Under the pieces are notes generated by a model. It searched no databases. It worked only from the letters and a program-made list of their open reading frames with translations, and was not told the DNA's origin. Positions 1 through 64,000 of a stretch of DNA of 64,000 nt are shown here, in pieces; positions within the stretch are counted from its first letter, which is position 1, and every line of letters starts with the position of its first letter. The stretch is taken from the NCBI RefSeq assembly GCF_000295095.1, contig NZ_JH806634.1, forward strand, positions 121,285 through 185,284, read 5' to 3'. The translations under genes were made by a program, and so were the position numbers. This DNA comes from Actinomyces timonensis DSM 23838. Its GTDB lineage: Bacteria > Actinomycetota > Actinomycetes > Actinomycetales > Actinomycetaceae.

Positions 1-42
1 ACGTTATTGACGTATCGCGTTTATGCATGGGAGGCTGGTGTC

Positions 43-324
43 ATGATCGACTCCTTCGCGAGTCGCGACACCGAGAGGCTCTGGCGGCGTCAGCGCGTGC
101 GGGGAATCGATCCTCGGATTCATCGAGTGGCCTTGCGCAAACTGCGGCAGTTGGAGGCTGCTGTCAGCCTTGACGACCTGCGGATCCCTCCGGGTAATCG
201 CTTGGAGGCTCTCCGTGGGGACCGCGCGGGCCAGCACAGTATCAGGATCAATGACCAGTGGCGCATCTGCTTCGTTTGGACCGCTGGTGGCGCCGAGGAG
301 GTTGAGATCGTTGACTATCACTGA
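43..324 (+). CDS. higB: HigB-type toxin (RelE-like mRNA interferase)
   Basis: Encodes 93 residues with the RelE/HigB fold signature of plasmid-killer toxins: an N-terminal helix with ERLWRR, a helix with RKLRQL, and the C-terminal strands LRGDRAGQHSIRINDQWR and VEIVDYH. HigB toxins cleave mRNA on the ribosome and are silenced by HigA. The ATG at 43 is preferred over an in-frame TTG at 7 because GGAG lies just upstream and family members start at MIDSF-like residues. The partner higA follows 13 nt after the stop, giving the toxin-first order typical of higBA. The promoter probably lies beyond the left window edge. The assignment is by family resemblance and is firm. Confidence 0.9.
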   Translation: MIDSFASRDTERLWRRQRVRGIDPRIHRVALRKLRQLEAAVSLDDLRIPPGNRLEALRGDRAGQHSIRINDQWRICFVWTAGGAEEVEIVDYH

Positions 325-337
325 TCCGCAGGACGTG

Positions 338-622
338 ATGCCTCCCATCCACCCGGGGGAGGTGCTCGCTGAGGACTTCCTCGAGGGGCTTGGGGTCACC
401 CAGCACAGGCTGGCTGTGTCGATCGGAGTCCCGCCTCGTCGTATCAATGAGATCGTGCACGGGAAACGGGCCGTCACGGCGGACACCGCGCTCCGCCTGA
501 GCCGATACTTCGGCACCTCGGCGGAGTTCTGGCTCAACCTTCAGTCAAAGTACGAACTCGACCTCGCCGAGGATCGGATGGCGGGGCAGTTGGACGCTAT
601 CGCCCCTCTTCAGGTGGCCTGA
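338..622 (+). CDS. higA: HigA-type antitoxin (XRE HTH)
   Basis: Encodes 94 residues. It opens with the family hallmark MPPIHPGEVLAEDFL, then a Cro/C1-type helix-turn-helix (about residues 25-62, with the motif VPPRRINEIVHGKR), and ends in the conserved FGTSAEFWLNLQ and YELDLAE segments. HigA binds and neutralises HigB and represses the operon. It starts 13 nt after higB, with AGGA at 329-332 as a possible ribosome site; a GTG directly before the ATG (335) is an alternative start. Its 3' end overlaps the convergent TPR gene by 26 bp. Confidence 0.9.
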   Translation: MPPIHPGEVLAEDFLEGLGVTQHRLAVSIGVPPRRINEIVHGKRAVTADTALRLSRYFGTSAEFWLNLQSKYELDLAEDRMAGQLDAIAPLQVA

Positions 623-1211
623 TCCGCTCCAGGTTGCGGCGGAAGAGCGCCAGGTGCGGGTGCGCGGCGTCGAGCACAGCCTCGGCGTCGCGCACCAGTG
701 CGTCGTACAAGGACAGTGCCCGCGCCTCATCCCCGGCCGCCTCACAGGCCCGAGCGAGGTTGTTGCGGGCCGACAGCGCATCCGGGTGCGCGCGGCCCAG
801 CAGCCTCGCGGCGTCGTCGACAATCCGCTCGTAGAGCCCCACCGCGCGACGGGCCTCGCCCGCGTCCGCGCAAGCGCTCGCCAGGGCGCCGCGCGCTGTG
901 AGCGCCTGGAGCGCGTCGGGGCCGAGCAGCCGCTCCGCGCCCGCGACCACCTGCTCGAGCAGCGCCACGGCCGACGCCGGATCACCCGCCGCGCGGTAGG
1001 CCCGCGCCAAGTGGAAACGCGCGCCCAACACCCGGTGATCCTCCGGGCCCAGGGCGCCGGCCAGATCAGCGACGGCGCCCGCGAGCGCCGTCGCTTCCCG
1101 CGGGCGGCCAGCCGTCGTCGCATCGCGCAACGCGCCGATGAGGGCGGAGGCGTCCCCGCCGTTCTCATCAGGTGCAGGCTTCCTCGCATCCTCGGGCAGT
1201 TGGGCGCTCAC
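597..1211 (-). CDS. Tetratricopeptide-repeat protein
   Basis: Encodes 204 residues with four roughly 42-residue TPR units of the kinesin-light-chain type. Examples of the unit signature are ARFHLARAYRAAGD, ALASACADAGEARRAV and ARNNLARACEAAGDEARA, each followed by a bulky-residue helix and LLGPDALQ or LLGRAHPDA. Such repeats form a protein-binding superhelix. No catalytic domain is present. The GTG at 1211 is chosen because GGAAGGGG precedes it; the frame is open further upstream to 1277, but that stretch has no ribosome site. It lies between two toxin-antitoxin modules, convergent with higA. A link to those modules is not shown; an adaptor or regulatory role is a guess. Confidence 0.75.
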   Translation of the reverse strand: MSAQLPEDARKPAPDENGGDASALIGALRDATTAGRPREATALAGAVADLAGALGPEDHRVLGARFHLARAYRAAGDPASAVALLEQVVAGAERLLGPDALQALTARGALASACADAGEARRAVGLYERIVDDAARLLGRAHPDALSARNNLARACEAAGDEARALSLYDALVRDAEAVLDAAHPHLALFRRNLERIRPPEEGR

Positions 1212-1255
1212 GGCTGATCCCCTTCCTTCCCGCGATGATGAGAGATCAGGATGAA

Positions 1256-1276
1256 TGGTACCGTTGTTCCGTACCA
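1256..1276. promoter_or_regulatory. Inverted repeat upstream of yefM (probable autoregulatory operator)
   Basis: TGGTAC (1256-1261) and GTACCA (1271-1276) form a perfect interrupted palindrome with a 9-nt spacer. The two GTAC cores are 13 bp apart centre to centre. YefM-type antitoxins are known to bind paired short palindromes with TGTACA cores about one helical turn apart, so this is a good candidate operator for the yefM-yoeB operon starting at 1294. Confidence 0.6.
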
Positions 1277-1293
1277 CTACTCAGGAGTGTGTG

Positions 1294-1545
1294 ATGTCGA
1301 TCAGTGCTAGCGAGGCCCGTCGGACCCTGTTCCCGCTCATCGAGCGGATCAACGCCGACCGCGACGCCGTCGAGATCGTCTCCCGGCACGGCAACGCGGT
1401 GCTCATGCCCGCCGAGGAGTACTCCGCCTGGCAGGAGACCGCCTATCTCTTCCGCTCGCCTGAGAACGCCCGCCGGCTCCTGGACTCCTACGTGCGAGCC
1501 CGCGCGGGGCGGGTCGAAGAGCACCAGCTCGACTTCTCTGACTGA
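1294..1545 (+). CDS. yefM: YefM/Phd-family antitoxin
   Basis: Encodes 83 residues. The N-terminal Phd/YefM DNA-binding fold is recognisable from MSISASEARRTLFPLIERI, then the strand-helix VEIVSRHGNAVLMPAEEY and the WQETAYLFRSPENARRL helix. The C-terminal tail (about residues 60-83) is acidic and would wrap the YoeB toxin. ATG 1294 follows AGGAG at 1283-1287 and is preferred over an upstream in-frame ATG at 1255, which falls inside the palindromic operator. The yoeB gene starts 9 nt after the stop. YefM neutralises YoeB and represses its own operon. Confidence 0.92.
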   Translation: MSISASEARRTLFPLIERINADRDAVEIVSRHGNAVLMPAEEYSAWQETAYLFRSPENARRLLDSYVRARAGRVEEHQLDFSD

Positions 1546-1554
1546 GGCGCTGCG

Positions 1555-1809
1555 ATGAGGCTCGTCTGGGACCCCTCGGCCTGGGAGGACTACTGCGCCT
1601 GGCAGAAGGCGGATCGGCGCGTCCTGAAGCGGATCAACACACTGATTCAGGCCTGTCTTCGCGAGCCCTTCACCGGGATCGGCAAGCCTGAGCAGTTGAA
1701 GTACGGCGCTCCAGGGGCCTGGTCGCGCCGCATCACGGACGAGCACAGACTTGTCTACCTCGTCGACGGCGATGACCTCGTCATCCTCCAGGCCCGCTAT
1801 CGCTACTGA
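1555..1809 (+). CDS. yoeB: YoeB-type toxin (ribosome-dependent mRNA interferase)
   Basis: Encodes 84 residues, exactly the length of E. coli YoeB, and colinear with it: MRLVWDPSAWEDYCAWQ, the GKPEQLK segment, WSRRITDEHRLVY and the RYRY terminus. The catalytic Glu46 and Arg65 of YoeB are at the equivalent positions (E46, R65). The catalytic His83 is replaced by Arg (CGC instead of a His codon), although Tyr84 is kept. YoeB cleaves mRNA in the ribosomal A site. The substitution could weaken or alter cleavage. The gene follows yefM in an operon. Confidence 0.92.
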   Translation: MRLVWDPSAWEDYCAWQKADRRVLKRINTLIQACLREPFTGIGKPEQLKYGAPGAWSRRITDEHRLVYLVDGDDLVILQARYRY

Positions 1810-1863
1810 GCTGGACGCCGCGGGCGCCCTGGCTGGCCGCCGCCCCCGGCGCCACCCAGGCCC

Positions 1864-2681
1864 TCAGCCGAAGTAGTCGCGCATCATCTCCGCCAGGTTG
1901 GTGCCGTAGCCGGGGTCGGTCGCCCAGCCGACGCGGGCCGGGTTCTCCTGGATCCCCAGGTGCTGCACGTACGGAGCGGCGCCCTTGCGCACGTAGGAGA
2001 AGCGCGGGTCCACCACCGGGTAGGCGAGGGAGGGGGCGGAGGCCGAGGGGTCGGCGTAGGCGCGCAGGTGCTGCACCTGGGCGCGCAGGCCCGTCCTCAC
2101 ATCCGCGAAGGAGGCGCCACCCGCGCCGCCGCCCGTCGCCCCCAGTCCCCCGAAGTTGAACTGGCCGATCCGCACATCCCCGCCGAAGCGCAGCCAGGCG
2201 GTCTCCTTCATCACCTGGCAGAACAGCAGCTCGGGGCTCACGCCCTCGGCCGTCGCCTCGTCGTAGATGATCCCCGCGAAGGCCTCGATCGTGGGCGCGC
2301 CCCCAGTGCTGAGCGCCGATGACGGATAGGTCCGGCCGGAGGAGCGGTAGGCGCTCGCCATCGAGGAGATGAGCGCCTCCCGGCTCGACGACGGCGCCGC
2401 CAGCACCGGGGTCAGGTCCGCGTAGCCCAGCCGGTGGCCATCGCGCCGGAGTCGGTGAGGTAGTACCAGGTGGCGCCGTCGAGCAGCCAGCCGACCGTCC
2501 GCGTCCCATTGAGACCGAAGTGGTACCACCGACCGCTGCTCGCGACCCATCCGGTGGCCCCTGTGGGGGCCGCGGCGGCGGGAGGCGCGGCGATGGCCGC
2601 GGCAGCGGGGACGGCGACTCCGCCGAGCGCCGTGACGGCGAGGGCGAATGACGCGGCAGATGAGAGCGTGCGGGACGGCAT
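1864..2681 (-). pseudogene. Secreted cell-wall-binding glucosaminidase-like protein, frameshifted
   Basis: Two minus-strand reading frames together encode one protein. The first (2681 to 2412) has a signal peptide with an Ala-rich core, then two wall-binding repeats (WVASSGRWYHFGLNGTRTVGW and LLDGATWYYLTDSGAMATGW). The second frame (from about 2425 to 1864) continues with about 190 residues resembling the glucosaminidase/lysozyme-like domain of autolysins: SPELLFCQVMKETAWLRFGGDV, QFNFGGLGATGG and the GYGTNLAEMMRDYF end. The frames join at a run of three G after the last TGG codon (about 2428-2431); one extra G would restore a continuous protein. This could be a real inactivating mutation, phase variation or a sequencing error. 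Probable intact role: wall-attached peptidoglycan hydrolase. Confidence 0.75.
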
Positions 2682-2855
2682 GAAGCGCCTTTCAGGTCTG
2701 GGAGCACGAGCATGGGACAGATGTGACTCCAGGGATGGGTGAGACCCATTATGTCAATGGATTCCCGGCGCTCTCGGGCGGCCCGTGCCCTCGACGGCGT
2801 CGGCCCCCGCCTCGCTTGGACGAGACGGGGGCCGATATCGGTCGCGTGGAAGGGC

Positions 2856-3728
2856 CTACTGGTAGTAGGGGCCCTGCTGCTGGTACGGCGAGGGCCCTGC
2901 GCCCGGCTGCATCTGCGGGCCAGCGGCCGTGTAGCCACCGGGCTGGACCGCGCCCGGGTAGCCGCCGTAGCCGCCTGCGCCGCCGCCCGCTGCGACCCCG
3001 GCGGCGGGCCGGAGCTGCAGTCCAGCGACGATGAGCGCCGCTCCGCACGCGAGGAGCAGGAGGGCCGCGATGAGCAGGATGTACATGCCCACGCCGCTGC
3101 TGACCTCGATCGAGCCGCCGAGGCCGCCGTAGGCCCTCTTGGACTGCTTGATCTGCTTCTGGGCGTCGGAGATGTCCGAATTGGCGTTGAGCCAGGTGAT
3201 GCCGTTCCAGATTCCGCCCAGGATCGTGACCGCCCCAGCGCCGATGACGACGGGGAACTTCCTCACGACCAGCGCGCCGATGCCCGCCGCGATCACCAGA
3301 AGGCTGGCGATGAGGATCTGCACGTCATAACTCTTGTCATCGACATCCCAGAAGTTGGAGGTCTCGCTGTGGGATCCGATCGTCGCGGAGATCGCGGGCA
3401 GGAAGGTCGCGATGATGGCGAGCAGCCCGATCACCGGAGCGGCGATGAGCACGATCGTGTGCCAGGTCGGGGAGGACCCTGTCGCGGCGCCGCCGGGCCC
3501 CGCCTGGGGGCGCGCCATGCCGTACTGGGCGGCCGCGCCCGGGAACTGCGGCTGCTGGTAGGCCTGCTGGTCGATCCACGCGGCGAGGTCGGGTGGGCAG
3601 GCGGGATGCTGCCGGACGTAGGCCCGCAGGTCAGGGCGATGCTGCGCGATCTGCGTCAGCGTCCCCGGATCGATGGCGGGATTTGCGAGATGTGCAGGTG
3701 TGCAGGACAAGGGGTCGATGGCCGTCAT
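2856..3728 (-). CDS. LRV-domain four-helix membrane protein
   Basis: Encodes 290 residues. Residues 1-55 resemble the variant leucine-rich repeat (LRV) module of actinobacterial proteins: L-ANPAI, LTQIAQHRPDLRAYVRQHPACPPDLAAWI. A Gln/Ala/Gly linker follows, then four predicted membrane helices at about 90-113, 136-155, 158-180 and 212-237, and a Gly/Pro/Tyr-rich tail. ATG 3728 has AGGAG 6 nt upstream. The neighbouring gene at 3832-5172 is a longer paralogue and the gene at 7473-8174 is a paralogue lacking the LRV domain. The function is unknown; a membrane-anchored interaction or scaffold role is inferred from the architecture only. Confidence 0.8.
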   Translation of the reverse strand: MTAIDPLSCTPAHLANPAIDPGTLTQIAQHRPDLRAYVRQHPACPPDLAAWIDQQAYQQPQFPGAAAQYGMARPQAGPGGAATGSSPTWHTIVLIAAPVIGLLAIIATFLPAISATIGSHSETSNFWDVDDKSYDVQILIASLLVIAAGIGALVVRKFPVVIGAGAVTILGGIWNGITWLNANSDISDAQKQIKQSKRAYGGLGGSIEVSSGVGMYILLIAALLLLACGAALIVAGLQLRPAAGVAAGGGAGGYGGYPGAVQPGGYTAAGPQMQPGAGPSPYQQQGPYYQ

Positions 3729-3831
3729 GCGAGCTCCTGGGAAGTGGTCGAGGTAGGAACACCGTAGCGGGGATGCAAGCGCGGCGCATGGGCCGGGCTA
3801 CCCGCATGGGGTGCGAGGCGCGGGGTGAAAA

Positions 3832-5172
3832 CTACTCCTCGTAGCCGCCGGGGGCGGGCGAGGGCTGGGTGACCAGGCCCGTCCGCGTGTCCGGTTCCTC
3901 CTCCCGCATGGTGAAGGCGAGGTGGAGGACTGAGATGAGCAGGAGGACGACGCCGCAGATCGCCAGGAGGATCGCGCCAGCGCCGACAGAGGCTCCTGTG
4001 GCGCCCTGAAGATCCGGCGCGCTCCCGCTGAAACGGATGATGTTCCGGAATCCGTCGCTGATCGCCAGGAGGGCGGACGCCGCTCCCGCGATCCCCGTGA
4101 GGATGAGGCGCGACCGCCCCGGGGTGATGATCGCGGCGAGGCCGATGCCGGTGGCGATGACGAAGACCGCCAGGAGCATGAGCGCTTCCTGGAGGCCGTC
4201 GCCATTCCAGTAGTTGAAGGACCAGGTGCCGGTATCGAAGGTGATCGTGACGATCGGCAGGAAGGTCGAGACGAGGCACAGGACGGTGAGGAGCGGCACG
4301 GCGTAGAGCAGGAGTCGGCGCCAGAGAGCGGCGGTCCCGTCGTCGGCGCGCGCGAGGAGGGTGGCGTCCGCGGGCTGTTCCATCGCCGAGGGAACAGCGG
4401 ATGCGGGGATGAGGGGCTCGGGGGATGGGCGGGCGGTGCTGCCCCCGATGGGACCGGCGCTGTGGCTCGACGGCGCACCGTCGTGGGCGGGGGCACTCGG
4501 CATCGCGGTCGCAGGGGCCGCCTGCGCCGCGGGGGACGCTGGCTGAGACGGGGCGAGGCCCGTGGGGGCGGTCATGCCGGGAACCACGGTGATGACCTCA
4601 GGGGCGGAGGAGGGCGGGATGATCTCGGGGGCGGAGCGCGCCGAGCGAGTGGAACGAGCTGGGACGACGGCGGCCGCTGGCGAGGCGACATTGCCGACGG
4701 GCGTTGCTGTGTCATCCGCCGAGACGGGGGAGGCCAGGGCTGCGGGCCTGCCCCGAGAGGGCAGCTCGGTGGGCTCGAAGTCGCTGGCCGGCGCTGGCGA
4801 GGCGGTGGTCGTGATGGCGTCGTTGATCGGTGTGATGGACGCCGTGGTCGCCGACGCCGACACGGATCCGGGGCCCGACGCCGACCGCGATCCCGGGCCT
4901 GAGGCCGATGCGGTGGAGGGGCTCGCGGACTCGGATGCGGCGCCGTCGTCCGATGCGGCTCGGCGCGCGCCCGACCGCTCGGGCGCATCCGACTCCTGGA
5001 GCGCGGCGCGCTGCTCGATCCACACAGCGAGTTCCGGGTAGCAGGCGGGGTGCTTGCGCACCAGCGGGTGCATGTCCGGGCGGAACTGGGCGATCCGGGC
5101 GAGGTCCATCTGGGTGATCGCAGGGTTCGCGAGGTCGGCAGGGGTGCACGACATCGGATCAAGGACGGTCAT
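3832..5172 (-). CDS. LRV-domain four-helix membrane protein (long-linker paralogue)
   Basis: Encodes 446 residues. The first 55 residues repeat the LRV module of the neighbouring gene (SCTPADLANPAI, DLARIAQFRPDMHPLVRKHPACYPELAVWIEQ). A low-complexity Ala/Ser/Pro linker of about 230 residues follows. Four predicted helices then occupy about residues 285-425, including LLLYAVPLLTVLCLVSTFLP, ALMLLAVFVIATGIGLAAI, LILTGIAGAASALLAISDG and ILLAICGVVLLLISVLHLA. ATG 5172 follows AGGAGATCTC, and TACCGT about 35 nt upstream could be a -10 box. Conserved spacing with the neighbour suggests tandem duplication followed by linker expansion. The function is unknown. Confidence 0.8.
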   Translation of the reverse strand: MTVLDPMSCTPADLANPAITQMDLARIAQFRPDMHPLVRKHPACYPELAVWIEQRAALQESDAPERSGARRAASDDGAASESASPSTASASGPGSRSASGPGSVSASATTASITPINDAITTTASPAPASDFEPTELPSRGRPAALASPVSADDTATPVGNVASPAAAVVPARSTRSARSAPEIIPPSSAPEVITVVPGMTAPTGLAPSQPASPAAQAAPATAMPSAPAHDGAPSSHSAGPIGGSTARPSPEPLIPASAVPSAMEQPADATLLARADDGTAALWRRLLLYAVPLLTVLCLVSTFLPIVTITFDTGTWSFNYWNGDGLQEALMLLAVFVIATGIGLAAIITPGRSRLILTGIAGAASALLAISDGFRNIIRFSGSAPDLQGATGASVGAGAILLAICGVVLLLISVLHLAFTMREEEPDTRTGLVTQPSPAPGGYEE

Positions 5173-5339
5173 GAGATCTCCTGTAGGGGTCCTCCACTGA
5201 GGCCACGGTACCGTGTCCCCTGCCGCTGATAACAGTTCCGCCTCTCACAGGCCACGTATGCCCAAGAAGGCCCTATCGCGCGGATGCCAGGGGTCCGTCG
5301 GCCCGCGCGCCCGGCCCCGGGCGGGCCCCATCCTGGCCC

Positions 5340-7127
5340 TCAACCGAGCCAAGCACCGCTGGACGAGAACGTGTGCGTGGTCCCGTTGATCGTCACCCTG
5401 CCGGTGGCCATGGCCCCGGAGTCGGTGAGGTAGTACCAGGTTCCTGAGAGGTTGAGCCAGCGACCCGCCAGCATCGCGCCCGAGCCATCGAGGTAGTACC
5501 AGGTGCTCCCATCCTTCAGCCATCCGGTGGCCATGGCGCCGGAGAGGCCCACGTAGTACCAAGCGCCGCCCGAGCGGATCCAGGCGCTGGCGGACATCGC
5601 CCCGGAACTCCCGATGTAGTACCACGAGCCGCCGCTGGCGACCCAGCGATGGGCGGCCATCCTCCCCGAGCCGGGCTCGAGGTAGTACCAGGTGGCGCCG
5701 TCGCGGACCCACTCGGTCAGCATCGCGCCATCCGCGCCGAGGTAGTACCACGCGCCCGCGTCGTTGAGCCAGCGACCCGCCAGCATCGCGCCGTCGGGGC
5801 CGAGGTAGTACCAGGCCCCACGCCACTTCACCCAGCCGCCTTCAGTGGCGTAGGGGCTGTTGTCGAACCAGTAGTAGTTCTCGCCGATCCAGCGCCAGCC
5901 GCTCTGCGGGACGGCGACGCCATGCTTGTAGGCGGCCACGCGGGGGCTGGCGGATGGGCGGACGCGGTACACGAGCCCATCGCTCGTGGGGTCGACGTCG
6001 GCCAGGTGGACGCCGTCGTCGGCGAGGGTGACGACGATGCTGTTGTGCCCGGAGACGCGGACCTCATCGGCCGGGTACCACCGGGTGCCGAGTCGGTCCA
6101 GGATGCGCTGGGTGGCGGGCGCCAGCGTCGAGAAGCGCCCGGTCTGGAAGGCGATCTCGGGGCGCAGCGTGGTCAGGTAGCCCTCGCTGTTGGAGGAGAT
6201 GGACCCATGGTGGCCGAGCTTGAGGACGTCGACGTCGCCGATCTGCGGTGCCAGGCGGTCCTCGTCGCCGTAGAAGTTCTCGATGTCCGAGGCCAGGAAC
6301 GCCGAGTGGTCGTGAGCCGTGACTTTGACACCCCAGGCGCTCTCGTTGGCGTCGTAGATATAGGGCGGCTGCTTGTAGGACTCGTCGTAGTTGACGATCT
6401 CAATGCGCATATCCCCGAAATCGAAGGTGGGGGAGGCAGTGGTGGGGGCCTCGGGCGCGGGGGTCACGGGGGCGCCGGGGACCAGGTGCTGGATGAGCGC
6501 GGAGCCGTGCTCGGCCGTGGCCTTGTTGGCCGCCGCGATCATCTGGTCGTAGACGTATTGGTTGTCCCACAGGTTGCGCGCGCTCGTGATCCAGGCGTCG
6601 GAGTACTCGGGGGTGTAGATGCGCTTCGGGTGGTACCTCTCGATGACGGTGTCGGCGGTGCCGATGTGGTCCGAATGCGCGTGGGTCCCGACGTAGAACT
6701 CGAGGTTGGTGTCGTTGACGCCGAGCTGATCGAGGTAGGCCCACATGGCGTCCTCGTTCGGGGCTCCCTGGATCACCCCCGGGCGCAGTGGGTAGCGGGG
6801 GTCGCTCCCATCCGGGTAGTCCTTGTCCTCGCCGGAGTCCACGAGGGCGAAGCGCCCATTGCTCTCCAGCACGATGACGTCGGAGTCCGTGAAGGCCATG
6901 ATGTGGATCGACTCGTCGGCGGCGGTGGCGCTAGCAGGGGCGGTGGAGGCGTCGGCGGTGGGCGTGGGAGGAGTGGGGGCGGCGAGCGCGGGGGCGGCGG
7001 CTGCGCCGAGTGCGGCCAGCGCGGTGGTGGCCGCGGTCAGGATCGGTGCGAGGACGCGGAGGGCCGGTCGCGAGACGCGCTCGTGGCGCGCGCGATGCCA
7101 GCCCTCCCTCGTGGGGGAAAGGGGCAT
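5340..7127 (-). CDS. Secreted metallo-beta-lactamase-fold hydrolase with cell-wall-binding repeats
   Basis: Encodes 595 residues. A long basic N-region and hydrophobic core (about 20-50, ending APALA) form a signal peptide. Residues about 72-395 are a metallo-beta-lactamase fold: HAHSDH at 149-154, Asp281 in LASDIENF, and GHH at 305-307 supply the expected metal ligands. Residues 431-595 hold eight roughly 20-residue repeats of the choline-binding type (W-Y-YL--DGAML-GRWL). The architecture is like the pneumococcal phosphorylcholine esterase Pce, so a wall-attached phosphodiesterase or esterase is a reasonable but unproven call. No ribosome site is obvious before ATG 7127, so the start is uncertain. 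Together with the broken gene at 1864-2681 it shows that this genome uses such repeats as wall anchors. Confidence 0.82.
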   Translation of the reverse strand: MPLSPTREGWHRARHERVSRPALRVLAPILTAATTALAALGAAAAPALAAPTPPTPTADASTAPASATAADESIHIMAFTDSDVIVLESNGRFALVDSGEDKDYPDGSDPRYPLRPGVIQGAPNEDAMWAYLDQLGVNDTNLEFYVGTHAHSDHIGTADTVIERYHPKRIYTPEYSDAWITSARNLWDNQYVYDQMIAAANKATAEHGSALIQHLVPGAPVTPAPEAPTTASPTFDFGDMRIEIVNYDESYKQPPYIYDANESAWGVKVTAHDHSAFLASDIENFYGDEDRLAPQIGDVDVLKLGHHGSISSNSEGYLTTLRPEIAFQTGRFSTLAPATQRILDRLGTRWYPADEVRVSGHNSIVVTLADDGVHLADVDPTSDGLVYRVRPSASPRVAAYKHGVAVPQSGWRWIGENYYWFDNSPYATEGGWVKWRGAWYYLGPDGAMLAGRWLNDAGAWYYLGADGAMLTEWVRDGATWYYLEPGSGRMAAHRWVASGGSWYYIGSSGAMSASAWIRSGGAWYYVGLSGAMATGWLKDGSTWYYLDGSGAMLAGRWLNLSGTWYYLTDSGAMATGRVTINGTTHTFSSSGAWLG

Positions 7128-7472
7128 GGGGGTGTATCAGTCTCTCGGGAGGCTCTGCCCTGCCTGGGGAAGGGCTGTTGAGCACGAGCGGTGAAGCGCC
7201 TAGGACCCTGATCTGGGGGGCGCTATGCCGAGTGAGAGTACCGCGTGGGCTCGACCTGACCGAGAGATAGGCCAGCAATGACGCCGAAATGCGACAAGGG
7301 GAGCGAGGCCCGGCTCGGCGTGTGGCGCCCGCGACGGCGGGTGTGGCGGCGGCGCCGCGCGTCGAGTTCGTACCTTTGTCGTCGAACTGGTGGGTAAGGG
7401 TACGAAGTCGACGTGGAAAGGACGAACTCGACGTATTCGGCGTGTGGGAGGTTGGCGCCGGAGCCGCGCCGC
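7128..7472. repeat. Intergenic region with an imperfect inverted repeat (GTCGAGTTCGT family)
   Basis: This 345-bp gap lies upstream of the hydrolase gene and downstream of the four-helix gene. At 7361-7371 is GTCGAGTTCGT and at 7422-7432 its exact reverse complement ACGAACTCGAC. A third variant (reverse complement GTCGACTTCGTAC) lies at about 7400-7412, and both outer arms continue into CCTTT or its complement. The 70-bp block could fold into a hairpin with an internal half-site. It may be a terminator or a dispersed element; no second copy was seen in the window. No gene is recognised in the gap. Confidence 0.5.
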
Positions 7473-8174
7473 TCAGCCCTGGTACGGCGGCTGTGTGCCG
7501 TAACCGGGCTGCTGGTAGGGCGCTGGCTGCGCGCCGTACTGGCCCGGCTGGCCCGGGGCGCTGGCGTCGGGCATCCCGTAGCCGCCGGCCAGCATGACGG
7601 GCGCGGTCGCCGTCGGCTTCGTCACGGCGCCGATGATGATCTGCAGGATTCCCCCGATGATGAGGAACAACCCGGCGAAGGCCAGCAGGTAGGTGCCGAT
7701 TCCGGGATCCGTCTCGATGAAACCGCGGAGGTCAAGATCGTCATCGCTGTAATTCCCCAGGTTCCCGAAGCCGTCGATCGTTCCGAAGATCCCGGCGATC
7801 GCGCTGATGGCGCCCGTGGTGATGAGCAGCGGGCGCAGCCGCCGGACGGCAGCGGCGACGCCGAGGCCCGTCGCGACGAGGAAGAGGATGAGTAGGAGGA
7901 TGGCCTCGCCCTTCGCGTCCACCGAGTCGCTCCAGTAGTTGGCGGAGTGGGACTCGTCGCCGATGGTGACGGTGGCGACGGGCAGGAACGTCGAGATGAG
8001 CCCGAGGAGGGCGAGGACCGGGACCGCGTAGAGCACGATCTGGTGCCATGAGGCTGGGGAGGGGCTCGCGGCGGGCGCGCCACCGGGATAGGCGCTGGCG
8101 GTGTAGGGCGCCTGCGCGGGGGTGTAGGCCCCGGAGTCCTGCGGGAGGTCGGGGGATGGTCTGGGAACGCTCAT
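7473..8174 (-). CDS. Four-helix membrane protein (paralogue without LRV domain)
   Basis: Encodes 233 residues. A Pro/Ala-rich N-terminus of about 40 residues is followed by four predicted helices (QIVLYAVPVLALLGLISTFLP, AILLLILFLVATGLGVAAAV, LLITTGAISAIAGIFGTI, YLLAFAGLFLIIGGILQIII) and a Gln/Tyr/Pro-rich tail. The first helix and the STFLPVATVTIGDESHSANYW segment closely match the gene at 3832-5172 (STFLPIVTITFDTGTWSFNYW), so the three are one family. ATG 8174 follows GGAGATTCTC; an open frame upstream to 8291 lacks initiation signals. The function is unknown. Confidence 0.78.
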   Translation of the reverse strand: MSVPRPSPDLPQDSGAYTPAQAPYTASAYPGGAPAASPSPASWHQIVLYAVPVLALLGLISTFLPVATVTIGDESHSANYWSDSVDAKGEAILLLILFLVATGLGVAAAVRRLRPLLITTGAISAIAGIFGTIDGFGNLGNYSDDDLDLRGFIETDPGIGTYLLAFAGLFLIIGGILQIIIGAVTKPTATAPVMLAGGYGMPDASAPGQPGQYGAQPAPYQQPGYGTQPPYQG

Positions 8175-8315
8175 GAGAATCTCCGATGAGGGGAGGAGGG
8201 AAGAGGGGGGAGGTCCAGAATACCGCCGTCCTGCGCCTCCAAGGCGCCGCCCCATGCCGCTCGCGATGCTCACCGCGCCGCTGGGATCCATTCCAGGTGC
8301 TCAGGGGACTCCGCT

Positions 8316-8321
8316 TAGGCT
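8316..8321 (+). promoter_or_regulatory. -10 box TAGGCT for a leaderless start
   Basis: TAGGCT ends exactly 6 nt before ATG 8328, so transcription would begin at or next to the start codon. Confidence 0.6.
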
Positions 8322-8327
8322 GGCGCT

Positions 8328-9014
8328 ATGACGAACTCGACGCCCTCCGGGCCCATCGATGGGATCCTCGCAGCCGCCGCCGCGGAGCCCCCAGCGGATG
8401 CCGCCCTGGGCGCTGCCTCCGCCGACCCCGCTCTTGCCGCGGCCCTGGCCCATGGGCGCCTCGTGCTCTGGCAGGCCGACCCCCGTGACACCCACCGTGT
8501 CGCCCAGCTCCTGGCGCTGCGCGGCATCACGGCCCAGGAGGCCCTTGAGGCGGCCCCCGGGATGATCGACACGATTCCCCTGCTCGTCCTGGCCTCCCTG
8601 GAGGACCCCGACCATCCCGATGACGTCGACGCCGCGCTGTCCGTGGCGCTCGCGGGCGCGTTCATGCTGCCCGCGGACACTGAGGAGGGGCGGGAGGCCG
8701 CCTGGATGGTCACCGGCCTCATCATCGACCCCGCTGCCAAGACCCGCCCCATCGGCCGCGACCTCCTCATGGGCCTGGCTGAGGCGGTCGACGCCATCGA
8801 CCCCGGCGCCCCTCTGTGGGCCTTCGTCGAGGCGAGCGAGCACGCCGTCGTCGCCAGTCACCTCGCCGCGGGCTTCACGAGGGTGGGGCAGCTCCCCCAT
8901 TACGCCGGCATCACCTTCCCCACCGGCGACGGCGTCCTGCTCCTCCACGAGGCCGCGGACCCCTCTGCGGCGGAGGCGGGGGCAGAGGCGAAGGGGCCCG
9001 GCGGCGCGGCCTGA
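8328..9014 (+). CDS. GNAT-family N-acetyltransferase
   Basis: Encodes 228 residues. The C-terminal half resembles the acetyl-CoA-binding part of GNAT enzymes: an IGRDLLMGLAEAVDAIDPGAPLWAFVEASEHAVVASHLAAGFTRVG-like run, meaning helix, strand, helix and the typical GF-RVG turn, followed by HYAGITF. The N-terminal half is Ala-rich and less typical. The substrate is unknown. The gene is probably transcribed leaderless, since there is no ribosome site and a TAGGCT box sits 6 nt upstream. It stands alone between minus-strand genes. Confidence 0.65.
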   Translation: MTNSTPSGPIDGILAAAAAEPPADAALGAASADPALAAALAHGRLVLWQADPRDTHRVAQLLALRGITAQEALEAAPGMIDTIPLLVLASLEDPDHPDDVDAALSVALAGAFMLPADTEEGREAAWMVTGLIIDPAAKTRPIGRDLLMGLAEAVDAIDPGAPLWAFVEASEHAVVASHLAAGFTRVGQLPHYAGITFPTGDGVLLLHEAADPSAAEAGAEAKGPGGAA

Positions 9015-9069
9015 GCCACCCCACCGGGCCCTGACCCACCGGGCTCTGCTGCGCCGTCGGCGCTCTTGG

Positions 9070-10332
9070 TCAGCGGCTGACCGGCCGAGGGTCGGACAGG
9101 CGCACGGCATCGCGCGGGACGGTGTACTCCACTCCCGGGTAGCGCCCGAACTGCTCCTCGGCGGCCGCCTGCGGCCGGGTGGCGTCCATGAAGGCGAGGA
9201 CCTGCCCCGGCGTCGGCCACGCCCCACTGCCCTCGCGGCCCACAGGGCTGATCGGCCCGGCGAGGATCCCCTGTTTCGGGCGGACCATGAGCCTGCCCGG
9301 CCGGCTGCGGTCCCGCAGGGCATGGGAGCGCCAGGTCAGCACCGGGTGGCTCGTCCGCCAGGCGGCGATGTGGAGCCAGAAGCCCCGCTCCGTCACGGCG
9401 CGGTCCGCCATGGCGTGGAAGTTCACCTGCGCCCCGAGGTACTTCCCGGCGGCGAGCAGCCCCATGGTGCCGGGCGCCCCCTGCGGAGCGCCCGCGTAGC
9501 CGTGGTTATCCGCCGTGTACTCCTGGGCGCGGCTGAGCGCCGAGCCGATGAGAGGGAACTGCATGCCGAGCGTCGTGATGGCCAGGCGCAGGAAGGAGAC
9601 ATGGCCGGCGGCCAGGTGCCCCACCTCGTGATTGATGACGAAGCGCAGCGCCTCCGGGTCCCGCGCCGAGCCTCCCACCTCGAACAGGTCGGAGTAGACG
9701 ACGACGTAGCGGCGGAACCCGTGACCAGCGGCGAAGGCGTTGATCTTCCCGTTGCCGAGCACGACATAGGCGTCCGGCACGCGCCGCAGCCCGAAGTTGT
9801 GCGCGGCCTCGACCACCATCCGGTACCCCTCGGGGAACTGGGTGAAGCTCATCTGCACCCCCTGCGCGCGCTGCTGCGCGTACAGGACGGCGCGCACCAC
9901 CCACAGGACGATCGGGATGATGGGCACGAGGAGGAGGTACTGGCCGATGGTGCTCATGACGAGCGAGCGGAATCCCGCCTCGGCGCCGGAGGGGTTGGGG
10001 ACCGCGATCAGCCATGCGATGAGGCCGAACCACGAGGCGTAGGCGCCCAGGGTCAGCAAGCCGCAGACCGCCATGAGCGGGAGCTCCTTGGGGTGGCGCA
10101 GCGCGCGGATCCCGAACCATCCGTGGATGGTCGCCCCGTTGAACAGGGTGGGCGGCTCCACCGGCGGCTGGGCCACCTGGGGGGCCTGGGCGGCGGCGAT
10201 CATGCCGGTCGGGGCGCTCGTCGCCGTGCCCTCGGGGGCGCTGGCCGGCGCCGCGCCCGGCATGGGGCTCTGGGAAGGCTGCCCATCAAGGGGCGCGCCG
10301 GAGGCCGCCCCGGGGAAGAACTGGTCTGTCAT
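9070..10332 (-). CDS. M48-family membrane zinc metalloprotease
   Basis: Encodes 420 residues. A Pro/Ala-rich cytosolic N-terminus of about 60 residues precedes two membrane segments (about 85-110 and 128-152, LLLVPIIPIVLWVVRAVLY). The M48/HtpX catalytic motif HEVGH is at about residue 232, within FVINHEVGHLAAGHVSF. The third zinc ligand is probably the Glu of SRAQEYTADNHGY. The ADYVVLGNGKINAFAAGHG-like strand before it is typical of the family. M48 proteases remove damaged membrane proteins. ATG 10332 has TACGGT 7 nt upstream and no ribosome site; a GTG three codons earlier (10341) is an alternative. Confidence 0.85.
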   Translation of the reverse strand: MTDQFFPGAASGAPLDGQPSQSPMPGAAPASAPEGTATSAPTGMIAAAQAPQVAQPPVEPPTLFNGATIHGWFGIRALRHPKELPLMAVCGLLTLGAYASWFGLIAWLIAVPNPSGAEAGFRSLVMSTIGQYLLLVPIIPIVLWVVRAVLYAQQRAQGVQMSFTQFPEGYRMVVEAAHNFGLRRVPDAYVVLGNGKINAFAAGHGFRRYVVVYSDLFEVGGSARDPEALRFVINHEVGHLAAGHVSFLRLAITTLGMQFPLIGSALSRAQEYTADNHGYAGAPQGAPGTMGLLAAGKYLGAQVNFHAMADRAVTERGFWLHIAAWRTSHPVLTWRSHALRDRSRPGRLMVRPKQGILAGPISPVGREGSGAWPTPGQVLAFMDATRPQAAAEEQFGRYPGVEYTVPRDAVRLSDPRPVSR

Positions 10333-10339
10333 ACGCAGC

Positions 10340-10345
10340 ACCGTA
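10340..10345 (-). promoter_or_regulatory. -10 box TACGGT before the M48 protease gene
   Basis: Reads TACGGT on the minus strand, with 7 nt between it and ATG 10332. No Shine-Dalgarno sequence is present, which fits a leaderless mRNA. Confidence 0.5.
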
Positions 10346-10523
10346 ATGGGCGCCCCTATGCGGGGCGGTCGTCCTGGCGGCGGATACGCCGATGGCGCAC
10401 TTCCGGCTGGGGGAGGGAGGAGGACGAGGAATGGCGCAGTCGCAGCGCAAAGAAGGAGTTGTGCTCTCCGCCACCATGCTCCCGCCGTAGCGGTGTCGAC
10501 GGCGGCGCGCGAGAATCCTGCCC

Positions 10524-11741
10524 ATGAACGACTACCGAGCCGAGCCCCTGAGCCCGCGGTCCGACGGCGTCACGGATGTCTTCCCGAACGCCGCCGTGAG
10601 CGAAGCGGTAGGCGATGAGGCCGCCGACGCCGTCGCCACCGATGTCTTCTCCGGCTACGAGGGGATCGAGGGCTATGGCAGCTTCGGCGCCCAGGGCACC
10701 AGTGGGGCCGATGCCGCTCCGGGCGCCGCTGCCACGCCCGCTGAGGCGCCGCTCGCCCAGACGATGGCCCTGCCCCGCGACGCCGTCCTGGCCGAGATGG
10801 TCGGCTATCCCGCCCCTGCGGCGCCAATGTCCCCGGCGTCCCAGGCCCCCACCGAGACCGCCTACCTGCCACCCGTCGCCCCCCTGGCCCCGGCCTACCA
10901 GGCCCAGCCGACTCCCACCCCCTACTCCCAGCCCCAGGCGCCCGCGATGCCCTTCCAGCCCATGCCGCGGATGGCGCCCGCGGGGCCGCCCATGGGGGCC
11001 CCCGCCCCGCAGCGCCCCCAGCCCCTCCCTCCCCGCCCCGGGCCCGCCTGGTACGCGGTCATGCTCGCCTGGATCTGGCGGGCCGCCATCGCGGGGCTCG
11101 CCGGGTACGGGCTCTGGCTCCAGCTCGAGCCCGCCATCCGAGCGGATGACGTCGTCGGCGGTCACGCCCTCGTCCTCCAGCAGCTCCGCTTCTTCACCAC
11201 TCTGAGCAACGCCGTCGTGCTCGTGGCCGTGGCGGGCGCCCTCCTCGAGCCGCTCGTGGGCCGCACGGGCGCCTTCAGCCTGGGGCTGCGCGCGCTCGGC
11301 CAGTGGGTGCGCGGGCTGGCGGTCGTCATGTCGGTGTTCACCGGGCTCGTCTTCGGCTTCCTCATGGAGGGGAGCCTCGAGAAGCCCATCAGCTGGATCC
11401 CCCATGTGGCGCTTCCCGCGGCCATGGGGATCGACTGGATCCTCGTGGGCCGCAACCAGAACCTCCTGCGTTTCTCCACGCCGGTGACCTGGACGATGAC
11501 TCTCCTTCCCTACATCCTCCTGTACATGTGGGACGCGCGCCAGGCCGGCCGCGCCATGTACGAGTTCCTCGACCCTGAGAAGGACGACTGGCTGACCTGG
11601 ATGGGCTCGCTCGTCGGCGGGTTCTTCGTCCTGGCGCTCGTGGTGTGGATCCTGGGGCGGATCCGCGGCGCCATCGTCTCCGCGGGCGAGCGCGGCCAGG
11701 CCCAGGCCGCCGCCTACGCGCAGGCCGGGGGCCGCTGGTGA
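10524..11741 (+). CDS. Pr6Pr-family membrane protein
   Basis: Encodes 405 residues. The first about 175 residues are low-complexity Ala/Pro (PAQAPAMPFQPMPRMAP and similar), presumably disordered and cytosolic. The remainder carries six membrane helices with Pr6Pr/FAR-17a-like features: AIAGLAGYGLWLQL, LRFFTTLSNAVVLVAVAGALLEP, VMSVFTGLVFGFLM, PISWIPHVALPAAMGIDWIL, TWTMTLLPYILLYMWDAR and GFFVLALVVWILGRI. The F-TTLSN and H--LP---ID-- motifs are the family's signatures. The biochemical role is unknown. The next gene starts inside its stop codon (GTGA), so the two are translationally coupled. Confidence 0.8.
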   Translation: MNDYRAEPLSPRSDGVTDVFPNAAVSEAVGDEAADAVATDVFSGYEGIEGYGSFGAQGTSGADAAPGAAATPAEAPLAQTMALPRDAVLAEMVGYPAPAAPMSPASQAPTETAYLPPVAPLAPAYQAQPTPTPYSQPQAPAMPFQPMPRMAPAGPPMGAPAPQRPQPLPPRPGPAWYAVMLAWIWRAAIAGLAGYGLWLQLEPAIRADDVVGGHALVLQQLRFFTTLSNAVVLVAVAGALLEPLVGRTGAFSLGLRALGQWVRGLAVVMSVFTGLVFGFLMEGSLEKPISWIPHVALPAAMGIDWILVGRNQNLLRFSTPVTWTMTLLPYILLYMWDARQAGRAMYEFLDPEKDDWLTWMGSLVGGFFVLALVVWILGRIRGAIVSAGERGQAQAAAYAQAGGRW

Positions 11742-12529
11742 GTGCCGAGGCCCCGGACGGGCGCCACTCCATCACCGGGCACCCGGACCACGACATCCCA
11801 TGGGCGATGCAGATCGCCGTGCGCTATGACAAGGTCGACCCGCCGCGCGCCATCGACGTCGCCGAGGCCGCTGCCCGCGCCGTCGTCCACCTCCTGGCCG
11901 ACCCCCGCAGCGCCCCCGGCGGGCCCTGGGCGCACGACGTCGACTACTGGCGCGACGGGCGCATCCGCAAACTCGTGCGCCGCGCCCGCGGCAAGCGCTG
12001 GGAGGAGGTCCAGGAGCTCCCCGGCCTCACGGTGGAGCAGGAGGGGCCGCTGGGCTGGGGGCGCGCCGCCGCGCGGGCCTTCGTTCCCGGACCCGTGCGC
12101 CCCCTGCCGGCGCCCCTGGCCAAGACCCAGGTGGAGGGCACACATTTCCCCGACGGCGCCGCGCTCCCGCCCCCGCCCGCCGCCATCACCGCCGCCATCG
12201 AGAAGGACCCCGCCAGCGCGGCGGACAGGATCGCGCTCGGCGCCCGATCGTCGTCGAGCGGTGCGCTCGTGACCGTCGAGGTGACGCCGCTGCACGAGAT
12301 GACCTCTGGGAAGCTCTGCGCCCAGGCCGCCCACGCGGCACAGCTCGCCTGGGAGAGCCCGGCCATGCCCGAGGGGCTCCGCGCGGCGTGGGCGGCCGAC
12401 GACTACCGGGTGCGCATCGAGTACCCCGATCGCGAGGCTTGGCAGGTGGCGAGTAGGCCGGTGAGCGTCGTCGACGCCGGATTCACCGAGCTCGACGGCC
12501 CCACGGAGACCACGCGCGCCCGCTGGTGA
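11738..12529 (+). CDS. Peptidyl-tRNA hydrolase 2 (PTH2) domain protein
   Basis: Encodes 263 residues. The C-terminal third has the PTH2 core motif TSGKLCAQAAHAAQLAWE, followed by the WAADDYRVRIE and VVDAGFTELDGPTETTRA segments expected of this family. PTH2 enzymes release peptides from stalled peptidyl-tRNA; in actinobacteria, longer versions like this one carry an uncharacterised N-terminal half (here with IPWAMQIAVRYDKVDPPRAI). The GTG start overlaps the stop of the preceding gene by 4 nt. The stop codon is inside the loop of a strong hairpin at 12513-12543. Confidence 0.7.
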   Translation: MSAEAPDGRHSITGHPDHDIPWAMQIAVRYDKVDPPRAIDVAEAAARAVVHLLADPRSAPGGPWAHDVDYWRDGRIRKLVRRARGKRWEEVQELPGLTVEQEGPLGWGRAAARAFVPGPVRPLPAPLAKTQVEGTHFPDGAALPPPPAAITAAIEKDPASAADRIALGARSSSSGALVTVEVTPLHEMTSGKLCAQAAHAAQLAWESPAMPEGLRAAWAADDYRVRIEYPDREAWQVASRPVSVVDAGFTELDGPTETTRARW

Positions 12530-12543
12530 GCAGCGGGCGCGCG
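12513..12543 (+). terminator. Perfect 13-bp hairpin over the stop codon
   Basis: CGCGCGCCCGCTG (12513-12525) pairs exactly with CAGCGGGCGCGCG (12531-12543) across a 5-nt loop that contains the TGA stop of the PTH2 gene. There is no T-tract. Confidence 0.6.
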
Positions 12544-12591
12544 GACGATGGGTGAGGCGGGCCGGGCGGTAGGGCCCTGTCCGGCGGCGCG

Positions 12592-12612
12592 GGGCTGGCC
12601 TCCCACCAGCCC
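12592..12612 (-). terminator. Short GC hairpin downstream of the GtrA-family gene
   Basis: GGGCTGG (12592-12598) pairs with CCAGCCC (12606-12612), just beyond the stop of the minus-strand gtrA-like gene. There is no T-run, so this is a weak call. Confidence 0.4.
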
Positions 12613-12618
12613 TGTGCC

Positions 12619-13218
12619 TCAGGCCGCCGTAGGGGCCTTGTCCCTGGCGGAGTCGCGGAACACCCACAGGCGCACGAACACGTACAGGTACAGGCCCTCG
12701 CAGCACGCGGAGATCACCCGGGCGACCTGGGCGTTGACCCCGAACCAGTGCAGGAGGCTGGACAGCCCCAGGATGAAGATGACGTACTGGCTGGCCAGCC
12801 CCAGGAAGTAGCGGCTGCCCTGCAGCGCCAGGTGCTCATGGGACTGGAAGTTGAGCCAGCGGTTGAGCAGCAGTGAGTACAGGCCCGCGACGGCGTACCC
12901 GACGGTCACGGCCACCGGGTAGAACCAGTGGAGGTGGTCGTAGAAGATCGTCAGGCAGATCATGTCGAGCACGAAGGCGGAGCCGTTGATGACCGCGTAG
13001 CCGATGAAGGTCTCCGGGATGAAGCGGCGCAGGCGCGCCGGGAGGGCGCGGTGGACGGCGCCGGTGAAGGCGGCGAAGCGCTCGGGCGCGCTGGAGGCGC
13101 GAGACGCGGGTGCCGCGACGGCCTCGTCGGCCGCTGTGCCGCTGAGGGCACCGGTCGCCCCAGGCGCGGCGCCCCGCTCATCGGTCAGTACAGCGGTCTC
13201 GGGCCTCGTGCTCGACAT
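12619..13218 (-). CDS. GtrA-family membrane protein
   Basis: Encodes 199 residues. After about 60 disordered residues, four helices follow the GtrA pattern: FIGYAVINGSAFVLDMICLTIFY, FYPVAVTVGYAVAGLYSLLLNRWLNF, QYVIFILGLSSLLHWFG and the last helix with VISACCEGLYLYVFVRLWVF. The N-R-W-N-F and FRLWVF-like motifs are characteristic. GtrA proteins are proposed to flip or hand over polyprenyl-linked sugars in wall polysaccharide synthesis. ATG 13218 is preceded by GGAAGGAC; the frame continues to 13434 without a better start. No glycosyltransferase is adjacent, so the pathway cannot be assigned. Confidence 0.82.
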   Translation of the reverse strand: MSSTRPETAVLTDERGAAPGATGALSGTAADEAVAAPASRASSAPERFAAFTGAVHRALPARLRRFIPETFIGYAVINGSAFVLDMICLTIFYDHLHWFYPVAVTVGYAVAGLYSLLLNRWLNFQSHEHLALQGSRYFLGLASQYVIFILGLSSLLHWFGVNAQVARVISACCEGLYLYVFVRLWVFRDSARDKAPTAA

Positions 13219-13403
13219 CCCGGTCCTTCCTCGCTCTCGTCCACGGCGGGCCAGCCATGGCTCGCACCACCCGTCATGCGGCCCAAGTCTTGCCCAGTCC
13301 CGGGCCGCCGGCCAAGTCCTCAAGGCGGATAGCCGGTCCCACCCCCTCCCCCTGAGGGATGAGGCGCCTGGGCGCTGGCCGCCATCGGTGGGAGGATGCG
13401 GGC

Positions 13404-14840
13404 ATGGCCGAGACAGCAGCGACACCCTCGACACCAGCAGCCCCGCGCCCCGCCGGCGAGCCGCGCGCCGCCCGCCCCGCCAGCGCGCGCGATGTCCTCC
13501 ACGACGCCGACGCCTACGCCCGCGCGCTCATGGACTACGTGGTCGCCTCCCCGAGCTCCTACCACGCCGCCGCCGAGGCCGCGCGACGACTGGACGCCGT
13601 CGGATTCACCGCCGTCGACGAGATCTCCCCCTGGGGGATCGCCACGCCCCAGCGCGGCTACACCATCCGCGACGGCGCCATCGCCGCCTGGGTCCTTCCC
13701 GAGGCGGCCCGCGACGGCAGCGCCTTCCGGATCGTCGGATCCCACACCGACTCCCCGGCCCTCAAGCTCAAGCCCTCCGCCCAGGCCACCCGCGACGGCT
13801 TCGCCCTCATCGGCGCCGAGGTCTACGGCGGGCCCCTGCTCAACTCCTTCCTCGACCGCGAGCTCGGCCTGGCCGGCCGCCTCGTCACGCGCGACGGCGC
13901 CAGCCACCTCGTGCGCACCGGCCCCATCGCCCGTGTCGCGCAGGTCGCTCCGCACCTCGACCGCAGCGTCAACGACTCCCTCCACCTCGACCGCCAGGCC
14001 CATCTCGCCCCCATCTGGGGGCTGACCGGCCAGGCCGGGGAGACGGGGGAAGCAGGGGCGCCCGCTGCCCCGGCCGACGTCGAGGCCTACCTGTGCGAGA
14101 CCGCCGGGATCGACGTCGGCGAGCTCGCCGGGCACGACATCCTCACCTACCCCACCGAGGCCCCCGCCCGATTCGGGCGCCACGCGGAGTTCATCGCCTC
14201 CTCCCGGCTCGACAACCTCAGCTCCGTGGCCGCCTCGCTCGCCGCACTGGAGTCCCTGTGCGGAGGCAGCGGGAAGCGCGCGGCCACCAGCGCGGGGGCG
14301 GCGACGGGCGACGTCGTCGTCCTCATCGCCAACGACCATGAGGAGGTCGGCTCCGGCACCCGCTCCGGCGCCGCCGGGCCCTTCCTCGAGCAGGTCCTGC
14401 GGCGCCTGGCCGGGGCGCTGACCATCACCGGTGACGCCTACGAGGCGATGCTCGCTCGCTCCACCTGCATCAGCGCCGACGCCGCCCACTCGCTCCACCC
14501 CAACTACGGGCAGCTCCACGACCCCGTCGTGCGACCCGTCCTCGGTGACGGCCCCGTCCTCAAGATCAACGCCCAGCAGCGCTACGCCACCGACGCGGTC
14601 GGCGAGGCGCTGTGGGAGAGGGCCTGCGCGGCCGCGGGCGCGCCCCACCAGGTCTTCGTGTCCAACAACGCCGTGCCCTGCGGGACGACCATCGGGCCCA
14701 TCACCGCCCAGCGGCTCGGGATCACCACCGTGGACGTCGGCCAGCCGATCCTGTCCATGCACTCCCAGCGGGAGATGTGCGCCGTGGCCGACGGCCCCTG
14801 GCTCGCCCAGGCGCTCGCCGCCTACTGGGCCGGGGCATGA
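13404..14840 (+). CDS. apeB: M18-family aspartyl aminopeptidase
   Basis: Encodes 478 residues, close to the family's usual size. Zinc ligands and catalytic motifs are visible: SHTDSPALKLKP (His114, Asp116), the dinuclear-site segment ANDHEEVGSGTRSGA, RLDNLSSVAASLAALESL, and the C-terminal FVSNNAVPCGTTIGPI and GQPILSMHSQREM. M18 enzymes remove acidic N-terminal residues from peptides in the cytosol. ATG 13404 follows GGAGG with a 7-nt gap. The next gene overlaps by ATGA. Confidence 0.93.
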   Translation: MAETAATPSTPAAPRPAGEPRAARPASARDVLHDADAYARALMDYVVASPSSYHAAAEAARRLDAVGFTAVDEISPWGIATPQRGYTIRDGAIAAWVLPEAARDGSAFRIVGSHTDSPALKLKPSAQATRDGFALIGAEVYGGPLLNSFLDRELGLAGRLVTRDGASHLVRTGPIARVAQVAPHLDRSVNDSLHLDRQAHLAPIWGLTGQAGETGEAGAPAAPADVEAYLCETAGIDVGELAGHDILTYPTEAPARFGRHAEFIASSRLDNLSSVAASLAALESLCGGSGKRAATSAGAATGDVVVLIANDHEEVGSGTRSGAAGPFLEQVLRRLAGALTITGDAYEAMLARSTCISADAAHSLHPNYGQLHDPVVRPVLGDGPVLKINAQQRYATDAVGEALWERACAAAGAPHQVFVSNNAVPCGTTIGPITAQRLGITTVDVGQPILSMHSQREMCAVADGPWLAQALAAYWAGA

Positions 14841-15271
14841 GCGGCGCCTCCTCCGGTTCTCCCGTGCGCACCGCCGGGGTCCGGTCCGGCGATCCCTGCC
14901 CCTGCGCGAGCGGCGCGCTGTTTGGCGCGTGCTGTGAGCCCATCCATGACGGCGCCCCCGCCCCCACCGCCGAGGCGCTTATGCGCTCGCGGTACTCGGC
15001 CTTCGTCGTCGGTGATGAGGACCACCTCTTCCGCACCTGGCACCCGCGCACCCGCCCGCCCGGGCCGTACTGCCATCTCGGCACGGCCTGGCTGGGCCTG
15101 CGGATCGTGGAGACGGTCGGCGGGGGAGAGGACGACGAGACCGGCATCGTGGAGTTCGTGGCCCGCTACCGGGCCTGGGACGGGCGCGGCGGGGTCGTGG
15201 AGGACGAGCTGGCCGAGCGCAGCCGCTTCATCCGCCGCGCCGGCCGCTGGCTCTACGAGACCGCCCTCTGA
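14837..15271 (+). CDS. YchJ-family protein with SEC-C metal-binding motif
   Basis: Encodes 144 residues. The N-terminus carries the SEC-C-like zinc motif CPCASGALFGACCEPIHDG, followed by the family signature ALMRSRYSAFVVGDEDHLFRTWHP and the NTF2-like C-terminal half (GIVEFVARYRAWDGRGG, HE-like acid region, SRFIRRAGRWLYETAL). YchJ-family proteins are UPF0225; the function is unknown. It is translationally coupled to the aminopeptidase by an ATGA overlap. Confidence 0.85.
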   Translation: MSGASSGSPVRTAGVRSGDPCPCASGALFGACCEPIHDGAPAPTAEALMRSRYSAFVVGDEDHLFRTWHPRTRPPGPYCHLGTAWLGLRIVETVGGGEDDETGIVEFVARYRAWDGRGGVVEDELAERSRFIRRAGRWLYETAL

Positions 15272-15298
15272 GACCGCCCTCTGACCCGCGTCCCTCGC

Positions 15299-15351
15299 CG
15301 AGACCGGGCGAACAGCACGGCGAAACCGGGCGAACAGCACGGCGAGACCGG
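15299..15351 (+). repeat. Dispersed 22-nt repeat, copy A (two and a half units)
   Basis: Unit 1 begins GAGACCGGGCGAACAGCA at 15300, unit 2 begins GAAACCGGGCGAACAGCA at 15322, and a partial unit GAGACCGG begins at 15344. The period is exactly 22 nt. It lies between the convergent ychJ and old-yellow-enzyme genes. Copy B, in inverted orientation, lies on the other side of the latter gene. Confidence 0.85.
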
Positions 15352-15418
15352 TTCTGCGGTGTCGCAGCAGGGCGGTCGAGACCGGTAGAGGCCAGCCCCG
15401 CCAGCGGGGCAGGGAGCC

Positions 15419-16603
15419 TCAGCGCCAGGCGCCCCGCCAGTATTGGATCGGCAGCCCCGCCTCGCGCCAGCCGTTGACGCCGAGCTCATGGGCCCAGCGC
15501 ACCGGCAGATAGGGGTCCCGCAGGGCCGGGCGCCCCACGGCGATCGCGTCGGCATCGCCCGCGGTCAGGATCGCCTCGGCCTGCTCCGCTGACTCGATGA
15601 CCCCCACGGTGGCGACGACGACGCCCGCGCCCGGCCCGCCGTCGGCCGCCGAAGCGGCGAGAGCGGCGCGCGCCTGGGCAGCGCAGGGCACCTGGTAGCC
15701 CGGGCCCACCGGGACTTTGGCCGGGACGTTCCCACCGGTCGAGACGTGGATGGCGTCGACGCCGGCCGCCGCGAGCTCGAGCGCGAAGGCCGCGGTCTCC
15801 TCCCCGGTGAGGCCCCCGTCGGCCCAGTCGGTGGCCGACAGGCGGATGCCGAGCGCCCGCGGGGCAGAGCCAGCGCCGTCCCGCCCCGCACTGCCCCTTC
15901 CGGCACTGCCCCGCTCGGCGTCGTCGATGGCGCGGCGCACGGCGGCGACCACCTGCAGCGGGAAGCGGCGGCGCCCCTCCTCATCGCCCCCGAAGGCGTC
16001 GGCGCGCGTGTTGGACAGCGGCGAGAGGAACTGGTGGATGAGGTAGCCGTGCGCGCCATGGATCTCGATGAGGTCGTACCCGGCGTGGATCGCCCGCCGA
16101 GCGGCCTGCCCGAACGCCTCCACAAGGCGCGCGATCCCGGCCTCGTCGAGCTCTCGCGGCACCGCGTGGCCCTCGCTCGGGTAGGGGATCGCGCTGGGGG
16201 CCACGAGATCCCAGCCCTCGAGCGTCCCCGCGCGGGCGCCCTTCACATCCGGCCGCCACGGGAGCGTGCCCGCCTTGCGGCCACCGTGCCCGAGCTGCAC
16301 CCCGGCCAGCGCCCCGCCGTCGTGAATCGCCTTGACGATGCGGCGATGCCCCTCGACCTGCGCGTCATCCCAGAGGCCCAGGTCGAACTCGGACAGGCGC
16401 CCCTCGGGGCTCACGGCCGTGGCCTCGACGATGACCGTGCCGAACCCGCCGACGGCGCGCGTGCCGTAGTGCAGCACGTGCCAGTCGGTGGCGACGCCGT
16501 CGCGCGCCTCGACGCTGTACATGCACATGGGCGGCAGCCACAGGCGGTTGCGGGCGGTCAGCGGGCCGATCTGGAGGGGCGTGAGGAGCGCTGGAGCAGT
16601 CAT
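15419..16603 (-). CDS. Old-yellow-enzyme-family NADPH dehydrogenase (NamA/YqjM-like)
   Basis: Encodes 394 residues forming one FMN-binding TIM barrel. Signatures include the N-terminal LLTPLQIGPLTARNRLWLPPMCMYS (YqjM-type with Cys26-like position), VQLGHGGRKAG, DLIEIHGAHGYLIHQFLSPLSNTRADAFGG and ADAIAVGRPALRDPYLP near the phosphate site. Such enzymes reduce activated alkenes, nitro compounds and other electrophiles. ATG 16603 is chosen. It is a single-gene unit enclosed by inverted copies A and B of the 22-nt repeat family. Confidence 0.92.
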   Translation of the reverse strand: MTAPALLTPLQIGPLTARNRLWLPPMCMYSVEARDGVATDWHVLHYGTRAVGGFGTVIVEATAVSPEGRLSEFDLGLWDDAQVEGHRRIVKAIHDGGALAGVQLGHGGRKAGTLPWRPDVKGARAGTLEGWDLVAPSAIPYPSEGHAVPRELDEAGIARLVEAFGQAARRAIHAGYDLIEIHGAHGYLIHQFLSPLSNTRADAFGGDEEGRRRFPLQVVAAVRRAIDDAERGSAGRGSAGRDGAGSAPRALGIRLSATDWADGGLTGEETAAFALELAAAGVDAIHVSTGGNVPAKVPVGPGYQVPCAAQARAALAASAADGGPGAGVVVATVGVIESAEQAEAILTAGDADAIAVGRPALRDPYLPVRWAHELGVNGWREAGLPIQYWRGAWR

Positions 16604-16720
16604 GGGACGACGCTACGACCATCCGAGGCCGATGCACAGGGGTAGGCCGGGGGGTGCTCACGGTCTCGTGGGCGGGGACCAGGAACGGCGGGGCGGATCG
16701 CCGCCCGGGGCCGAGGCGGA

Positions 16721-16773
16721 CCGGTCTCGCCGTGCTGTTCGCCCGGTTTCGCCGTGTTGTTCGCCCGGTCTCG
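16721..16773 (-). repeat. Dispersed 22-nt repeat, copy B (inverted)
   Basis: On the minus strand from 16773 it reads a GAGACC unit (with one change, AACA for AGCA context), a GAAACC unit and then GAGACCGGT, the same order as copy A. It lies in the divergent gap between the old-yellow-enzyme gene and the patatin gene. Confidence 0.85.
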
Positions 16774-16793
16774 ATGGGGGAGGGCGGGAGGGG

Positions 16794-16799
16794 TAGCGT
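16794..16799 (+). promoter_or_regulatory. -10 box TAGCGT for a leaderless start
   Basis: TAGCGT ends 6 nt before GTG 16806. Confidence 0.6.
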
Positions 16800-16805
16800 G
16801 GCGCC

Positions 16806-17750
16806 GTGACCTCGCGCAACCAGCAGCCCGGCTACTACCCCTACGGGCACCCCCTGCACGCTCCCGCGCCCGTGGCCGCGCGGATCGACGACGTCGCCCT
16901 CGTCTTCGAGGGGGGCGGCATGCGCGGCGCCTACACCGGGGCCCTCGTGCGCGCCCTGCTGGAGGAGGGCCTGGAGTTCGGCTGGGTCGGCGGCATCAGC
17001 GCCGGCGGCACCAACGCCGTCAACATGGTCACCCGCGACACCTGGCGCGCCCGCGAGGCCTACCTCGGCATGCCACTGCTCGGCGACGCCGGCGGCTGGG
17101 GCAGCTTCGCCCGCGGCCGCGGCTACTTCAACTCCGACCGCATCTACCACCACACCTCCGCCGAGGATGAGGAGATGCCCGTCGACTGGCCCGCCCTCGA
17201 GGCCTCCGACGTCGAGCTCGTCCTGGGCGCCTTCCGCTGCGACACCGGCGAGCAGGTCTACTTCCACCGCTCCGACATGCCGACCCCCGCCGAGCTCCTC
17301 CTGCGCGCCCAGGCCTCGGCCTCGATGCCGCTTCTCATGCCCGTGGTGGAGATCGACGGCGCCCCCTACCTCGACGGCGCCCTCGGCCCCGGTGGAGGCT
17401 TCGCCGTCGACGCCGCGCTCGCCGACGGGTATGAGCGCCTCCTCGTCATCTCCACCCGCCCCGCCGGCTACCGCAAGCCCGAGGAGAAGCGCCCGGAGGT
17501 CTACCGCCGACTCCTGCGCCAGTACCCGGCGGCCGCCGAGGCGCTCATCGAGCGCCCCCGCCACTACAACACCACCCTGGAGGACCTGGAGCGGCGCTGC
17601 GCCGAGGGCAGCGCCTACCTCTACTGCCCCGACCGCATGGACATCGCCAACGGCGAGCTGCGCTACGACCGCCTCACCACCGCCTTCGAGGCCGGTCTAG
17701 CGCAGGCGAAGCGGGAGATGCCCGCGATCAAGGCGTTCCTCGGGCTCTGA
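16806..17750 (+). CDS. Patatin-like phospholipase (YjjU/RssA type)
   Basis: Encodes 314 residues. The oxyanion-hole motif EGGGMRG, the nucleophile elbow GISAGG with the catalytic Ser, and the catalytic Asp in YLDGALG (family DGG/DGA motif) are all present in the right order. Patatin enzymes hydrolyse acyl esters of phospholipids or other lipids in the cytosol or at the membrane. GTG 16806 is chosen because TAGCGT lies 6 nt upstream, a leaderless arrangement. A palindromic hairpin follows the stop. Confidence 0.88.
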   Translation: MTSRNQQPGYYPYGHPLHAPAPVAARIDDVALVFEGGGMRGAYTGALVRALLEEGLEFGWVGGISAGGTNAVNMVTRDTWRAREAYLGMPLLGDAGGWGSFARGRGYFNSDRIYHHTSAEDEEMPVDWPALEASDVELVLGAFRCDTGEQVYFHRSDMPTPAELLLRAQASASMPLLMPVVEIDGAPYLDGALGPGGGFAVDAALADGYERLLVISTRPAGYRKPEEKRPEVYRRLLRQYPAAAEALIERPRHYNTTLEDLERRCAEGSAYLYCPDRMDIANGELRYDRLTTAFEAGLAQAKREMPAIKAFLGL

Positions 17751-17757
17751 GCCGTTC

Positions 17758-17775
17758 CCGCGCGGGCCCGCGCGG
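17758..17775 (+). terminator. Perfect 18-nt GC palindrome after the patatin gene
   Basis: CCGCGCGGGCCCGCGCGG is self-complementary and begins 8 nt after the stop. It lies between convergent genes and may serve both. Confidence 0.55.
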
Positions 17776-17832
17776 AGGCCTCCTCCGGGCTGCGCCTCAG
17801 TTGCCTCGGGTACGTCACGCATCGTGCGCGTC

Positions 17833-18402
17833 TCAGTGCGGGCGAGCGACCCTGTAGCGCTCGATCCGCTCGCCGTCGAACCCGAAGGGCAGGATCGCGG
17901 GGACGGGCGCGCCTCCGTCGAGAGCCGCGGCGAGGCGCGCCAGGATCGTTCGCTCATGCGGCGGGACCCGCTCGGGCAGGTCGGCCAGGGAGAACCACTC
18001 CAGGCCCGCGCACTTCGCGCTCTCCATGATCCGCGGCTCGCCGGCCCAGGCGCGCGCGGTGAAGAAGAAGTCGACGCGCTGCTCCAGCGCCGCCCCGCCG
18101 ACGTCGTTCGAGCGGTGCAGCGTCGTCAGCGGCTCGATCCGGTCCGGGTCGACGACGATGCCGACCTCCTCGGCCGCCTCGCGCGCGGCCGTGGCAGTGA
18201 CGGGCTCGCCGTCGTCCACATGCCCGGCGACGCCGCAGGCCCAGTACCCGTCCATGTAACCGGTGCTCTGCCGCAACTGCAGGAGCACCCGCGTCCGGCG
18301 CGACGGCGCCGCCTCGCCGGCCTCCTCCCGCATGAGGAGGAGATAGGCCGCGGGGATGAGGGCGAAGGGCTGAACAGGCGAGGCGGGCGGGGGTACAGTC
18401 AT
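17833..18402 (-). CDS. NUDIX hydrolase
   Basis: Encodes 189 residues. The NUDIX box is complete: G-x5-E-x7-REAAEEVGI within VAGHVDDGEPVTATAAREAAEEVG. The strand before it (YWACGVAG) and the DFFFTARAW segment after it fit the fold. These enzymes cleave nucleoside diphosphates linked to another group; the substrate cannot be told. ATG 18402 has no ribosome site but has TATGGT exactly 6 nt upstream on the minus strand, so a leaderless mRNA is likely. It diverges from the hydrolase gene whose ATG is 3 bp away. Confidence 0.88.
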   Translation of the reverse strand: MTVPPPASPVQPFALIPAAYLLLMREEAGEAAPSRRTRVLLQLRQSTGYMDGYWACGVAGHVDDGEPVTATAAREAAEEVGIVVDPDRIEPLTTLHRSNDVGGAALEQRVDFFFTARAWAGEPRIMESAKCAGLEWFSLADLPERVPPHERTILARLAAALDGGAPVPAILPFGFDGERIERYRVARPH

Positions 18403-18414
18403 GGAATGACCATA
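18394..18414. promoter_or_regulatory. Bidirectional leaderless promoter with interleaved -10 boxes
   Basis: TACAGT (18394-18399) ends 6 nt before the plus-strand ATG at 18406. On the minus strand TATGGT (18414-18409) ends 6 nt before the ATG at 18402. Each -10 box sits inside or next to the start of the opposing gene, so both transcripts would start at their first codon and the two polymerases would compete for the same 21 bp. Confidence 0.65.
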
Positions 18415-19470
18415 AACGAAACGCCCGATGCGGGTTCGGGTCAGGTCCCCCCTGAGCCCGGGGGAGTGCGCGCGGACCAGGAATGGATCGTCGCCGACGA
18501 CGGACGCCGCCTCGCCCTGCGCGTCTGGGCGCCCGCGGACGGATCGCGGGCCAGTGCGGGAGGCGAGCCACCCGCCGAGGGAGGCTCGCCGTCGCCCCGG
18601 CCTCGCGCCGTCATCCAGCTCGTCCACGGCATGGGCGAGCACACCGCGCGCTACGACGCCTTCGCCCGCCGCGCCGTCGCCGCTGGCTACGCCGTCGTGG
18701 CCGACGACCACCGCGGGCACGGCCTGACCATCGCCTCACCGGAGGAGAGCGGCCACACCGCCGACGCCGACGGCGCCGAGAGGATCCTCGCCGACCTCGC
18801 CCAGGTCCGGGGCTGGATCGCTCACGCCTTCCCCGGCCTCCCCGTCATCCTCATGGGCCACTCCTGGGGCTCCATCCTGGCGCGGGTCCTCGCCCCCCGC
18901 CTCGGCGCGGGCCCCGGGGCGGATCCCGCCACCGCCATCACCGGTCTCATCCTCGTGGGCACCGCCGGAAGCGCCGGGATCCTCGCGGTCATCGGCCCGG
19001 CCCTCACCCGCGCCCTGTGCCGCGCCCGCGGGCCGCGCCGGCGCCAGAAGCTGCTCGACACCCTCGTGCAGGGCCCCTACAGCAAGCCCTTCGCCCCGAC
19101 CCGTACCCGCTACGACTGGCTCAGCCGGGACGAGGCGATCGTCGACGCCTTCGTGGCCGACCCTCTGTGCGGATTCGACTACACCAACGCCTTCTACCGC
19201 GACCTCGTCGACCTCGTGCGCAAGGCCTCCAGCCGAGCCGTCTTCGCCTCCACCCCGGTGGGGCTGCCGATCCTCCTTCTCTCCGGGGGGCAGGACCCGG
19301 TCGGCGCGATGGGCAAGGGGCCGCGCTGGGTGAAGCAGCGCTACGCCAGGGCCGGGGTGAACCCCCTCGGCCTGCGCCTCTACCCGGGCGCGCGCCATGA
19401 GGCGCTCAACGAGACCAACCGCGATGAGGTCATCGGCGACGTCCTGGAGTGGATCGCGCGCCTCGTCTGA
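18406..19470 (+). CDS. Alpha/beta hydrolase, monoacylglycerol-lipase-like
   Basis: Encodes 354 residues. Features are VIQLVHGMGEHTARYDAFA (the HG oxyanion region and lid helix of lysophospholipase/MGL enzymes), VADDHRGHG, the nucleophile elbow GHSWGS, the acid in LSGGQDPVGAMG and the catalytic His in LYPGARHEALNE. The family hydrolyses lysophospholipids or monoglycerides. The first about 65 residues are Gly/Pro/Ala-rich linker. It is not a MenH candidate by motif. The ATG is 3 bp from that of the divergent NUDIX gene; TACAGT is 6 nt upstream. Confidence 0.88.
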   Translation: MTINETPDAGSGQVPPEPGGVRADQEWIVADDGRRLALRVWAPADGSRASAGGEPPAEGGSPSPRPRAVIQLVHGMGEHTARYDAFARRAVAAGYAVVADDHRGHGLTIASPEESGHTADADGAERILADLAQVRGWIAHAFPGLPVILMGHSWGSILARVLAPRLGAGPGADPATAITGLILVGTAGSAGILAVIGPALTRALCRARGPRRRQKLLDTLVQGPYSKPFAPTRTRYDWLSRDEAIVDAFVADPLCGFDYTNAFYRDLVDLVRKASSRAVFASTPVGLPILLLSGGQDPVGAMGKGPRWVKQRYARAGVNPLGLRLYPGARHEALNETNRDEVIGDVLEWIARLV

Positions 19471-19669
19471 GCCCTGCTTGGCCGTGCCCGGAGGGGGTCG
19501 ACGGCGCCCGGCCGCCTCCCAGGAGCGCCCGGCCACGGGCGCCACGGCGCGGCGCCGCCCAGGCCCGCGCGCTGCCCTCCTTGCTCGGCGTCGTTTTGTG
19601 GGATCCGTACAAGAGCGCGTGGGGCGAGCCTGCGTGGGTCCGGGGTATCCCGCGCGGGGAGAGCCCGCA

Positions 19670-19675
19670 TACCGT
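19670..19675 (+). promoter_or_regulatory. -10 box TACCGT for leaderless bioY
   Basis: TACCGT ends 6 nt before ATG 19682; no ribosome site is present. Confidence 0.6.
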
Positions 19676-19681
19676 GGTCCC

Positions 19682-20248
19682 ATGATCCAGAAGACCCCGT
19701 CAGCGACGTCCACGGCTCGCGCCACGACCGCCGCGCCCACCTCTCGCCTGGCCCTGGCCGCGCGCGAGACCGCCCTCATCGGCCTCGGTACTGTGGCCCT
19801 CGCCCTCATCGGCCAGATCTCGCTCCCGCTGCCCTTCACCCCGGTCCCGGTGACCCTGGGGTCCCTCGCCGCCCTCGGCGTCGGCGCGGTTCTCGGCAGC
19901 CGCCGGGGCATCGCCTCCTCCCTCCTGCTCGCCGCGCTGGCCGCCGTCGGCGCCCCCGTCCTCGCCGGCTGGAGCAGCGGTGTGACCGCCTCCTTCGGCT
20001 ACGTCCTCGGCTACGCCCTGGCCGCGGGGCTCGCCGGCCGCGTCGCCCGCTCGGGCGCCAGCCTGCCCGTTCGCTTCGCCCTCATGCTCCTCGCCTCGAG
20101 CTCTGTGTTCGTCCCCGGCGTCATCTGGCTCAAGATCGCCCTCGGGGTCGGCTGGAGCAAGGCCATCGCCCTGGGCCTGACCCCCTTCCTCATCGGCGAT
20201 GTCCTCAAGACCGCCTTCATGACGGTGGTGACCACCAAGCGCCGCTGA
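19682..20248 (+). CDS. bioY: BioY biotin transporter substrate-binding component
   Basis: Encodes 188 residues of hydrophobic protein with the BioY signature: LIGQISLPLPFTPVPVTLGSLAALGVGAVLGSRRG, then GAPVLAGWSSGV, a FGYVLGYALAAGLAGR helix and the C-terminal KIALGVGWSKAIALGLTPFLIGDVLK. Six membrane helices are expected. BioY is the S component of ECF-type biotin uptake systems and may work alone or with the shared EcfAAT module, which is not in this window. The start is set by the TACCGT box 6 nt upstream. A perfect 36-nt palindrome lies downstream. Confidence 0.93.
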   Translation: MIQKTPSATSTARATTAAPTSRLALAARETALIGLGTVALALIGQISLPLPFTPVPVTLGSLAALGVGAVLGSRRGIASSLLLAALAAVGAPVLAGWSSGVTASFGYVLGYALAAGLAGRVARSGASLPVRFALMLLASSSVFVPGVIWLKIALGVGWSKAIALGLTPFLIGDVLKTAFMTVVTTKRR

Positions 20249-20265
20249 GCGCGCGCTATCGCTTT

Positions 20266-20301
20266 CGCGGCCGGCCCGGGCGATCGCCCGGGCCGGCCGC
20301 G
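20266..20301 (+). terminator. Perfect 36-nt palindrome after bioY
   Basis: Bases 20266-20301 are exactly self-complementary around GATC (20281-20286 core CGATCG), starting 17 nt after the bioY stop. An 18-bp stem-loop in RNA is expected; no T-tract follows. Confidence 0.65.
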
Positions 20302-20438
20302 CGCGTCGCGTTGGGAGGCCGGGCTCGCGTCGCGCCGGGGAGGGCCGGGGCGCGGGGTGGCGAGGGCTGGCGAGGGCGGATCGCGCGCGAGGTGACGCGC
20401 TGTGCCTTCCGGCCCACGATTCCTCCCGGCGGGGGCCC

Positions 20439-20444
20439 TATCGT
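20439..20444 (+). promoter_or_regulatory. -10 box TATCGT for a leaderless start
   Basis: TATCGT ends 6 nt before ATG 20451. Confidence 0.6.
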
Positions 20445-20450
20445 TTCGGC

Positions 20451-21458
20451 ATGAGCGCCGACCTGTCCGTCCTCGACCCTGTCCCCCTGTCCCGTGGACG
20501 CGACCGGGGCGCCGCCGTCGCCGAGATGGTCGAGCTCGCGCGCGTGGCCGATAGCGCCGGATACGCCCGCTACTGGATCACCGAGTACCACGCCTCGCCC
20601 CTCTACCTGTCCTCGGCGACCCCGATCCTCCTGGGCCAGGTCCTCGCCGCCACGCGGCGGATCGGCGCGGCCAGCTGCTCGATGCTCCCCAACCACCCGC
20701 CCCTCGTCGTCGCCGAGCAGTTCGGGACCCTGGCCACGCTCTACCCCGGCCGGGTCGGGATCGGGCTGGGGCGCGCGCCCGGAACGGATACGAGGACGGC
20801 GGCGGCCCTGCGCAGGGGCTCGGCGGACCCCGCCGCGTTCACATCGAGCATCACCGAGACCCTGGAGTACCTGGGGCACTGCGAGCCGGGCGGGCCCGAG
20901 CGCGGGGTTCGGGCGGTCCCGGGGGAGGGGACCCGGCCCCCGGTCTGGGTGCTCGGCTCGTCCGTCAATGGCGCGAGGGTCGCGGGCGCGCTCGGCCTGC
21001 CCTTCGTCGTCGCCTCGCATTTCGCGCCCTCGCAGGCCGAGGCGGCCGTGGCCACCTACCGATCGGTCTTCGACGCCTCCGCCCCCACGGCCACCATCGA
21101 GGCGCCGCGCGTGGCAGCGGCGGTGAACGCCGCCGTCGCGCCCAGCGAGGAGGAGGCGCGCCGCCTCTTCTCGACGGCGATGGCCTCCGCGGCGCGGGTC
21201 GTCTCCGGGGCGGCGGGCCCGCTGGAGCCGCCGCTGGAGGACCCGGAGGGCTGGCGGGCGCTGGCGGCTGGGAGGGACGGTGTCGTCGAGGAAGTGATGC
21301 GCCTGTCCTCCGTGGGGGAGCCCGACGCCGTGGCAGCCGATCTGCGCGAGCTCGAGGAGCGCTGGGGCCTGGAGGAGATCCTCGTCCTGTCGGATATCCA
21401 CGACGCCGCCGCCCGCCACCGCTCCTACGAGCTCCTCGCCTCCGCCTGGCACTCCTGA
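20451..21458 (+). CDS. Luciferase-like (LLM class) flavin-dependent oxidoreductase
   Basis: Encodes 335 residues of the bacterial-luciferase fold. Characteristic segments are SVLDPVPLSRG at the start, YWITEYHASPLYLSSATPILLGQVLAATRRI, MLPNHPPLVVAEQFGTLATLYPGRVGIGLGRAPG and the C-terminal region with IHDAAARHRSYELLA. This subfamily (MsnO8-type) uses flavin from a separate reductase; substrates are unknown. It is leaderless by the TATCGT box 6 nt upstream. Repeat copy C lies just downstream. Confidence 0.88.
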   Translation: MSADLSVLDPVPLSRGRDRGAAVAEMVELARVADSAGYARYWITEYHASPLYLSSATPILLGQVLAATRRIGAASCSMLPNHPPLVVAEQFGTLATLYPGRVGIGLGRAPGTDTRTAAALRRGSADPAAFTSSITETLEYLGHCEPGGPERGVRAVPGEGTRPPVWVLGSSVNGARVAGALGLPFVVASHFAPSQAEAAVATYRSVFDASAPTATIEAPRVAAAVNAAVAPSEEEARRLFSTAMASAARVVSGAAGPLEPPLEDPEGWRALAAGRDGVVEEVMRLSSVGEPDAVAADLRELEERWGLEEILVLSDIHDAAARHRSYELLASAWHS

Positions 21459-21483
21459 CCCACTCATCCCCCTCCCCTATGAA

Positions 21484-21584
21484 CGAGACCGGGCGAACAG
21501 CACCGCGAGATTCGGAATTGCCGCGTGGTTTCGGATCTCGCGGTGCTGTTCGCCCGGTCTCGCCGTGCTGATCGCCCGGTCTCG
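21484..21584. repeat. Dispersed 22-nt repeat, copy C (self-inverted hairpin)
   Basis: A left arm at 21484-21510 and a right arm at 21536-21562 are perfect 27-bp inverted repeats separated by 25 nt, and a second unit (with GATCAGCA) extends the right arm to 21584. Both inner arms share a private variant, CACCGC instead of CACGGC. It could form a long hairpin between the LLM gene and the next gene. Confidence 0.85.
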
Positions 21585-21626
21585 GCGAGGGGTGAGGGGG
21601 TGGGCACTATGGGGCAGGATGAGGGC

Positions 21627-22382
21627 ATGCCCACGGTCATCGTCCGCTCCCGATTCGGGCGCGTCCTCACCCTCCTCGTTGCCGGGCTCGGGGCCGCGCT
21701 CGCGGTGACGATCGGCGTCCACGACGGCGCCCGGCACTTCCTCATCGCCCTGGCCTGCGCGCTCGCCGCGACGGCGGCCGCGTACGCCCTGTGGTGGCAG
21801 CCCGAGCTGCGCCTCGACGTCCGCGGCCTGACCGCGCGCAACCTCCTGGTCACCCACCGCGTCGGCTGGGGCGCCTACCAGCGCTGCGGTGGCCGCTGGG
21901 GCCTGGAGATCATCACTGACGACGGCGCCCGCGTCCCCGTCTCCGCAGCGCCCCGCCAGGGTGGCCTCTCCATCGGCATCAACCGGCAGATCGAGCGCTC
22001 GCGCGCCGCCGTCGGGGATGGCCTGGAGGAAGGCCCGAAGGGGGGAAGGGGAACGACTGGCGCGCCCGAGGAGCTCCTCCCGGGCATCGGGGCGCGCGCC
22101 AGATCGGGCGAGGAGGGCCGCCCCATCGTGGTCGCCCTGCCCGCCGAGCGCGCCGCCGCTCTCATCGAGGCCTACCGCGCCCGGCTCGGGGGCGCCACGC
22201 TGACCACCGGCACCCGCACCGGCACCGGCACTGAGCCTGGCACTGCGCCCGGCGCTGAGACCCCTCCAACCGCCGCTGCCCTCTCGCGCGAGCGCAGCGC
22301 CCAGCGCAATCCCGGGGCGGTCGCTGTGATATCTGTCGCTGCTCTCGCCGTCGTCGTGGCTGGGACGCTGGTCCTGCTCTAG
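21627..22382 (+). CDS. PH-like domain membrane protein
   Basis: Encodes 251 residues. Two adjacent N-terminal helices ([18 protein letters not shown] and [20 protein letters not shown]) are followed by a bacterial PH-like strand region ([45 protein letters not shown]), a variable loop, and a C-terminal helix ([19 protein letters not shown]). This arrangement is common in actinobacterial proteins annotated as bPH-domain proteins; the function is unknown. ATG 21627 has CAGGAT 6 nt upstream; an ATG at 21609 is an alternative. Confidence 0.7.
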
Positions 22383-22535
22383 GGCCGTGAGCGGTAGCAC
22401 AGGAACGGTGTCACCCTCGCCATGGCGCGCTGGGCGGGCTCGCGACTAGCCTTGGCCCGCTGTGCGCCTCGCGCGGCGTCGGATCGGATGCCGCGTCCTC
22501 CCCGGGCGCTCCCCAGACGGAAGAAGAACCCACCT

Positions 22536-24458
22536 ATGACCGTGCGCCAGGACTTGCGCAACGTCGCCATCGTCGCCCACGTCGACCATGGCAAGACCAC
22601 CCTCGTCGACGGCATGCTCTGGGAGGCGGGCGCGTTCGGCGCCCGTGCCACGCAGGAGAACACCGCTGAGCGGGTCATGGACTCCGGGGAGCTCGAGCGC
22701 GAGAAGGGCATCACGATCCTCGCGAAGAACACGGCCGTCCACTACGCGGGCCCCGCCGCGATCGACGCCGGCCTCGAGGACGGCATCACCATCAACGTCA
22801 TCGACACCCCCGGCCACGCCGATTTCGGCGGCGAGGTGGAGCGCGGCCTGTCGATGGTCGACGGCGTCGTCCTCCTCGTGGACGCCTCCGAGGGGCCCCT
22901 GCCGCAGACCCGCTTCGTGCTGCGCAAGGCCCTGGCCGCGAGCCTTCCGGTCATCCTCGTGGTCAACAAGGTGGACCGCCCCGACTCGCGCCTCGACGAG
23001 GTCGTCTCGGAGTCCACCGACCTGCTGCTCTCGCTGGCCTCGGACTTGGCGGACGAGCACCCGGACATCGACCTCGACGCCGTCCTCGACGTCCCCGTCA
23101 TCTACGCCTCCGCGAAGGCCCGCCGCGCGGACACCGTCCAGCCGGCCGACGGCGAGCTGCCGGCCAACGAGGACCTCGAGCCCCTCTTCCGCACCATCAT
23201 CGAGCGGATCCCCGGCCCGTCCTACGACGAGGGCGCCCCGCTCCAGGCCCACGTCACCAACCTGGACGCCTCCCCGTTCCTGGGCCGCCTGGCGCTCCTG
23301 CGCATCCACAACGGCACCCTGCGCAAGGGCCAGGCCGTTGCCTGGGCCCGCCATGACGGCACCGTGGCCAACGCCCGCATCTCCGAGTTGCTGGTCACCG
23401 AGGGGCTGGACCGCAAGCCCGCCGAAGAGGCCCACGCGGGCGACATCGTCGCCATCGCGGGCATCGAGGACATCACCATCGGCGAGTCCCTCGTCGATCC
23501 CGAGGATCCCCGCCCGCTGCCCCTCATCACCGTGGACGACCCCGCCATCTCCATGACCATCGGGATCAACACCTCCCCGATGGCCGGGCGGACCAAGGGC
23601 GCGAAGGTGACCGCCCGCCAGGTCAAGGACCGCCTCGACCGCGAGCTCATCGGCAACGTCTCCCTGCGCGTCCTTCCCACCACTCGCCCCGACGCCTGGG
23701 AGGTCCAGGGGCGCGGCGAGCTCGCCCTGGCGATCCTCGTCGAGCAGATGCGCCGCGAGGGCTTCGAGCTCACCGTCGGCAAGCCCCAGGTGGTCACCCG
23801 CACCATCGATGGCAAGCGCCACGAGCCGGTGGAGCGCATGACGATCGACGTCCCCGAGGAGCACCTGGGCGCCGTCACCCAGCTCATGGCCGCACGCAAG
23901 GGCCGCATGGAGACGATGACCAACCACGGCACGGGCTGGATCCGCATGGAGTTCCTCGTGCCCGCGCGCGGCCTCATCGGCTTCCGCAGCCAGTTCCTCA
24001 CCGACACCCGCGGCACGGGCATCGCCTCCTCCATCGCCGAGGGCTACGAGCCCTGGGCCGGCACGATCGTCTCGCGCACCACGGGCTCCCTCGTCTCGGA
24101 CCGCGCGGGCGCGGTGACCGCCTACGCCCTCATCCGCCTGCAGGACCGCGGCACCTTCTTCGTCGAGCCGACCCAGGAGACCTACGAGGGCCAGGTCGTC
24201 GGGGAGAACCCCCGCAACGAGGACATGGACGTCAACGTCGTGCGCGAGAAGCAGCAGACCAACATGCGCTCCTCGACCGCCGACTCCTTCGAGGGGCTCG
24301 TTCCGCCCCGCAAGCTCACGCTCGAGGAGGCCCTCGAGTTCGCAGCCGACGACGAGTGCGTGGAGGTCACCCCTGAGGCCGTGCGCATCCGCAAGGTGAT
24401 TCTTGATTCCCAGGAGCGGTTCAAGGAGGCGGCCCGCCGCCGTCGTTCCCAGTCCTGA
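22536..24458 (+). CDS. typA: Ribosome-associated GTPase TypA/BipA
   Basis: Encodes 640 residues, a full-length translational GTPase. G1 is [10 protein letters not shown] (residues 14-23), the switch I region contains [17 protein letters not shown]3 is [15 protein letters not shown]4 is NKVDRPD and G5 lies in YASAKARR. Domains II-III follow, and the BipA-specific C-terminal domain contains [18 protein letters not shown] and [23 protein letters not shown]. TypA binds ribosomes and aids assembly and translation under stress. ATG 22536 with GGAAGAAG upstream is preferred to the 22422 alternative. The large VanW gene follows 26 nt later. Confidence 0.97.
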
Positions 24459-24484
24459 AGCCGCCCTTCCCTGGAGGTTCCCCA

Positions 24485-27400
24485 ATGAATGATGCTGTGA
24501 CCAGCCCTGACGAGGCCACTGCCGCGCTGGAGGCCCTGCACGCCGCCACCCCCGACCACGCCGCGGAGGAGGCCGAGGTCGAGACGATGGCCGACGGCGC
24601 CGGCCCCGCCGAGGGCGCGCCCGAGGTGGACGGGGCGCCCGACGCCGTCGATACGGACGAGGCTGGGGCTGACGGAGCCGATCGCGCCGCCGAGGCCGAG
24701 CCCGCCGACGACGATCACGACGAGGTCGAGGACACGATCCCCGACTTCGAGTTGCCCGAGGACGCCGCCATCGCGGCGAGAGCCCTTGCCATCGCCACCG
24801 CGGCCGACCGGATCGGCGTCCCCCTCCCGGAGGCCGCTCCCGAGACCGCGGTGGAGAGCGCCGAGCCCGAGGCAGCCGACGACGGCGGGGCTGAGGACGC
24901 TGATGGCGCCGAGTCCGCCGACGGCGCGGAGCGCGAGCCCGAGGGCGCGCCGGCCGAGGGCGGCGATGACGCGGCTGAGCAGGTTGAGGAGACTCCTGCT
25001 GGTCAGAGCGATGATGCTGTGGTCCTGCCCGTGGTCTCCAACGCCGCCGTCGCGGCCGCCGCCCTGGGCGTCATCACCGCCGCCGAGCGGGCCTTCCGCG
25101 CGTACGCCTCCGCCGACACCCCGGAGGACGCGCCTGACGAGGCCGAGGAGGACGGCGCCGCCGAGGATGAGGCCGAGTCCGCCGACGACGAGGCCGACAC
25201 CCTCGATGACGTCGTCGCTGCCGAGCCTGAATCCGCCGATGCCGACGGCGCGGATGAGCCGGAGGAGCCGACAGGGGACGCCGACGACGCAGAGGCCTCT
25301 GCCCATGGTGCGGAGGACGCCGCTGCGACCTCCGAGGATGAGGCTGTCGCTGACACCGAGCCCGCCGAGGAGGAGGCCGCGCCTACCAGCGCCGAGCCCT
25401 CTCACGCTCCTGCCGCGGAGCAGCCAGCTGAGGCCGAGGCCGAGGCCGCAGATGAGGAGCCCGCCGACGAGACCGCCGCGGACTCTGACGCTACCGAGCC
25501 CGCCGCTGTCGGCCCTGCCGCTGTCGGGGCCGCTGTGGCAGTGGCCGCTGGCGCCGCCGCGGCCGCCGCAGCCGCCGCGGCTCCGAGCCTCACGCTCCCC
25601 GAGACCGCCACCCCGGAGATCGCCTCCGAGGAGCCCGGCTCCGAGGCTGGCGCGGATGACGGGGCGGAGGCCGCCGATCGCGCTGACGCGGCTGAGGGGA
25701 CCAGCCGCGCCGCCGCTCTCCTCGCCCTGGCCAAGGGCTCCCTCCACAACCCCCGCCACCTCATGATCGCCGCGGCGGCCGCCGTCGCCGTCGTGTGGCT
25801 CGGCTCGGCCATCTGGACCACCCAGGCCCTCGCCGATGACTCGACCGTCGGCGGCGTGAGCGTCGGCGGGATGAGCCCCTCGGAGGCGAGGAGCGCCGTC
25901 GAGCAGTCCTTCGCGACGAGTCTGGCGCAGCCGGTCACGGTGACCGCTGGCGATAAGTCCGCTCAGATCACGCCCGCGGACTCCGGCGTGAGCGTGGATG
26001 CCAAGGCCAGCGTCGGCCGCCTCACGGGCTTCACCCTCAACCCGCTCACCATCATCGACCGCTTTGGCGGCGACTCGGTTCCCGCCACCACCTCGGTGGA
26101 CTCGGCCGCCCTCACCCGGAGCCTCAACAGCCACCTGGGCGAGCTCTCCTCGGGCACTGTCAACGCCGAGATCTCCCTGCAGGGCACCAAGCCCGTCGTC
26201 TCGCCGAGCCACGCGGGCGCCGGCGTCGACGTCGAGGCCTCCGTGGACGGCCTGTCCTCCGACTGGCCCCTGGACTCGTCCAGCATCACCCTCGCCGAGG
26301 GCACCACCCGCCCCGCCGTCACCGACGACGAGGCCCAGGCCTACGCCGACACCGTCATCACACCGGTCCTGTCCGCCCCCGTGACGATCACCGCCGATGG
26401 GGCGACGACGGCCGCGCCGGCCAACGGCACCCTCACTCTGAGCCCCCAGCAGCTCGCGCCGATGCTGCGCATCAGCTCCGAGACGGGTGAGCTGTCCGCC
26501 ACCGTCGACCCCGAGGCTCTGCGGCAGGCGGTCACCGGGGCGATGGGGTCCCAGATCGAGAGGGCCGCCGTCGAATCCGGATGGACCATCGAGGGACACG
26601 CCGACGCCACCCCCCAGTACGTGGCCCCCGTTGACGGCCTGACCATCGACACCGCCGCGCTGTCCACGGAGATCATCACCACCGGCAGTGCCCAGACGGA
26701 CGCCTCCCAGCGCACGGTCACCCTCCCGATGACCGCCTCCGCGCCGTCGTCCACCACCGCGCAGGCCGACTGGGGGATCAAGGAGGTCGTCGGCGAGTAC
26801 TCGACCCCCTTCTACGAGGACGCCGCGCGCACCCAGAACCTCACCGCCGGGGCCGCCGCGATCAATGGCGAGATCATCATGCCGGGCGCCACCTTCTCCA
26901 CGAATGACGCCCTGGAACCTGTGGATGCCGCCCACGGCTTCACCTACTCGGGAGTCATCCTCAACGGGGTCCACACCAATGCCTTCGGCGGCGGCCTGTC
27001 CCAGATCGGCACCACCGTCTTCAACGCCAGCTATGAGGCGGGGATGGACGACGTCGAGCACCACCCGCACTCCTACTGGTTCGAGCGCTACCCGGCCGGT
27101 CGTGAGGCGACTCTGTGGTCCCCGGAGAATGGGGAGGGTGAGGAGCTGGACGTCAAGTTCGCCAACTCGACCCCCTATCCCGCGCTTATCCAGGCGTGGG
27201 TGGCTGACGACCAGGTGCATGTGCGCCTGTGGTCCACGCACTACTACGACGTCTCGATCGTCTCCGGTGAGAAGGAGGGCTACACGCCCATCGGCACCAC
27301 CAACCGCTCCGGGCCCGGCTGCGAGCCCTACGGTGGGGGAGAGGGCGGCTTCTCCATCACGGTGACCCGGAACCGCAAGGCCCCGGACGGCACCGCCACC

Positions 27401-27697
27401 GAGGACGTCCTCCACACCACTTATGGCCCGGACAACGCCGTGACCTGTTCCGGCGGGGGTGGCGGGCAGGCCCAGGCCTCCGCGGCGCAGTCAGGGCAGG
27501 CCCAGAGCCCGGGCGGGTCGTCCCAGACGAGCGCGCAGGGCCAGCAGGCGCCCTCGGGCGGATCATCCTCGGCGCCGGACTCCGCGGGCTCTCCTCAGGC
27601 GTCCACGCCCGACGCCGCCCCCGCGGCGCCCCAGCCGCAGGACGCCGCTCCCGCGCCCGCCCCGGCGCCCGCTCCCCAGTCGACGACGGCGGCCTAG
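24485..27697 (+). CDS. VanW-family membrane protein with giant acidic N-terminus
   Basis: Encodes 1070 residues. Residues 1-410 are an Asp/Glu/Ala-rich low-complexity cytosolic domain with two similar amphipathic segments (AAIAARALAIATAADRI at 94-110 and AAVAAAALGVITAAERAF at 187-204) and a poly-Ala stretch (341-366). A single membrane helix lies at about 425-445. Outside it are repeated SVGGMSPSEAR-type peptidoglycan-binding-4-like domains (about 450-780), then the VanW domain (about 790-925: INGEIIMPGATFSTNDAL, GGGLSQIGTTVFNA, HHPHSYWFERYPAGREAT) and a Ser/Gln/Pro-rich tail. VanW is tied to envelope homeostasis, but its reaction is unknown. GGAGG precedes ATG 24485. A perfect hairpin spans the stop codon. 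Confidence 0.88.
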   Translation: MNDAVTSPDEATAALEALHAATPDHAAEEAEVETMADGAGPAEGAPEVDGAPDAVDTDEAGADGADRAAEAEPADDDHDEVEDTIPDFELPEDAAIAARALAIATAADRIGVPLPEAAPETAVESAEPEAADDGGAEDADGAESADGAEREPEGAPAEGGDDAAEQVEETPAGQSDDAVVLPVVSNAAVAAAALGVITAAERAFRAYASADTPEDAPDEAEEDGAAEDEAESADDEADTLDDVVAAEPESADADGADEPEEPTGDADDAEASAHGAEDAAATSEDEAVADTEPAEEEAAPTSAEPSHAPAAEQPAEAEAEAADEEPADETAADSDATEPAAVGPAAVGAAVAVAAGAAAAAAAAAAPSLTLPETATPEIASEEPGSEAGADDGAEAADRADAAEGTSRAAALLALAKGSLHNPRHLMIAAAAAVAVVWLGSAIWTTQALADDSTVGGVSVGGMSPSEARSAVEQSFATSLAQPVTVTAGDKSAQITPADSGVSVDAKASVGRLTGFTLNPLTIIDRFGGDSVPATTSVDSAALTRSLNSHLGELSSGTVNAEISLQGTKPVVSPSHAGAGVDVEASVDGLSSDWPLDSSSITLAEGTTRPAVTDDEAQAYADTVITPVLSAPVTITADGATTAAPANGTLTLSPQQLAPMLRISSETGELSATVDPEALRQAVTGAMGSQIERAAVESGWTIEGHADATPQYVAPVDGLTIDTAALSTEIITTGSAQTDASQRTVTLPMTASAPSSTTAQADWGIKEVVGEYSTPFYEDAARTQNLTAGAAAINGEIIMPGATFSTNDALEPVDAAHGFTYSGVILNGVHTNAFGGGLSQIGTTVFNASYEAGMDDVEHHPHSYWFERYPAGREATLWSPENGEGEELDVKFANSTPYPALIQAWVADDQVHVRLWSTHYYDVSIVSGEKEGYTPIGTTNRSGPGCEPYGGGEGGFSITVTRNRKAPDGTATEDVLHTTYGPDNAVTCSGGGGGQAQASAAQSGQAQSPGGSSQTSAQGQQAPSGGSSSAPDSAGSPQASTPDAAPAAPQPQDAAPAPAPAPAPQSTTAA

Positions 27698-27726
27698 ATC
27701 GCCCCCGGCGCCGGGGGCGATCTAGG
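27693..27726 (+). terminator. Perfect 34-nt palindrome spanning the vanW-gene stop
   Basis: Bases 27693-27726 are exactly self-complementary, centred on GGCGCC, and include the TAG stop (27695-27697). A 17-bp stem is expected, making a strong terminator without T-run. Confidence 0.7.
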
Positions 27727-27853
27727 GCAGAAGGACTAGCCCAGACTGGCCGGGACTGGCCAGGCCGCGCCCGCAGCGCGACGAGGCGGTGGATGTGGGC
27801 CGGGAGCGCGCGGGCGCGAGTGCCCGGCACCGCATCAGGCCTCCGGGGAGTCC

Positions 27854-28054
27854 TCAGCCCCGCCGCGAGGACCGCGCGATGCGCACCCCGACCGCCGCTG
27901 ACAGCGCGCAGGCCACCACGATGATCGCGGTGAGCCCCGTGGCCGAGGGCCTGAAGAGATAGACCGCCGCGGCGACAATGACGAGGGTCGCGACGCCGCA
28001 GCCGACGATCGCCAACAGCGCCTGCGGGCCCCGGACTCGATCCGGCCGCATCAT
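27854..28054 (-). CDS. Small two-helix membrane protein
   Basis: Encodes 66 residues: MMRPDRVRGP, a helix ALLAIVGCGVATLVIVAAAVYLF, a short loop, a second helix TGLTAIIVVACALSAAVGVRIA and a basic end. ATG 28054 is chosen because GGAG lies 5 nt before it; a longer frame to 28174 exists without initiation signals. It resembles no named family that I can recognise. The gene is a plausible small membrane protein standing alone between vanW-type gene and fdxA. Confidence 0.5.
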   Translation of the reverse strand: MMRPDRVRGPQALLAIVGCGVATLVIVAAAVYLFRPSATGLTAIIVVACALSAAVGVRIARSSRRG

Positions 28055-28342
28055 CGGCACTCCGTTCCGGGCTCCTGAACGCATCGCTGCCGCAGGATGG
28101 CGGCGAGAACATGCCGCTGTGGCTCGATCACGATCAGCCTCCTTGATGATCGGAGCTGCTACTGTCCGCGCCACTCAGCCTAGCCTGGCGAGTGGGCTCG
28201 ACGCCGGTTAGCCGGGTCGAATGGGCGTGCCAGCCGCCACTGTCGGGCCGTGTTGGGGATTTGGGCCTGGCGGGGGAATACTTGCCCTTGATCGGACGCC
28301 GCCGAGGATCGGCGCCGGGCCCTAGCCGAGAGGAACCCTGCC

Positions 28343-28696
28343 ATGACATACGTCATCGCCCAGCCGTGCGTGGATGTCAAGGATCGCGCCTGCGTTGACG
28401 AGTGTCCGGTGGACTGCATCTACGAGGGCGAGCGGAGCCTGTACATCAACGCCGACGAGTGCGTGGACTGCGGCGCCTGCGAGCCCGTGTGCCCCACGGA
28501 GGCGATCTTCTACGAGGACGACGTCCCCGAGGAATGGGCGGACTACACCCGCGCCAACATCGACTTCTTCGAGTTGCGCGGCCTCGGCTCGCCCGGCGGC
28601 GCCCAGAAGACCGGCGCCCTGGACTACGACGACCCCATGATCGCCGCTCTGCCCCCGCAGAACGAGGAGTACCGCGCCGAGCACGGCCTCGACTGA
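28343..28696 (+). CDS. fdxA: 7Fe ferredoxin (3Fe-4S/4Fe-4S)
   Basis: Encodes 117 residues, close to mycobacterial FdxA. Cys9, Cys17, Cys21, Cys25 and the second set Cys40, Cys43, Cys46 and Cys50 ([12 protein letters not shown]) bind one 3Fe-4S and one 4Fe-4S cluster. The long C-terminal tail contains [10 protein letters not shown] and [11 protein letters not shown] as in actinobacterial homologues. It carries electrons for unspecified redox enzymes. RBS GAGAGGA lies upstream. In many actinobacteria fdxA is next to dapC; here about 1.7 kb of foreign-looking DNA lies between them. Confidence 0.95.
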
Positions 28697-28840
28697 GCGC
28701 ACTCGTCGGAGCGGCGGGACCGCGGCGTAGGGAAGGGCTGCCATGGATGTTCGATTCACCTTCCGCGTGCTCAGGTCGCTGGACCTTGGGTCGTTCAGTG
28801 GCAGAGTTCCTGAAGAGCTGAGCGGCACGATCTGCGTTCT

Positions 28841-29803
28841 TTGGTGAACACGGGCCTTGATGGACTGCAGCACCCGCTTCTCGATGACGCGCGGAGGATC
28901 CTCGACTCCGGCGGTTGTGGGACGACTCATCGCCAAGCCACTCAATCGGCGGGCAGGCGGGTCTGGGAGATCCGTATGTCTGGAGGAGCCGCCTGGCGAG
29001 GAGCCCTCGTGCTGGAAGGCGACGTGGGCTGGATTGTCCACGTCGATCAGCATGACAAGTTCCATTCAACGGTCGCCGGCGTTCTCAAGGCGTCCACCGC
29101 TGAGGCGTGGATGCCCAGGAGACTCGACCGCGACGTGCTTGCGCAGGACCTGGAGCGCCGTCGCCTGCGCGAGGTCCGGCGAGTCATGGTGGAGCAGTTC
29201 GTCGACGTGTTGGTCCAGGCTTCGCGGACACCGGATCAACCCGTGCTTTCCAGTGTTCAGACGGCCTCTGCTGAGTCTCCTCGCCGTATACCGATCGAAG
29301 CGATCATCGTGCCTGGGGAGGCGTCGGACGTCGCGTGGGAACAGGCGCACGAGCATGACGCACTGGTCGAGGTCTTGATGACAGTCGGGTTCCGTGAAGA
29401 TCCTCTTGTGCGCACATCCCTGGAGGAGTTCCTCCAGTGGCTTGGCGAAGGGAGAGTCGATTCGGTTGTCACGCCGGACGGTCGAGGCCTCGCTTTTTAC
29501 ATCGAGGTGCCATATAGCCGTCTGGTGGCACTCGCGGCCTCGGAGAGGGTCGACTGTGATGTGGCTGGTAGGTTGGAGGTTCTCAAGGCTCCCACCCATG
29601 TGCACTACGTGAGAAAGGGCCTCATAGCGGAGAGCGTCTACGAGGGCTCTGCGCTCAGGGCGTTGTGCGGTAGGTGGTTCGTGCGGAAATGCGGCGAGGA
29701 ATCGGGGCTGCCGATCTGCCCCGACTGCGAACGCCGCCTGCCTGTTGCCCGGGAAGTTCTAGATCATCTTACGAAGATGGTTCAAGATCCTCTAGGTCCT
29801 TGA
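28841..29803 (+). CDS. Uncharacterised protein with C-terminal DUF3039-like zinc module
   Basis: Encodes 320 residues. Residues about 250-305 match the DUF3039 pattern: HVHYVRKGLIAESVYEGSALRALCGRWFV followed by LPICPDCERR, giving a His/Cys set likely to bind zinc. The N-terminal 170 residues (RRVWEIRMSGGAAWRGALVLEGDVGWIVHVDQHDKF) form a compact domain of unknown type; residues 170-240 contain EVLMTVGFREDPLVRTSLEEFLQWLGEG. Base composition is visibly less GC-rich than neighbours. It is convergent with, and overlaps by 35 bp, a lone antitoxin-like HTH gene. It may be cargo of a mobile insertion; a toxin role would be speculation. The GTG at 28841 is a tentative start. Confidence 0.5.
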   Translation: MVNTGLDGLQHPLLDDARRILDSGGCGTTHRQATQSAGRRVWEIRMSGGAAWRGALVLEGDVGWIVHVDQHDKFHSTVAGVLKASTAEAWMPRRLDRDVLAQDLERRRLREVRRVMVEQFVDVLVQASRTPDQPVLSSVQTASAESPRRIPIEAIIVPGEASDVAWEQAHEHDALVEVLMTVGFREDPLVRTSLEEFLQWLGEGRVDSVVTPDGRGLAFYIEVPYSRLVALAASERVDCDVAGRLEVLKAPTHVHYVRKGLIAESVYEGSALRALCGRWFVRKCGEESGLPICPDCERRLPVAREVLDHLTKMVQDPLGP

Positions 29804-30233
29804 GGGCCTGCGGGGAAAGCGGAGCCTCCTCGTTCACGGCGGCCTGGAGCATCTCCTCCTTGTGGGCGAGGTCGTACGCCATCTGCGCGCTCGCCTCCTC
29901 GCGGCGCTTGATGTAGTCGAGGACCTCGGGGGTTGGGATGCGGCGATCCTTGCCAACGTAGTGGAAGGCTAGGAGTCCCCGGTCCATGAGCTTGTAGACG
30001 CTCGGGCGGCTCATGCCCAGTGCCTTGGCCGCCTGCGTGGGCGTCAGGGGCTGGTCCAGGCGGAGAACTGCGACATCGGCACCGTTCTCGAGGGACACAA
30101 TGAGGTTCTCAAGCAGGATCGCCAACGGGTCGTCCTGGGGGAGCCCCTGCGCGGTGCGCGCGAGTGCCTCAAGGCTCTGCGAGTCGAGCGATGAGGCCTC
30201 GACGGTGATGAGGGATGCTGTCTTGACTGCCAT
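29769..30233 (-). CDS. HTH (excisionase/MerR-like) antitoxin-type regulator
   Basis: Encodes 154 residues. The DNA-binding segment LTPTQAAKALGMSRPSVYKLMDRGLLAFHYVGKDRRIPTPEVLDYIKRR (about residues 62-110) is the excisionase-family winged helix found in VapB-like antitoxins of actinobacteria. The N-terminus (SLITVEASSLDSQSLEALART) and C-terminal helix (MAYDLAHKEEMLQAAVNEEAP) fit that group. Such genes normally precede a PIN-domain toxin, but none follows here. ATG 30233 has GAGGTGAACCC upstream. Two perfect palindromes about 110-130 bp upstream (30342-30362) may be its operator. Confidence 0.75.
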   Translation of the reverse strand: MAVKTASLITVEASSLDSQSLEALARTAQGLPQDDPLAILLENLIVSLENGADVAVLRLDQPLTPTQAAKALGMSRPSVYKLMDRGLLAFHYVGKDRRIPTPEVLDYIKRREEASAQMAYDLAHKEEMLQAAVNEEAPLSPQALKDLEDLEPSS

Positions 30234-30341
30234 GGGTTCACCTCGCTGGTGATGGGGCGCGTGGTTCCAGGGGGTGCGCGAGTGTCGTGCCTGGCGGATG
30301 GCGCGTGGAGAGGGCGGCTGACGTCGTAACTGTAGCATCTG

Positions 30342-30362
30342 AGATATCTGTATTACATGTAA
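30342..30362. promoter_or_regulatory. Twin palindromes upstream of the antitoxin-like gene
   Basis: AGATATCT (30342-30349) and TTACATGTAA (30353-30362) are perfect palindromes with centres 12 bp apart, in unusually AT-rich DNA between the HTH gene and dapC. Paired half-turn-spaced palindromes are typical of antitoxin autoregulation sites. Confidence 0.5.
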
Positions 30363-30400
30363 ATGCGAGTGATCATCTCCTCACGGGGGACAATGCGCGT

Positions 30401-31606
30401 GTGACCACCTCGCCTGCCCTCCCGCGTCCCCTCGCCCTCCCGGACTTCCCCTGGGACACGCTCGCCCCCTACCGGGCGCGCGCCGCCGAGCACCCCGGCG
30501 GCGTCGTCGACCTCGCCGTGGGCACCCCCGTGGACGACACCCCCGCGATCGCCCGCGAGGCCCTGGCAGCGGCCTCCAACGCCCCCGGCTACCCCGCCGC
30601 CGTCGGCACCCCCGCCCTGCGCGCCGCCATCATCGACTGGGCCGCCCGCCGCCGCGGCGTCACCGGCCTGACCGACGCGCACGTCATCCCCACGATCGGC
30701 TCCAAGGAGTCCGTCGCCCTCCTGCCCCTCCATCTCGGCGCGCGCCCCGGCGACCTCGTCCTCCACCCCCGCGCCGCCTACCCCACCTACGACGTCGGCG
30801 CCCGCATCGCCGGGGCCACCCCCGTCCCCGTCGACACCGACGCCGACCCCGCTACCTGGGAGCTCCCCGACGGCGCGGGCACCCCCGAGCATCCGATCGT
30901 CATGATCTGGCTCAACAGCCCCGGCAACCCCGATGGCCACGTCCTCGACGTCGCCCAGCTCGCCCGGATCATCGCCTGGGCGCGCGAGCGCGGCGCCGTC
31001 GTCGCCTCCGACGAGTGCTACGCCGAGCTCGGCTGGGAGGCCCCCTGGGACACCGAGCCGATTCCTAGCCTCCTCGACCCCCGGGCCACAGGAGGGGACC
31101 TGAGCGGGCTGCTCGCCCTCTACTCCCTGTCCAAGCAGTCCAACCTCGCCGGCTACCGCGCCGCCCTCCTCGCCGGGGACCCCGCGCTCGTCGGCGCCGT
31201 CACCGAGATCCGCAAGCACACCGGGATGCTCCCACCCGCCCCGATCCAGGCCGCCATGACCGCCGCCCTCGCCGACGACGAGCACGTCACCGCGCAGCGG
31301 GATGTCTACCGCGCCCGCCGCGAGGCGCTCGTCGGGGCGACGGCGGCCGCCGGCCTCGTGCGCGACCCCGCCTCCGTGGCGGGCCTCTACCTGTGGCTCG
31401 GCCTGCCCGAGGGCGCGGCGCCACGGGGCGCCTACGAGCTCGTCGGCGCCTTCGCCGAGCTCGGGATCGTCGTCGCCCCCGGTGACTTCTACGGCGAGGC
31501 CGGCGCCGGGCGCGTGCGCATGAGCCTGACCGACACCGACGAGCGCGTCGCGGCGGCCTGCGAGCGGCTGCGCTCGCCGCGCGCCGCCGAGCTCTTCGCC
31601 TCCTGA
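30401..31606 (+). CDS. dapC: Succinyldiaminopimelate transaminase DapC
   Basis: Encodes 401 residues, a class I/II PLP aminotransferase: VDLAVGTPVDDTP, PGYPAAVGTPALRAAI, IPTIGSKESVALLPLHLGARPGD, the NSPGNPDG and DECYAELGWE motifs, and the lysine in YSLSKQSNLAGYRAA. The sequence fits actinobacterial DapC, which makes N-succinyl-LL-diaminopimelate in the lysine and peptidoglycan pathway. dapD, the preceding step, is 2.1 kb downstream. GTG 30401 has GACAAT 6 nt before it. Separation from fdxA by an insertion means it needs this promoter of its own. Confidence 0.9.
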   Translation: MTTSPALPRPLALPDFPWDTLAPYRARAAEHPGGVVDLAVGTPVDDTPAIAREALAAASNAPGYPAAVGTPALRAAIIDWAARRRGVTGLTDAHVIPTIGSKESVALLPLHLGARPGDLVLHPRAAYPTYDVGARIAGATPVPVDTDADPATWELPDGAGTPEHPIVMIWLNSPGNPDGHVLDVAQLARIIAWARERGAVVASDECYAELGWEAPWDTEPIPSLLDPRATGGDLSGLLALYSLSKQSNLAGYRAALLAGDPALVGAVTEIRKHTGMLPPAPIQAAMTAALADDEHVTAQRDVYRARREALVGATAAAGLVRDPASVAGLYLWLGLPEGAAPRGAYELVGAFAELGIVVAPGDFYGEAGAGRVRMSLTDTDERVAAACERLRSPRAAELFAS

Positions 31607-31720
31607 GAGGTGACGCGGAGGTGACGGCGCGATCGCTACAGTGAGTCGGACCCTGGGGACCCAGGCCCACCGGCTCGAGGCGCCCGCCCGCGCGGAGCGC
31701 CGAACAGTGAGGAGACCGAT

Positions 31721-33142
<1,422 letters not shown>

Positions 33143-33196
33143 GGCGGGGCCCACGTGGCGGGAGCGGCTTCTTGAGAGCGCCGTCTTGAGATAGCG

Positions 33197-33352
33197 TTAC
33201 TCGGGTAGAAGGTGCTCCAGAACCTCGATCAGCGGCGGAATATCGTGCTCGAGCATCGACCAGACGCGTCTGTGATCGACCGAGTCGTAACCATGCGCGA
33301 TCACGTTCCTCGTCGTGCGGCTTGCAAGGCGTCCCAGAGGTGCGCCGGTGTG
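33197..33352 (-). pseudogene. hepT: HepT toxin remnant (C-terminal fragment)
   Basis: Starting directly after the antitoxin stop codon and in the same frame as it, 51 codons encode the end of a HepT/HEPN toxin. The catalytic RX4HXY motif is intact (RNVIAHGY) and is followed by the typical VWSMLEHDIPPLIEVLEHLLPE. A full HepT is about 110 residues, so the N-terminal half, including the start, is lost and no start codon is apparent. The fragment is probably a decayed toxin. Confidence 0.75.
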
Positions 33353-33658
33353 TCAGGCAGCATAGAGCTCCTGGGCGGTGCTCAGAACTGTGCGGGCGAT
33401 ATACGGGTTGCGCAGTTGCTCCGCGTCGACCAAGTCGACGGGCGCTCCTACACTGCTTTCAAGGTCGCTGCGCAGTGAGAAGAATGCATGGAATGTCCTC
33501 TCGGCGTCGGGCTTGTAGTCGACCAGTAGGTCGATGTCGCTGTGGGACGGATCGAATCTATCGGTCAGAGCCGAGCCGAAGAGACGCAGGCGAGCGACGC
33601 CGTGATGCTCGCAGGCGCGTGTGATCGCCTCGCGATCCAGTGCTAGGAGGGGGCTCAT
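33353..33658 (-). CDS. mntA: MntA-type nucleotidyltransferase antitoxin
   Basis: Encodes 101 residues of the minimal nucleotidyltransferase (MNT) fold: LRLFGSALTDRFDPSHSDIDLLVDY contains GS followed by the DxD metal motif. MntA antitoxins AMPylate HepT toxins to silence them. The C-terminus PYIARTVLSTAQELYAA matches complete members, so the gene looks intact although its partner downstream is a fragment. It forms a two-gene remnant in lower-GC DNA. Confidence 0.85.
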   Translation of the reverse strand: MSPLLALDREAITRACEHHGVARLRLFGSALTDRFDPSHSDIDLLVDYKPDAERTFHAFFSLRSDLESSVGAPVDLVDAEQLRNPYIARTVLSTAQELYAA

Positions 33659-33737
33659 TCCCGCATCATCTCATCTCGTGTGGCACGAGACCAGGCAGGG
33701 CTGAGCTCAAGTCCCCGGCAGGGAGCTCGGCTCCCGC

Positions 33738-34718
33738 TCAGTCGCGGCGCGGCGCGGCGTCGAACTCGATGCTCTTCCCGCCCCGGGGGAGGGCCTCGAC
33801 CGCCCCCGACTGCGAGTTGCGGCGGAACAGGACGTTCGAGGCGCCTGCGAGCTCATGCGCCGGCACCACGCGCGGCTCCTGGAACAGGCCGTGCCCGCCG
33901 GGGACGACGCCGCCGGACGGCATGACCGACACCCTCGTGCCCGCCGTGATGTACAGCCCGGCCTCCACCACGCAATCGTCGCCCAGGGGGATGCCCAGGC
34001 CCGAGTTGGCCCCCAGCAGGCAGCGCTCGCCGATGCTCACGCGCCGCAGGCCGCCGTCGGAGAGCATCCCCATCGTGGAGGCGCCGCCGCCGATGTCGGA
34101 GCCGTCGCCGATGATGACGCCCTGCGAGACGCGCCCCTCCACCACCGAGCGGCCCAGGGTGCCCGCGTTGTAGTTGACGAAGCCCGACGCCAGGACCGAC
34201 GTCCCCTCGGACAGGTAGGCGCCCAGGCGCACGCGGGCGCCGTCGGCGATCCTCACGCCCTTGGGGACCACGTAGTCCGCCATCTGCGGGAACTTGTCCA
34301 CCGAATGCACGTGGACCGGGCGGCCCAGGGCCCGGCGCAGGCGCATGCGCGTCTCCTCGAAGCCCTCCGCGGCGCAGGGCCCGGCCCCCGTCCACACCAC
34401 GGTGGGCAGGCGGGAGAAGATGCCGTCCAGATTCACCGTGTTGGGCTTGGCCAGATGATGCGAGAGCACGTGGAGGCGCAGGTACGCGCCGGCGACCGTC
34501 TGCGGGGCATCGTCGAGATCCGCCCAGGTGCGCACCACCGTGGTGTGAACGCCGCGCGCCTCGTCCTTCGTCTCCATCGCGGTGAGCGTGGCCAGCAGGT
34601 CGGCGTGGCCGTCGGCCGGCTCCTCGCCGAGGATCGGCTGCGGGTACCAGACGTCGAGGGTGGAGCCGTCGTCGGTGACGGTGGCCAGGCCGAGGCCCCA
34701 GGCGCTTCGCGTTGTCAT
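33738..34718 (-). CDS. dapD: Tetrahydrodipicolinate N-succinyltransferase
   Basis: Encodes 326 residues, the actinobacterial form of DapD. It shows a left-handed beta-helix with repeated hexapeptides (VRIADGARVRLGAYLSEGTSVLASG, SQGVIIGDGSDIGGGASTMG) and the FQEPRVVPAHELAGASNVLFRRNS end. It transfers succinyl from succinyl-CoA to tetrahydrodipicolinate in lysine/mDAP synthesis, upstream of DapC. The leaderless TAGGCT box ends 6 nt before ATG 34718. It diverges from the histidine phosphatase gene. Confidence 0.95.
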   Translation of the reverse strand: MTTRSAWGLGLATVTDDGSTLDVWYPQPILGEEPADGHADLLATLTAMETKDEARGVHTTVVRTWADLDDAPQTVAGAYLRLHVLSHHLAKPNTVNLDGIFSRLPTVVWTGAGPCAAEGFEETRMRLRRALGRPVHVHSVDKFPQMADYVVPKGVRIADGARVRLGAYLSEGTSVLASGFVNYNAGTLGRSVVEGRVSQGVIIGDGSDIGGGASTMGMLSDGGLRRVSIGERCLLGANSGLGIPLGDDCVVEAGLYITAGTRVSVMPSGGVVPGGHGLFQEPRVVPAHELAGASNVLFRRNSQSGAVEALPRGGKSIEFDAAPRRD

Positions 34719-34724
34719 GGCCCC

Positions 34725-34730
34725 AGCCTA
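34725..34730 (-). promoter_or_regulatory. -10 box TAGGCT for leaderless dapD
   Basis: Reads TAGGCT on the minus strand, ending 6 nt before ATG 34718. Confidence 0.6.
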
Positions 34731-34803
34731 CGGGAGGAGTGCCGACACGGCTCGACTCTCCCGGTATCCGGGCCGGGCCCACCTGGGTGGCACAATCGCA
34801 TCC

Positions 34804-35478
34804 ATGGAGCGCACCACGATCCACCTCATGCGCCACGGCGAGGTCCACAACCCCGAGGCGGTCCTCTATGGGCGCATGCCCGGGTACCACCTCTCCGAGC
34901 TCGGCCAGCGCATGGCGGCGCGCGTCGCCGAGGTCCTGCGCTCCACCGATCACGACATCGCCGCCGTCATCACCTCCCCCCTGGAGCGCGCCATCGAGAC
35001 CGGCGCGCCCACCGCGCGGGCCTACGGGCTGGAGGCGACGACGGATGAGCGCCTCATCGAGGCTGGCAACCATTTCGAGGGCGTCGCCGTCAATCGGAAC
35101 CGCTGGGTCCTGGCCCACCCGCGCCACTGGCCCTACTACACCAATCCCTTGCGCCCCTCCTGGGGTGAGCCCTACACCGAGCTCGTGGCCCGCATGAGCG
35201 GCGCCATCCGCTCCGCGCTGCCCGTCGCGCGCGGCCGCGAGGCGCTGCTCGTCTCCCACCAGTTGCCCGTGTGGGCCACGCGGCTCTGGGTGGAGGGCCG
35301 CCCCCTGGCGCACGACCCCCGGCACCGCCAGTGCGCGCTCGCCTCCCTGACGTCCCTCACCTTCGACGGCGGGACGCTCGTGGGCGTGGACTACTGGGAG
35401 CCCGCTGGCGAGCTGCTGCGCGTGGCCGAGGACATGGTTCCCGGGACCTCCGCCGCGAGTGAGAAGGGAGCAGCGTGA
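34804..35478 (+). CDS. Histidine phosphatase family protein
   Basis: Encodes 224 residues. The phosphohistidine motif LMRHGE begins at about residue 8, with the second catalytic region TSPLERAIETGAP, the acid region HFEGVAVNRN and the second His in LLVSHQLPVWATRL. This is the phosphoglycerate-mutase-like superfamily; which phosphate ester it hydrolyses is unknown. ATG 34804 is chosen because earlier in-frame positions fall in the dapD promoter. The next gene overlaps by GTGA, so they are probably cotranscribed. Confidence 0.88.
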   Translation: MERTTIHLMRHGEVHNPEAVLYGRMPGYHLSELGQRMAARVAEVLRSTDHDIAAVITSPLERAIETGAPTARAYGLEATTDERLIEAGNHFEGVAVNRNRWVLAHPRHWPYYTNPLRPSWGEPYTELVARMSGAIRSALPVARGREALLVSHQLPVWATRLWVEGRPLAHDPRHRQCALASLTSLTFDGGTLVGVDYWEPAGELLRVAEDMVPGTSAASEKGAA

Positions 35479-36797
35479 CCTCGGACAAGAAGCAGGAGGA
35501 GAAGCCGGAGAAGCGGGCGGAGGGCGCGCTCGAGGAGGGCGCCGAGGCGCGCCGGGAAGCCGCCGCCGAGGCGGGGGCCACCAGCGCTGGGAGCGCCGCG
35601 AGTGGCGACTCCGCGCCGAGCGGCGAGAGTCCCGAGGCACCTGGGAGCGCTGCGAGTGCTGAGAGCGCCGAGGACGCGAACGACGTCGAGAGCCCCGGGG
35701 ACGCAGAGCACCCCGAGGAGCATGGCGGCGCTGAGGAGAGCGAGACCGCCGCGGGTGGCGCGGAAGGCACGGCAGGCGGGGCGAGCACTGTCAGCGCCGC
35801 AAGCATCGTCAGTGCCGCAAGCGCTGGCAGCCCGGATGCGGCGCCGCCGTCGTTCCGGCCGGTGAGCGCGGGGAGCCCTGTCTCCCCCGGGAGCCCAGCG
35901 GGCCCGGCGAGTCCGAGCAGCCCCGCCACCGCGCAGGAGGCCCCCGACGCCGTCGCGCCGGTGGCCGAGCCGAAGAAGGGGCTCATCCGCCGGGCGTCGT
36001 CGAAGAACGACGAGGTCGTCACCATCAAGGTCCGGGAGATCTTCGACATCGTCGACGCCCGCGAGGCGCAGGCCGAGGCCGAGCGCCTCGCGGCGGAGCG
36101 GGCCGCTGCCCAGCCGAGTTGGACCGGGCAGGACTTCGTGTGGTGGAACACCGCCGCAGTCCTCACCGCCGCGCGCGCCGGGCGCCGACCCAACCCCGTC
36201 TCGCCGATCATCGATCCCGTGCGCAGCTCCTTCGGCTCGGGGGAGTGCATGCTGGCCAGCTGTGACGCCGAGCTGCTCATGTGGCGGCGCGGCGACGCCA
36301 CCTACAACCCCTCCCGGGGATTCTTCCTCGCGGGAGGGCCGGTGGGCCTGGCCCTGACCGCCGCGTTCTTCAGCGGGCAGGCCGTCGTCAACAAGAAGCG
36401 GCGACGCGCCGCCGCCGCGGACGCCGTCGAGAAATGGCGGCACCTGGCCAATGCCCGGCTGACCGTGTCCACGCACGGGATCTACATCGGCACGGGCGAG
36501 GGCATCATGCCGGTGGGGTACCACGAGGTGCAGGAGGTGGCCTCCACGGGCCCGGGAGAGATCGTCATGGCGGCGAGCAACGCCAAGGGCACCGCGCGCT
36601 GGAAGCTGCGCGGCCAGTGGGCCGAGCTCGTCCTCGTGCTGTGGTCGGTCCTGTACATGCCCGAGCACCCTCAGGTGGTGGGCCGCACGTGGCTGCCCCA
36701 GGGCTGGCTGGATCACGCGGCGGCGAATGGCTATCCGGTGGACACCTCCACTTGGCCCCGATTCACCCCGAACCCGGATCCGCCCTCCCTCCCCTGA
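35475..36797 (+). CDS. Hypothetical membrane protein with low-complexity N-terminus
   Basis: Encodes 440 residues. Residues 1-165 are Glu/Ala/Ser-rich low complexity. After a basic patch (LIRRASSKNDEVVTIKVREI) a helical stretch, a membrane segment (FFLAGGPVGLALTAAFFSGQAVV) and a PH-like end follow (LTVSTHGIYIGTGEGIMPVGYHEVQEV, WAELVLVLWSVLYMPEH). It overlaps the upstream phosphatase stop by GTGA. No named family is recognised. The architecture recalls the PH-like genes at 21627 and 40668, so a shared membrane-associated role is possible. Confidence 0.65.
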   Translation: MTSDKKQEEKPEKRAEGALEEGAEARREAAAEAGATSAGSAASGDSAPSGESPEAPGSAASAESAEDANDVESPGDAEHPEEHGGAEESETAAGGAEGTAGGASTVSAASIVSAASAGSPDAAPPSFRPVSAGSPVSPGSPAGPASPSSPATAQEAPDAVAPVAEPKKGLIRRASSKNDEVVTIKVREIFDIVDAREAQAEAERLAAERAAAQPSWTGQDFVWWNTAAVLTAARAGRRPNPVSPIIDPVRSSFGSGECMLASCDAELLMWRRGDATYNPSRGFFLAGGPVGLALTAAFFSGQAVVNKKRRRAAAADAVEKWRHLANARLTVSTHGIYIGTGEGIMPVGYHEVQEVASTGPGEIVMAASNAKGTARWKLRGQWAELVLVLWSVLYMPEHPQVVGRTWLPQGWLDHAAANGYPVDTSTWPRFTPNPDPPSLP

Positions 36798-36799
36798 AG

Positions 36800-36834
36800 C
36801 GAGACCGGGCGAACAGCACGGCGAAACCGGGCGG
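36800..36834 (+). repeat. Dispersed 22-nt repeat, copy D (truncated)
   Basis: A full unit beginning GAGACCGGGCGAACAGCA at 36801 and a second unit GAAACCGGGCGG that is cut short at 36834. It starts 3 bp after the upstream gene's stop. Inverted partner: copy E at 38773-38821. Confidence 0.85.
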
Positions 36835-36883
36835 TTTTCCACAGGCCGGCGCTGGTCGGGGCGGTGTTGGCGGGTTATCCACA
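36835..36883 (+). other. Two DnaA-box-like sites 40 bp apart
   Basis: TTATCCACA (36875-36883) is a perfect DnaA box and TTTTCCACA (36835-36843) differs by one base. Both face the same way. They lie in the gap between the repeat copy D and the DUF6318 lipoprotein gene. No other origin feature is present. Confidence 0.5.
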
Positions 36884-37034
36884 GATCTGCGAGAGGGCCT
36901 GGCGCGCGGGCCGGGCGGGCCCTAAGGTGGGGGCCGACGGCGAGGCCGCCGTCACTGGGGCCGACCTGGGGCCTCGGATCCATCCCCTGGTCCATATCCG
37001 CCCGCTCGCTTCCTGCTTGGAAGGCCCCAGACCC

Positions 37035-37820
37035 ATGGCCCCCACGCTTCCCCGCACCCCCGCCCGCGCCTTTGGCGCCACAGGATCTCGACGACCCCCT
37101 GGCCCCGGTACACAACCGCCCCGTCGGCGCCGACCGCGCAGGCACCTCGCGACAGCGGCGGGCGGGCGCTGGGCCCACCCAATCGCCCTCATCCTGACCG
37201 CCTGCTGCGCCGCCAGCCTGACACTGCTGACCGCCTGCGCCAAAGACGCGCCCCCGACCGAAGTCACTGGAACCCTGCCCACACGCTTCTTCTCCACCCC
37301 CGACGCCAGCGCAGATGCTTCAGCAACCCCCGCCGCAAGCGCATCGCCGTCCCTCAGCCCAGAGCTACAGGCTCAACGCGCCAGCGCACTGGCCGAGCCC
37401 AAACCAGTCATACCGCCGGAGGCCAGTGAGAACACCGAAGAAGGCGCCGTCACCGCCGCCTTTTACTTCCTCCAACTCTACCGCTACGCCTTCATCACCG
37501 GCGACACCACCGACCTCGCCGCCATGAGCGAAGACAGGTGCACGTTCTGCTCATCGGCAGCCAACGATGCCACCAAGCTCCACCAGGAAGGCGGATGGGC
37601 CAACCCTTGGGAACTCGATATTCAAAGTATCGACTATATCCCCAAAGCAAATGGGAAAGACTATGATGGAGTTAGAGTAAAAGTGCAAGTTGGTGATTCC
37701 ATTACAGTTAACGGGGCGGGGGATCAAGTGCGGCACAACACCAAGCAGGAAACAATATTTGTCGCCTTGCGATACTATGACGGTTCGTGGCATATTGGCG
37801 AAACAGGAGTGGAGTCATGA
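37035..37820 (+). CDS. DUF6318-type lipoprotein
   Basis: Encodes 261 residues. A basic N-terminus leads to a hydrophobic core and a lipobox (LLTAC), so the protein is a probable lipoprotein with a very long n-region of about 45 residues. A Ser/Ala/Pro linker (about 85-125) is followed by the DUF6318-like domain with a Cys pair (RCTFC) and the strand ALRYYDGSWHIGETGVES. The gene's 3' third (37620-37820) is much richer in A+T than the window average. It overlaps the PKD gene by ATGA, and the two lie between inverted repeats D and E. ATG 37035 is chosen; the frame is open to 36864. Confidence 0.75.
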   Translation: MAPTLPRTPARAFGATGSRRPPGPGTQPPRRRRPRRHLATAAGGRWAHPIALILTACCAASLTLLTACAKDAPPTEVTGTLPTRFFSTPDASADASATPAASASPSLSPELQAQRASALAEPKPVIPPEASENTEEGAVTAAFYFLQLYRYAFITGDTTDLAAMSEDRCTFCSSAANDATKLHQEGGWANPWELDIQSIDYIPKANGKDYDGVRVKVQVGDSITVNGAGDQVRHNTKQETIFVALRYYDGSWHIGETGVES

Positions 37821-38653
37821 CCGCTTTGACGATTGCATATTGCGCAATGGCACTACTCGTCGCCCAGACAATGCCAGCCACCCAAGGTGTGGGAACCGAT
37901 GATCAGCAGTATTTCGAAGCCCACGGCCACGGCAACATGGTTGCCGCAGAGTCCTTGACATACGAGGAAGTGCCGGTTCAAAATTCCGCTCCGCCAGCGG
38001 GTTCTGGAAACGCTGCGGTCGGCTCATCTGGCGCTCCCGCAGTGTCAGCGGCATCGCCTCAAGACAGCCCAACCGGAGGACACTGGAACTGCTGGGTGGA
38101 GGAGATCAGCGATCTCAACAAAACGGGGCACTGCACCCTGCAGAGCGACGACACCCCAGCGGACCCAGCTCCCGCCGCCCCGGCCCCCGCGCCCATCGTG
38201 CTCACCTCCCACGACGTGGCCACCCTCATCGTCGACGGCTCCGGCGTCTTCATCCAGCCGCCCGGCGGCACCGTCCTGCTCCACATGCCGCTGATCGCCT
38301 ACACCAACCCCACCACCAGAACACTGACCACCAGCGTCGGCGGCACGAGTGTTGACGTCGAGGTCACCCCCGCCACCTACACCTGGAACTGGGGAGATGG
38401 AACCACCTTCTCCACCACCGATGCCGGCCAGCCCTACCCCAACCAGAGCGTCACCCACCTGTACGCCGCCACAGCCGACAACGTCGTCGTCTCACTGACC
38501 ACCACCTGGACCGCACGCTTCAAGCCTTCCGGCGCCGCCGACTGGCAACCCGTCGACGGCTACGTCACCACCACCCAATCCGCCCCACCCTTCAACATCC
38601 GCCGACTCATCCCCTACCTGTCCGACGACGCAGAAGAACACCAAGGCCACTAA
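37817..38653 (+). CDS. Secreted PKD-like domain protein
   Basis: Encodes 278 residues. A short N-terminal hydrophobic helix (MTALTIAYCAMALLVAQTM) acts as a signal or anchor. A low-complexity region is followed by a PKD-like module (YTWNWGDGTTFSTTDAG, NQSVTHLYAATADNVVVSLTTTW), which is an Ig-like extracellular fold. It partners the DUF6318 lipoprotein and is translationally coupled to it; AGGAG precedes. Such pairs recur in Actinomyces. The function is unknown, probably a surface or secreted assembly. Confidence 0.75.
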   Translation: MTALTIAYCAMALLVAQTMPATQGVGTDDQQYFEAHGHGNMVAAESLTYEEVPVQNSAPPAGSGNAAVGSSGAPAVSAASPQDSPTGGHWNCWVEEISDLNKTGHCTLQSDDTPADPAPAAPAPAPIVLTSHDVATLIVDGSGVFIQPPGGTVLLHMPLIAYTNPTTRTLTTSVGGTSVDVEVTPATYTWNWGDGTTFSTTDAGQPYPNQSVTHLYAATADNVVVSLTTTWTARFKPSGAADWQPVDGYVTTTQSAPPFNIRRLIPYLSDDAEEHQGH

Positions 38654-38772
38654 CCCCCACCACACACCACACCGAACCGGCCTCGCTTCTCATTTCGACC
38701 GGTCTTGTCATGAAGACGCACCCTATTCGAACCGCGCGCCCCGATCACGCCTAACCGCCCACAAGAACAGAA

Positions 38773-38821
38773 TCTCGCCGTGCTGATCGCCCGGTTTCGC
38801 CGTGCTGATCGCCCGGTCTCG
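38773..38821 (-). repeat. Dispersed 22-nt repeat, copy E (inverted)
   Basis: On the minus strand from 38821: a GAGACC unit with GATCAGCA, a GAAACC unit with GATCAGCA, then GAGATTCTG. It ends the cassette begun by copy D. Confidence 0.85.
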
Positions 38822-38845
38822 CATATAGGGAGGGGCTATGGGGTG

Positions 38846-39220
38846 TCAGGGGGCGTCGGGGGAGGGGGAGTCCCCGTCGGGGCCCTCATTGCGGCGACGG
38901 CGGATATCGCGCTCCAGGTTCCGCAGGAACTCCGGGTCGTCATCCGGGCCCAGCGGCCGCTGCTTCTCCGGGCGGCGGAACTCGACGCCCTCGCGCGAGG
39001 ACCACAGGTTCGGCTCCACGACGCCCCCGCGCTCCTCGGCCACCTTCACCCGCGAGGTGATGATCCACGCGATCGGCCCCACGCCGGTGAGCGCGAGGAT
39101 GATGAGGATCCACATGGGCTTCGGGAGCCGCGCGGGCAGGTCTTCGCCCGGGGTGCGGGCGCAATCGAGCACCGAGTAGATCGCCAGGGCGATGAGGAGG
39201 ACGATGAAGACGGCGCGCAC
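38846..39220 (-). CDS. PLDc_N-domain small membrane protein
   Basis: Encodes 124 residues. Two membrane helices (FIVLLIALAIYSVLDCARTP and MWILIILALTGVGPIAWII) flank a loop (EDLPARLPKP), the arrangement of the phospholipase D N-terminal membrane domain. The rest (residues 60-124) is charged, with GPDDDPEFLRNLERDIRRRR, and has no catalytic domain. The function is unknown. The GTG start at 39220 has TAGGGT 7 nt upstream and diverges from menE. Confidence 0.75.
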   Translation of the reverse strand: MRAVFIVLLIALAIYSVLDCARTPGEDLPARLPKPMWILIILALTGVGPIAWIITSRVKVAEERGGVVEPNLWSSREGVEFRRPEKQRPLGPDDDPEFLRNLERDIRRRRNEGPDGDSPSPDAP

Positions 39221-39227
39221 GGCTCTA

Positions 39228-39233
39228 ACCCTA
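39228..39233 (-). promoter_or_regulatory. -10 box TAGGGT for a leaderless start
   Basis: Reads TAGGGT on the minus strand, with 7 nt before GTG 39220. Confidence 0.5.
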
Positions 39234-39298
39234 TCCGAGTCGCCGACGGAGGGCAGACCCGGGCCGTCCCACAGCACAGGCGGTGCGAGGATGCCCCC

Positions 39299-40567
39299 GT
39301 GAGCACGCGCCCCGCCCCCCTCCTCCTGCGCGGCGGAACCAGTCCCGACGACGTCGCCGTCCTCCGCGCCGCCCTCGCCCCCCTGCTCCACCTGGGCGGC
39401 GCCACGACCAGCGCTCCCCACCCGCCGCTCGTCCCCATCTCCCCCCAGGAGGACGAATCCCGCGTCCTCGCCGACCTCGAGCGCCGCCTCGACCCCGACG
39501 GCCCCGCGTCGCTGGCCGACCTCCTCCTGCGCACCTCCGGCTCCACCACCGGCACCGGCAGCCTCATCGCCATGCGCGCCACCGCGCTCGCCGCCTCCGC
39601 CCGCGCCACCCACGACCGGCTGTCCGGCCCCGGCACCTGGGTCCTCGCGCTCCCCGCGCACCACGTCGCCGGGCTCCAGATCCTCGTGCGCTCCCTCGTG
39701 GCGGGGACCGAGCCCGTCGTCGTCGATACCACCAGCGGATTCACCACCGCCGCCCTCACCGCCGGCCTCACCCGCGCGCTCGCCGCCAGCAGCGGCCCCG
39801 TCTACCTCTCGCTCGTGCCCACCCAGCTCCTGCGGGCGCTGGCCGACCCCGCCTGCGTCCACCTCCTGGCCCGCACCAGCGCCGTCCTTCTCGGCGGGGC
39901 CGCCGCCGTCCCCTCCCTGCTCGACCGCGCCCGCAGCGCCGGCATCCCGGTCATCACCACCTACGGGATGAGCGAGACCGGCGGCGGCTGCGTCTACGAC
40001 GGCGTCCCCCTCGACGGCGTCACCGCCACTATCGAGGACCCGGACGCCGACGGCGCCGGCCGCATCGCCCTGGCCGGGCCGGTCCTCGCCCTCGGATACG
40101 CCCACCGCGCCGCCCCCGCCCCGCCCGAGCCCGGCGCGCCCGCCTCGTCGCGCTTCATCACCCGCGACGGATCACCCCTCCTGCTCACCTCCGATCGCGG
40201 GCGCCTTGGCGCGGACGGCCGCCTCATGGTCCTCGGCCGGCTCGACGACGTCATCATCACTGGCGGCATCAAAGTGGACCCCCGCGAGGTCGAGGCGGCT
40301 CTCGCCGCCCTGCCGGGAGTCGGGGAGGCCTGCGTCGTCGGCGTTCCCGACGCCCAGTGGGGGAGCGCCGTGGCGGCTGCCGTCGTCCCCGCGCCCACCG
40401 AGGGCGCCGGGCTGGACGCCGAGGCCCTGCGCGCGGCCGCCCGCGCCGCTCTCCCGGGGGCCAAGGCCCCTAAGCGCGTCGTGGTCGTGCCCGAGCTGCC
40501 CCTGCGCGGCCCCGGCAAACCCGACCGCAGGGCCGTGCGGGATCTTCTCAGGGGGGAGCCGCTCTAG
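39299..40567 (+). CDS. menE: o-Succinylbenzoate-CoA ligase
   Basis: Encodes 422 residues of the acyl-adenylate-forming family. Motifs: RTSGSTTGTGSLI (P-loop-like), TTYGMSETGGGCVYDG, the LTSDRGRLGADGRL acid site and the C-terminal lysine in LPLRGPGKPDRRAV. It activates o-succinylbenzoate with CoA in menaquinone synthesis. The compact size matches actinobacterial MenE. The GTG at 39299 has GAGGAT 6 nt upstream. It stands apart from the other men genes, about 1.9 kb upstream of menA. Confidence 0.93.
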   Translation: MSTRPAPLLLRGGTSPDDVAVLRAALAPLLHLGGATTSAPHPPLVPISPQEDESRVLADLERRLDPDGPASLADLLLRTSGSTTGTGSLIAMRATALAASARATHDRLSGPGTWVLALPAHHVAGLQILVRSLVAGTEPVVVDTTSGFTTAALTAGLTRALAASSGPVYLSLVPTQLLRALADPACVHLLARTSAVLLGGAAAVPSLLDRARSAGIPVITTYGMSETGGGCVYDGVPLDGVTATIEDPDADGAGRIALAGPVLALGYAHRAAPAPPEPGAPASSRFITRDGSPLLLTSDRGRLGADGRLMVLGRLDDVIITGGIKVDPREVEAALAALPGVGEACVVGVPDAQWGSAVAAAVVPAPTEGAGLDAEALRAAARAALPGAKAPKRVVVVPELPLRGPGKPDRRAVRDLLRGEPL

Positions 40568-40667
40568 CCGGCGGGCCGGCCTCCCCCTGGCGCCCCGGGA
40601 CGCCCTCCATGGAGCGCGCGCCGCCTCGCCGTTACGCTGGGCCCCGGTGGAGCGAGAGAGGCGCGCG

Positions 40668-42257
40668 ATGACGGGGTACGGCTATGTTCCGCAGGACAAC
40701 GCCGCGGCTTCTGGCCGCACGGCCCCCGGCGGCGTGCCTTGGCCGGCCCCGCGGGGCTACCCGCCGCAGGCCCCGCCCGGACGGGCACTGCCGGCGGCGC
40801 CATCCTTCGGCCCGGGGACCGCGCCGCCCGCCCCATTCCAGGGCAAGCCGCCTCTTCCCGTCGACAAGGAGCGGATCGTCCTGCGCCAGTGGTCCACGCC
40901 CTCGGGCCTCGTCATCCTCGTCGTCCCCTCGCTCGTGGGCCTCCTCGCTATCTGGGGCGGCGTCGTCGCCCTCATCGCGGATGGGGGAGGCCAGGCCCAG
41001 TCGATCTACTTCTTCGTCATCGGGGGCCTGCTCGTGCTCGTGGGGTGCGTTCTGCTCTCCATGCGCTCGATCCTGGGCCCCGAGGGCATTGAGCTGCGCA
41101 CCTTGTTCGGCTCCAGAACGGTGCCGTGGCCGAGCGCCCGCGAGGGGCTGACCGTCGGCACCCGGGCGAGGGGCAAGGCCGGTCTTGTGCGATGCTCCGC
41201 CTGGTTGAACGTGATCACCCCGCACGGGAAGCCCGTGCGCCTGACGGGCCTGGAGTGGATGGGCCCCAGCGTTCCTCCCCTCACGCGGCGCGCCCACGCG
41301 GAGGGGGACCGCATCTGGGCCTGGGCCTGGGCGCGCGGATACATCCAGAGCGCGCGCCCCGCCCGGGCGCCGGAGCCTCGAGGTGCGATCCGGGGCCCAT
41401 CCTGGCCCGTCGGCGCCGAGGGCGGCGCCGCGCGTGCCCCCCTCCGCTTCGCGGACGAGTACGGCGCCGCCTTGGAGGAGAGCAGGGCCGTTCAAGCCGA
41501 GCGGGAGCGCCGCGAGAAGGCCTCCGAGCGTGGGGCCGCGGCCGGTGCCCAGGCAGGCCCGGCCCCCGGTGGCGGCAGCGCCGCGACTGCTCCTCGGGCG
41601 ACTGCGCCGCACCCGTGGCGCCCCGCCCCGCGCAGGGTGGTGGACCCCCTGCCCCTGGACAAGGACCGGATCGTCCTGCCCCGATGGTCGCCCCCGATCG
41701 CCCTGCGCAGGATCGCGGTGATGGCCGGGCTCACTCTCCCGGCCATGTGGTGGGGCGTGCGCTTGTGGAGCGCGTCCGGCTCCTCCTGGGGAGCGATCCT
41801 CCTGGTTGGCGCGGGATCGCTCCTCCTGGCCCGGACCTGTGTGAGGGCCACCGGCCGCACCGTCCTGGACTCCCGCGGCATCGCCGTGCGCACCCTCATC
41901 TCCTCACGGCGCTGGCCGTGGCCGCGTTCGCGCACCGGGCTGTACGCCGACCAGGACACCATGCCCCGGCCGTCGGTCGCGGGCTCCCGGCTCGTCCTGG
42001 TGCGCTCCGATGGCGATCCCAAGCCCCTGCCCGGCACCGACGTCCATGACGGGGAGCTCGGTTATGAGGCGGCCGAGCGCGGTGCCGTCGAGCAGGCCGA
42101 CCGCATCTGGGCCTGGGCCTGCGCCCGCGGTTACACCATCGAGAGCGGCGAGTACACCTACCTCAAGAACTCCATCTACGACCTGGAGCAGTCCCTGCGC
42201 AACAGGCAGGAGAGGCGCCATGGCCTGACTGCCGGCGACCACCCGCCGCGCCCATAG
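40668..42257 (+). CDS. Membrane protein with tandemly duplicated PH-like module
   Basis: Encodes 529 residues. Two copies of a module follow each other. Copy 1 (about 60-230) contains VDKERIVLRQWSTP, two membrane helices, GPEGIELRTLFGSRTVPWPS and EGDRIWAWAWARGY. Copy 2 (about 330-510) contains LDKDRIVLPRWSPP, two helices, DSRGIAVRTLISSRRWPWPR and QADRIWAWACARGY. A charged linker joins them. This is a bPH-type architecture seen in single-copy form in other actinobacterial proteins. The function is unknown. ATG 40668 has GAGAGG 7 nt upstream; an in-frame GTG at 40647 is an alternative. Confidence 0.75.
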   Translation: MTGYGYVPQDNAAASGRTAPGGVPWPAPRGYPPQAPPGRALPAAPSFGPGTAPPAPFQGKPPLPVDKERIVLRQWSTPSGLVILVVPSLVGLLAIWGGVVALIADGGGQAQSIYFFVIGGLLVLVGCVLLSMRSILGPEGIELRTLFGSRTVPWPSAREGLTVGTRARGKAGLVRCSAWLNVITPHGKPVRLTGLEWMGPSVPPLTRRAHAEGDRIWAWAWARGYIQSARPARAPEPRGAIRGPSWPVGAEGGAARAPLRFADEYGAALEESRAVQAERERREKASERGAAAGAQAGPAPGGGSAATAPRATAPHPWRPAPRRVVDPLPLDKDRIVLPRWSPPIALRRIAVMAGLTLPAMWWGVRLWSASGSSWGAILLVGAGSLLLARTCVRATGRTVLDSRGIAVRTLISSRRWPWPRSRTGLYADQDTMPRPSVAGSRLVLVRSDGDPKPLPGTDVHDGELGYEAAERGAVEQADRIWAWACARGYTIESGEYTYLKNSIYDLEQSLRNRQERRHGLTAGDHPPRP

Positions 42258-42427
42258 CCCCGCTGGCGCTCCCTCCCCGGGCCCTCCCCCCCTCGCCGAG
42301 AGGGAGGCCTCTCTCCCCCTCCCGGCCTGGAGCGCATGCGTTCGTGCCTGGAGCCCAGGGGCGTCGGGTAGGCTCACCGCCGTGCCGCGCGCGTATGCGC
42401 TGCCCGCGCTCCGCTTGAGAGGACCCC

Positions 42428-43387
42428 ATGACCGCCACCGCCCATCCCGGTCCTGCCGCGGCGCCGTCCCCCGGCGCCACCAACTGGGCGGAGGTCGTGC
42501 GCCTGCGCACCCTGCCGGCCGCCGTCGCCCCCGTCCTCCTGGGGGCCGGCGCCGCCACCTCGCTCGGCACCGGATCCCTGCTGCGCACCCTGCTCGCGGC
42601 GGGCGTCGCCCTGGCGCTCCAGATCGGCTGCAACCTCGCCAATGACTACTCCGATGGCGTGCGCGGCACGGACGATGAGCGCTCCGGCCCCCCGCGCCTG
42701 ACCGCCTCGGGGCAGGTGGCGCCCCGCAGCGTCAAGCTCGCCGCCTTCGCCTGCTTCGGGATCGCCTCCGCGCTCGGACTCGTGCTCGTGGTGCTGACCG
42801 GCCAGTGGTGGCTCATCGGCGTCGGCGCCGCGGCGGTGGCCGCCGCCTGGTTCTACACCGGCGGCTCGCGCCCCTACGGCTACGCGGGCCTGGGGGAGGT
42901 CTTCGTCTTCGTGTTCTTCGGGCTCGTCGCCACCTGCGGCACCGCCTATGTCCAGGGCGGGGCCGTGCCAGGCTGGCTCTGGCTCGCCGCCAGTGGGATC
43001 GGCCTCATCGCCTGCTCCCTGCTCATGGTCAACAACCTGCGCGACATCGCCACCGATCCAGCCCACGGGAAGATGACGCTGGCCGTGCGCCTCGGGGATT
43101 CCCGCGCCCGGACCGCCTACACGATCATGGTCTTCCTGCCGATCCTCATCGCCGCGGGATCGCTCCTGTGGGCCCACACCGCCTCCGGCGGTGACCAGGG
43201 GGTCGTGGTCCTCATCGACCTCCTGGCCCCCGTCATCCTCATCTCCACCTTCGCATGGCGCGCCGCAGCCGCTGTCAGCGCCGGTGCCACGGGACGCGAG
43301 CTCATCGCCTCCCTGCGCAACGCGGGCCTTTACGAGCTCGTCTACGGCGTCGTCGTCGGCCTGGCCTTCCTCATCGTGGGGACCTGA
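42428..43387 (+). CDS. menA: 1,4-Dihydroxy-2-naphthoate polyprenyltransferase
   Basis: Encodes 319 residues of polytopic membrane protein. The first Asp-rich motif is NDYSDGVRGTDDER and the second lies in NNLRDIATDPAHGKMTLAVRLGDSRAR, both typical of UbiA/MenA prenyltransferases. About eight helices are expected. MenA attaches the isoprenoid chain to DHNA in the membrane, making demethylmenaquinone. ATG 42428 has AGAGGA upstream; a TAGGCT box at 42369 is a likely -10. Confidence 0.95.
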   Translation: MTATAHPGPAAAPSPGATNWAEVVRLRTLPAAVAPVLLGAGAATSLGTGSLLRTLLAAGVALALQIGCNLANDYSDGVRGTDDERSGPPRLTASGQVAPRSVKLAAFACFGIASALGLVLVVLTGQWWLIGVGAAAVAAAWFYTGGSRPYGYAGLGEVFVFVFFGLVATCGTAYVQGGAVPGWLWLAASGIGLIACSLLMVNNLRDIATDPAHGKMTLAVRLGDSRARTAYTIMVFLPILIAAGSLLWAHTASGGDQGVVVLIDLLAPVILISTFAWRAAAAVSAGATGRELIASLRNAGLYELVYGVVVGLAFLIVGT

Positions 43388-43463
43388 GGACTCGCAGGCG
43401 CGACAGCGCCCCGGCGCCTGCCTCGAGGAACGGGGCGGGGCGTCGGGGCGCTGCTCGTGGGGC

Positions 43464-43817
43464 TCAGTTGCCGTCGCTGTCCGAGTCCATGGAGTCACCG
43501 CTCATGGAGTCGGTGGGCGCCTCGGACGCGCCCCCGCCCATGGTGTCGTCGTCGCTGCCCATGGTGGATCCGCCGTTCATGGAGTCGGCCGGCTCGGTGG
43601 AGTCCCCGCCCATCTTGTTGTCGTCACCCATGGTGGGGCCATCCTTCATCGAGTCGGTGGGCTCGGAGGAGGAGTCAGCGCCCTTGGTGGTCGCCGGCGC
43701 TGTAGTGGCGGCGGGGGTCGTGTTCTTGGAGTCCCCGGAGTCCGAGGATCCGCAGGCGGCGACGCCGAGAGCGGCGACGGCGATGAGTGCGGCGGCCATA
43801 GTGGTGCGGATGCGCAT
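43464..43817 (-). CDS. Met/Asp-rich lipoprotein (copy 1)
   Basis: Encodes 117 residues. The signal peptide ends in a lipobox (LGVAAC, then GSS). The mature part is almost wholly low complexity: Ser/Thr/Asp with evenly spaced Met, e.g. TDSMKDGPTMGDDNKMGGDS and ADSMNGGSTMGSDDDTMGGG. The start MRIRTTMAAALIAVAALGV is nearly identical to that of the neighbour at 44148. Periodic Met suggests metal binding (copper) or oxidant scavenging; this is inference. It lies next to dipZ and the sigK-type sigma factor, which suggests coregulation. Confidence 0.8.
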   Translation of the reverse strand: MRIRTTMAAALIAVAALGVAACGSSDSGDSKNTTPAATTAPATTKGADSSSEPTDSMKDGPTMGDDNKMGGDSTEPADSMNGGSTMGSDDDTMGGGASEAPTDSMSGDSMDSDSDGN

Positions 43818-44147
43818 GTGCTTCTCCTAGTGATGGGGTGATGCGAGCGCACACGAGACGTGCGTCGTCGCGGTCGGTTCGCGGCACCATAACGAATAGA
43901 TCACGGCAGATTCTGTGGTGTACCTCATAATCGCTGGTGATCGTTGGTGGCTGCTCATGCTTGCCCGACCGCCGCTCGGCGCGGAATCGCGCGGCGATCC
44001 ATTCCGCTGGCGCCCTCTCGTATCCGTGGGGATCTCTTGGCGCCCGTCTCACGGAGCGTGCGCGAGCACGACGAGCCCTCGGCGCGGCCCTCTCCCCAAC
44101 TCAGAGGCCGCGCCGAGGGAGCTTCTACTCCGCGATGATCGCGGGGG
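43818..44147. promoter_or_regulatory. Intergenic region between the two lipoprotein genes
   Basis: This 330-bp gap holds the promoter of the left lipoprotein (minus strand, near 43880-43930, which is AT-richer and includes TTATGGT) and, at 44076-44119, the terminator hairpin of the right lipoprotein. No other gene is seen. Confidence 0.5.
44076..44119 (-). terminator. Long GC hairpin after the right lipoprotein gene
   Basis: CCCTCGGCGCGGCC (44076-44089) pairs with GGCCGCGCCGAGGG (44106-44119); with a one-base bulge the stem extends to CTCT/AGAG, leaving a 9-nt loop. It is just beyond the 44148 stop on the minus strand. Confidence 0.65.
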
Positions 44148-44393
44148 TCACTTCGCGCCGTCGGTCATCTTCCCGTCGGACATCTTGTCGTCCTTGCCGT
44201 CGGTCATCTTCCCGTCGGACATCTTGTCGTCACTCATCTTGCCGTCATCCATCTTGTCGGCGGTGGCGGTCGCGGCGGGCTTCGTGTCCTTCATGTCCTT
44301 CGAGTCGCTGGACGAGCCGCAGGCGGCGATGCCGACGGCGGAGACGGCGATGAGGCCGGCGGCCAGGGCGGTGCGAGCGGTGCGAATGCGCAT
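44148..44393 (-). CDS. MXDxK-repeat lipoprotein (copy 2)
   Basis: Encodes 81 residues. After MRIRTARTALAAGLIAVSAVGIAAC (lipobox AAC) comes a Lys/Asp/Met-rich tail of tandem five-residue units such as KMSDD, KMSDG and KMTDG, like the pentapeptide MXKDX-repeat proteins. It has an AGGAG site before ATG 44393. With its neighbour it forms a paralogous pair beside dipZ. Metal-binding or Met-sulfoxide chemistry is suggested by the repeated Met and the DipZ context, not shown. Confidence 0.8.
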   Translation of the reverse strand: MRIRTARTALAAGLIAVSAVGIAACGSSSDSKDMKDTKPAATATADKMDDGKMSDDKMSDGKMTDGKDDKMSDGKMTDGAK

Positions 44394-44594
44394 GGGATCT
44401 CTCCTGTACGAGGTGTCGTGGTCGGGCCCGCCTCGTGGCGAGCCATCACCCCTCGTTCGGGGCCGGGGCCCCGCCGGATCGGATCCATTCCTGTGACGCT
44501 CGCCATAGCTTCTTGATCCCGTTTCCACCGATCCGCCCACCGCCCGGCGCCGAACCACGGGTGAATCCATCCCACCGACACACGAGGAGCCCAG

Positions 44595-46286
44595 ATGCTC
44601 ATCAGTCTTGTCCTCATCGGCTTCTTCGGAGGCCTCATCACCGGCATATCGCCATGCATCCTGCCGGTCCTGCCCGTCATCCTCCTGTCCGGGGGCGCCC
44701 AGGGCGCCAAGGGGGAGGGGGAGAAGGCGCCCTCGCGCCTGCACCCCTACCTCGTCGTCGGCGGCCTCGTCCTGAGCTTCACCACCTTCACGCTCATCGG
44801 CTCCACGCTGCTCAACCTGCTCAACCTCGCGCAGGACGCGATCCGCTGGGCCGGTGTCATCCTCCTGGCCCTCATCGGCATCGCGATGATCATCCCGAAG
44901 GTCATGGAGATCATCGAGCGCCCCTTCGCGCGCTTCCAGAGCGCTGGCGGCGGCAAGACGCCGAGCAACGGCTTCCTCCTCGGCCTCGTGCTCGGAACCG
45001 CCTACGTCCCCTGCGCCGGTCCCGTCCTCGCTGCCGTCTCCGTTGCGGGCTCCACCGGCAAGATCGGGGCGGACACCGTGGCCCTGGCCGTCTCCTTCGG
45101 ACTGGGCACCGCTATCCCCTTGCTCGCCTTCGCGCTCGCGGGCCGCGGCATCACCGAGCGCCTCAAGGCCTTCCGCACCCGCCAGAAGGGCATCCGGATC
45201 GCCGCCGGTGCCATGATGATCCTGCTGTCCGTCGCCCTGGTCACCGACCTGCCCGCCGCCGTCCAGCGCGCCCTGCCGGACTACACCGCCTCCCTCCAGG
45301 CCAAGACCGATGAGGCCCTGGCCGCCACCCGCAGGGTCCCCGAGGGCCGCGGGGCCTGCGTCGACGGCGCCGACCACCTGGCCGACTGCGGCACCGTCCC
45401 CGAGCTGACCGGTATCAAGGCCTGGTTCAACACTCCCGGCGAGCAGCCGCTCACCGCCGCCGACCGCGAGGGCAAGGTCCACCTTTACGACTTCTGGGCC
45501 TACTCCTGCATCAACTGCCAGCGCTCCATCCCCGGCATCGAGAAGCTCCACGAGACCTACCGTGACTCCGGCCTGCAGGTCGTCGGCATCCACTCCCCGG
45601 AGTACGCCTTCGAGAAGGAGGTCGACAACGTCCGCGCCGGCGCCGAGAAGCTCGGGATCACCTACCCCGTCGCCGTGGACTCCGACCTGGCCACATGGAC
45701 CGCCTTCGACAACCACTACTGGCCCGCCCACTACCTCGTCGACGCCACCGGGCAGCTGCGCCAGGTGAAGTTCGGCGAGGGCGGCGAGGAGACCACTGAG
45801 AAGCTCGTCCGCGAGCTCCTCACGCAGGCCAACCCCTCCGTTGCCCTCCCCGAGCCGGTCTTCACCGAGGCGGACAACGCCCCTGACGTCTCCGCCGCGC
45901 GCAGCCCTGAGACCTACCTCGGCTCCGACCGCGCCCAGTACTTCGCAGGAGGTGTCCTCAAGCCAGGATCCGGCACGTTCAGCTTCCCCGCCGAGCAGAA
46001 GGAGAGCGGCTTCTCCCTCGACGGCGCTTGGAACGTCGAGGGCCAGAAGATCAACCCCGACGGCGCCCCAGGCAAGCTGCGCCTGTCCTGGAAGGGCAAG
46101 CATGTCTACCTCGTCGCCTCAGGGGAGGGGAACGTCACCTGGAAGGACGGTGGCCAGGAGAAGAGCATCCACATCTCCGGCACGCCCAACACCAATGAGC
46201 TTGTGAGCCTCGCCGAGCCCTCCTCAGGGCAGCTTGAGCTCACGGTCGACCCGGGGGTCTCCCTGTACTCCTTCACCTTCGGGTGA
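44595..46286 (+). CDS. dipZ: DipZ-type cytochrome c biogenesis/thioredoxin fusion
   Basis: Encodes 563 residues. Residues 1-225 are a CcdA-type electron-transfer membrane domain with its Cys pair ([11 protein letters not shown]21; [10 protein letters not shown]140). Residues about 285-415 are an extracytoplasmic thioredoxin/TlpA-like domain with SCINC (C305, C308). The remainder is the beta-sandwich C-terminal domain of mycobacterial DipZ. It passes reducing equivalents from the cytosol to extracytoplasmic thiols or Met-sulfoxide reductases. GAGGAG lies before ATG 44595. In M. tuberculosis dipZ belongs to the SigK regulon; a SigK-type pair follows here. Confidence 0.93.
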
Positions 46287-46355
46287 GAGAGGCAGTCCCC
46301 GGCTGCGAATGAGAAGAGAGGAGGAGTCGAATGAGGAGGCGCCCCGTCGGGCCCG

Positions 46356-46361
46356 TACCAT
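46356..46361 (+). promoter_or_regulatory. Candidate -10 box TACCAT for the sigma factor gene
   Basis: TACCAT ends 7 nt before GTG 46369, which would make that GTG a leaderless start. The ATG at 46360 is inside the box. Confidence 0.4.
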
Positions 46362-46935
46362 GCGCGGTGTGGATAAGCAGCGGTACACCGAGCGCGGCGA
46401 TCAGGCTGATGCTCTCCTGGAGCGCGTTGCCCAGGGGGACGAGCAGGCCTTCGCCGAGTTGTACGACGCCTGGGCGGGGCGCCTCCTCGCCCTCATCATC
46501 CGCATCGTCGTCGATCGCGCCCAGAGCGAGGAGGTCCTCCAGGAGGTCATGCTCGAAGCCTGGCGCAGGGCTCCCTCCTTCGACCCCGCGCGGGGGACGG
46601 GGCGGGCCTGGCTCGTCACCATGGCCCGCCATCGGGCCATCGACAGGGTCCGCGCGGCCCAGGCCGCGCGCGACCGCGAGGACGCCTGGCAGGGCTACCT
46701 GCCCGACACCGACGTCACCGTCGCCGAGGTGGAGGATCGCATGGAGGCCAGCAGGGTCCGCCAGGCCCTCGACGCCGTCGGGGAGCCCCATCGGACCACG
46801 ATCGCCCTGGCCTACTTCACCGGCCTCACCCACACCGAGATCGCCCAGCGCATGGGAGTGCCGCTGGGCACCGTCAAGAGCCGCATCCGGGACGGCATGG
46901 CCAAGATGAGAACACATCTAGGAGGACAGCGATGA
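46360..46935 (+). CDS. sigK: SigK-type ECF RNA polymerase sigma factor
   Basis: Encodes about 191 residues. Region 2 contains FAELYDAWAGRLLALI, EEVLQEVMLEAWRRAPSFDP and GRAWLVTMARHRAIDRVRA; region 4 contains ALAYFTGLTHTEIAQRMGVPLGTVKSRIRDGMAKM. The absence of extra domains and the GLTHTEIA helix put it among ECF sigma factors of the SigK group. It overlaps the downstream anti-sigma gene by ATGA. The start is uncertain: ATG 46360 is used, with GTG 46369 (leaderless) and ATG 46309 as alternatives. Confidence 0.88.
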   Translation: MRGVDKQRYTERGDQADALLERVAQGDEQAFAELYDAWAGRLLALIIRIVVDRAQSEEVLQEVMLEAWRRAPSFDPARGTGRAWLVTMARHRAIDRVRAAQAARDREDAWQGYLPDTDVTVAEVEDRMEASRVRQALDAVGEPHRTTIALAYFTGLTHTEIAQRMGVPLGTVKSRIRDGMAKMRTHLGGQR

Positions 46936-47816
46936 GCAGGGAAGGAGACGACATGACTGACGCGACGCGCGCCGACGGCGAGGAGCTGGACTCGCTCCTC
47001 GACGGCGAGACCGGAGCGCTCCTCGGAGCCTCCCTGCGCCCCGTCGATCCGCCCGCGCCGATGCGCGCCGCCCTCCTGGAGCAGATCAGGGGGATCGAGC
47101 AGGAGCGGCCCGCGCAGGCGGCTGAGGTCGGCGCGGCCCCAGAGCCCGGGCAGGCCGGCGAGGGCGGGAAGGCTGGCAAGGCTATGCCCGCGGATGACGG
47201 CCTCGCCCCCGTCATCCCGCTGCGGCGCCGTCGCGCCTGGCGCTACACCGCCCAGGCGGCGGCCGCCGTCGTGCTCATCGCCGCTGGCTTCGGCGCCGGA
47301 TTCCACTCCGGCTACGGCTCGGGCTACGGCGGCGGGCACGACACCGCCGTGGAGCACATGACCCCGATGGTCGACTACGCCCACCTCAACGAGGCCCAGG
47401 ACGTGCGCCGGGTGACGGACACGATGCCCGACGGGCACGTCGCCACGCTGACCTGGAGCGAGGGCATGTCCATGACGGCCCTGTCCCTGCCCCAGGAGAT
47501 GCGCTCCTCCGCCAGCGGGGCCAGCCTGCAGGTGTGGCTGGAGGACCCGGCCTCGGGCATCACCTCGCTCGGCGTCTACTCGCCCGACGGGGACGCGACC
47601 TTCGCCTTCCTGCCCGCGATGCCGCGCCCCGGCCAGCGCGTCCTCATCACCGCTGAGCCCACCGGGGGTTCCTCCCAGCCGACGACGGCGCCACTCGTCG
47701 TCCTCGCCGTCGGCGGGCAGGGGGCAGGGGCGAGCGCGCCGGCGCCCCCGAGCGGCCCCGTCGCTGGGCCGGCCTCCACGCCGTCGTCCGCTCCCGCGGG
47801 CACCAGCCACGCTTGA
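46932..47816 (+). CDS. rskA: RskA-type anti-sigma factor
   Basis: Encodes 294 residues. A short cytosolic part (about 55 residues with DSLLDGETGALLG and MRAALLEQI) is followed by a linker, one membrane helix (AAAAVVLIAAGFGAGFHSGYG) and an extracytoplasmic RskA domain (LQVWLEDPASGITSLGVYSPDG, RVLITAEPTGGSSQPTTAPLVVL). RskA proteins hold the sigma factor at the membrane and release it after proteolysis. The sigma-binding region looks short and lacks the Zn His/Cys motif. ATG 46932 follows GGAGGA; ATG 46953 is an alternative. Confidence 0.87.
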   Translation: MSREGDDMTDATRADGEELDSLLDGETGALLGASLRPVDPPAPMRAALLEQIRGIEQERPAQAAEVGAAPEPGQAGEGGKAGKAMPADDGLAPVIPLRRRRAWRYTAQAAAAVVLIAAGFGAGFHSGYGSGYGGGHDTAVEHMTPMVDYAHLNEAQDVRRVTDTMPDGHVATLTWSEGMSMTALSLPQEMRSSASGASLQVWLEDPASGITSLGVYSPDGDATFAFLPAMPRPGQRVLITAEPTGGSSQPTTAPLVVLAVGGQGAGASAPAPPSGPVAGPASTPSSAPAGTSHA

Positions 47817-47838
47817 GGCCACCGGCGCGGCATACAGG

Positions 47839-47874
47839 GCGGCCCCGGCACCGAGCGATCGGTACCGGGGCCGC
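47839..47874. terminator. Bidirectional hairpin with GCGA tetraloop
   Basis: A 10-bp stem (47839-47848 with 47865-47874), one mismatch, a further 5-bp stem and a GCGA loop, between the convergent rskA and yagU genes. Confidence 0.7.
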
Positions 47875-47895
47875 ACTATGCGGTGAGAGGGGGCG

Positions 47896-48471
47896 TCAGC
47901 GGGCGCCCTCGGAGAGGGGCACCTCGGCGTCGGGCTCATGCGTGATCCGGTTGCGGATATCGCGGCGCACCACCTCGATGCTCCACAGCCAGATGATGTG
48001 CCCGAAGAACTCCGAGAAGTGCTCGGACCAGGTCTGCGCGCCAGCCACCCACGGGAAGGGATTCGGCGCCCAGCCAAGCAGCGGCATGACGACGACGTGA
48101 GCGCCGACGTACACGAAGACACCGAAGGCGGCGCCCTGCCACAGCTTGATGGCGGGGTAGTACTCGGCGATGACGCAGTAGATGAGGGCGAACACGATCG
48201 CGAAGGTGAAGTGCACGCAGAAGGACATGATCGGCGCCGGGTTGTTGTTGAAGGTGACCATGGTGTGCGAGGTGTCGTGGGACATCCCGAACCACTCCAG
48301 CATCGACTGCGGGGGATTGGTCTCCGAGCGGATGCCCGGGGTGCGGGGCGGGAAGGGGACCTCCCAGCCGAACTTCACGATCGCGGAGAAGAAGCCGCCG
48401 ATGAGGCCGACGATGATCGCGGGGCCGATGCGGCGCCGGGCCGGATCTGTCTTGGTGAGCAATGCGGACAC
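47896..48471 (-). CDS. YagU-family membrane protein
   Basis: Encodes 191 residues. It follows YagU: GPAIIVGLIGGFFSAIVKFGWEVPFPPRTPGIRSETNPP, a helix with FCVHFTFAIVFALIYCVIAEYYP, GAAFGVFVYVGAHVVVMPLLGW and HFSEFFGHIIWLWSIEVVRRDI. Three to four membrane helices are expected. In E. coli, YagU is linked to acid resistance, but its mechanism is not known. GTG 48471 has AGGAGG upstream. It is convergent with rskA, sharing a bidirectional terminator. Confidence 0.88.
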   Translation of the reverse strand: MSALLTKTDPARRRIGPAIIVGLIGGFFSAIVKFGWEVPFPPRTPGIRSETNPPQSMLEWFGMSHDTSHTMVTFNNNPAPIMSFCVHFTFAIVFALIYCVIAEYYPAIKLWQGAAFGVFVYVGAHVVVMPLLGWAPNPFPWVAGAQTWSEHFSEFFGHIIWLWSIEVVRRDIRNRITHEPDAEVPLSEGAR

Positions 48472-48621
48472 GAGGAGACCTCCTTGGACGGCGACAGCGT
48501 GCCGCCGGGTCGTGGACCTCGACGCTGATCGCGCCTGGTGCCGGTCAGCCTGGCACGGCGCGCTCGCGGGTGTCCACGGTTCTGGGATGACCTTTGTGCG
48601 TGGCCGCGCGCAGAGGCCGGC

Positions 48622-49767
48622 TCAGAAGTAGTAGGGGAACGGCGACCAGTCCGGCTCGCGGCGCGCCAGGAAGGCGTCGCGTCCCTCGACGGCCTCATCG
48701 GTCATGTAGGCCAGGCGCGTGGCCTCCCCGGCGAAGACCTGCTGGCCCGCCAGCCCATCATCGGCCAGGTTGAAGGCGTATTTGAGCATGCGGATCGCCT
48801 GCGGGGACTTCGAGGCCACGATGGCCGCGTACTCCAGGGCGCGCTCCTCCAGCTCGGCGTGGGGCACTGCCTCGTTGACCACGCCCCAGCGCTCGGCGGT
48901 GGCGGCGTCATAGGGGCGGGCCAGGAAGAAGATCTCGCGGGCGCGCTTGTCCCCGCACTGGCGGGCCAGCAGCGCCGAGCCATAACCGGCGTCGAAAGAG
49001 CCCACATTCGCATCGGTCTGCTTGAAGAGCGCGTGTTCGATGGAGGCCAGCGACAGGTCGCAGATGACGTTGAGGGAGTGCCCACCGCCAGCGGCCCACC
49101 CGCTCACGGCGGCGATGACGACCTTGGGCATCATGCGGATGAGCCTCTGGACCTCCAGGATGTGCAGGCGCCCGGCGCGGGCCGCGTCTGTGCGGGCCCT
49201 GGCCGCCGCGACATCCGCCTCATGGGAGTAGGGCTCCGATGGCGCTGCGCCCGACCCGCCCTCCGCGCTGGCGCCGCTGGATGTGGGGCCGCCAGCGCCG
49301 CTAGCGTCGTCGTCGGTCTCGTAGAGATAGCCGTCCCGGCCCCGGATCCGCTGGTCGCCACCCGAGGAGAAGGCCCAGCCTCCATCGCGCGGCGAGGGAC
49401 CGTTGCCGGTGAGGATGACGGCGCCGACGTCGCCGCTCATCCGCGCGTGGTCGAGCACGGCGGCGAGCTCGTCCACGGTGCGGGGCCGGAAGGCGTTGCG
49501 CACCTCGGGGCGGTCGATCGCCACGCGGACCACCGGGAGGTCGCGCAGCCAGGCGCCGTCGGCGTCCCGCTCGCAGCCGCGGTGGTAGGTGACATCGGTG
49601 AGTTCGCCCTCGCCGAAGCCCTCGACCTCCCGCCAGCGCAGGGGATCGAAGATCTCCGAGACGCGGCGGGGCAGGGGATGCGCCGCGCCGGGAGCGGCGG
49701 AGTACCACCCGGACGCGGGCGTGGGCGGCCCGGACGGGGCAGGGGCTGATGAGGGTGATGCGGCCAT
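48622..49767 (-). CDS. menB: 1,4-Dihydroxy-2-naphthoyl-CoA synthase
   Basis: Encodes 381 residues, crotonase fold. Diagnostic segments are IDRPEVRNAFRPRTVDEL, GWAFSSGGDQRIRGRDGY, VSGWAAGGGHSLNVICDLSLAS and DANVGSFDAGYGSALLARQ, with the C-terminal YYF. MenB cyclises o-succinylbenzoyl-CoA. An insertion of about 40 Ser/Gly/Ala residues (near 165-205, GAGGPTSSGASAEGG) breaks the usual loop. The start at 49767 is the second of two adjacent Met codons; TACCCT lies 7 nt upstream. It is divergent from arcA. Confidence 0.93.
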   Translation of the reverse strand: MAASPSSAPAPSGPPTPASGWYSAAPGAAHPLPRRVSEIFDPLRWREVEGFGEGELTDVTYHRGCERDADGAWLRDLPVVRVAIDRPEVRNAFRPRTVDELAAVLDHARMSGDVGAVILTGNGPSPRDGGWAFSSGGDQRIRGRDGYLYETDDDASGAGGPTSSGASAEGGSGAAPSEPYSHEADVAAARARTDAARAGRLHILEVQRLIRMMPKVVIAAVSGWAAGGGHSLNVICDLSLASIEHALFKQTDANVGSFDAGYGSALLARQCGDKRAREIFFLARPYDAATAERWGVVNEAVPHAELEERALEYAAIVASKSPQAIRMLKYAFNLADDGLAGQQVFAGEATRLAYMTDEAVEGRDAFLARREPDWSPFPYYF

Positions 49768-49774
49768 GGACATC

Positions 49775-49780
49775 AGGGTA
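49775..49780 (-). promoter_or_regulatory. -10 box TACCCT for leaderless menB
   Basis: Reads TACCCT on the minus strand, with 7 nt before ATG 49767. Confidence 0.5.
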
Positions 49781-49807
49781 AGCGAGTGGCGTGGGACGCA
49801 GCGCCGC

Positions 49808-49813
49808 TACGCT
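49808..49813 (+). promoter_or_regulatory. -10 box TACGCT for arcA
   Basis: TACGCT is followed by 7 nt and ATG 49821. GGGAGG in the spacer is too close to the ATG for a ribosome site. Confidence 0.5.
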
Positions 49814-49820
49814 GGGAGGC

Positions 49821-51218
49821 ATGAACGAGTCCCAGGCCGGCGCCGCGCCCCGCACAGCTCTGAACGCAGCGCCGAACACTGTGCCCACCGTCACCAGCGC
49901 GCCGACGGCGAGCCCCGCCCACCAGCGCGAGACCATCCCCGCCGCCCAGGGCGGGGGGCGGATCGACTCCGAGGTCGGCCGCCTGCGCGAGGTCGTCGTC
50001 CACCGCCCCGGCGCGGAGGTCGCCCGCCTGACCCCGATCAACGCCAATAGACTCCTGTTCGACGACGCCCTCGACATCTCCCTCGCCCAGGCCGAGCACG
50101 ACACCCTCACCGCGATCCTGCGGGAGCACGGCGTCATCGTCCACGACTTCCGCGACCTGCTCGCCGAGTCCCTCGCCGTGCCCGAGGCCCGGGCGCTCGT
50201 CCTGGAGCAGGCGGTGGGCCCCGAGGCGGTCGGCCTGTCCACCTCCGAGGTGCTCACCGCCTACCTGTCCGGCCTGCCCGACGCCGAGCTCGCCGACATC
50301 CTCCTGGCGGGCCTCACCCGCGCCGAGCTGCACGACCGCCTCGACGCCTCCGACTCCAAGACCCTGTTCGCCACGACCTTCCTGTCCACCCTCGAAGGGC
50401 AGTTCGTCATCACCCCCCTTCCCAACCACCTGTTCACGCGCGACGCCTCGTCGTGGATGTACGGCGCCTGCCATCTCAACCCGATGGCGCTGGCCCCCCG
50501 TCGCCGCGAGACCGCCAACTACGAGGCGGTGTACCGCTACCACCCGGCCTTCGCCGACCGGGCGGCCCTCTGGGCGGCCCCGCACCACGCCACGCGCGCC
50601 ACCGTCGAGGGCGGCGACATCCAGGTGATGGGCAACCGGACGCTCGTCGTGGGGCTCTCGCACCGCTCCACCGCCGCGGGCGTCGAGCGCCTGGCCTCCC
50701 GCCTCTTCGCCGACGGGGCGGCGGACCGCGTCATCGGCGTCCACATGCCCGACCGCGCCTTCTACACCGAGCTCGACGCCGTCATGCACCTGGACACCCT
50801 CATGTCGATGGTCGCCCCGGACACCTACCTGCGCTTCGCCGGCTTCGACGACGTCACCACCGTGGAGATCGAGCCCGGCCCCGCCCACGGCTCCCAAGCC
50901 CCAGGGCTGAGCGTCACGATCCATGACGGCGCCGAGATGGACCAGGTCCTGGCCCGGGCGGCCGGCATCGACTCCTTCCGCATCATCAGCCCCGATATGA
51001 CCGACGAGGCCGAGGCCCTGCGGGAGCTGGCGCGGGACTCCTGCAACGTCGTCGCCCTCGCCCCGAACCTCGTCATCGGCTACGCCCACAACCGGCGGGC
51101 CAATGAGGCGCTGCGCGCCGCGGGCGTCGAGGTGATCGAGACCCCCGGTGTCGAGCTCGTCCGCGGCCGCGGCGGCGGCCACTGCATGACCTGCCCCATT
51201 ACCCGCGACGCCGTGTGA
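49821..51218 (+). CDS. arcA: Arginine deiminase
   Basis: Encodes 465 residues. Motifs: [49 protein letters not shown] and the catalytic Cys455 in [13 protein letters not shown] low-complexity N-terminal extension of about 45 residues precedes the catalytic fold. It hydrolyses arginine to citrulline and ammonia, giving ATP in the ADI pathway and acid tolerance. No arcB or arcC is next to it. It diverges from menB. Confidence 0.95.
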
Positions 51219-51250
51219 GCGATCTGTGACCGGGGTTGATCGCCGATCCT

Positions 51251-51280
51251 TTGACAGTCACGATGCGCCCGGTCTAGCAT
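51251..51280 (+). promoter_or_regulatory. Sigma-70-type promoter for the DUF3800 leader
   Basis: TTGACA (51251-51256), an 18-nt spacer and TAGCAT (51275-51280). Transcription should begin near 51287, giving a leader of about 90 nt. It is the clearest two-part promoter in the window. Confidence 0.7.
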
Positions 51281-51284
51281 CGGA

Positions 51285-51376
51285 CTAGCAGCTAGGGATG
51301 AAATAGTTCCCCGAGCACTGATCCGTCGAGGCCCTGCACCTGAGTGCAGGGCCTCTTCGCGTGAACGAGGGGACTC
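51285..51376 (+). ncRNA. Structured leader RNA upstream of DUF3800 gene
   Basis: The leader can form a first hairpin (GGGA with UUCCC near 51294-51311) and a perfect 11-bp hairpin GAGGCCCTGCA (51328-51338) with TGCAGGGCCTC (51345-51355), loop CCTGAG. Then CTTCG and CGAGG near 51354-51370 can pair, partly overlapping the GAGGGG ribosome site. Conserved RNA motifs called DUF3800-I to -XI are known to lie upstream of DUF3800 genes; this one fits by position and shape, but its match to a particular class is not shown. Confidence 0.55.
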
Positions 51377-52294
51377 ATGCTTCTGGCGTACATCGATGAG
51401 ACTGGCGAGCCTGGCGCCTACGTCTCTCCTCATCATGATCGGTACAAGACGAGCCCAGCCTTCGGCTATGCCGGATTCGTTATTCCGGAGACCTCAGTGT
51501 GGGACTTCGCTTCGAGTTTCCAGCGCAAGAAGAGGGAAGTCTTCGCCTCGGAGGTCGAGGGCGTCGAGAATCCGGGTCGATGGGAGCGCAAGGGCGCGAG
51601 TATCTTCCGCCAGAAGACGTTGCTGAGCCATCCGCAACAGTTCCGCGTCTTCTCTGGGCTCGTCAAAGAGCTTCGCAGGAGAGACGGGAGTCTGTTCTAT
51701 TACGCTGATGAGAAGCCTTTGGGTACTCCGAAGCAGACGCTCTTGGATCCCGAGGAGAGAGAAGCCAACGCGATGAGGGAGGCTCTCAATCGCCTCGCTA
51801 GATACGCCGATCACCGTGGCGAGAACATTCTTGTGATGATCGATCAGATCAACGAGAAGACGCGAGTCGAGCGTGTCGCCCGCATGTATGGCCATGTCTT
51901 CAATCGTGTGAAGGATTATCCGGAGATACGAAGGCTGGTTGAGCCGCCGATGCACATTGATTCCAAGCTGAGCGCATCCGTTCAATTCGCCGACTGGGTT
52001 GCCGCATGGGTGACTCGGGCGATCGACTACCAGCTTGTGCGGGACTCGAGGCATCGATGGGTGGTCGATGCCGAACCGCTCAATGATCTCAAAGGGGTGT
52101 TCACTTACGAATCAAAGCTGCATCTCCATGAGCGCACTGTCGAGGATATTAACAACTCGGAGATACTTGCCCGTTTCCGACCGATCTATCCTGTTCCTCA
52201 CGGGCATCTCATTGGTGCCAGTGTCGACCCCGATGTCGCAAGGAAGATGAGAGGAATCGCGGAGGCCTCTCGGCGTCGACGGCGACAAGAATGA
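51377..52294 (+). CDS. DUF3800 protein (putative RNase-H-like nuclease)
   Basis: Encodes 305 residues. Acidic motifs typical of DUF3800 are YIDETG at the start, FYYADEKP, ILVMIDQIN and the SVQFADWVAAWVT helix. The fold is thought to be RNase-H-like. Base composition is lower in G+C than the flanking men and arc genes, which suggests acquisition. DUF3800 genes often sit next to structured RNA and behave like defence or toxin-antitoxin genes; no such role has been shown here. It is flanked by arcA and a beta-propeller gene. Confidence 0.8.
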   Translation: MLLAYIDETGEPGAYVSPHHDRYKTSPAFGYAGFVIPETSVWDFASSFQRKKREVFASEVEGVENPGRWERKGASIFRQKTLLSHPQQFRVFSGLVKELRRRDGSLFYYADEKPLGTPKQTLLDPEEREANAMREALNRLARYADHRGENILVMIDQINEKTRVERVARMYGHVFNRVKDYPEIRRLVEPPMHIDSKLSASVQFADWVAAWVTRAIDYQLVRDSRHRWVVDAEPLNDLKGVFTYESKLHLHERTVEDINNSEILARFRPIYPVPHGHLIGASVDPDVARKMRGIAEASRRRRRQE

Positions 52295-52316
52295 GGTGGA
52301 GCGCTCCGCCCGGGGG

Positions 52317-53675
52317 TCAGGCGGCGGGCTTGGGCCGGTAGGCCGTCAGCTTCCCCGTGTTGTCGTAGCCGATCAGCAGGTCGCCGTCATGGAAGTACCT
52401 CCACGAATCGATGTCCCCGATCAGGATCGCGCCCGATTCCCCGCTCGAGCCGGGGTCGACGAGGCGCAGATAAAGGTTGTGATCGCGCACCTCGCGGACC
52501 TCGGCAAGAGGCCCGAACCCGCTGAGTCCGATGTAATTGATCGTCGCCGGTGTGCAGTCTTTGTCGCTTTTGCTGCCGGCCTTGCGGACAACGGAGTTGA
52601 CATCAGCCAGCGAGAGAGTGGAGCCTCCGTGCTCGAGTTTGTTGAGGCAATCCGCGCCCGTCAGCGAGATCGACATCGTCGACGGCGCCCAGGAGGTGTC
52701 GGCGTTCTCGATCCAGGCGCGCGCCTGGGCGACGCTCACTTGCGTGGGCGAGTACGGGAATGTGGCGTAGTTCTTGGAAAGGCTCTGGGAGATATCGCCC
52801 AATGACGAGCCATCAGAGGAGTAAAGGGTGATCCGCGTGCTCCCGGAGCTCTTGTCCGTCGAGGTGACCAGCCAGCCATCAGACAGGTTCACCCAGGTGT
52901 CATCCGATGTGATCGAGCCCATGGACTGGGCTGATCCATCATCAAGGTCCAATGCGAGCAGCTCCCCATCACTCGCCCCGTTCCCGGGTTTGATCCCACT
53001 CGTCACCGCGGCGTACCTGCCGCCGGACGAGAAACCCAGCCTCACGCGGAGATCAGTGTTCGTCGAGTCGATCGTCGTCCTCCAGCGCTCGTCGTAGCGG
53101 GAGGTCCACAGAGCGCAGTCATGGCCCTCGCAGGCCACGGCGGCGCTCGGCGAGACACTGACCACCGCGTCCGCCGACCACGGGGCGCGAACGCGCTCCT
53201 GGGTGTCGATGTCGATGAGCTGGTCTCGGTCGATCACCCAGTTCTTCCACACCCCGATGCTGCTCAGGGCGTGGTCCAGGGTCTGCTCCCAGACGGCCTC
53301 GACGCCGTCGCCGGTCTGCCGCAGCACCGTGATGACAGTGGAGTCACTCTGGACGACGATGCGGACGAACTTGTCGCCCGCTGGCCGGACCTCGGTCCGC
53401 TCGCCTTTGCCGGGAGCGTCGTAGGTCCATGCCTGCTCGGCGCCGTTGAGCCAGTTCGTGCTCCAAGGGCTGATCGCGCGCAGGGTGAGATCCTCCGGCG
53501 CCTGAGGGGATGACGCGCCCAGCAGCGCGTACGCCGACGCCCCGCCCGCCAGGAGCAGGCTGACGGCCAGGACGATCGACATGAGCGCGCGCCTCCTGGC
53601 GTGGGCGCTCCCGGGCGGAGCCCCGGCGGCGGACCGCCGCTGAGGATCTGGGGAAGGGGACGGATCTGCGGCCAT
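52317..53675 (-). CDS. Single-pass membrane beta-propeller-like protein
   Basis: Encodes 452 residues. A basic N-terminus precedes one membrane helix (ALMSIVLAVSLLLAGGASAYALL, about 30-52), then a large extracytoplasmic region with repeated four-strand motifs (VWEQTLDHALSSIGVWKN, LLALDLDDGSAQSMGSITSDDTW, ILIGDIDSWRYFHDGDLLIGYD) like PQQ/WD-type propellers. There are two Cys pairs (CEGHDC, CLNK and DKDC). The function is unknown. CATCCT lies 7 nt before ATG 53675. Confidence 0.65.
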   Translation of the reverse strand: MAADPSPSPDPQRRSAAGAPPGSAHARRRALMSIVLAVSLLLAGGASAYALLGASSPQAPEDLTLRAISPWSTNWLNGAEQAWTYDAPGKGERTEVRPAGDKFVRIVVQSDSTVITVLRQTGDGVEAVWEQTLDHALSSIGVWKNWVIDRDQLIDIDTQERVRAPWSADAVVSVSPSAAVACEGHDCALWTSRYDERWRTTIDSTNTDLRVRLGFSSGGRYAAVTSGIKPGNGASDGELLALDLDDGSAQSMGSITSDDTWVNLSDGWLVTSTDKSSGSTRITLYSSDGSSLGDISQSLSKNYATFPYSPTQVSVAQARAWIENADTSWAPSTMSISLTGADCLNKLEHGGSTLSLADVNSVVRKAGSKSDKDCTPATINYIGLSGFGPLAEVREVRDHNLYLRLVDPGSSGESGAILIGDIDSWRYFHDGDLLIGYDNTGKLTAYRPKPAA

Positions 53676-53833
53676 GACACCGAGGATGCCACGGATCTCG
53701 GCCGCGGGGCATGGGCCGGTCGACCCGCCAGCGCCCGTCTCCGCCCCTGATGCGCAACACCTCGGGGCTCACCATGACCTGCGGCTCTGCGCGACCATTG
53801 CGACGGCGAGCCATGGATACGCCGACCTCTGGC

Positions 53834-53839
53834 TATCCT
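53834..53839 (+). promoter_or_regulatory. -10 box TATCCT for leaderless menC
   Basis: TATCCT ends 6 nt before GTG 53846; it decides the start, because the upstream frame also remains open. Confidence 0.6.
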
Positions 53840-53845
53840 GGGGGC

Positions 53846-54961
53846 GTGACTCCCATTTCCCATGCGCGGATCCGCGGAGAGCTCGACCTGGGGGCTCTCC
53901 GGGAGAAGGACCGCACCGGCCTCCTGGCTGATATTGACAGGATTGTCGTCTGGGATATCGCCCTGACCAGCCGCTTCCGCGGTTTGACACGCCGCGACGG
54001 TATCCTCCTCCACGGCCCCGCGGGCTGGGGTGAAGTCGCCCCCTTCTGGGACTACGACGCCGACGTCTCCGCGCCGTGGCTCGCCGCGGCCCTCGAGACG
54101 GCCACCGGCATCGGCCCCGGGGGAGCCCCCGCGCCGCAGCACCCCGTCGTGCGGGCCCACATCCCTGTCAACGTGACCATCCCCGAGGTGGGGGAGCAGC
54201 AGGCCCGCGAGATGGTGGTCTCCTCGGGCTGCCGCACGGCCAAGGTCAAGGTCGCGGGGCGGCGCGATTCCATGCGCAAGGACATCAAGCGGCTGGAGGC
54301 CGTCCGGGACGCCCTCGGCCCCGAGGGGCGCGTCCGCATCGACGCCAATGGGTGCTGGGACCTCGACGCCGCCGCGCGCCACATCCCCATCCTCGACCGC
54401 GCCGCGGGCGGCCTGGAGTACGTGGAGCAGCCCTGCTCCGATGTCCACGACCTCGCCGCGCTGCGCAAGCGCCTCAGTGTGCCGATCGCGGCGGACGAGT
54501 CCATCCGCCTGTCGGACGACCCCCTCGCCGTCACCCGCCTGCGGGCGGCGGACCTGGCGATCCTCAAGGCCGCCCCCCTGGGAGGGGTGACCCGCGCCCT
54601 CGCGATGGCCGAGCGGCTCGGGCTTCCCACCGTCGTCTCCTCCTCCCTGGACACCACCATCGGCCTGTCCGAAGGGGCCCGCCTCGCGGCAGCGCTGCCG
54701 GTGCTCGGGCGCGCCTGCGGGCTGGGCACGATCCGACTGCTCGCGCGCGACGTCGCCGTGCCCTCGGCCGTCCCCGTCAACGGCTCCCTCGCGGTGCGCA
54801 AGCCCCACCTGTCCAAGGCGATCCTCGGCGCAGTGCTCGCCGGCGAGGAGACCGTCTCCCGGTGGCAGCCCCGATTCACCCATATGCTCGGGGCGCTGGC
54901 CGCCCGACGGGAGCGGGAGGCGCGCGACGCCTCGAGCGCCGTCGGAGGCCTGCCGATCTGA
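53846..54961 (+). CDS. menC: o-Succinylbenzoate synthase
   Basis: Encodes 371 residues of the enolase superfamily. The catalytic K-x-K is K133/K135 in TAKVKVAG; metal ligands are D167 (RIDANGCW), E194 (YVEQPC) and D217 (AADESIR); the opposite-face Lys is K241 (ILKAAPLGG). MenC dehydrates SHCHC to o-succinylbenzoate. GTG 53846 is preferred to longer frames (to 53711) because it has TATCCT 6 nt upstream and the protein starts ISHARIRGEL-like as in homologues. menD follows 35 nt later. Confidence 0.95.
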   Translation: MTPISHARIRGELDLGALREKDRTGLLADIDRIVVWDIALTSRFRGLTRRDGILLHGPAGWGEVAPFWDYDADVSAPWLAAALETATGIGPGGAPAPQHPVVRAHIPVNVTIPEVGEQQAREMVVSSGCRTAKVKVAGRRDSMRKDIKRLEAVRDALGPEGRVRIDANGCWDLDAAARHIPILDRAAGGLEYVEQPCSDVHDLAALRKRLSVPIAADESIRLSDDPLAVTRLRAADLAILKAAPLGGVTRALAMAERLGLPTVVSSSLDTTIGLSEGARLAAALPVLGRACGLGTIRLLARDVAVPSAVPVNGSLAVRKPHLSKAILGAVLAGEETVSRWQPRFTHMLGALAARREREARDASSAVGGLPI

Positions 54962-54996
54962 TCCGCGCCACCCGCGCCCGTAACGAACGAGGACTG

Positions 54997-56817
54997 ATGC
55001 AGCCCCCCTCACTGACCGCTGCCGCTGCCATCGTGGAGGCCCTCGTGGCCGCGGGCGTGAACTGGGTGGTTCTCAGCCCCGGATCGCGATCCGCCCCCAT
55101 GGCCTACGCCCTGGCCGAGGCCGAGGACGCCGGGCTCCTGGGGCTGCGGGTCGTGCTGGACGAGCGCAGCGCGGGCTTCACCGCCCTGGGCATGAGCCGC
55201 GCGGCGCTCCTGGCCGGCCAGCGCGCCCCCGCCGCCGTCGTCACCACCTCGGGCACCGCCGTGGCGAACCTCCACCCGGCGCTCGCCGAGGCCGACGCCG
55301 CTGGCATCCCCCTCCTCGTCGTCTCCACCGACCGCCCCCACGAGCTCGTGGGCACCGGCGCGAACCAGACCACCGAGCAGGCGGGCATCTTCGCCCTCGC
55401 CCCGCGCGCGACCGCCGACATCCCCGCGGATCTCACCGCCCCCGCCGGTCTGGGGGAGGAGGCCGGGCGGGCCTCCATCGCCGGGCAGGTGCGCAGGGCC
55501 GTGCTCGCCGCCGCCGGGACACTGACCCGGGACCCGGGCCCCGCCCATATCAACGCCCGATTCCGCCCGCCGCTCGCGCCAGTGGACGGGCCGATCCTGG
55601 GCGACTCGCCGGGGCAGGGCGCGAGCGCCCCGAGCGCCCTGATGTCCCCGAGCGCCCAAGGCTTCCAGGGCGCCTGGGGCGCCTGGGGCGTGCCCGACGA
55701 CGCCGAGGCCCAGGTCCCCGCGCCACGGATCATCTGGGAGGCTCCCGCCCCGCCCTCAGGCGCCGCGGATGAGCCGGGCCGGGCCCGCGGGCTCGTCGTC
55801 GCGGGCGACTGCCCGGACCCGGCCCTCGGCGACATCGCCGCGAGGGTGGCTGAGCGCCTCGGATGGCCCCTCCTGGCCGAGCCGACCTCCGGGGCCCGCC
55901 ACGGAGCCACCGCCCAGCCCCGCTATGCCGAACTGCTCGCCACCAGCGCGGGGCGGGACCTCGCGGCGCGGGCGAGCCACATTCTCGTCGCCGGCCACCC
56001 CAGCCTCAGCAGGCCCATCAGCGCCCTCCTGGCGCGCGAGGACGCGCGGATCAGCGTCCTGGCCGATCGGGCCAGGATCACCGACGTCGCCGGGACCGCC
56101 GGGCGCGTCATCGCCGTCGATCCCGCCCCCACGACCACTGGCCGCGCCGACCAGGCGGAGCGGATCGCGGGCCTCCTCGGGGCCGCGGTGCCGTCCTGGG
56201 GCGCCGAGTGGAGGAGCGCCGTCGCCGCCCTCGAACCACCCTCGGTGGCAGGGAGCGATGCCGCCCTCGACGCTGACGACGCCGCCGTCGCCGTCTGGGA
56301 GTCCTGCGCCCCCACTGGCCAGGATGGCGAGGCGCCCCTGCTCGTCGTCGGCTCGTCCATGACGATCCGACGACTCGACCGGCTGGCGCCCGGGGGCGCG
56401 CCCGCGCCCGCCGCCGTCGCCAATCGGGGCCTGGCCGGGATCGACGGGACGATCGCCACCGCCACCGGGCTCGCGCTCGCCTCCGGGCGGCCGGTGCGAG
56501 CGATCATGGGGGACCTGGCCTTCATCCACGACGCCATGTCGCTCGGGCGCGGCCGGCTTGAGCGCGAGCCCGACCTCCAGGTCATCGTCCTCGACGACGC
56601 CGGCGGGGCCATCTTCAACGGCCTGGAGTACGCGCGCGTGCCGGGGGCTGGGAGATTCCGCCGCCTGTTCTCCACCCCGCAGCACGCGGATGTGGCCAAT
56701 ATCGCGCGGGGGATGGGCATCGAAGCGGTCGACGCCCCTGATCGGGACACCCTCCTGCGCCTCCTCGCCCAGCCCGTGCGCGGAACGAGCGTGGTCAGGG
56801 TCCCCTTACTCTCCTGA
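54997..56817 (+). CDS. menD: SEPHCHC synthase (menaquinone pathway)
   Basis: Encodes 606 residues of thiamine-diphosphate enzyme. Motifs: VLSPGSRSAPMAYAL, LDERSAGFTALGMSRAA, TSGTAVANLHPALAEADAAGIPLLVVSTDRP, NRGLAGIDGTIATATGLAL and VLDDAGGAIFNGLEYARV. It condenses isochorismate and 2-oxoglutarate. A low-complexity insertion near residue 210-235 (GAWGAWG repeats) is unusual. GAGG lies before ATG 54997. It forms an operon with menC. Confidence 0.95.
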   Translation: MQPPSLTAAAAIVEALVAAGVNWVVLSPGSRSAPMAYALAEAEDAGLLGLRVVLDERSAGFTALGMSRAALLAGQRAPAAVVTTSGTAVANLHPALAEADAAGIPLLVVSTDRPHELVGTGANQTTEQAGIFALAPRATADIPADLTAPAGLGEEAGRASIAGQVRRAVLAAAGTLTRDPGPAHINARFRPPLAPVDGPILGDSPGQGASAPSALMSPSAQGFQGAWGAWGVPDDAEAQVPAPRIIWEAPAPPSGAADEPGRARGLVVAGDCPDPALGDIAARVAERLGWPLLAEPTSGARHGATAQPRYAELLATSAGRDLAARASHILVAGHPSLSRPISALLAREDARISVLADRARITDVAGTAGRVIAVDPAPTTTGRADQAERIAGLLGAAVPSWGAEWRSAVAALEPPSVAGSDAALDADDAAVAVWESCAPTGQDGEAPLLVVGSSMTIRRLDRLAPGGAPAPAAVANRGLAGIDGTIATATGLALASGRPVRAIMGDLAFIHDAMSLGRGRLEREPDLQVIVLDDAGGAIFNGLEYARVPGAGRFRRLFSTPQHADVANIARGMGIEAVDAPDRDTLLRLLAQPVRGTSVVRVPLLS

Positions 56818-56900
56818 GGGCGGCGCTGGGGCGAGGAGCCGGGCGAGTGGACGCCCGAGCGACCTGTGCCTCGCTCACTGGTCGACCTGGCGCGATGCCA

Positions 56901-56906
56901 TATGAT
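56901..56906 (+). promoter_or_regulatory. -10 box TATGAT for the htrA leader
   Basis: TATGAT gives a leader of about 150 nt before ATG 57066. The leader contains GGGGC-GA-GCCCC close to the ribosome site. Confidence 0.45.
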
Positions 56907-57065
56907 GCGACGGCTCGCTAGTCGGTGGTCGCCTGCCCCGTCCACGGCCCCGCACGAGGATCCCCTCGCACAGGCTGGTCACAGGTAGCGAGAAGGGACG
57001 GCACGGCCTTGTTGGCTTGTCTGGCTTCCGCACAGGATGAAGGGGCGAGCCCCGAGGAGGAGAAC

Positions 57066-58544
57066 ATGAGCACCTACGACGAGTCGAACGGCCAGCCCAT
57101 CGGCCAGGACGGCGCCACGGGCCCGACCGCGCCGACGGCGCCGACCGAGACCTACGCCTCCGCTCCCGCCGCCCCCGCTGGCTACAACTTCGATCACGGC
57201 GCCCAGGCCGGTCCCTACGCCCCCACGGACACGTTCGGCGGGCCCGTTGCCACGGGCGGCGCGGGCGGCGTCGACGGGGCCTTCCCCGCGGCCTCCCCGG
57301 CTGCCGCCCCCCCGAAGGAGAAGCGCGGACCCGGCTGGGGCGCCATGATCTCCATGACCGCGGCTGCCGCGCTCCTCGCCTCCGGGGGCACCTTCGCCGC
57401 CGTTCACTACGGCGGTGACGGCGCCTCCCCGTCGCAGGGCTCCGCCTCCGCGCCCACCGCCGTCGCCACGGGCTCCACCACGCAGACCGTCACCTCCCAG
57501 GGCACCACCCCGGACTGGCAGGCCGTCACCGCCGCCGTGTCCAACTCGGTCGTCTCGATCACGGTCCAGGTGGGGGACAGCGGCGCCGTCGGCTCGGGCG
57601 TCGTCTACGACTCGCAGGGGCACATCCTCACCAACCAGCACGTCGTCGCGGGCGCCACGAAGATCATGGTGACCCTCGCCGATGGGCGCATCTACGGCGC
57701 CGACGTCGCGGGCACGGACGCCAGTACGGACCTGGCTGTCATCAAGCTCAAGGACGCCCCGAGCGACCTCACCGTGGCGCAGATCGGCGACTCCGACTCC
57801 GTCGCGACCGGGCAGGGCGTCATGGCGATCGGCAACCCGCTCGGCCTGTCCTCCACGGTGACCACCGGCATCGTCTCCGCGCTCGACCGCCCCGTGGTCA
57901 CCACCCAGGAGAGCACGGACGGCTCCTCCGGGGGCTCCGACCAGCCCCAGCCCCAGCAGACCCCGCAGCAGGGCGGGCTGGGGGGCCTGCTCAACGGTCT
58001 CCTCAACAAGAACCGGAAGCCGAGCACGCAGGTCTACACGAACGCCATTCAGATCGACGCCGCCATCAACCCCGGGAACTCCGGCGGGCCGCTTTTCGAC
58101 GGCAGCGGCAAGGTCATCGGCATCACCAGCTCGATCGCCTCGACGGGCGGCTCCAGCTCCTCGGGCGAGCAGTCCGGGTCCATCGGCATCGGCTTCGCCA
58201 TCCCCGCCAAGCTCGCCCAGAAGGTCGCCGACCAGCTCATCGCCAGCGGCAGCGCCTCGCACGCCTACCTGGGGGTGAGCATCGGCGACGGCGGCGCGGA
58301 GGCCGATGGCACCCTGCGCGCCGGCGCGGAGGTCGGAAGCGTGGAGCAGGGATCGCCCGCCGCCAACGCCGGCCTCAAGCAGGGCGACGTCATCACCGCG
58401 ATCAACGGCAAGACCACCAGCCAGGCGGCGGCGCTCACCGGCTTCGTGCGCCAGTACTCGGCGGGCGACCAGGTCAAGCTCACCGTCATCCGCGACGGCA
58501 AGTCCCAGGAGATCGAGGTCACCCTCGCCGAGAAGACCTCCTGA
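57066..58544 (+). CDS. HtrA/DegP-type serine protease with PDZ domain
   Basis: Encodes 492 residues. After an about 80-residue low-complexity cytosolic part there is one membrane helix (MISMTAAAALLASGGTFAAV, about 95-115), a trypsin-like domain with H192 (LTNQHVVAG), D222 (STDLAVIKL) and S339 (NPGNSGGPLFD), and a C-terminal PDZ domain (about 405-485). It degrades misfolded extracytoplasmic proteins. A long 5' leader from the TATGAT box at 56901-56906 precedes GAGGAGGAG and ATG 57066. Confidence 0.95.
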   Translation: MSTYDESNGQPIGQDGATGPTAPTAPTETYASAPAAPAGYNFDHGAQAGPYAPTDTFGGPVATGGAGGVDGAFPAASPAAAPPKEKRGPGWGAMISMTAAAALLASGGTFAAVHYGGDGASPSQGSASAPTAVATGSTTQTVTSQGTTPDWQAVTAAVSNSVVSITVQVGDSGAVGSGVVYDSQGHILTNQHVVAGATKIMVTLADGRIYGADVAGTDASTDLAVIKLKDAPSDLTVAQIGDSDSVATGQGVMAIGNPLGLSSTVTTGIVSALDRPVVTTQESTDGSSGGSDQPQPQQTPQQGGLGGLLNGLLNKNRKPSTQVYTNAIQIDAAINPGNSGGPLFDGSGKVIGITSSIASTGGSSSSGEQSGSIGIGFAIPAKLAQKVADQLIASGSASHAYLGVSIGDGGAEADGTLRAGAEVGSVEQGSPAANAGLKQGDVITAINGKTTSQAAALTGFVRQYSAGDQVKLTVIRDGKSQEIEVTLAEKTS

Positions 58545-58554
58545 CCCCTCCGCC

Positions 58555-58598
58555 GAGACCGGTCGAAGTTAGGAGGCGGGTTCCCGGACCGGTCTCGA
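58555..58598. terminator. Inverted repeat between convergent htrA and menF
   Basis: CGAGACCGGTC (58555-58565) and its reverse complement GACCGGTCTCG (58588-58598) flank 22 nt. The arms resemble the ends of the dispersed 22-nt repeat (GAGACCGG), so it may be a degenerate sixth copy. Confidence 0.55.
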
Positions 58599-60017
58599 TC
58601 AGGGGAGGGCGCCGAGAGCGCCGAGCATGGGGCGCATCTTCGCCCGGGTCTCGGCGAGCTCGTCGTCGGGATCGGAATCCGGCATGATCCCGCCGCCACC
58701 GAAGACCCTCACAGGCCCGCCGGGGGCGGTGATGCTCCCGCTGCGAAGCGCGATGCACCACTCGCCCTCGCCGTGCCAATCGACCCAGCCCACGGGCCCC
58801 GCGTAGCGCCCGCGGTCCATGCCCTCGACCTCCTCGATGATCCGCCCCGCCGCCTCGCGCGGGGTCCCGCAGACCGCCGCCGTCGGATGCAGGGCTCCCA
58901 CGAGGGACAGGGCGCCGGTGTCCCCGGCCACCACGCCGGTGATATCGCTGGCCAGATGCAGGACATTGGGCAGTTCCAGGAGGAATCGCTCGGGCGCCTC
59001 GACCACCGAGCACAGCGGGGTGAGCGCCTCGATGGCGGAGGCGCGCGCCAGGGCGTGCTCGCGGTTGTTCTTCTCCGAGCCCTCCAGCCACGCCGCCAAC
59101 TCGGCCGTCCGCCGAGGAGTGTCCCCGGGATGGCGCCGGGCCGTCCCCGCCAGCACCCGGCTCGCCAGCCTCCGGCCGGCCAGGCGCAGCAGCATCTCCG
59201 GCGAGGCGCCGACCATCCCGTCGACGGCGAAGGTCCAGCACGACGGATAGGCGCGTCCCAGGCGCCCCAGGATCGTGCCCGCGGGCAGCGGCTGGCCGGG
59301 GGTGACCAGGACGTCCCTGGCCAGGACGACCTTGCGGGCCTCGCCGGCGCGCATCCGCTCGCAGGTGGAGGCCACGGCCGCGCACCAGCTCGCATCATCG
59401 AGGGAGCCGGTCTCCACGAGCGCCCCGCTCCCTCCCGCGCTGCCGATCGCCGCGGGGGCCGGCGACGCCGCCTCCAGCAGCCCGGCGAGGATCGCGCCGT
59501 GATCGGGGTGCTCCACGGCCTCCTCGGCTGACGGCCCCGAGTCGTCAGGGCTCCCGGGGCCGCCGTCCCCGGGGGTGGGGACGGCCGTCGTCATCCACGC
59601 CCCGGCCTCATCGAGGCCCACGATCACCTCGGGCACGAGCAGCACCGAGTGGGCCTCCGAGCGATCCGAGAAGGCGATCGTCCCCAGCGCCACTGGCCCG
59701 GTGCCGGGCCGCACGAGCGGATCGCGCCACCAGGAGGCGTAGACGGTCGCCCGCCAGGCGCGGCGCAGCTCCTCGATGCGGCCGGGACCGCGCGCGCTCA
59801 GGACGAGCGCCCGGCCGAGCCCCACGAGCCCGCGGCCGTGGCGCACCCAGGAGACGACGTCGTCGCGCCCGGTGAGCAGGTCGAGCAGCGGCGTGCCATC
59901 GAGGGCGCCGGGCGGCAGGGCGGTGGTGAGGAAGGACAGGCGCGCGGGGCGCGCGGCCGCCTCGTCCGCGGGCAGGAGCAGCGGCTCGGCGCTCCCGCCC
60001 GGCGCAGCGCCGCTCAC
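58599..60017 (-). CDS. menF: Isochorismate synthase
   Basis: Encodes 472 residues of the chorismate-utilising family. Motifs: [88 protein letters not shown] and [28 protein letters not shown]. It converts chorismate to isochorismate, the first committed menaquinone step. GTG 60017 overlaps the menG stop by 4 nt, so the two are in one operon. MenF has no obvious extra domain. Confidence 0.94.
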
Positions 60018-60712
60018 GGGCGCGGCTTGGTGGCGCGGTGGACGGCGACGATCCCGCCCGACAGGTTCTTGTAGCCCACGCCGCGCCAGCCGGCCTCCTG
60101 CATGAGGGCGGCCAGGGCGCGCTGGTCGGGCCAGGCGAGGATCGACTCGCCCAGGTAGTCGTAGGCCTCGGTGTTCGAGGAGAGCAGACGCGCCATCGCG
60201 GGCAGGGCGGTCCCCAGGTAATAGCGGTAGACGCGGCGCAGCGCGGACCTCTCAGGGGAGGAGAACTCGGCGATGACGATCCGCCCGCCCGGCCGCGTCA
60301 CCCGTGCCATCTCGCGCAGGGCCTTCGAAGTGTCCTGCACGTTGCGCAGCCCGTAGGAGATCGTGACGACGTCGAAGGAGTCGCCCTCGAGGGGCAGGTC
60401 CATCGCGTCGCCCTCGACGAACTCGATGCCCGGGTGGCGGCGCCTCCCCTCGGCGACCATCCCGGGGGAGAAGTCGCAGGCGACGACGTCGGCCCCGTCG
60501 GCCGCGTAGTCGACGGCCGAGGTGCCCGTGCCGGCGGCGAGGTCGAGGACCCGCATCCCGGGAGCGGCGGCGACGGCGGCGCGGGTGACCCTGCGCCACA
60601 TGCGCACCTGCCACAGGCTCATGACGTCATTGGTGAGGTCGTAGCGGTGCGCGACCGCGTCGAACATGCCCGCGACCTCGCGGGGGTCCTTGGAGAGGGA
60701 AGCTCGGCTCAT
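60014..60712 (-). CDS. menG: Demethylmenaquinone methyltransferase
   Basis: Encodes 232 residues, class I methyltransferase. SAM-binding motif I is [16 protein letters not shown], followed by [46 protein letters not shown] and the UbiE/MenG signature near [14 protein letters not shown]. It makes menaquinone from demethylmenaquinone. ATG 60712 is preferred over ATG 60778 because the [28 protein letters not shown] start matches homologues; AATGAT lies 6 nt upstream. It is cotranscribed with menF. Confidence 0.93.
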
Positions 60713-61061
60713 GGCCCCATCATTCCAGGAACTCGTCGCCGACCTCGCCGCGCTGGCCGGCTCGGGCACTACCGCCATGGGGGACCCAGGTCCTAGGGGG
60801 AGGCGTTATTTAGATACGGTTCCCAGGCGTAAATCACTTGTCTGACAACTTGTCCCCCGTCACAAGGAAGTGCTTGAATCGTTGCGATCGCGCAGGTGGG
60901 GCGCTCGGGGTGGTCAAGGACCGAGACCGAGCTGTCATCTCGGTAGAGTCTTCCCTGGCCCGCCATGCCGGATGGGTCACATGGCCCGCTGCCCGCGCGC
61001 CGACACTGCTGTGGGCTCCCCGCCAGGGCCATGGCATGAGATTCCCGAAGGAGACTGGCCG
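60713..61061. promoter_or_regulatory. Divergent region between menG and menJ
   Basis: This 349-bp gap contains no gene. It has AT-rich promoter-like DNA (GTTATTTAGATACGG, 60805-60819) and an 11-bp palindrome TTGTCTGACAA (60838-60848), with ACTTGTC repeated at 60836 and 60848. These are candidate sites for control of the menJ-nuo operon; no known regulator site was matched. Confidence 0.4.
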
Positions 61062-62393
61062 ATGAGGATCGCCCCCACGAGCCGCAGCGCCCCGCTGGCG
61101 CAGCAGCCCGCGCGCGGGAGCGATCTGACCGCCGACGCCGTCGTCGTCGGCGCGGGCCCCGCCGGCTCATCGGCCGCCTACCATCTGGCCACCCTCGGCC
61201 TCGACGTGCTCCTCGTGGAGAAGAACGAGCTCGGCCGGGACAAGGTCTGCGGCGACGGCCTCACCCCCTCGGCAGTGCGCGAGCTCGCCTCCATGGCCGT
61301 GGACACCACCGGCTGGCAGCGCAACGTCGGCCTGCGCGTCATCGGCGGCGGGCACCGCCTCACCTTCCCCTGGCCCGAGCAGGCCTCCTTCCCCTCCTAC
61401 GGGATGGCCCGCCCCCGCGCCCAGCTCGACGCCGACCTCGCCGTCCACGCCCAGCGCGCCGGCGCCCGGCTGCTGACCGGCGTGACCGTCACCGGTCCGG
61501 CCCTGACCCCCTCGGGGCGCGTCGTCGGGGTCGACGCCAAGCCCACCGCCCGCGTCGAGGCCCCCGGCATCGAGGCCCCCTCGCGCCTGAGCGCCCCCCT
61601 CGTCATCGACGCCGGCGGCGTCTCCGCCCGCCTGGCCACGGCCGTGGGACGGGCCAAGAACGAGCGCAAGCCCCTGGGCGTGGCCGTGCGCGCCTACTTC
61701 CGCTCCCCGCGCTCCGACGACGAGTGGATGGAGTCCCAGCTGGAGCTGTGGGACGGCAAGCCCGGCGAGTCCGACCTCCTGCCCGGTTACGGCTGGATCT
61801 GGCCCGTGGGCGACGGCGTCGTCAACGTCGGCCTCGGCTCCGTCTCCTCTCGCGCGGCCACCACGCGCATCGACTACCGCGCCGCCTTCGCCCGCTGGAC
61901 GGCCAACTGCCCGGCCGAGTGGGGCTTCACCCGGGACAACCAGGTCGGGCGTCTCGCCTCCGCCGCGCTGCCCATGGCCTTCAACCGCAAGCCCCACTAC
62001 GCTGACGGGCTCATGCTCCTGGGCGACGCCGGCGGCATGGTCTCCCCCTTCAACGGCGAGGGCATCGCCCAGGCCCTCATGTCCGGGCGCCTGGCCGCCC
62101 AGGCCGCCGCCCAGGCGGCCGTGCGCTCCACCCGGGCCGGCCGCGAGCAGGCCCTCGCGCAGTACCCGGCGGCCCTGAGCGCGGAGATGGGCGGCTACTA
62201 CACGCTCGGGCGCCTCTTCGTCGCCCTTATCGAGCACCCCGAGGTCATGCGGATCTGCACCCGCTACGGGCTGCCCCGCAAGAACCTCATGAAACTCGTC
62301 ACCAAGCTCCTGTCCGACGGCTGGGAGCGCCGCGGCGGCGACGCCATCGACCACTTCATCCAGCTCCTCACAAGGATGGTGCCAGCAGCATGA
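61062..62393 (+). CDS. menJ: Menaquinone reductase MenJ / geranylgeranyl reductase family
   Basis: Encodes 443 residues. FAD-binding motifs are VVVGAGPAGSSAAYHLA, the DKVCGDGLTPSAVREL loop, SYGMARPRAQLD and GLMLLGDAGGMVSPFNGEGIAQAL. Mycobacterial MenJ reduces one isoprene unit of menaquinone; the position here, directly before nuoA, agrees with that role. ATG 61062 has GAAGGAG before it. It overlaps nuoA by ATGA. Other members reduce geranylgeranyl groups, so the substrate is inferred. Confidence 0.87.
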   Translation: MRIAPTSRSAPLAQQPARGSDLTADAVVVGAGPAGSSAAYHLATLGLDVLLVEKNELGRDKVCGDGLTPSAVRELASMAVDTTGWQRNVGLRVIGGGHRLTFPWPEQASFPSYGMARPRAQLDADLAVHAQRAGARLLTGVTVTGPALTPSGRVVGVDAKPTARVEAPGIEAPSRLSAPLVIDAGGVSARLATAVGRAKNERKPLGVAVRAYFRSPRSDDEWMESQLELWDGKPGESDLLPGYGWIWPVGDGVVNVGLGSVSSRAATTRIDYRAAFARWTANCPAEWGFTRDNQVGRLASAALPMAFNRKPHYADGLMLLGDAGGMVSPFNGEGIAQALMSGRLAAQAAAQAAVRSTRAGREQALAQYPAALSAEMGGYYTLGRLFVALIEHPEVMRICTRYGLPRKNLMKLVTKLLSDGWERRGGDAIDHFIQLLTRMVPAA

Positions 62394-62749
62394 ATCCGTA
62401 CGTCTCACTGCTCATCATGGCCGGGGTGGCGCTCGTCGTCGCGCTGGGCGGGCTCGCCCTGTCCGCGATCATCAGCCCGAACAAGACCAACAAGGTCAAG
62501 GTCGCCAACTACGAGTGCGGGATCGACCCCACCCCCGTCAACACCGAGACCGGGCGCTTCCCCGTCTCCTTCTACCTCGTGGGCATGACCTTCATCATCT
62601 TCGACGTCGAGGTCGTCTTCCTCTACCCCTGGGCCACCGCCTTCGCCCGGCTCGGGTTCTTCGGGCTGTCCGCCGCCCTCGTCTTCATCGCCCTCATCAC
62701 GGTGCCCTACATCCTGGAGTGGCGCCGCGGCGGTCTGGACTGGGACTGA
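62390..62749 (+). CDS. nuoA: NADH-quinone oxidoreductase subunit A
   Basis: Encodes 119 residues: three membrane helices, with the signature [14 protein letters not shown] and [16 protein letters not shown]. NuoA is part of the membrane arm of complex I near the quinone site. It overlaps menJ by ATGA and precedes nuoB by 31 nt, so the operon likely includes all. Confidence 0.97.
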
Positions 62750-62780
62750 GCGGGACACGACGGAAGAGAGGCACGCAGCG

Positions 62781-63401
62781 ATGAACATGAACCGCTACCG
62801 CGACAAGATGAGGTCCATCCCCTCCAAGCGGGATGACCTGACCGCCCAGGCCATCGAGTCCGTCGAGGGTCCCGGCTTCCTGCTCACCAGTGTCGAGAAG
62901 CTCGCCGACCTGGGGCAGGCCCGCTCCCTGTGGCCCGTCACCATGGGCCTTGCCTGCTGCGCCATCGAGATGATGGCCACCGGCACCCCCCGCTTCGACA
63001 TGGCCCGCTTCGGCTGGGAGGTCTTCCGCGCCTCGCCCCGCCATGCGGACGTCATGATCGTCTCGGGCCGCCTCTCCCACAAGATGGCCCCCATCATCCG
63101 CAACGTCTACGACTCGATGCCCGAGCCCAAGTGGGTCATCTCCATGGGCGCCTGCGCCTCCTCCGGCGGCATCTTCAACAACTACGCCATCGTCCAGGGC
63201 TGCGACCACGTGGTTCCGGTGGACATCTACCTGCCCGGCTGCCCGCCCCGCCCCGAGATGCTCATCAACGCCATGCTCGAGCTCACCCGCCAGATCGAGT
63301 CCAAGCCCATGCTCAAGCACCGCGAGGAGATCGCGCGCGCCGTCGAGGCCGCCGCCCTCGCCGCCACACCCGTGTCCGAGATGAAGGGCCAGCTCGCATG
63401 A
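62781..63401 (+). CDS. nuoB: NADH-quinone oxidoreductase subunit B
   Basis: Encodes 206 residues. Cluster N2 ligands are in [23 protein letters not shown] and [12 protein letters not shown]. NuoB carries the last iron-sulfur cluster before the quinone. The C-terminus is extended by an Ala-rich helix. The stop overlaps the start of nuoC (ATGA). Confidence 0.98.
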
Positions 63402-64000
63402 GTGACACCACCGCGCCCACCGACGGCGCCCTCTCCGAGGAGCTCCAGGCCCCCGTCCCCGCGGGGCCGGCCGTGCCCGAGATCGCCGGCACCCCCGTGC
63501 GCCCCGAGCTGCGCGTCGAGGTCGTCTCGCGCCACGCCGGGCAGTTCGGCGCCGCCGACTCCGGCGACACCACCGGCTACGGCCTCACCCAGTCCGCCGT
63601 CACCCTGGCCCCCGCCGCCACCCGCCCCTACGGCGGCTGGTTCGACGGCGCCGTCGACGCCCTCATCGAGGACCTGCGTGAGGCCGGCGTCGACCCGGCC
63701 GCTGCCATCGAGAAGGTCGTCATCGAGCACGACGAGCTCACCCTGTTCATCGTCCGCGAGCACCTGCTCGACGTCGTCGCCCCCCTGCGGGACGACCAGG
63801 ACCTGCGCTTCGAGCTGTGCCTGGGCGTCAACGGCGTCCACTACCCCCTCATGGCCGGGCGCGAGCTCCACGCCTGCTTCCAGTTCATGAGCCTCACCCA
63901 CGGCGCGCGGATGATCCGCCTGGAGGTCACCTGCCCCGAGTCCGACCCGCACGTGCCCTCCATCGTCTCCCTCTACCCCGGGGACGACTGGCACGAGCGC
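63398..64000 (+). CDS. nuoC: NADH-quinone oxidoreductase subunit C (partial, cut by window edge)
   Basis: From ATG 63398 an open frame runs to the window end (about 200 codons, no stop). It contains [50 protein letters not shown] and [16 protein letters not shown], which are the NuoC/30-kDa subunit motifs ending with the conserved W-ER. The first about 60 residues form an actinobacterial N-terminal extension. The gene continues past the right edge, followed presumably by nuoD. Confidence 0.93.

What the first reader, a model, noticed from the sequence alone, without database searches (positions are those of the whole stretch)
15299..38821. A 22-nt tandem repeat family in intergenic DNA with a fixed two-unit architecture
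At 15299, 16721, 21484, 36800 and 38773 a repeat beginning GAGACCGGGCGAACAGCA occurs with a 22-nt period. In copies A, B, D and E the outer unit starts GAGACC, the second starts GAAACC, and A, B and E are followed by GAGA. There is one recurrent alternative (GATCAGCA for GAACAGCA). The fixed order argues against chance and for a defined element. It lies only between genes and resembles REP or MITE-like elements, but I know no described family of this form.
Basis: seen in the sequence. Interest (0 to 1): 0.75.

Follow-up and report, generated by a model that had tools for sequence, protein, structure and literature searches.

The report
Fixed-place intergenic repeats rewritten in concert
About 85 short tandem-repeat patches sit between genes of an Actinomyces bacterium at places largely shared with its sister species, yet in this species nearly all of them have been rewritten to one new sequence, as if the genome had changed its dialect.

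Summary
The genome has 162 exact 18-mer hits in 85 clusters, 83 outside called genes: 55 one-sided arrays and 30 inverted pairs. The GAGACC-then-GAAACC order holds in 28 of 34 one-sided arrays with two or more exact units.

The exact unit is multi-copy only here (1 of 213 family genomes). Its 22-nt plan, core CGARACCGG[T/G]CGA plus about 9 variable nt, occurs in 6 of 213, all one genus, and abundantly in four: this species, A. denticolens, A. gaoshouyii and G018.

In every second 20-kb block of G018, 30 of 34 comparable sites hold an array. Yet the variable 9-mers show almost no locus memory (own-G018 .348, shuffled .333, p .046; within own .881), while inner flanks do. Chimeric leftover units remain. 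I read this as concerted evolution at fixed, dispersed sites.

No RAYT in 49 genus genomes; no viral, plasmid or Rfam match. One-sided arrays do not fold. A DnaA-box-like motif lies near 26 of 85 arrays. Function is inferred, not shown.

The parts
15299..15353 (+). Array A: units GAGACC, GAAACC, then partial GAGACCGGTT; a stray core at 15377
   Evidence: array at the same place in A. denticolens, A. gaoshouyii and G018
16719..16773 (-). Array B: units GAGACC, GAAACC, then partial GAGACCGGTC
   Evidence: array at the same place in A. denticolens and G018
21484..21584 (.). Element C: inverted pair, one + unit (21484-21505) and two - units (21536-21584); folds as a long hairpin
   Evidence: z -11.1 and -10.6; hairpin also in A. 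gaoshouyii and G018
36800..36844 (+). Array D: one full unit, a second unit that diverges into TTTTCCACAG (36835-36844)
36875..36884 (+). TTATCCACAG, DnaA-box-like motif inside of array D
   Evidence: read directly; enrichment near arrays
38773..38821 (-). Array E: two units with the GATCAGCA form, then GAGATTC
   Evidence: array at the same place in A. denticolens (L115)
58554..58597 (.). Short inverted pair of the older type (core GGTCGA)
   Evidence: counterpart in A. gaoshouyii (L181)

Best explanation
A family of intergenic repeat elements, found here in one clade of Actinomyces, is built from 22-bp units: a conserved core CGARACCGG[T/G]CGA plus about 9 variable nt. Units stand as one-sided arrays or as two arrays facing each other (hairpins). 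SHOWN: most sites and orientations are shared with relatives about 14% diverged. SHOWN: the units at these sites are alike within a species and not locus by locus, so that in this genome a new unit (GGGCGA + [A/T]CAGCAC) has replaced nearly all ancestral units without moving the elements. INFERRED mechanism: ectopic, RecA-type gene conversion between dispersed arrays spreads unit variants. INFERRED function: the 22-bp spacing (two helix turns), the conserved core and the long retention suggest that the unit is read as double-stranded DNA by a protein not yet identified; inverted pairs between convergent genes may also end transcription.
For: Systematic sample: 30 of 34 own clusters with both flanks in every second 20-kb block of G018 (1.2 of 2.42 Mb) have an array there; of the 16 one-sided ones present, 15 keep orientation, 1 is a hairpin, 0 are reversed. 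The sample has 58 core clusters and about 541 called intergenic regions, so chance would give about 4 of 34. Of 84 relative clusters, 74 map within 250 bp of an own array; 43 of 44 one-sided pairs agree in orientation. Variable 9-mer similarity, ortholog/shuffled: own-denticolens .322/.319 (20 pairs), own-gaoshouyii .314/.309 (25), own-G018 .348/.333 (26), gaoshouyii-G018 .843/.708 (12); within own .881. Inner flanks keep memory.551-.559 against .426-.437, 0 of 500 shuffles, 14 pairs each. Of 169 own units 7 are ancestral type, 3 of them chimeric (new GGG core, old variable part). Convergent regions: 35 of 81 own arrays against 28 of 238 array-free regions.
Against: Conversion was not observed; one genome per species was available. 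No binding protein is known. Own-G018 orthologs are slightly more alike than shuffled (p .046). Turnover exists: 4 of 34 own clusters lack a core in G018, two of them looking like empty or deleted sites (C2:485148, C3:271027), and 4 of the 30 present differ in class (one-sided/hairpin; 5 of 27). One of 44 one-sided pairs is reversed. Long retention could reflect slow deletion instead of selection; I ran no control for retention of array-free intergenic DNA. Hairpin arms show no compensation at the A/T site (AA 22, AT 4, TA 4, TT 0), so nothing here favours selection for pairing.
Confidence: 0.55

Rival explanations
1. REPIN/MITE-like mobile element: inverted pairs are the mobile form, one-sided arrays are remains, and an unknown enzyme moves them.
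For: Inverted doublets with recurring loop types at many loci; multi-copy intergenic spread; 4 of 34 sites without a core in G018; a few copies in G027 and G030 fit a later expansion in four species.
Against: No Y1/RAYT domain in 49 genus genomes; places mostly shared; one-sided units as alike as paired units.941 against .945, both preselected by an exact 18-mer; no target duplication seen at the two sites aligned. Other transposase families were not sought.
Confidence: 0.17
2. DNA signal with species dialects: a protein reads the unit (uptake signal, or a nucleoid or replication protein together with DnaA), and protein and sites changed together in this species.
For: Conserved core with species-specific rest at shared places; TNTCCACAG near 26 of 85 arrays, also enriched in G018; an array directly behind dnaA in own and G018.
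Against: Few sites for an uptake signal (85 clusters in 2.93 Mb); no candidate protein; 12 of the own motif hits are one repeated loop; thinning toward the terminus is matched by fewer convergent regions.
Confidence: 0.17
3. Bidirectional transcription terminators or other RNA hairpins, homogenised as a by-product.
For: Element C folds very strongly (z -11.1 and -10.6); convergent enrichment; unrelated hairpin families in other Actinomyces.
Against: 55 of 85 clusters are one-sided and the four one-sided arrays of the window do not fold; array direction is not tied to gene direction in co-directional regions (13 against 10); no compensation at the A/T site.
Confidence: 0.08
4. Ends of cargo transposons with several 22-bp transposase sites, as in Tn7 or Mu (recalled).
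For: + gene - layouts are 16 of 24 near-neighbour pairs; a two-gene cassette occurs five times between arrays.
Against: The gene between A and B has the same neighbours in many genus genomes without arrays; no transposase among the translated enclosed genes by eye (family search only for three window proteins).
Confidence: 0.03

Closest known systems
REP / REPIN elements with RAYT (TnpA-REP)
   Same: Short intergenic species-specific families; inverted doublets forming hairpins beside singlets
   Different: No Y1 domain in the genus; 22-bp tandem units; singlets not more diverged; places shared across species with the sequence replaced
Neisseria DNA uptake sequence (DUS) dialects
   Same: Conserved short signal with species dialects; frequent inverted pairs in intergenic regions (PMC3630211, passages)
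   Different: Only 85 clusters here; tandem 22-bp arrays; no evidence of uptake or of a receptor
MITEs
   Same: Small inverted-repeat elements without genes
   Different: No autonomous partner known; no target duplication seen; one-sided arrays outnumber pairs 55 to 30
Mycobacterial interspersed repetitive units (recalled)
   Same: Dispersed intergenic tandem repeats in an actinobacterium
   Different: Longer units and no facing pairs (recalled); no sequence comparison made
Tn7/Mu ends with 22-bp transposase sites (recalled)
   Same: 22-bp repeated sites facing each other
   Different: The enclosed gene tested is an ancestral resident

Membership tests
REP/REPIN | RAYT (Y1 transposase) in the genome | tested here: not met
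   0 of 49 genus genomes; control positive in 5 of 14 known genomes
REP/REPIN | Each unit a palindrome that folds on its own | tested here: not met
   Four one-sided window arrays, six folds, z -0.46 to +0.89
REP/REPIN | Singlets more diverged than doublets (PMC3116915, passages) | tested here: not met
   .941 against .945 on units preselected by an exact 18-mer, which narrows any difference
REP/REPIN | Intergenic and multi-copy | tested here: met
   162 hits; 83 of 85 clusters outside called genes
MITE | Target-site duplication at empty sites | tested here: inconclusive
   Two candidate empty sites with diverged flanks, no duplication visible
MITE | Autonomous partner transposon | not tested
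   Only Y1 transposases were sought
DNA uptake sequence | Preferential uptake of DNA that carries it | not testable with these tools
   needs an experiment
DNA uptake sequence | Species dialects around a conserved core | tested here: met
DNA uptake sequence | Very high copy number (recalled) | tested here: not met
   85 clusters, 162 exact units in 2.93 Mb
Intrinsic terminator | Hairpin at transcript 3' ends | tested here: inconclusive
   Holds for inverted pair C, not for the one-sided arrays; transcript ends unknown
Known structured RNA | Rfam match at gathering score | tested here: not met
   0 matches in the window
Tn7/Mu-type transposon end | Cargo absent from the site in relatives without the ends | tested here: not met
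   Tested at A-B only: the enclosed gene has the same neighbours in array-free species

The most novel reading that the evidence does not exclude
The arrays are sites of a protein-read DNA signal with species dialects, possibly tied to replication: DnaA-box-like motifs lie near about a third of arrays, and an array stands directly behind dnaA in the two genomes looked at. Reader protein and nearly all sites would have changed together in this species. It would be, as far as I recall, the first such dialect system in a Gram-positive.
Probability: 0.2. Interest if true: 0.85.

Novelty: new variant of a known kind. Interest (0 to 1): 0.62.

Why it matters
Dispersed bacterial repeats are usually treated as mobile or dying sequence. 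Here most of about 85 loci keep place and orientation across species while their sequence is replaced almost everywhere in one of them. That makes the question of how dispersed sites change together in a bacterium (gene conversion, or co-evolution with a protein) directly testable with strain series and a pull-down. It also warns that sequence identity alone makes such a family look new to one species when its sites are old.

Tried and rejected
RAYT/REP: rejected. Family new to this species: my first reading was wrong; it holds only for the exact unit. Array as an oriented 3'-end element: suspected from stop codons beside arrays; not upheld, outer boundary stop 36 and start 19 of 55, co-directional 13 against 10. 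Cargo transposon: synteny of the enclosed gene at A-B speaks against it. Phage or plasmid vector: 0 viral contigs, 0 plasmid records. Replichore polarity: none evident in the listing (no test run). Terminus avoidance: rho -0.32 (p .013), but convergent regions also fall (rho -0.40), so confounded. 'Same slots filled by each lineage's own hairpin family': suggested by unrelated hairpins at the A site in other species; of 40 G035 hairpin loci fetched only 6 had syntenic gene pairs, coinciding with arrays in 0 of 3 G018 cases and 2 of 3 own cases, the own set being chosen around arrays: not supported. Compensation between hairpin arms: none at the A/T site.

Searches use clusters with at least two cores. 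In one search, 51 of 85 clusters had no usable flanks in the sample, and two of the 30 positive sites were mapped across about 2 kb. In one search one of the four misses (C1:455943) was not looked at further. Gene calls are from my own codon-score caller, which has visible errors (for example at 38846-40567), so boundary counts are approximate. Place lists are cut, their counts are whole. units are preselected by an exact 18-mer. 'Eighty-five arrays' means clusters with two or more cores, a set that overlaps with but is not identical to the 85 exact-18-mer clusters.
Full report
What is there. The five places contain a real 22-nt-period repeat: ten hits with up to 3 mismatches against 0.14 expected by chance. 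A and D lie on +, B and E on -, and C (21484-21584) is an inverted pair. A sixth, older-type pair lies at 58554-58597. In the whole genome (2.93 Mb, 4 contigs) the 18-mer GARACCGGGCGAWCARCA has 162 exact hits and none of its reversed control. They form 85 clusters: 55 one-sided and 30 with both orientations, in these 30 always + then -. By my own gene caller 83 of 85 overlap no gene.

Anatomy. From outside in, typically: a pyrimidine-rich tract, a GAGACC unit, a GAAACC unit, then a partial GAGACCGGTT, GAGACCGGTC or GAGATTC. The GAG-then-GAA order holds in 28 of 34 one-sided arrays with at least two exact units. Inverted pairs have 41 nt between the innermost 18-mers in 23 of 30 cases, with a few recurring loop types, one of them (GGTTTTCCACAGATC) in 12. 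Pair C folds far better than shuffles (z -11.1 and -10.6); the four one-sided arrays of the window do not (six folds, z -0.46 to +0.89).

Distribution. With one mismatch the exact unit is multi-copy only in this genome; 10 other genomes of 213 have one hit each. The generalised two-unit pattern with 8-10 free nt is found in 6 of 213 family genomes, all of the same genus: own 114, G008 129, G010 103, G018 182, G027 8, G030 2, reversed control 0 (the same for the genus). No viral contig, plasmid record or Rfam family matched.

Old places, new letters. In A. denticolens the intergenic regions of A and B hold arrays of the same plan with other letters. Of 84 relative clusters with at least two cores, 74 map within 250 bp of an own array; of the 44 pairs one-sided in both, 43 agree in orientation and 1 does not. 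Those loci were chosen for having arrays, so I also took every second 20-kb block of the complete relative G018: of 34 own clusters with both flanks there (51 of 85 had none), 30 have an array, 15 of the 16 one-sided ones with the same orientation and 1 as a hairpin; 3 of 14 hairpins are one-sided there. The sample holds 58 core clusters and about 541 called intergenic regions, so chance would give about 4 of 34. Two of the four misses look like empty or deleted sites.

Concerted evolution. In this genome at least 160 of 172 units carry [A/T]CAGCAC, and 168 of 172 the core GGGCGA; all units counted in the relatives carry GGTCGA and other 9-mers. Orthologous arrays, own against relatives, are hardly more alike than shuffled pairs (.322/.319, p .38.314/.309, p .18.348/.333, p .046), while gaoshouyii against G018 keeps clear locus memory (.843/.708, 0 of 2000), as to a lesser degree do denticolens-G018 (.568/.498, p .007, 9 pairs) and denticolens-gaoshouyii (.540/.472, p .028, 7 pairs); within own it is .881. 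The inner flanking sequence keeps memory against all three relatives (0 of 500 shuffles, 14 pairs each). The outer 15-nt tract, low in complexity, does so only against gaoshouyii (p .000, against .218 and .106). Seven of 169 own units keep an ancestral variable part; three of these already carry the new GGG core, as if an exchange had ended inside the unit. The simplest reading is conversion between dispersed arrays.

What it may do. Arrays favour convergent intergenic regions (own 35 of 81 against 28 of 238 array-free; G018 14 of 44 against 86 of 541, p .011), but array direction does not follow gene direction in co-directional regions (13 against 10). A DnaA-box-like TNTCCACAG lies within 150 bp of 26 of 85 clusters with two or more cores: 33 hits in 30.9 kb against 11 in 578 kb elsewhere (9 of them in 77.7 kb of other intergenic DNA), and 10 in 17.5 kb against 19 in 1,182 kb in G018. 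Twelve of the own hits are one repeated loop. An array follows dnaA directly in own and in G018; the next gene is dnaN by position only (one search failed). Arrays thin out toward the terminus in G018 (rho -0.32, p .013), but so do convergent regions (rho -0.40), so this is no independent evidence.

What it is not. No Y1/RAYT domain was found in 49 genus genomes. One-sided units are not more diverged than paired units (.941 against .945, preselected units), unlike the REPIN description (PMC3116915, passages). The gene between A and B has the same neighbours in many genus genomes without arrays, so the + gene - layouts (16 of 24 near neighbours, five of them copies of one DUF6318/PKD-like cassette) are not cargo transposons in general. 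Why this layout is the commonest I cannot say. Other Actinomyces carry unrelated dispersed hairpin families (G035 98 hits, G007 69, 0 in the other 47; G047 41 and G038 25, with 0-11 elsewhere and controls up to 5); whether they use the same sites was tested on few cases and not supported.

Literature. DUS dialects (PMC3630211, passages) are the nearest analogue for species variants of a shared signal. RepRanger (PMC12306157) and the stem-loop survey (PMC2267715), term searches and passages only, do not contain the word Actinomyces in the main text held. Eight listings showed no description of this family; the library is open-access only, so this is weak evidence of absence.

Verdict. A real, clade-restricted intergenic repeat family with old, mostly fixed sites and concerted sequence replacement. 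Function is unknown; my best guess is a DNA-level binding site, with transcription ending as a possible extra role of the paired form.

Noticed in passing
own genome C1:33177-35189, C1:656646-658672, C2:317560-319457, C2:386976-388936 and window 36800-38821: A two-gene cassette (DUF6318 protein plus a protein with a weak PKD match) occurs five times between arrays, in both directions; families were searched for the window copy only, the rest judged from translations.
   Followed up: partly
G018 C1 (sampled), dnaA at about 0.1-1.7 kb: Cumulative G-C skew has its minimum near 1.2 Mb, opposite dnaA: the leading strand looks C-rich, the reverse of the usual.
   Followed up: no
G035, G007, G047, G038: Unrelated dispersed hairpin families: GCGTAGGTTTCCAGTCGAAC (98 and 69 hits) and GCGGACGCACCWTAGRCC (41 and 25 hits).
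   Followed up: partly
own C1 near 303299, 338355, 502072, 693285 (inner side of arrays): A second palindromic repeat around GCRTTCYCACCGCAC: 5 places in the fetched own loci, 0 in the G018 sample, 0 in the window.
   Followed up: partly
own C1:1145414-1145534; L186 from 1750: An inverted-pair array containing TNTCCACAGG directly behind dnaA in two species, in the presumed origin region.
   Followed up: partly
own C1, C2 and C3 near-neighbour arrays: Neighbouring arrays less than 3 kb apart are mostly + gene - (16 of 24; + + 2, - - 3, - + 3), unexplained even when the five-copy cassette is counted once.
   Followed up: partly
window 38846-40567: Gene strand unclear: a - frame has a weak PLDc_N hit, an overlapping + frame was chosen by codon use.
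   Followed up: no
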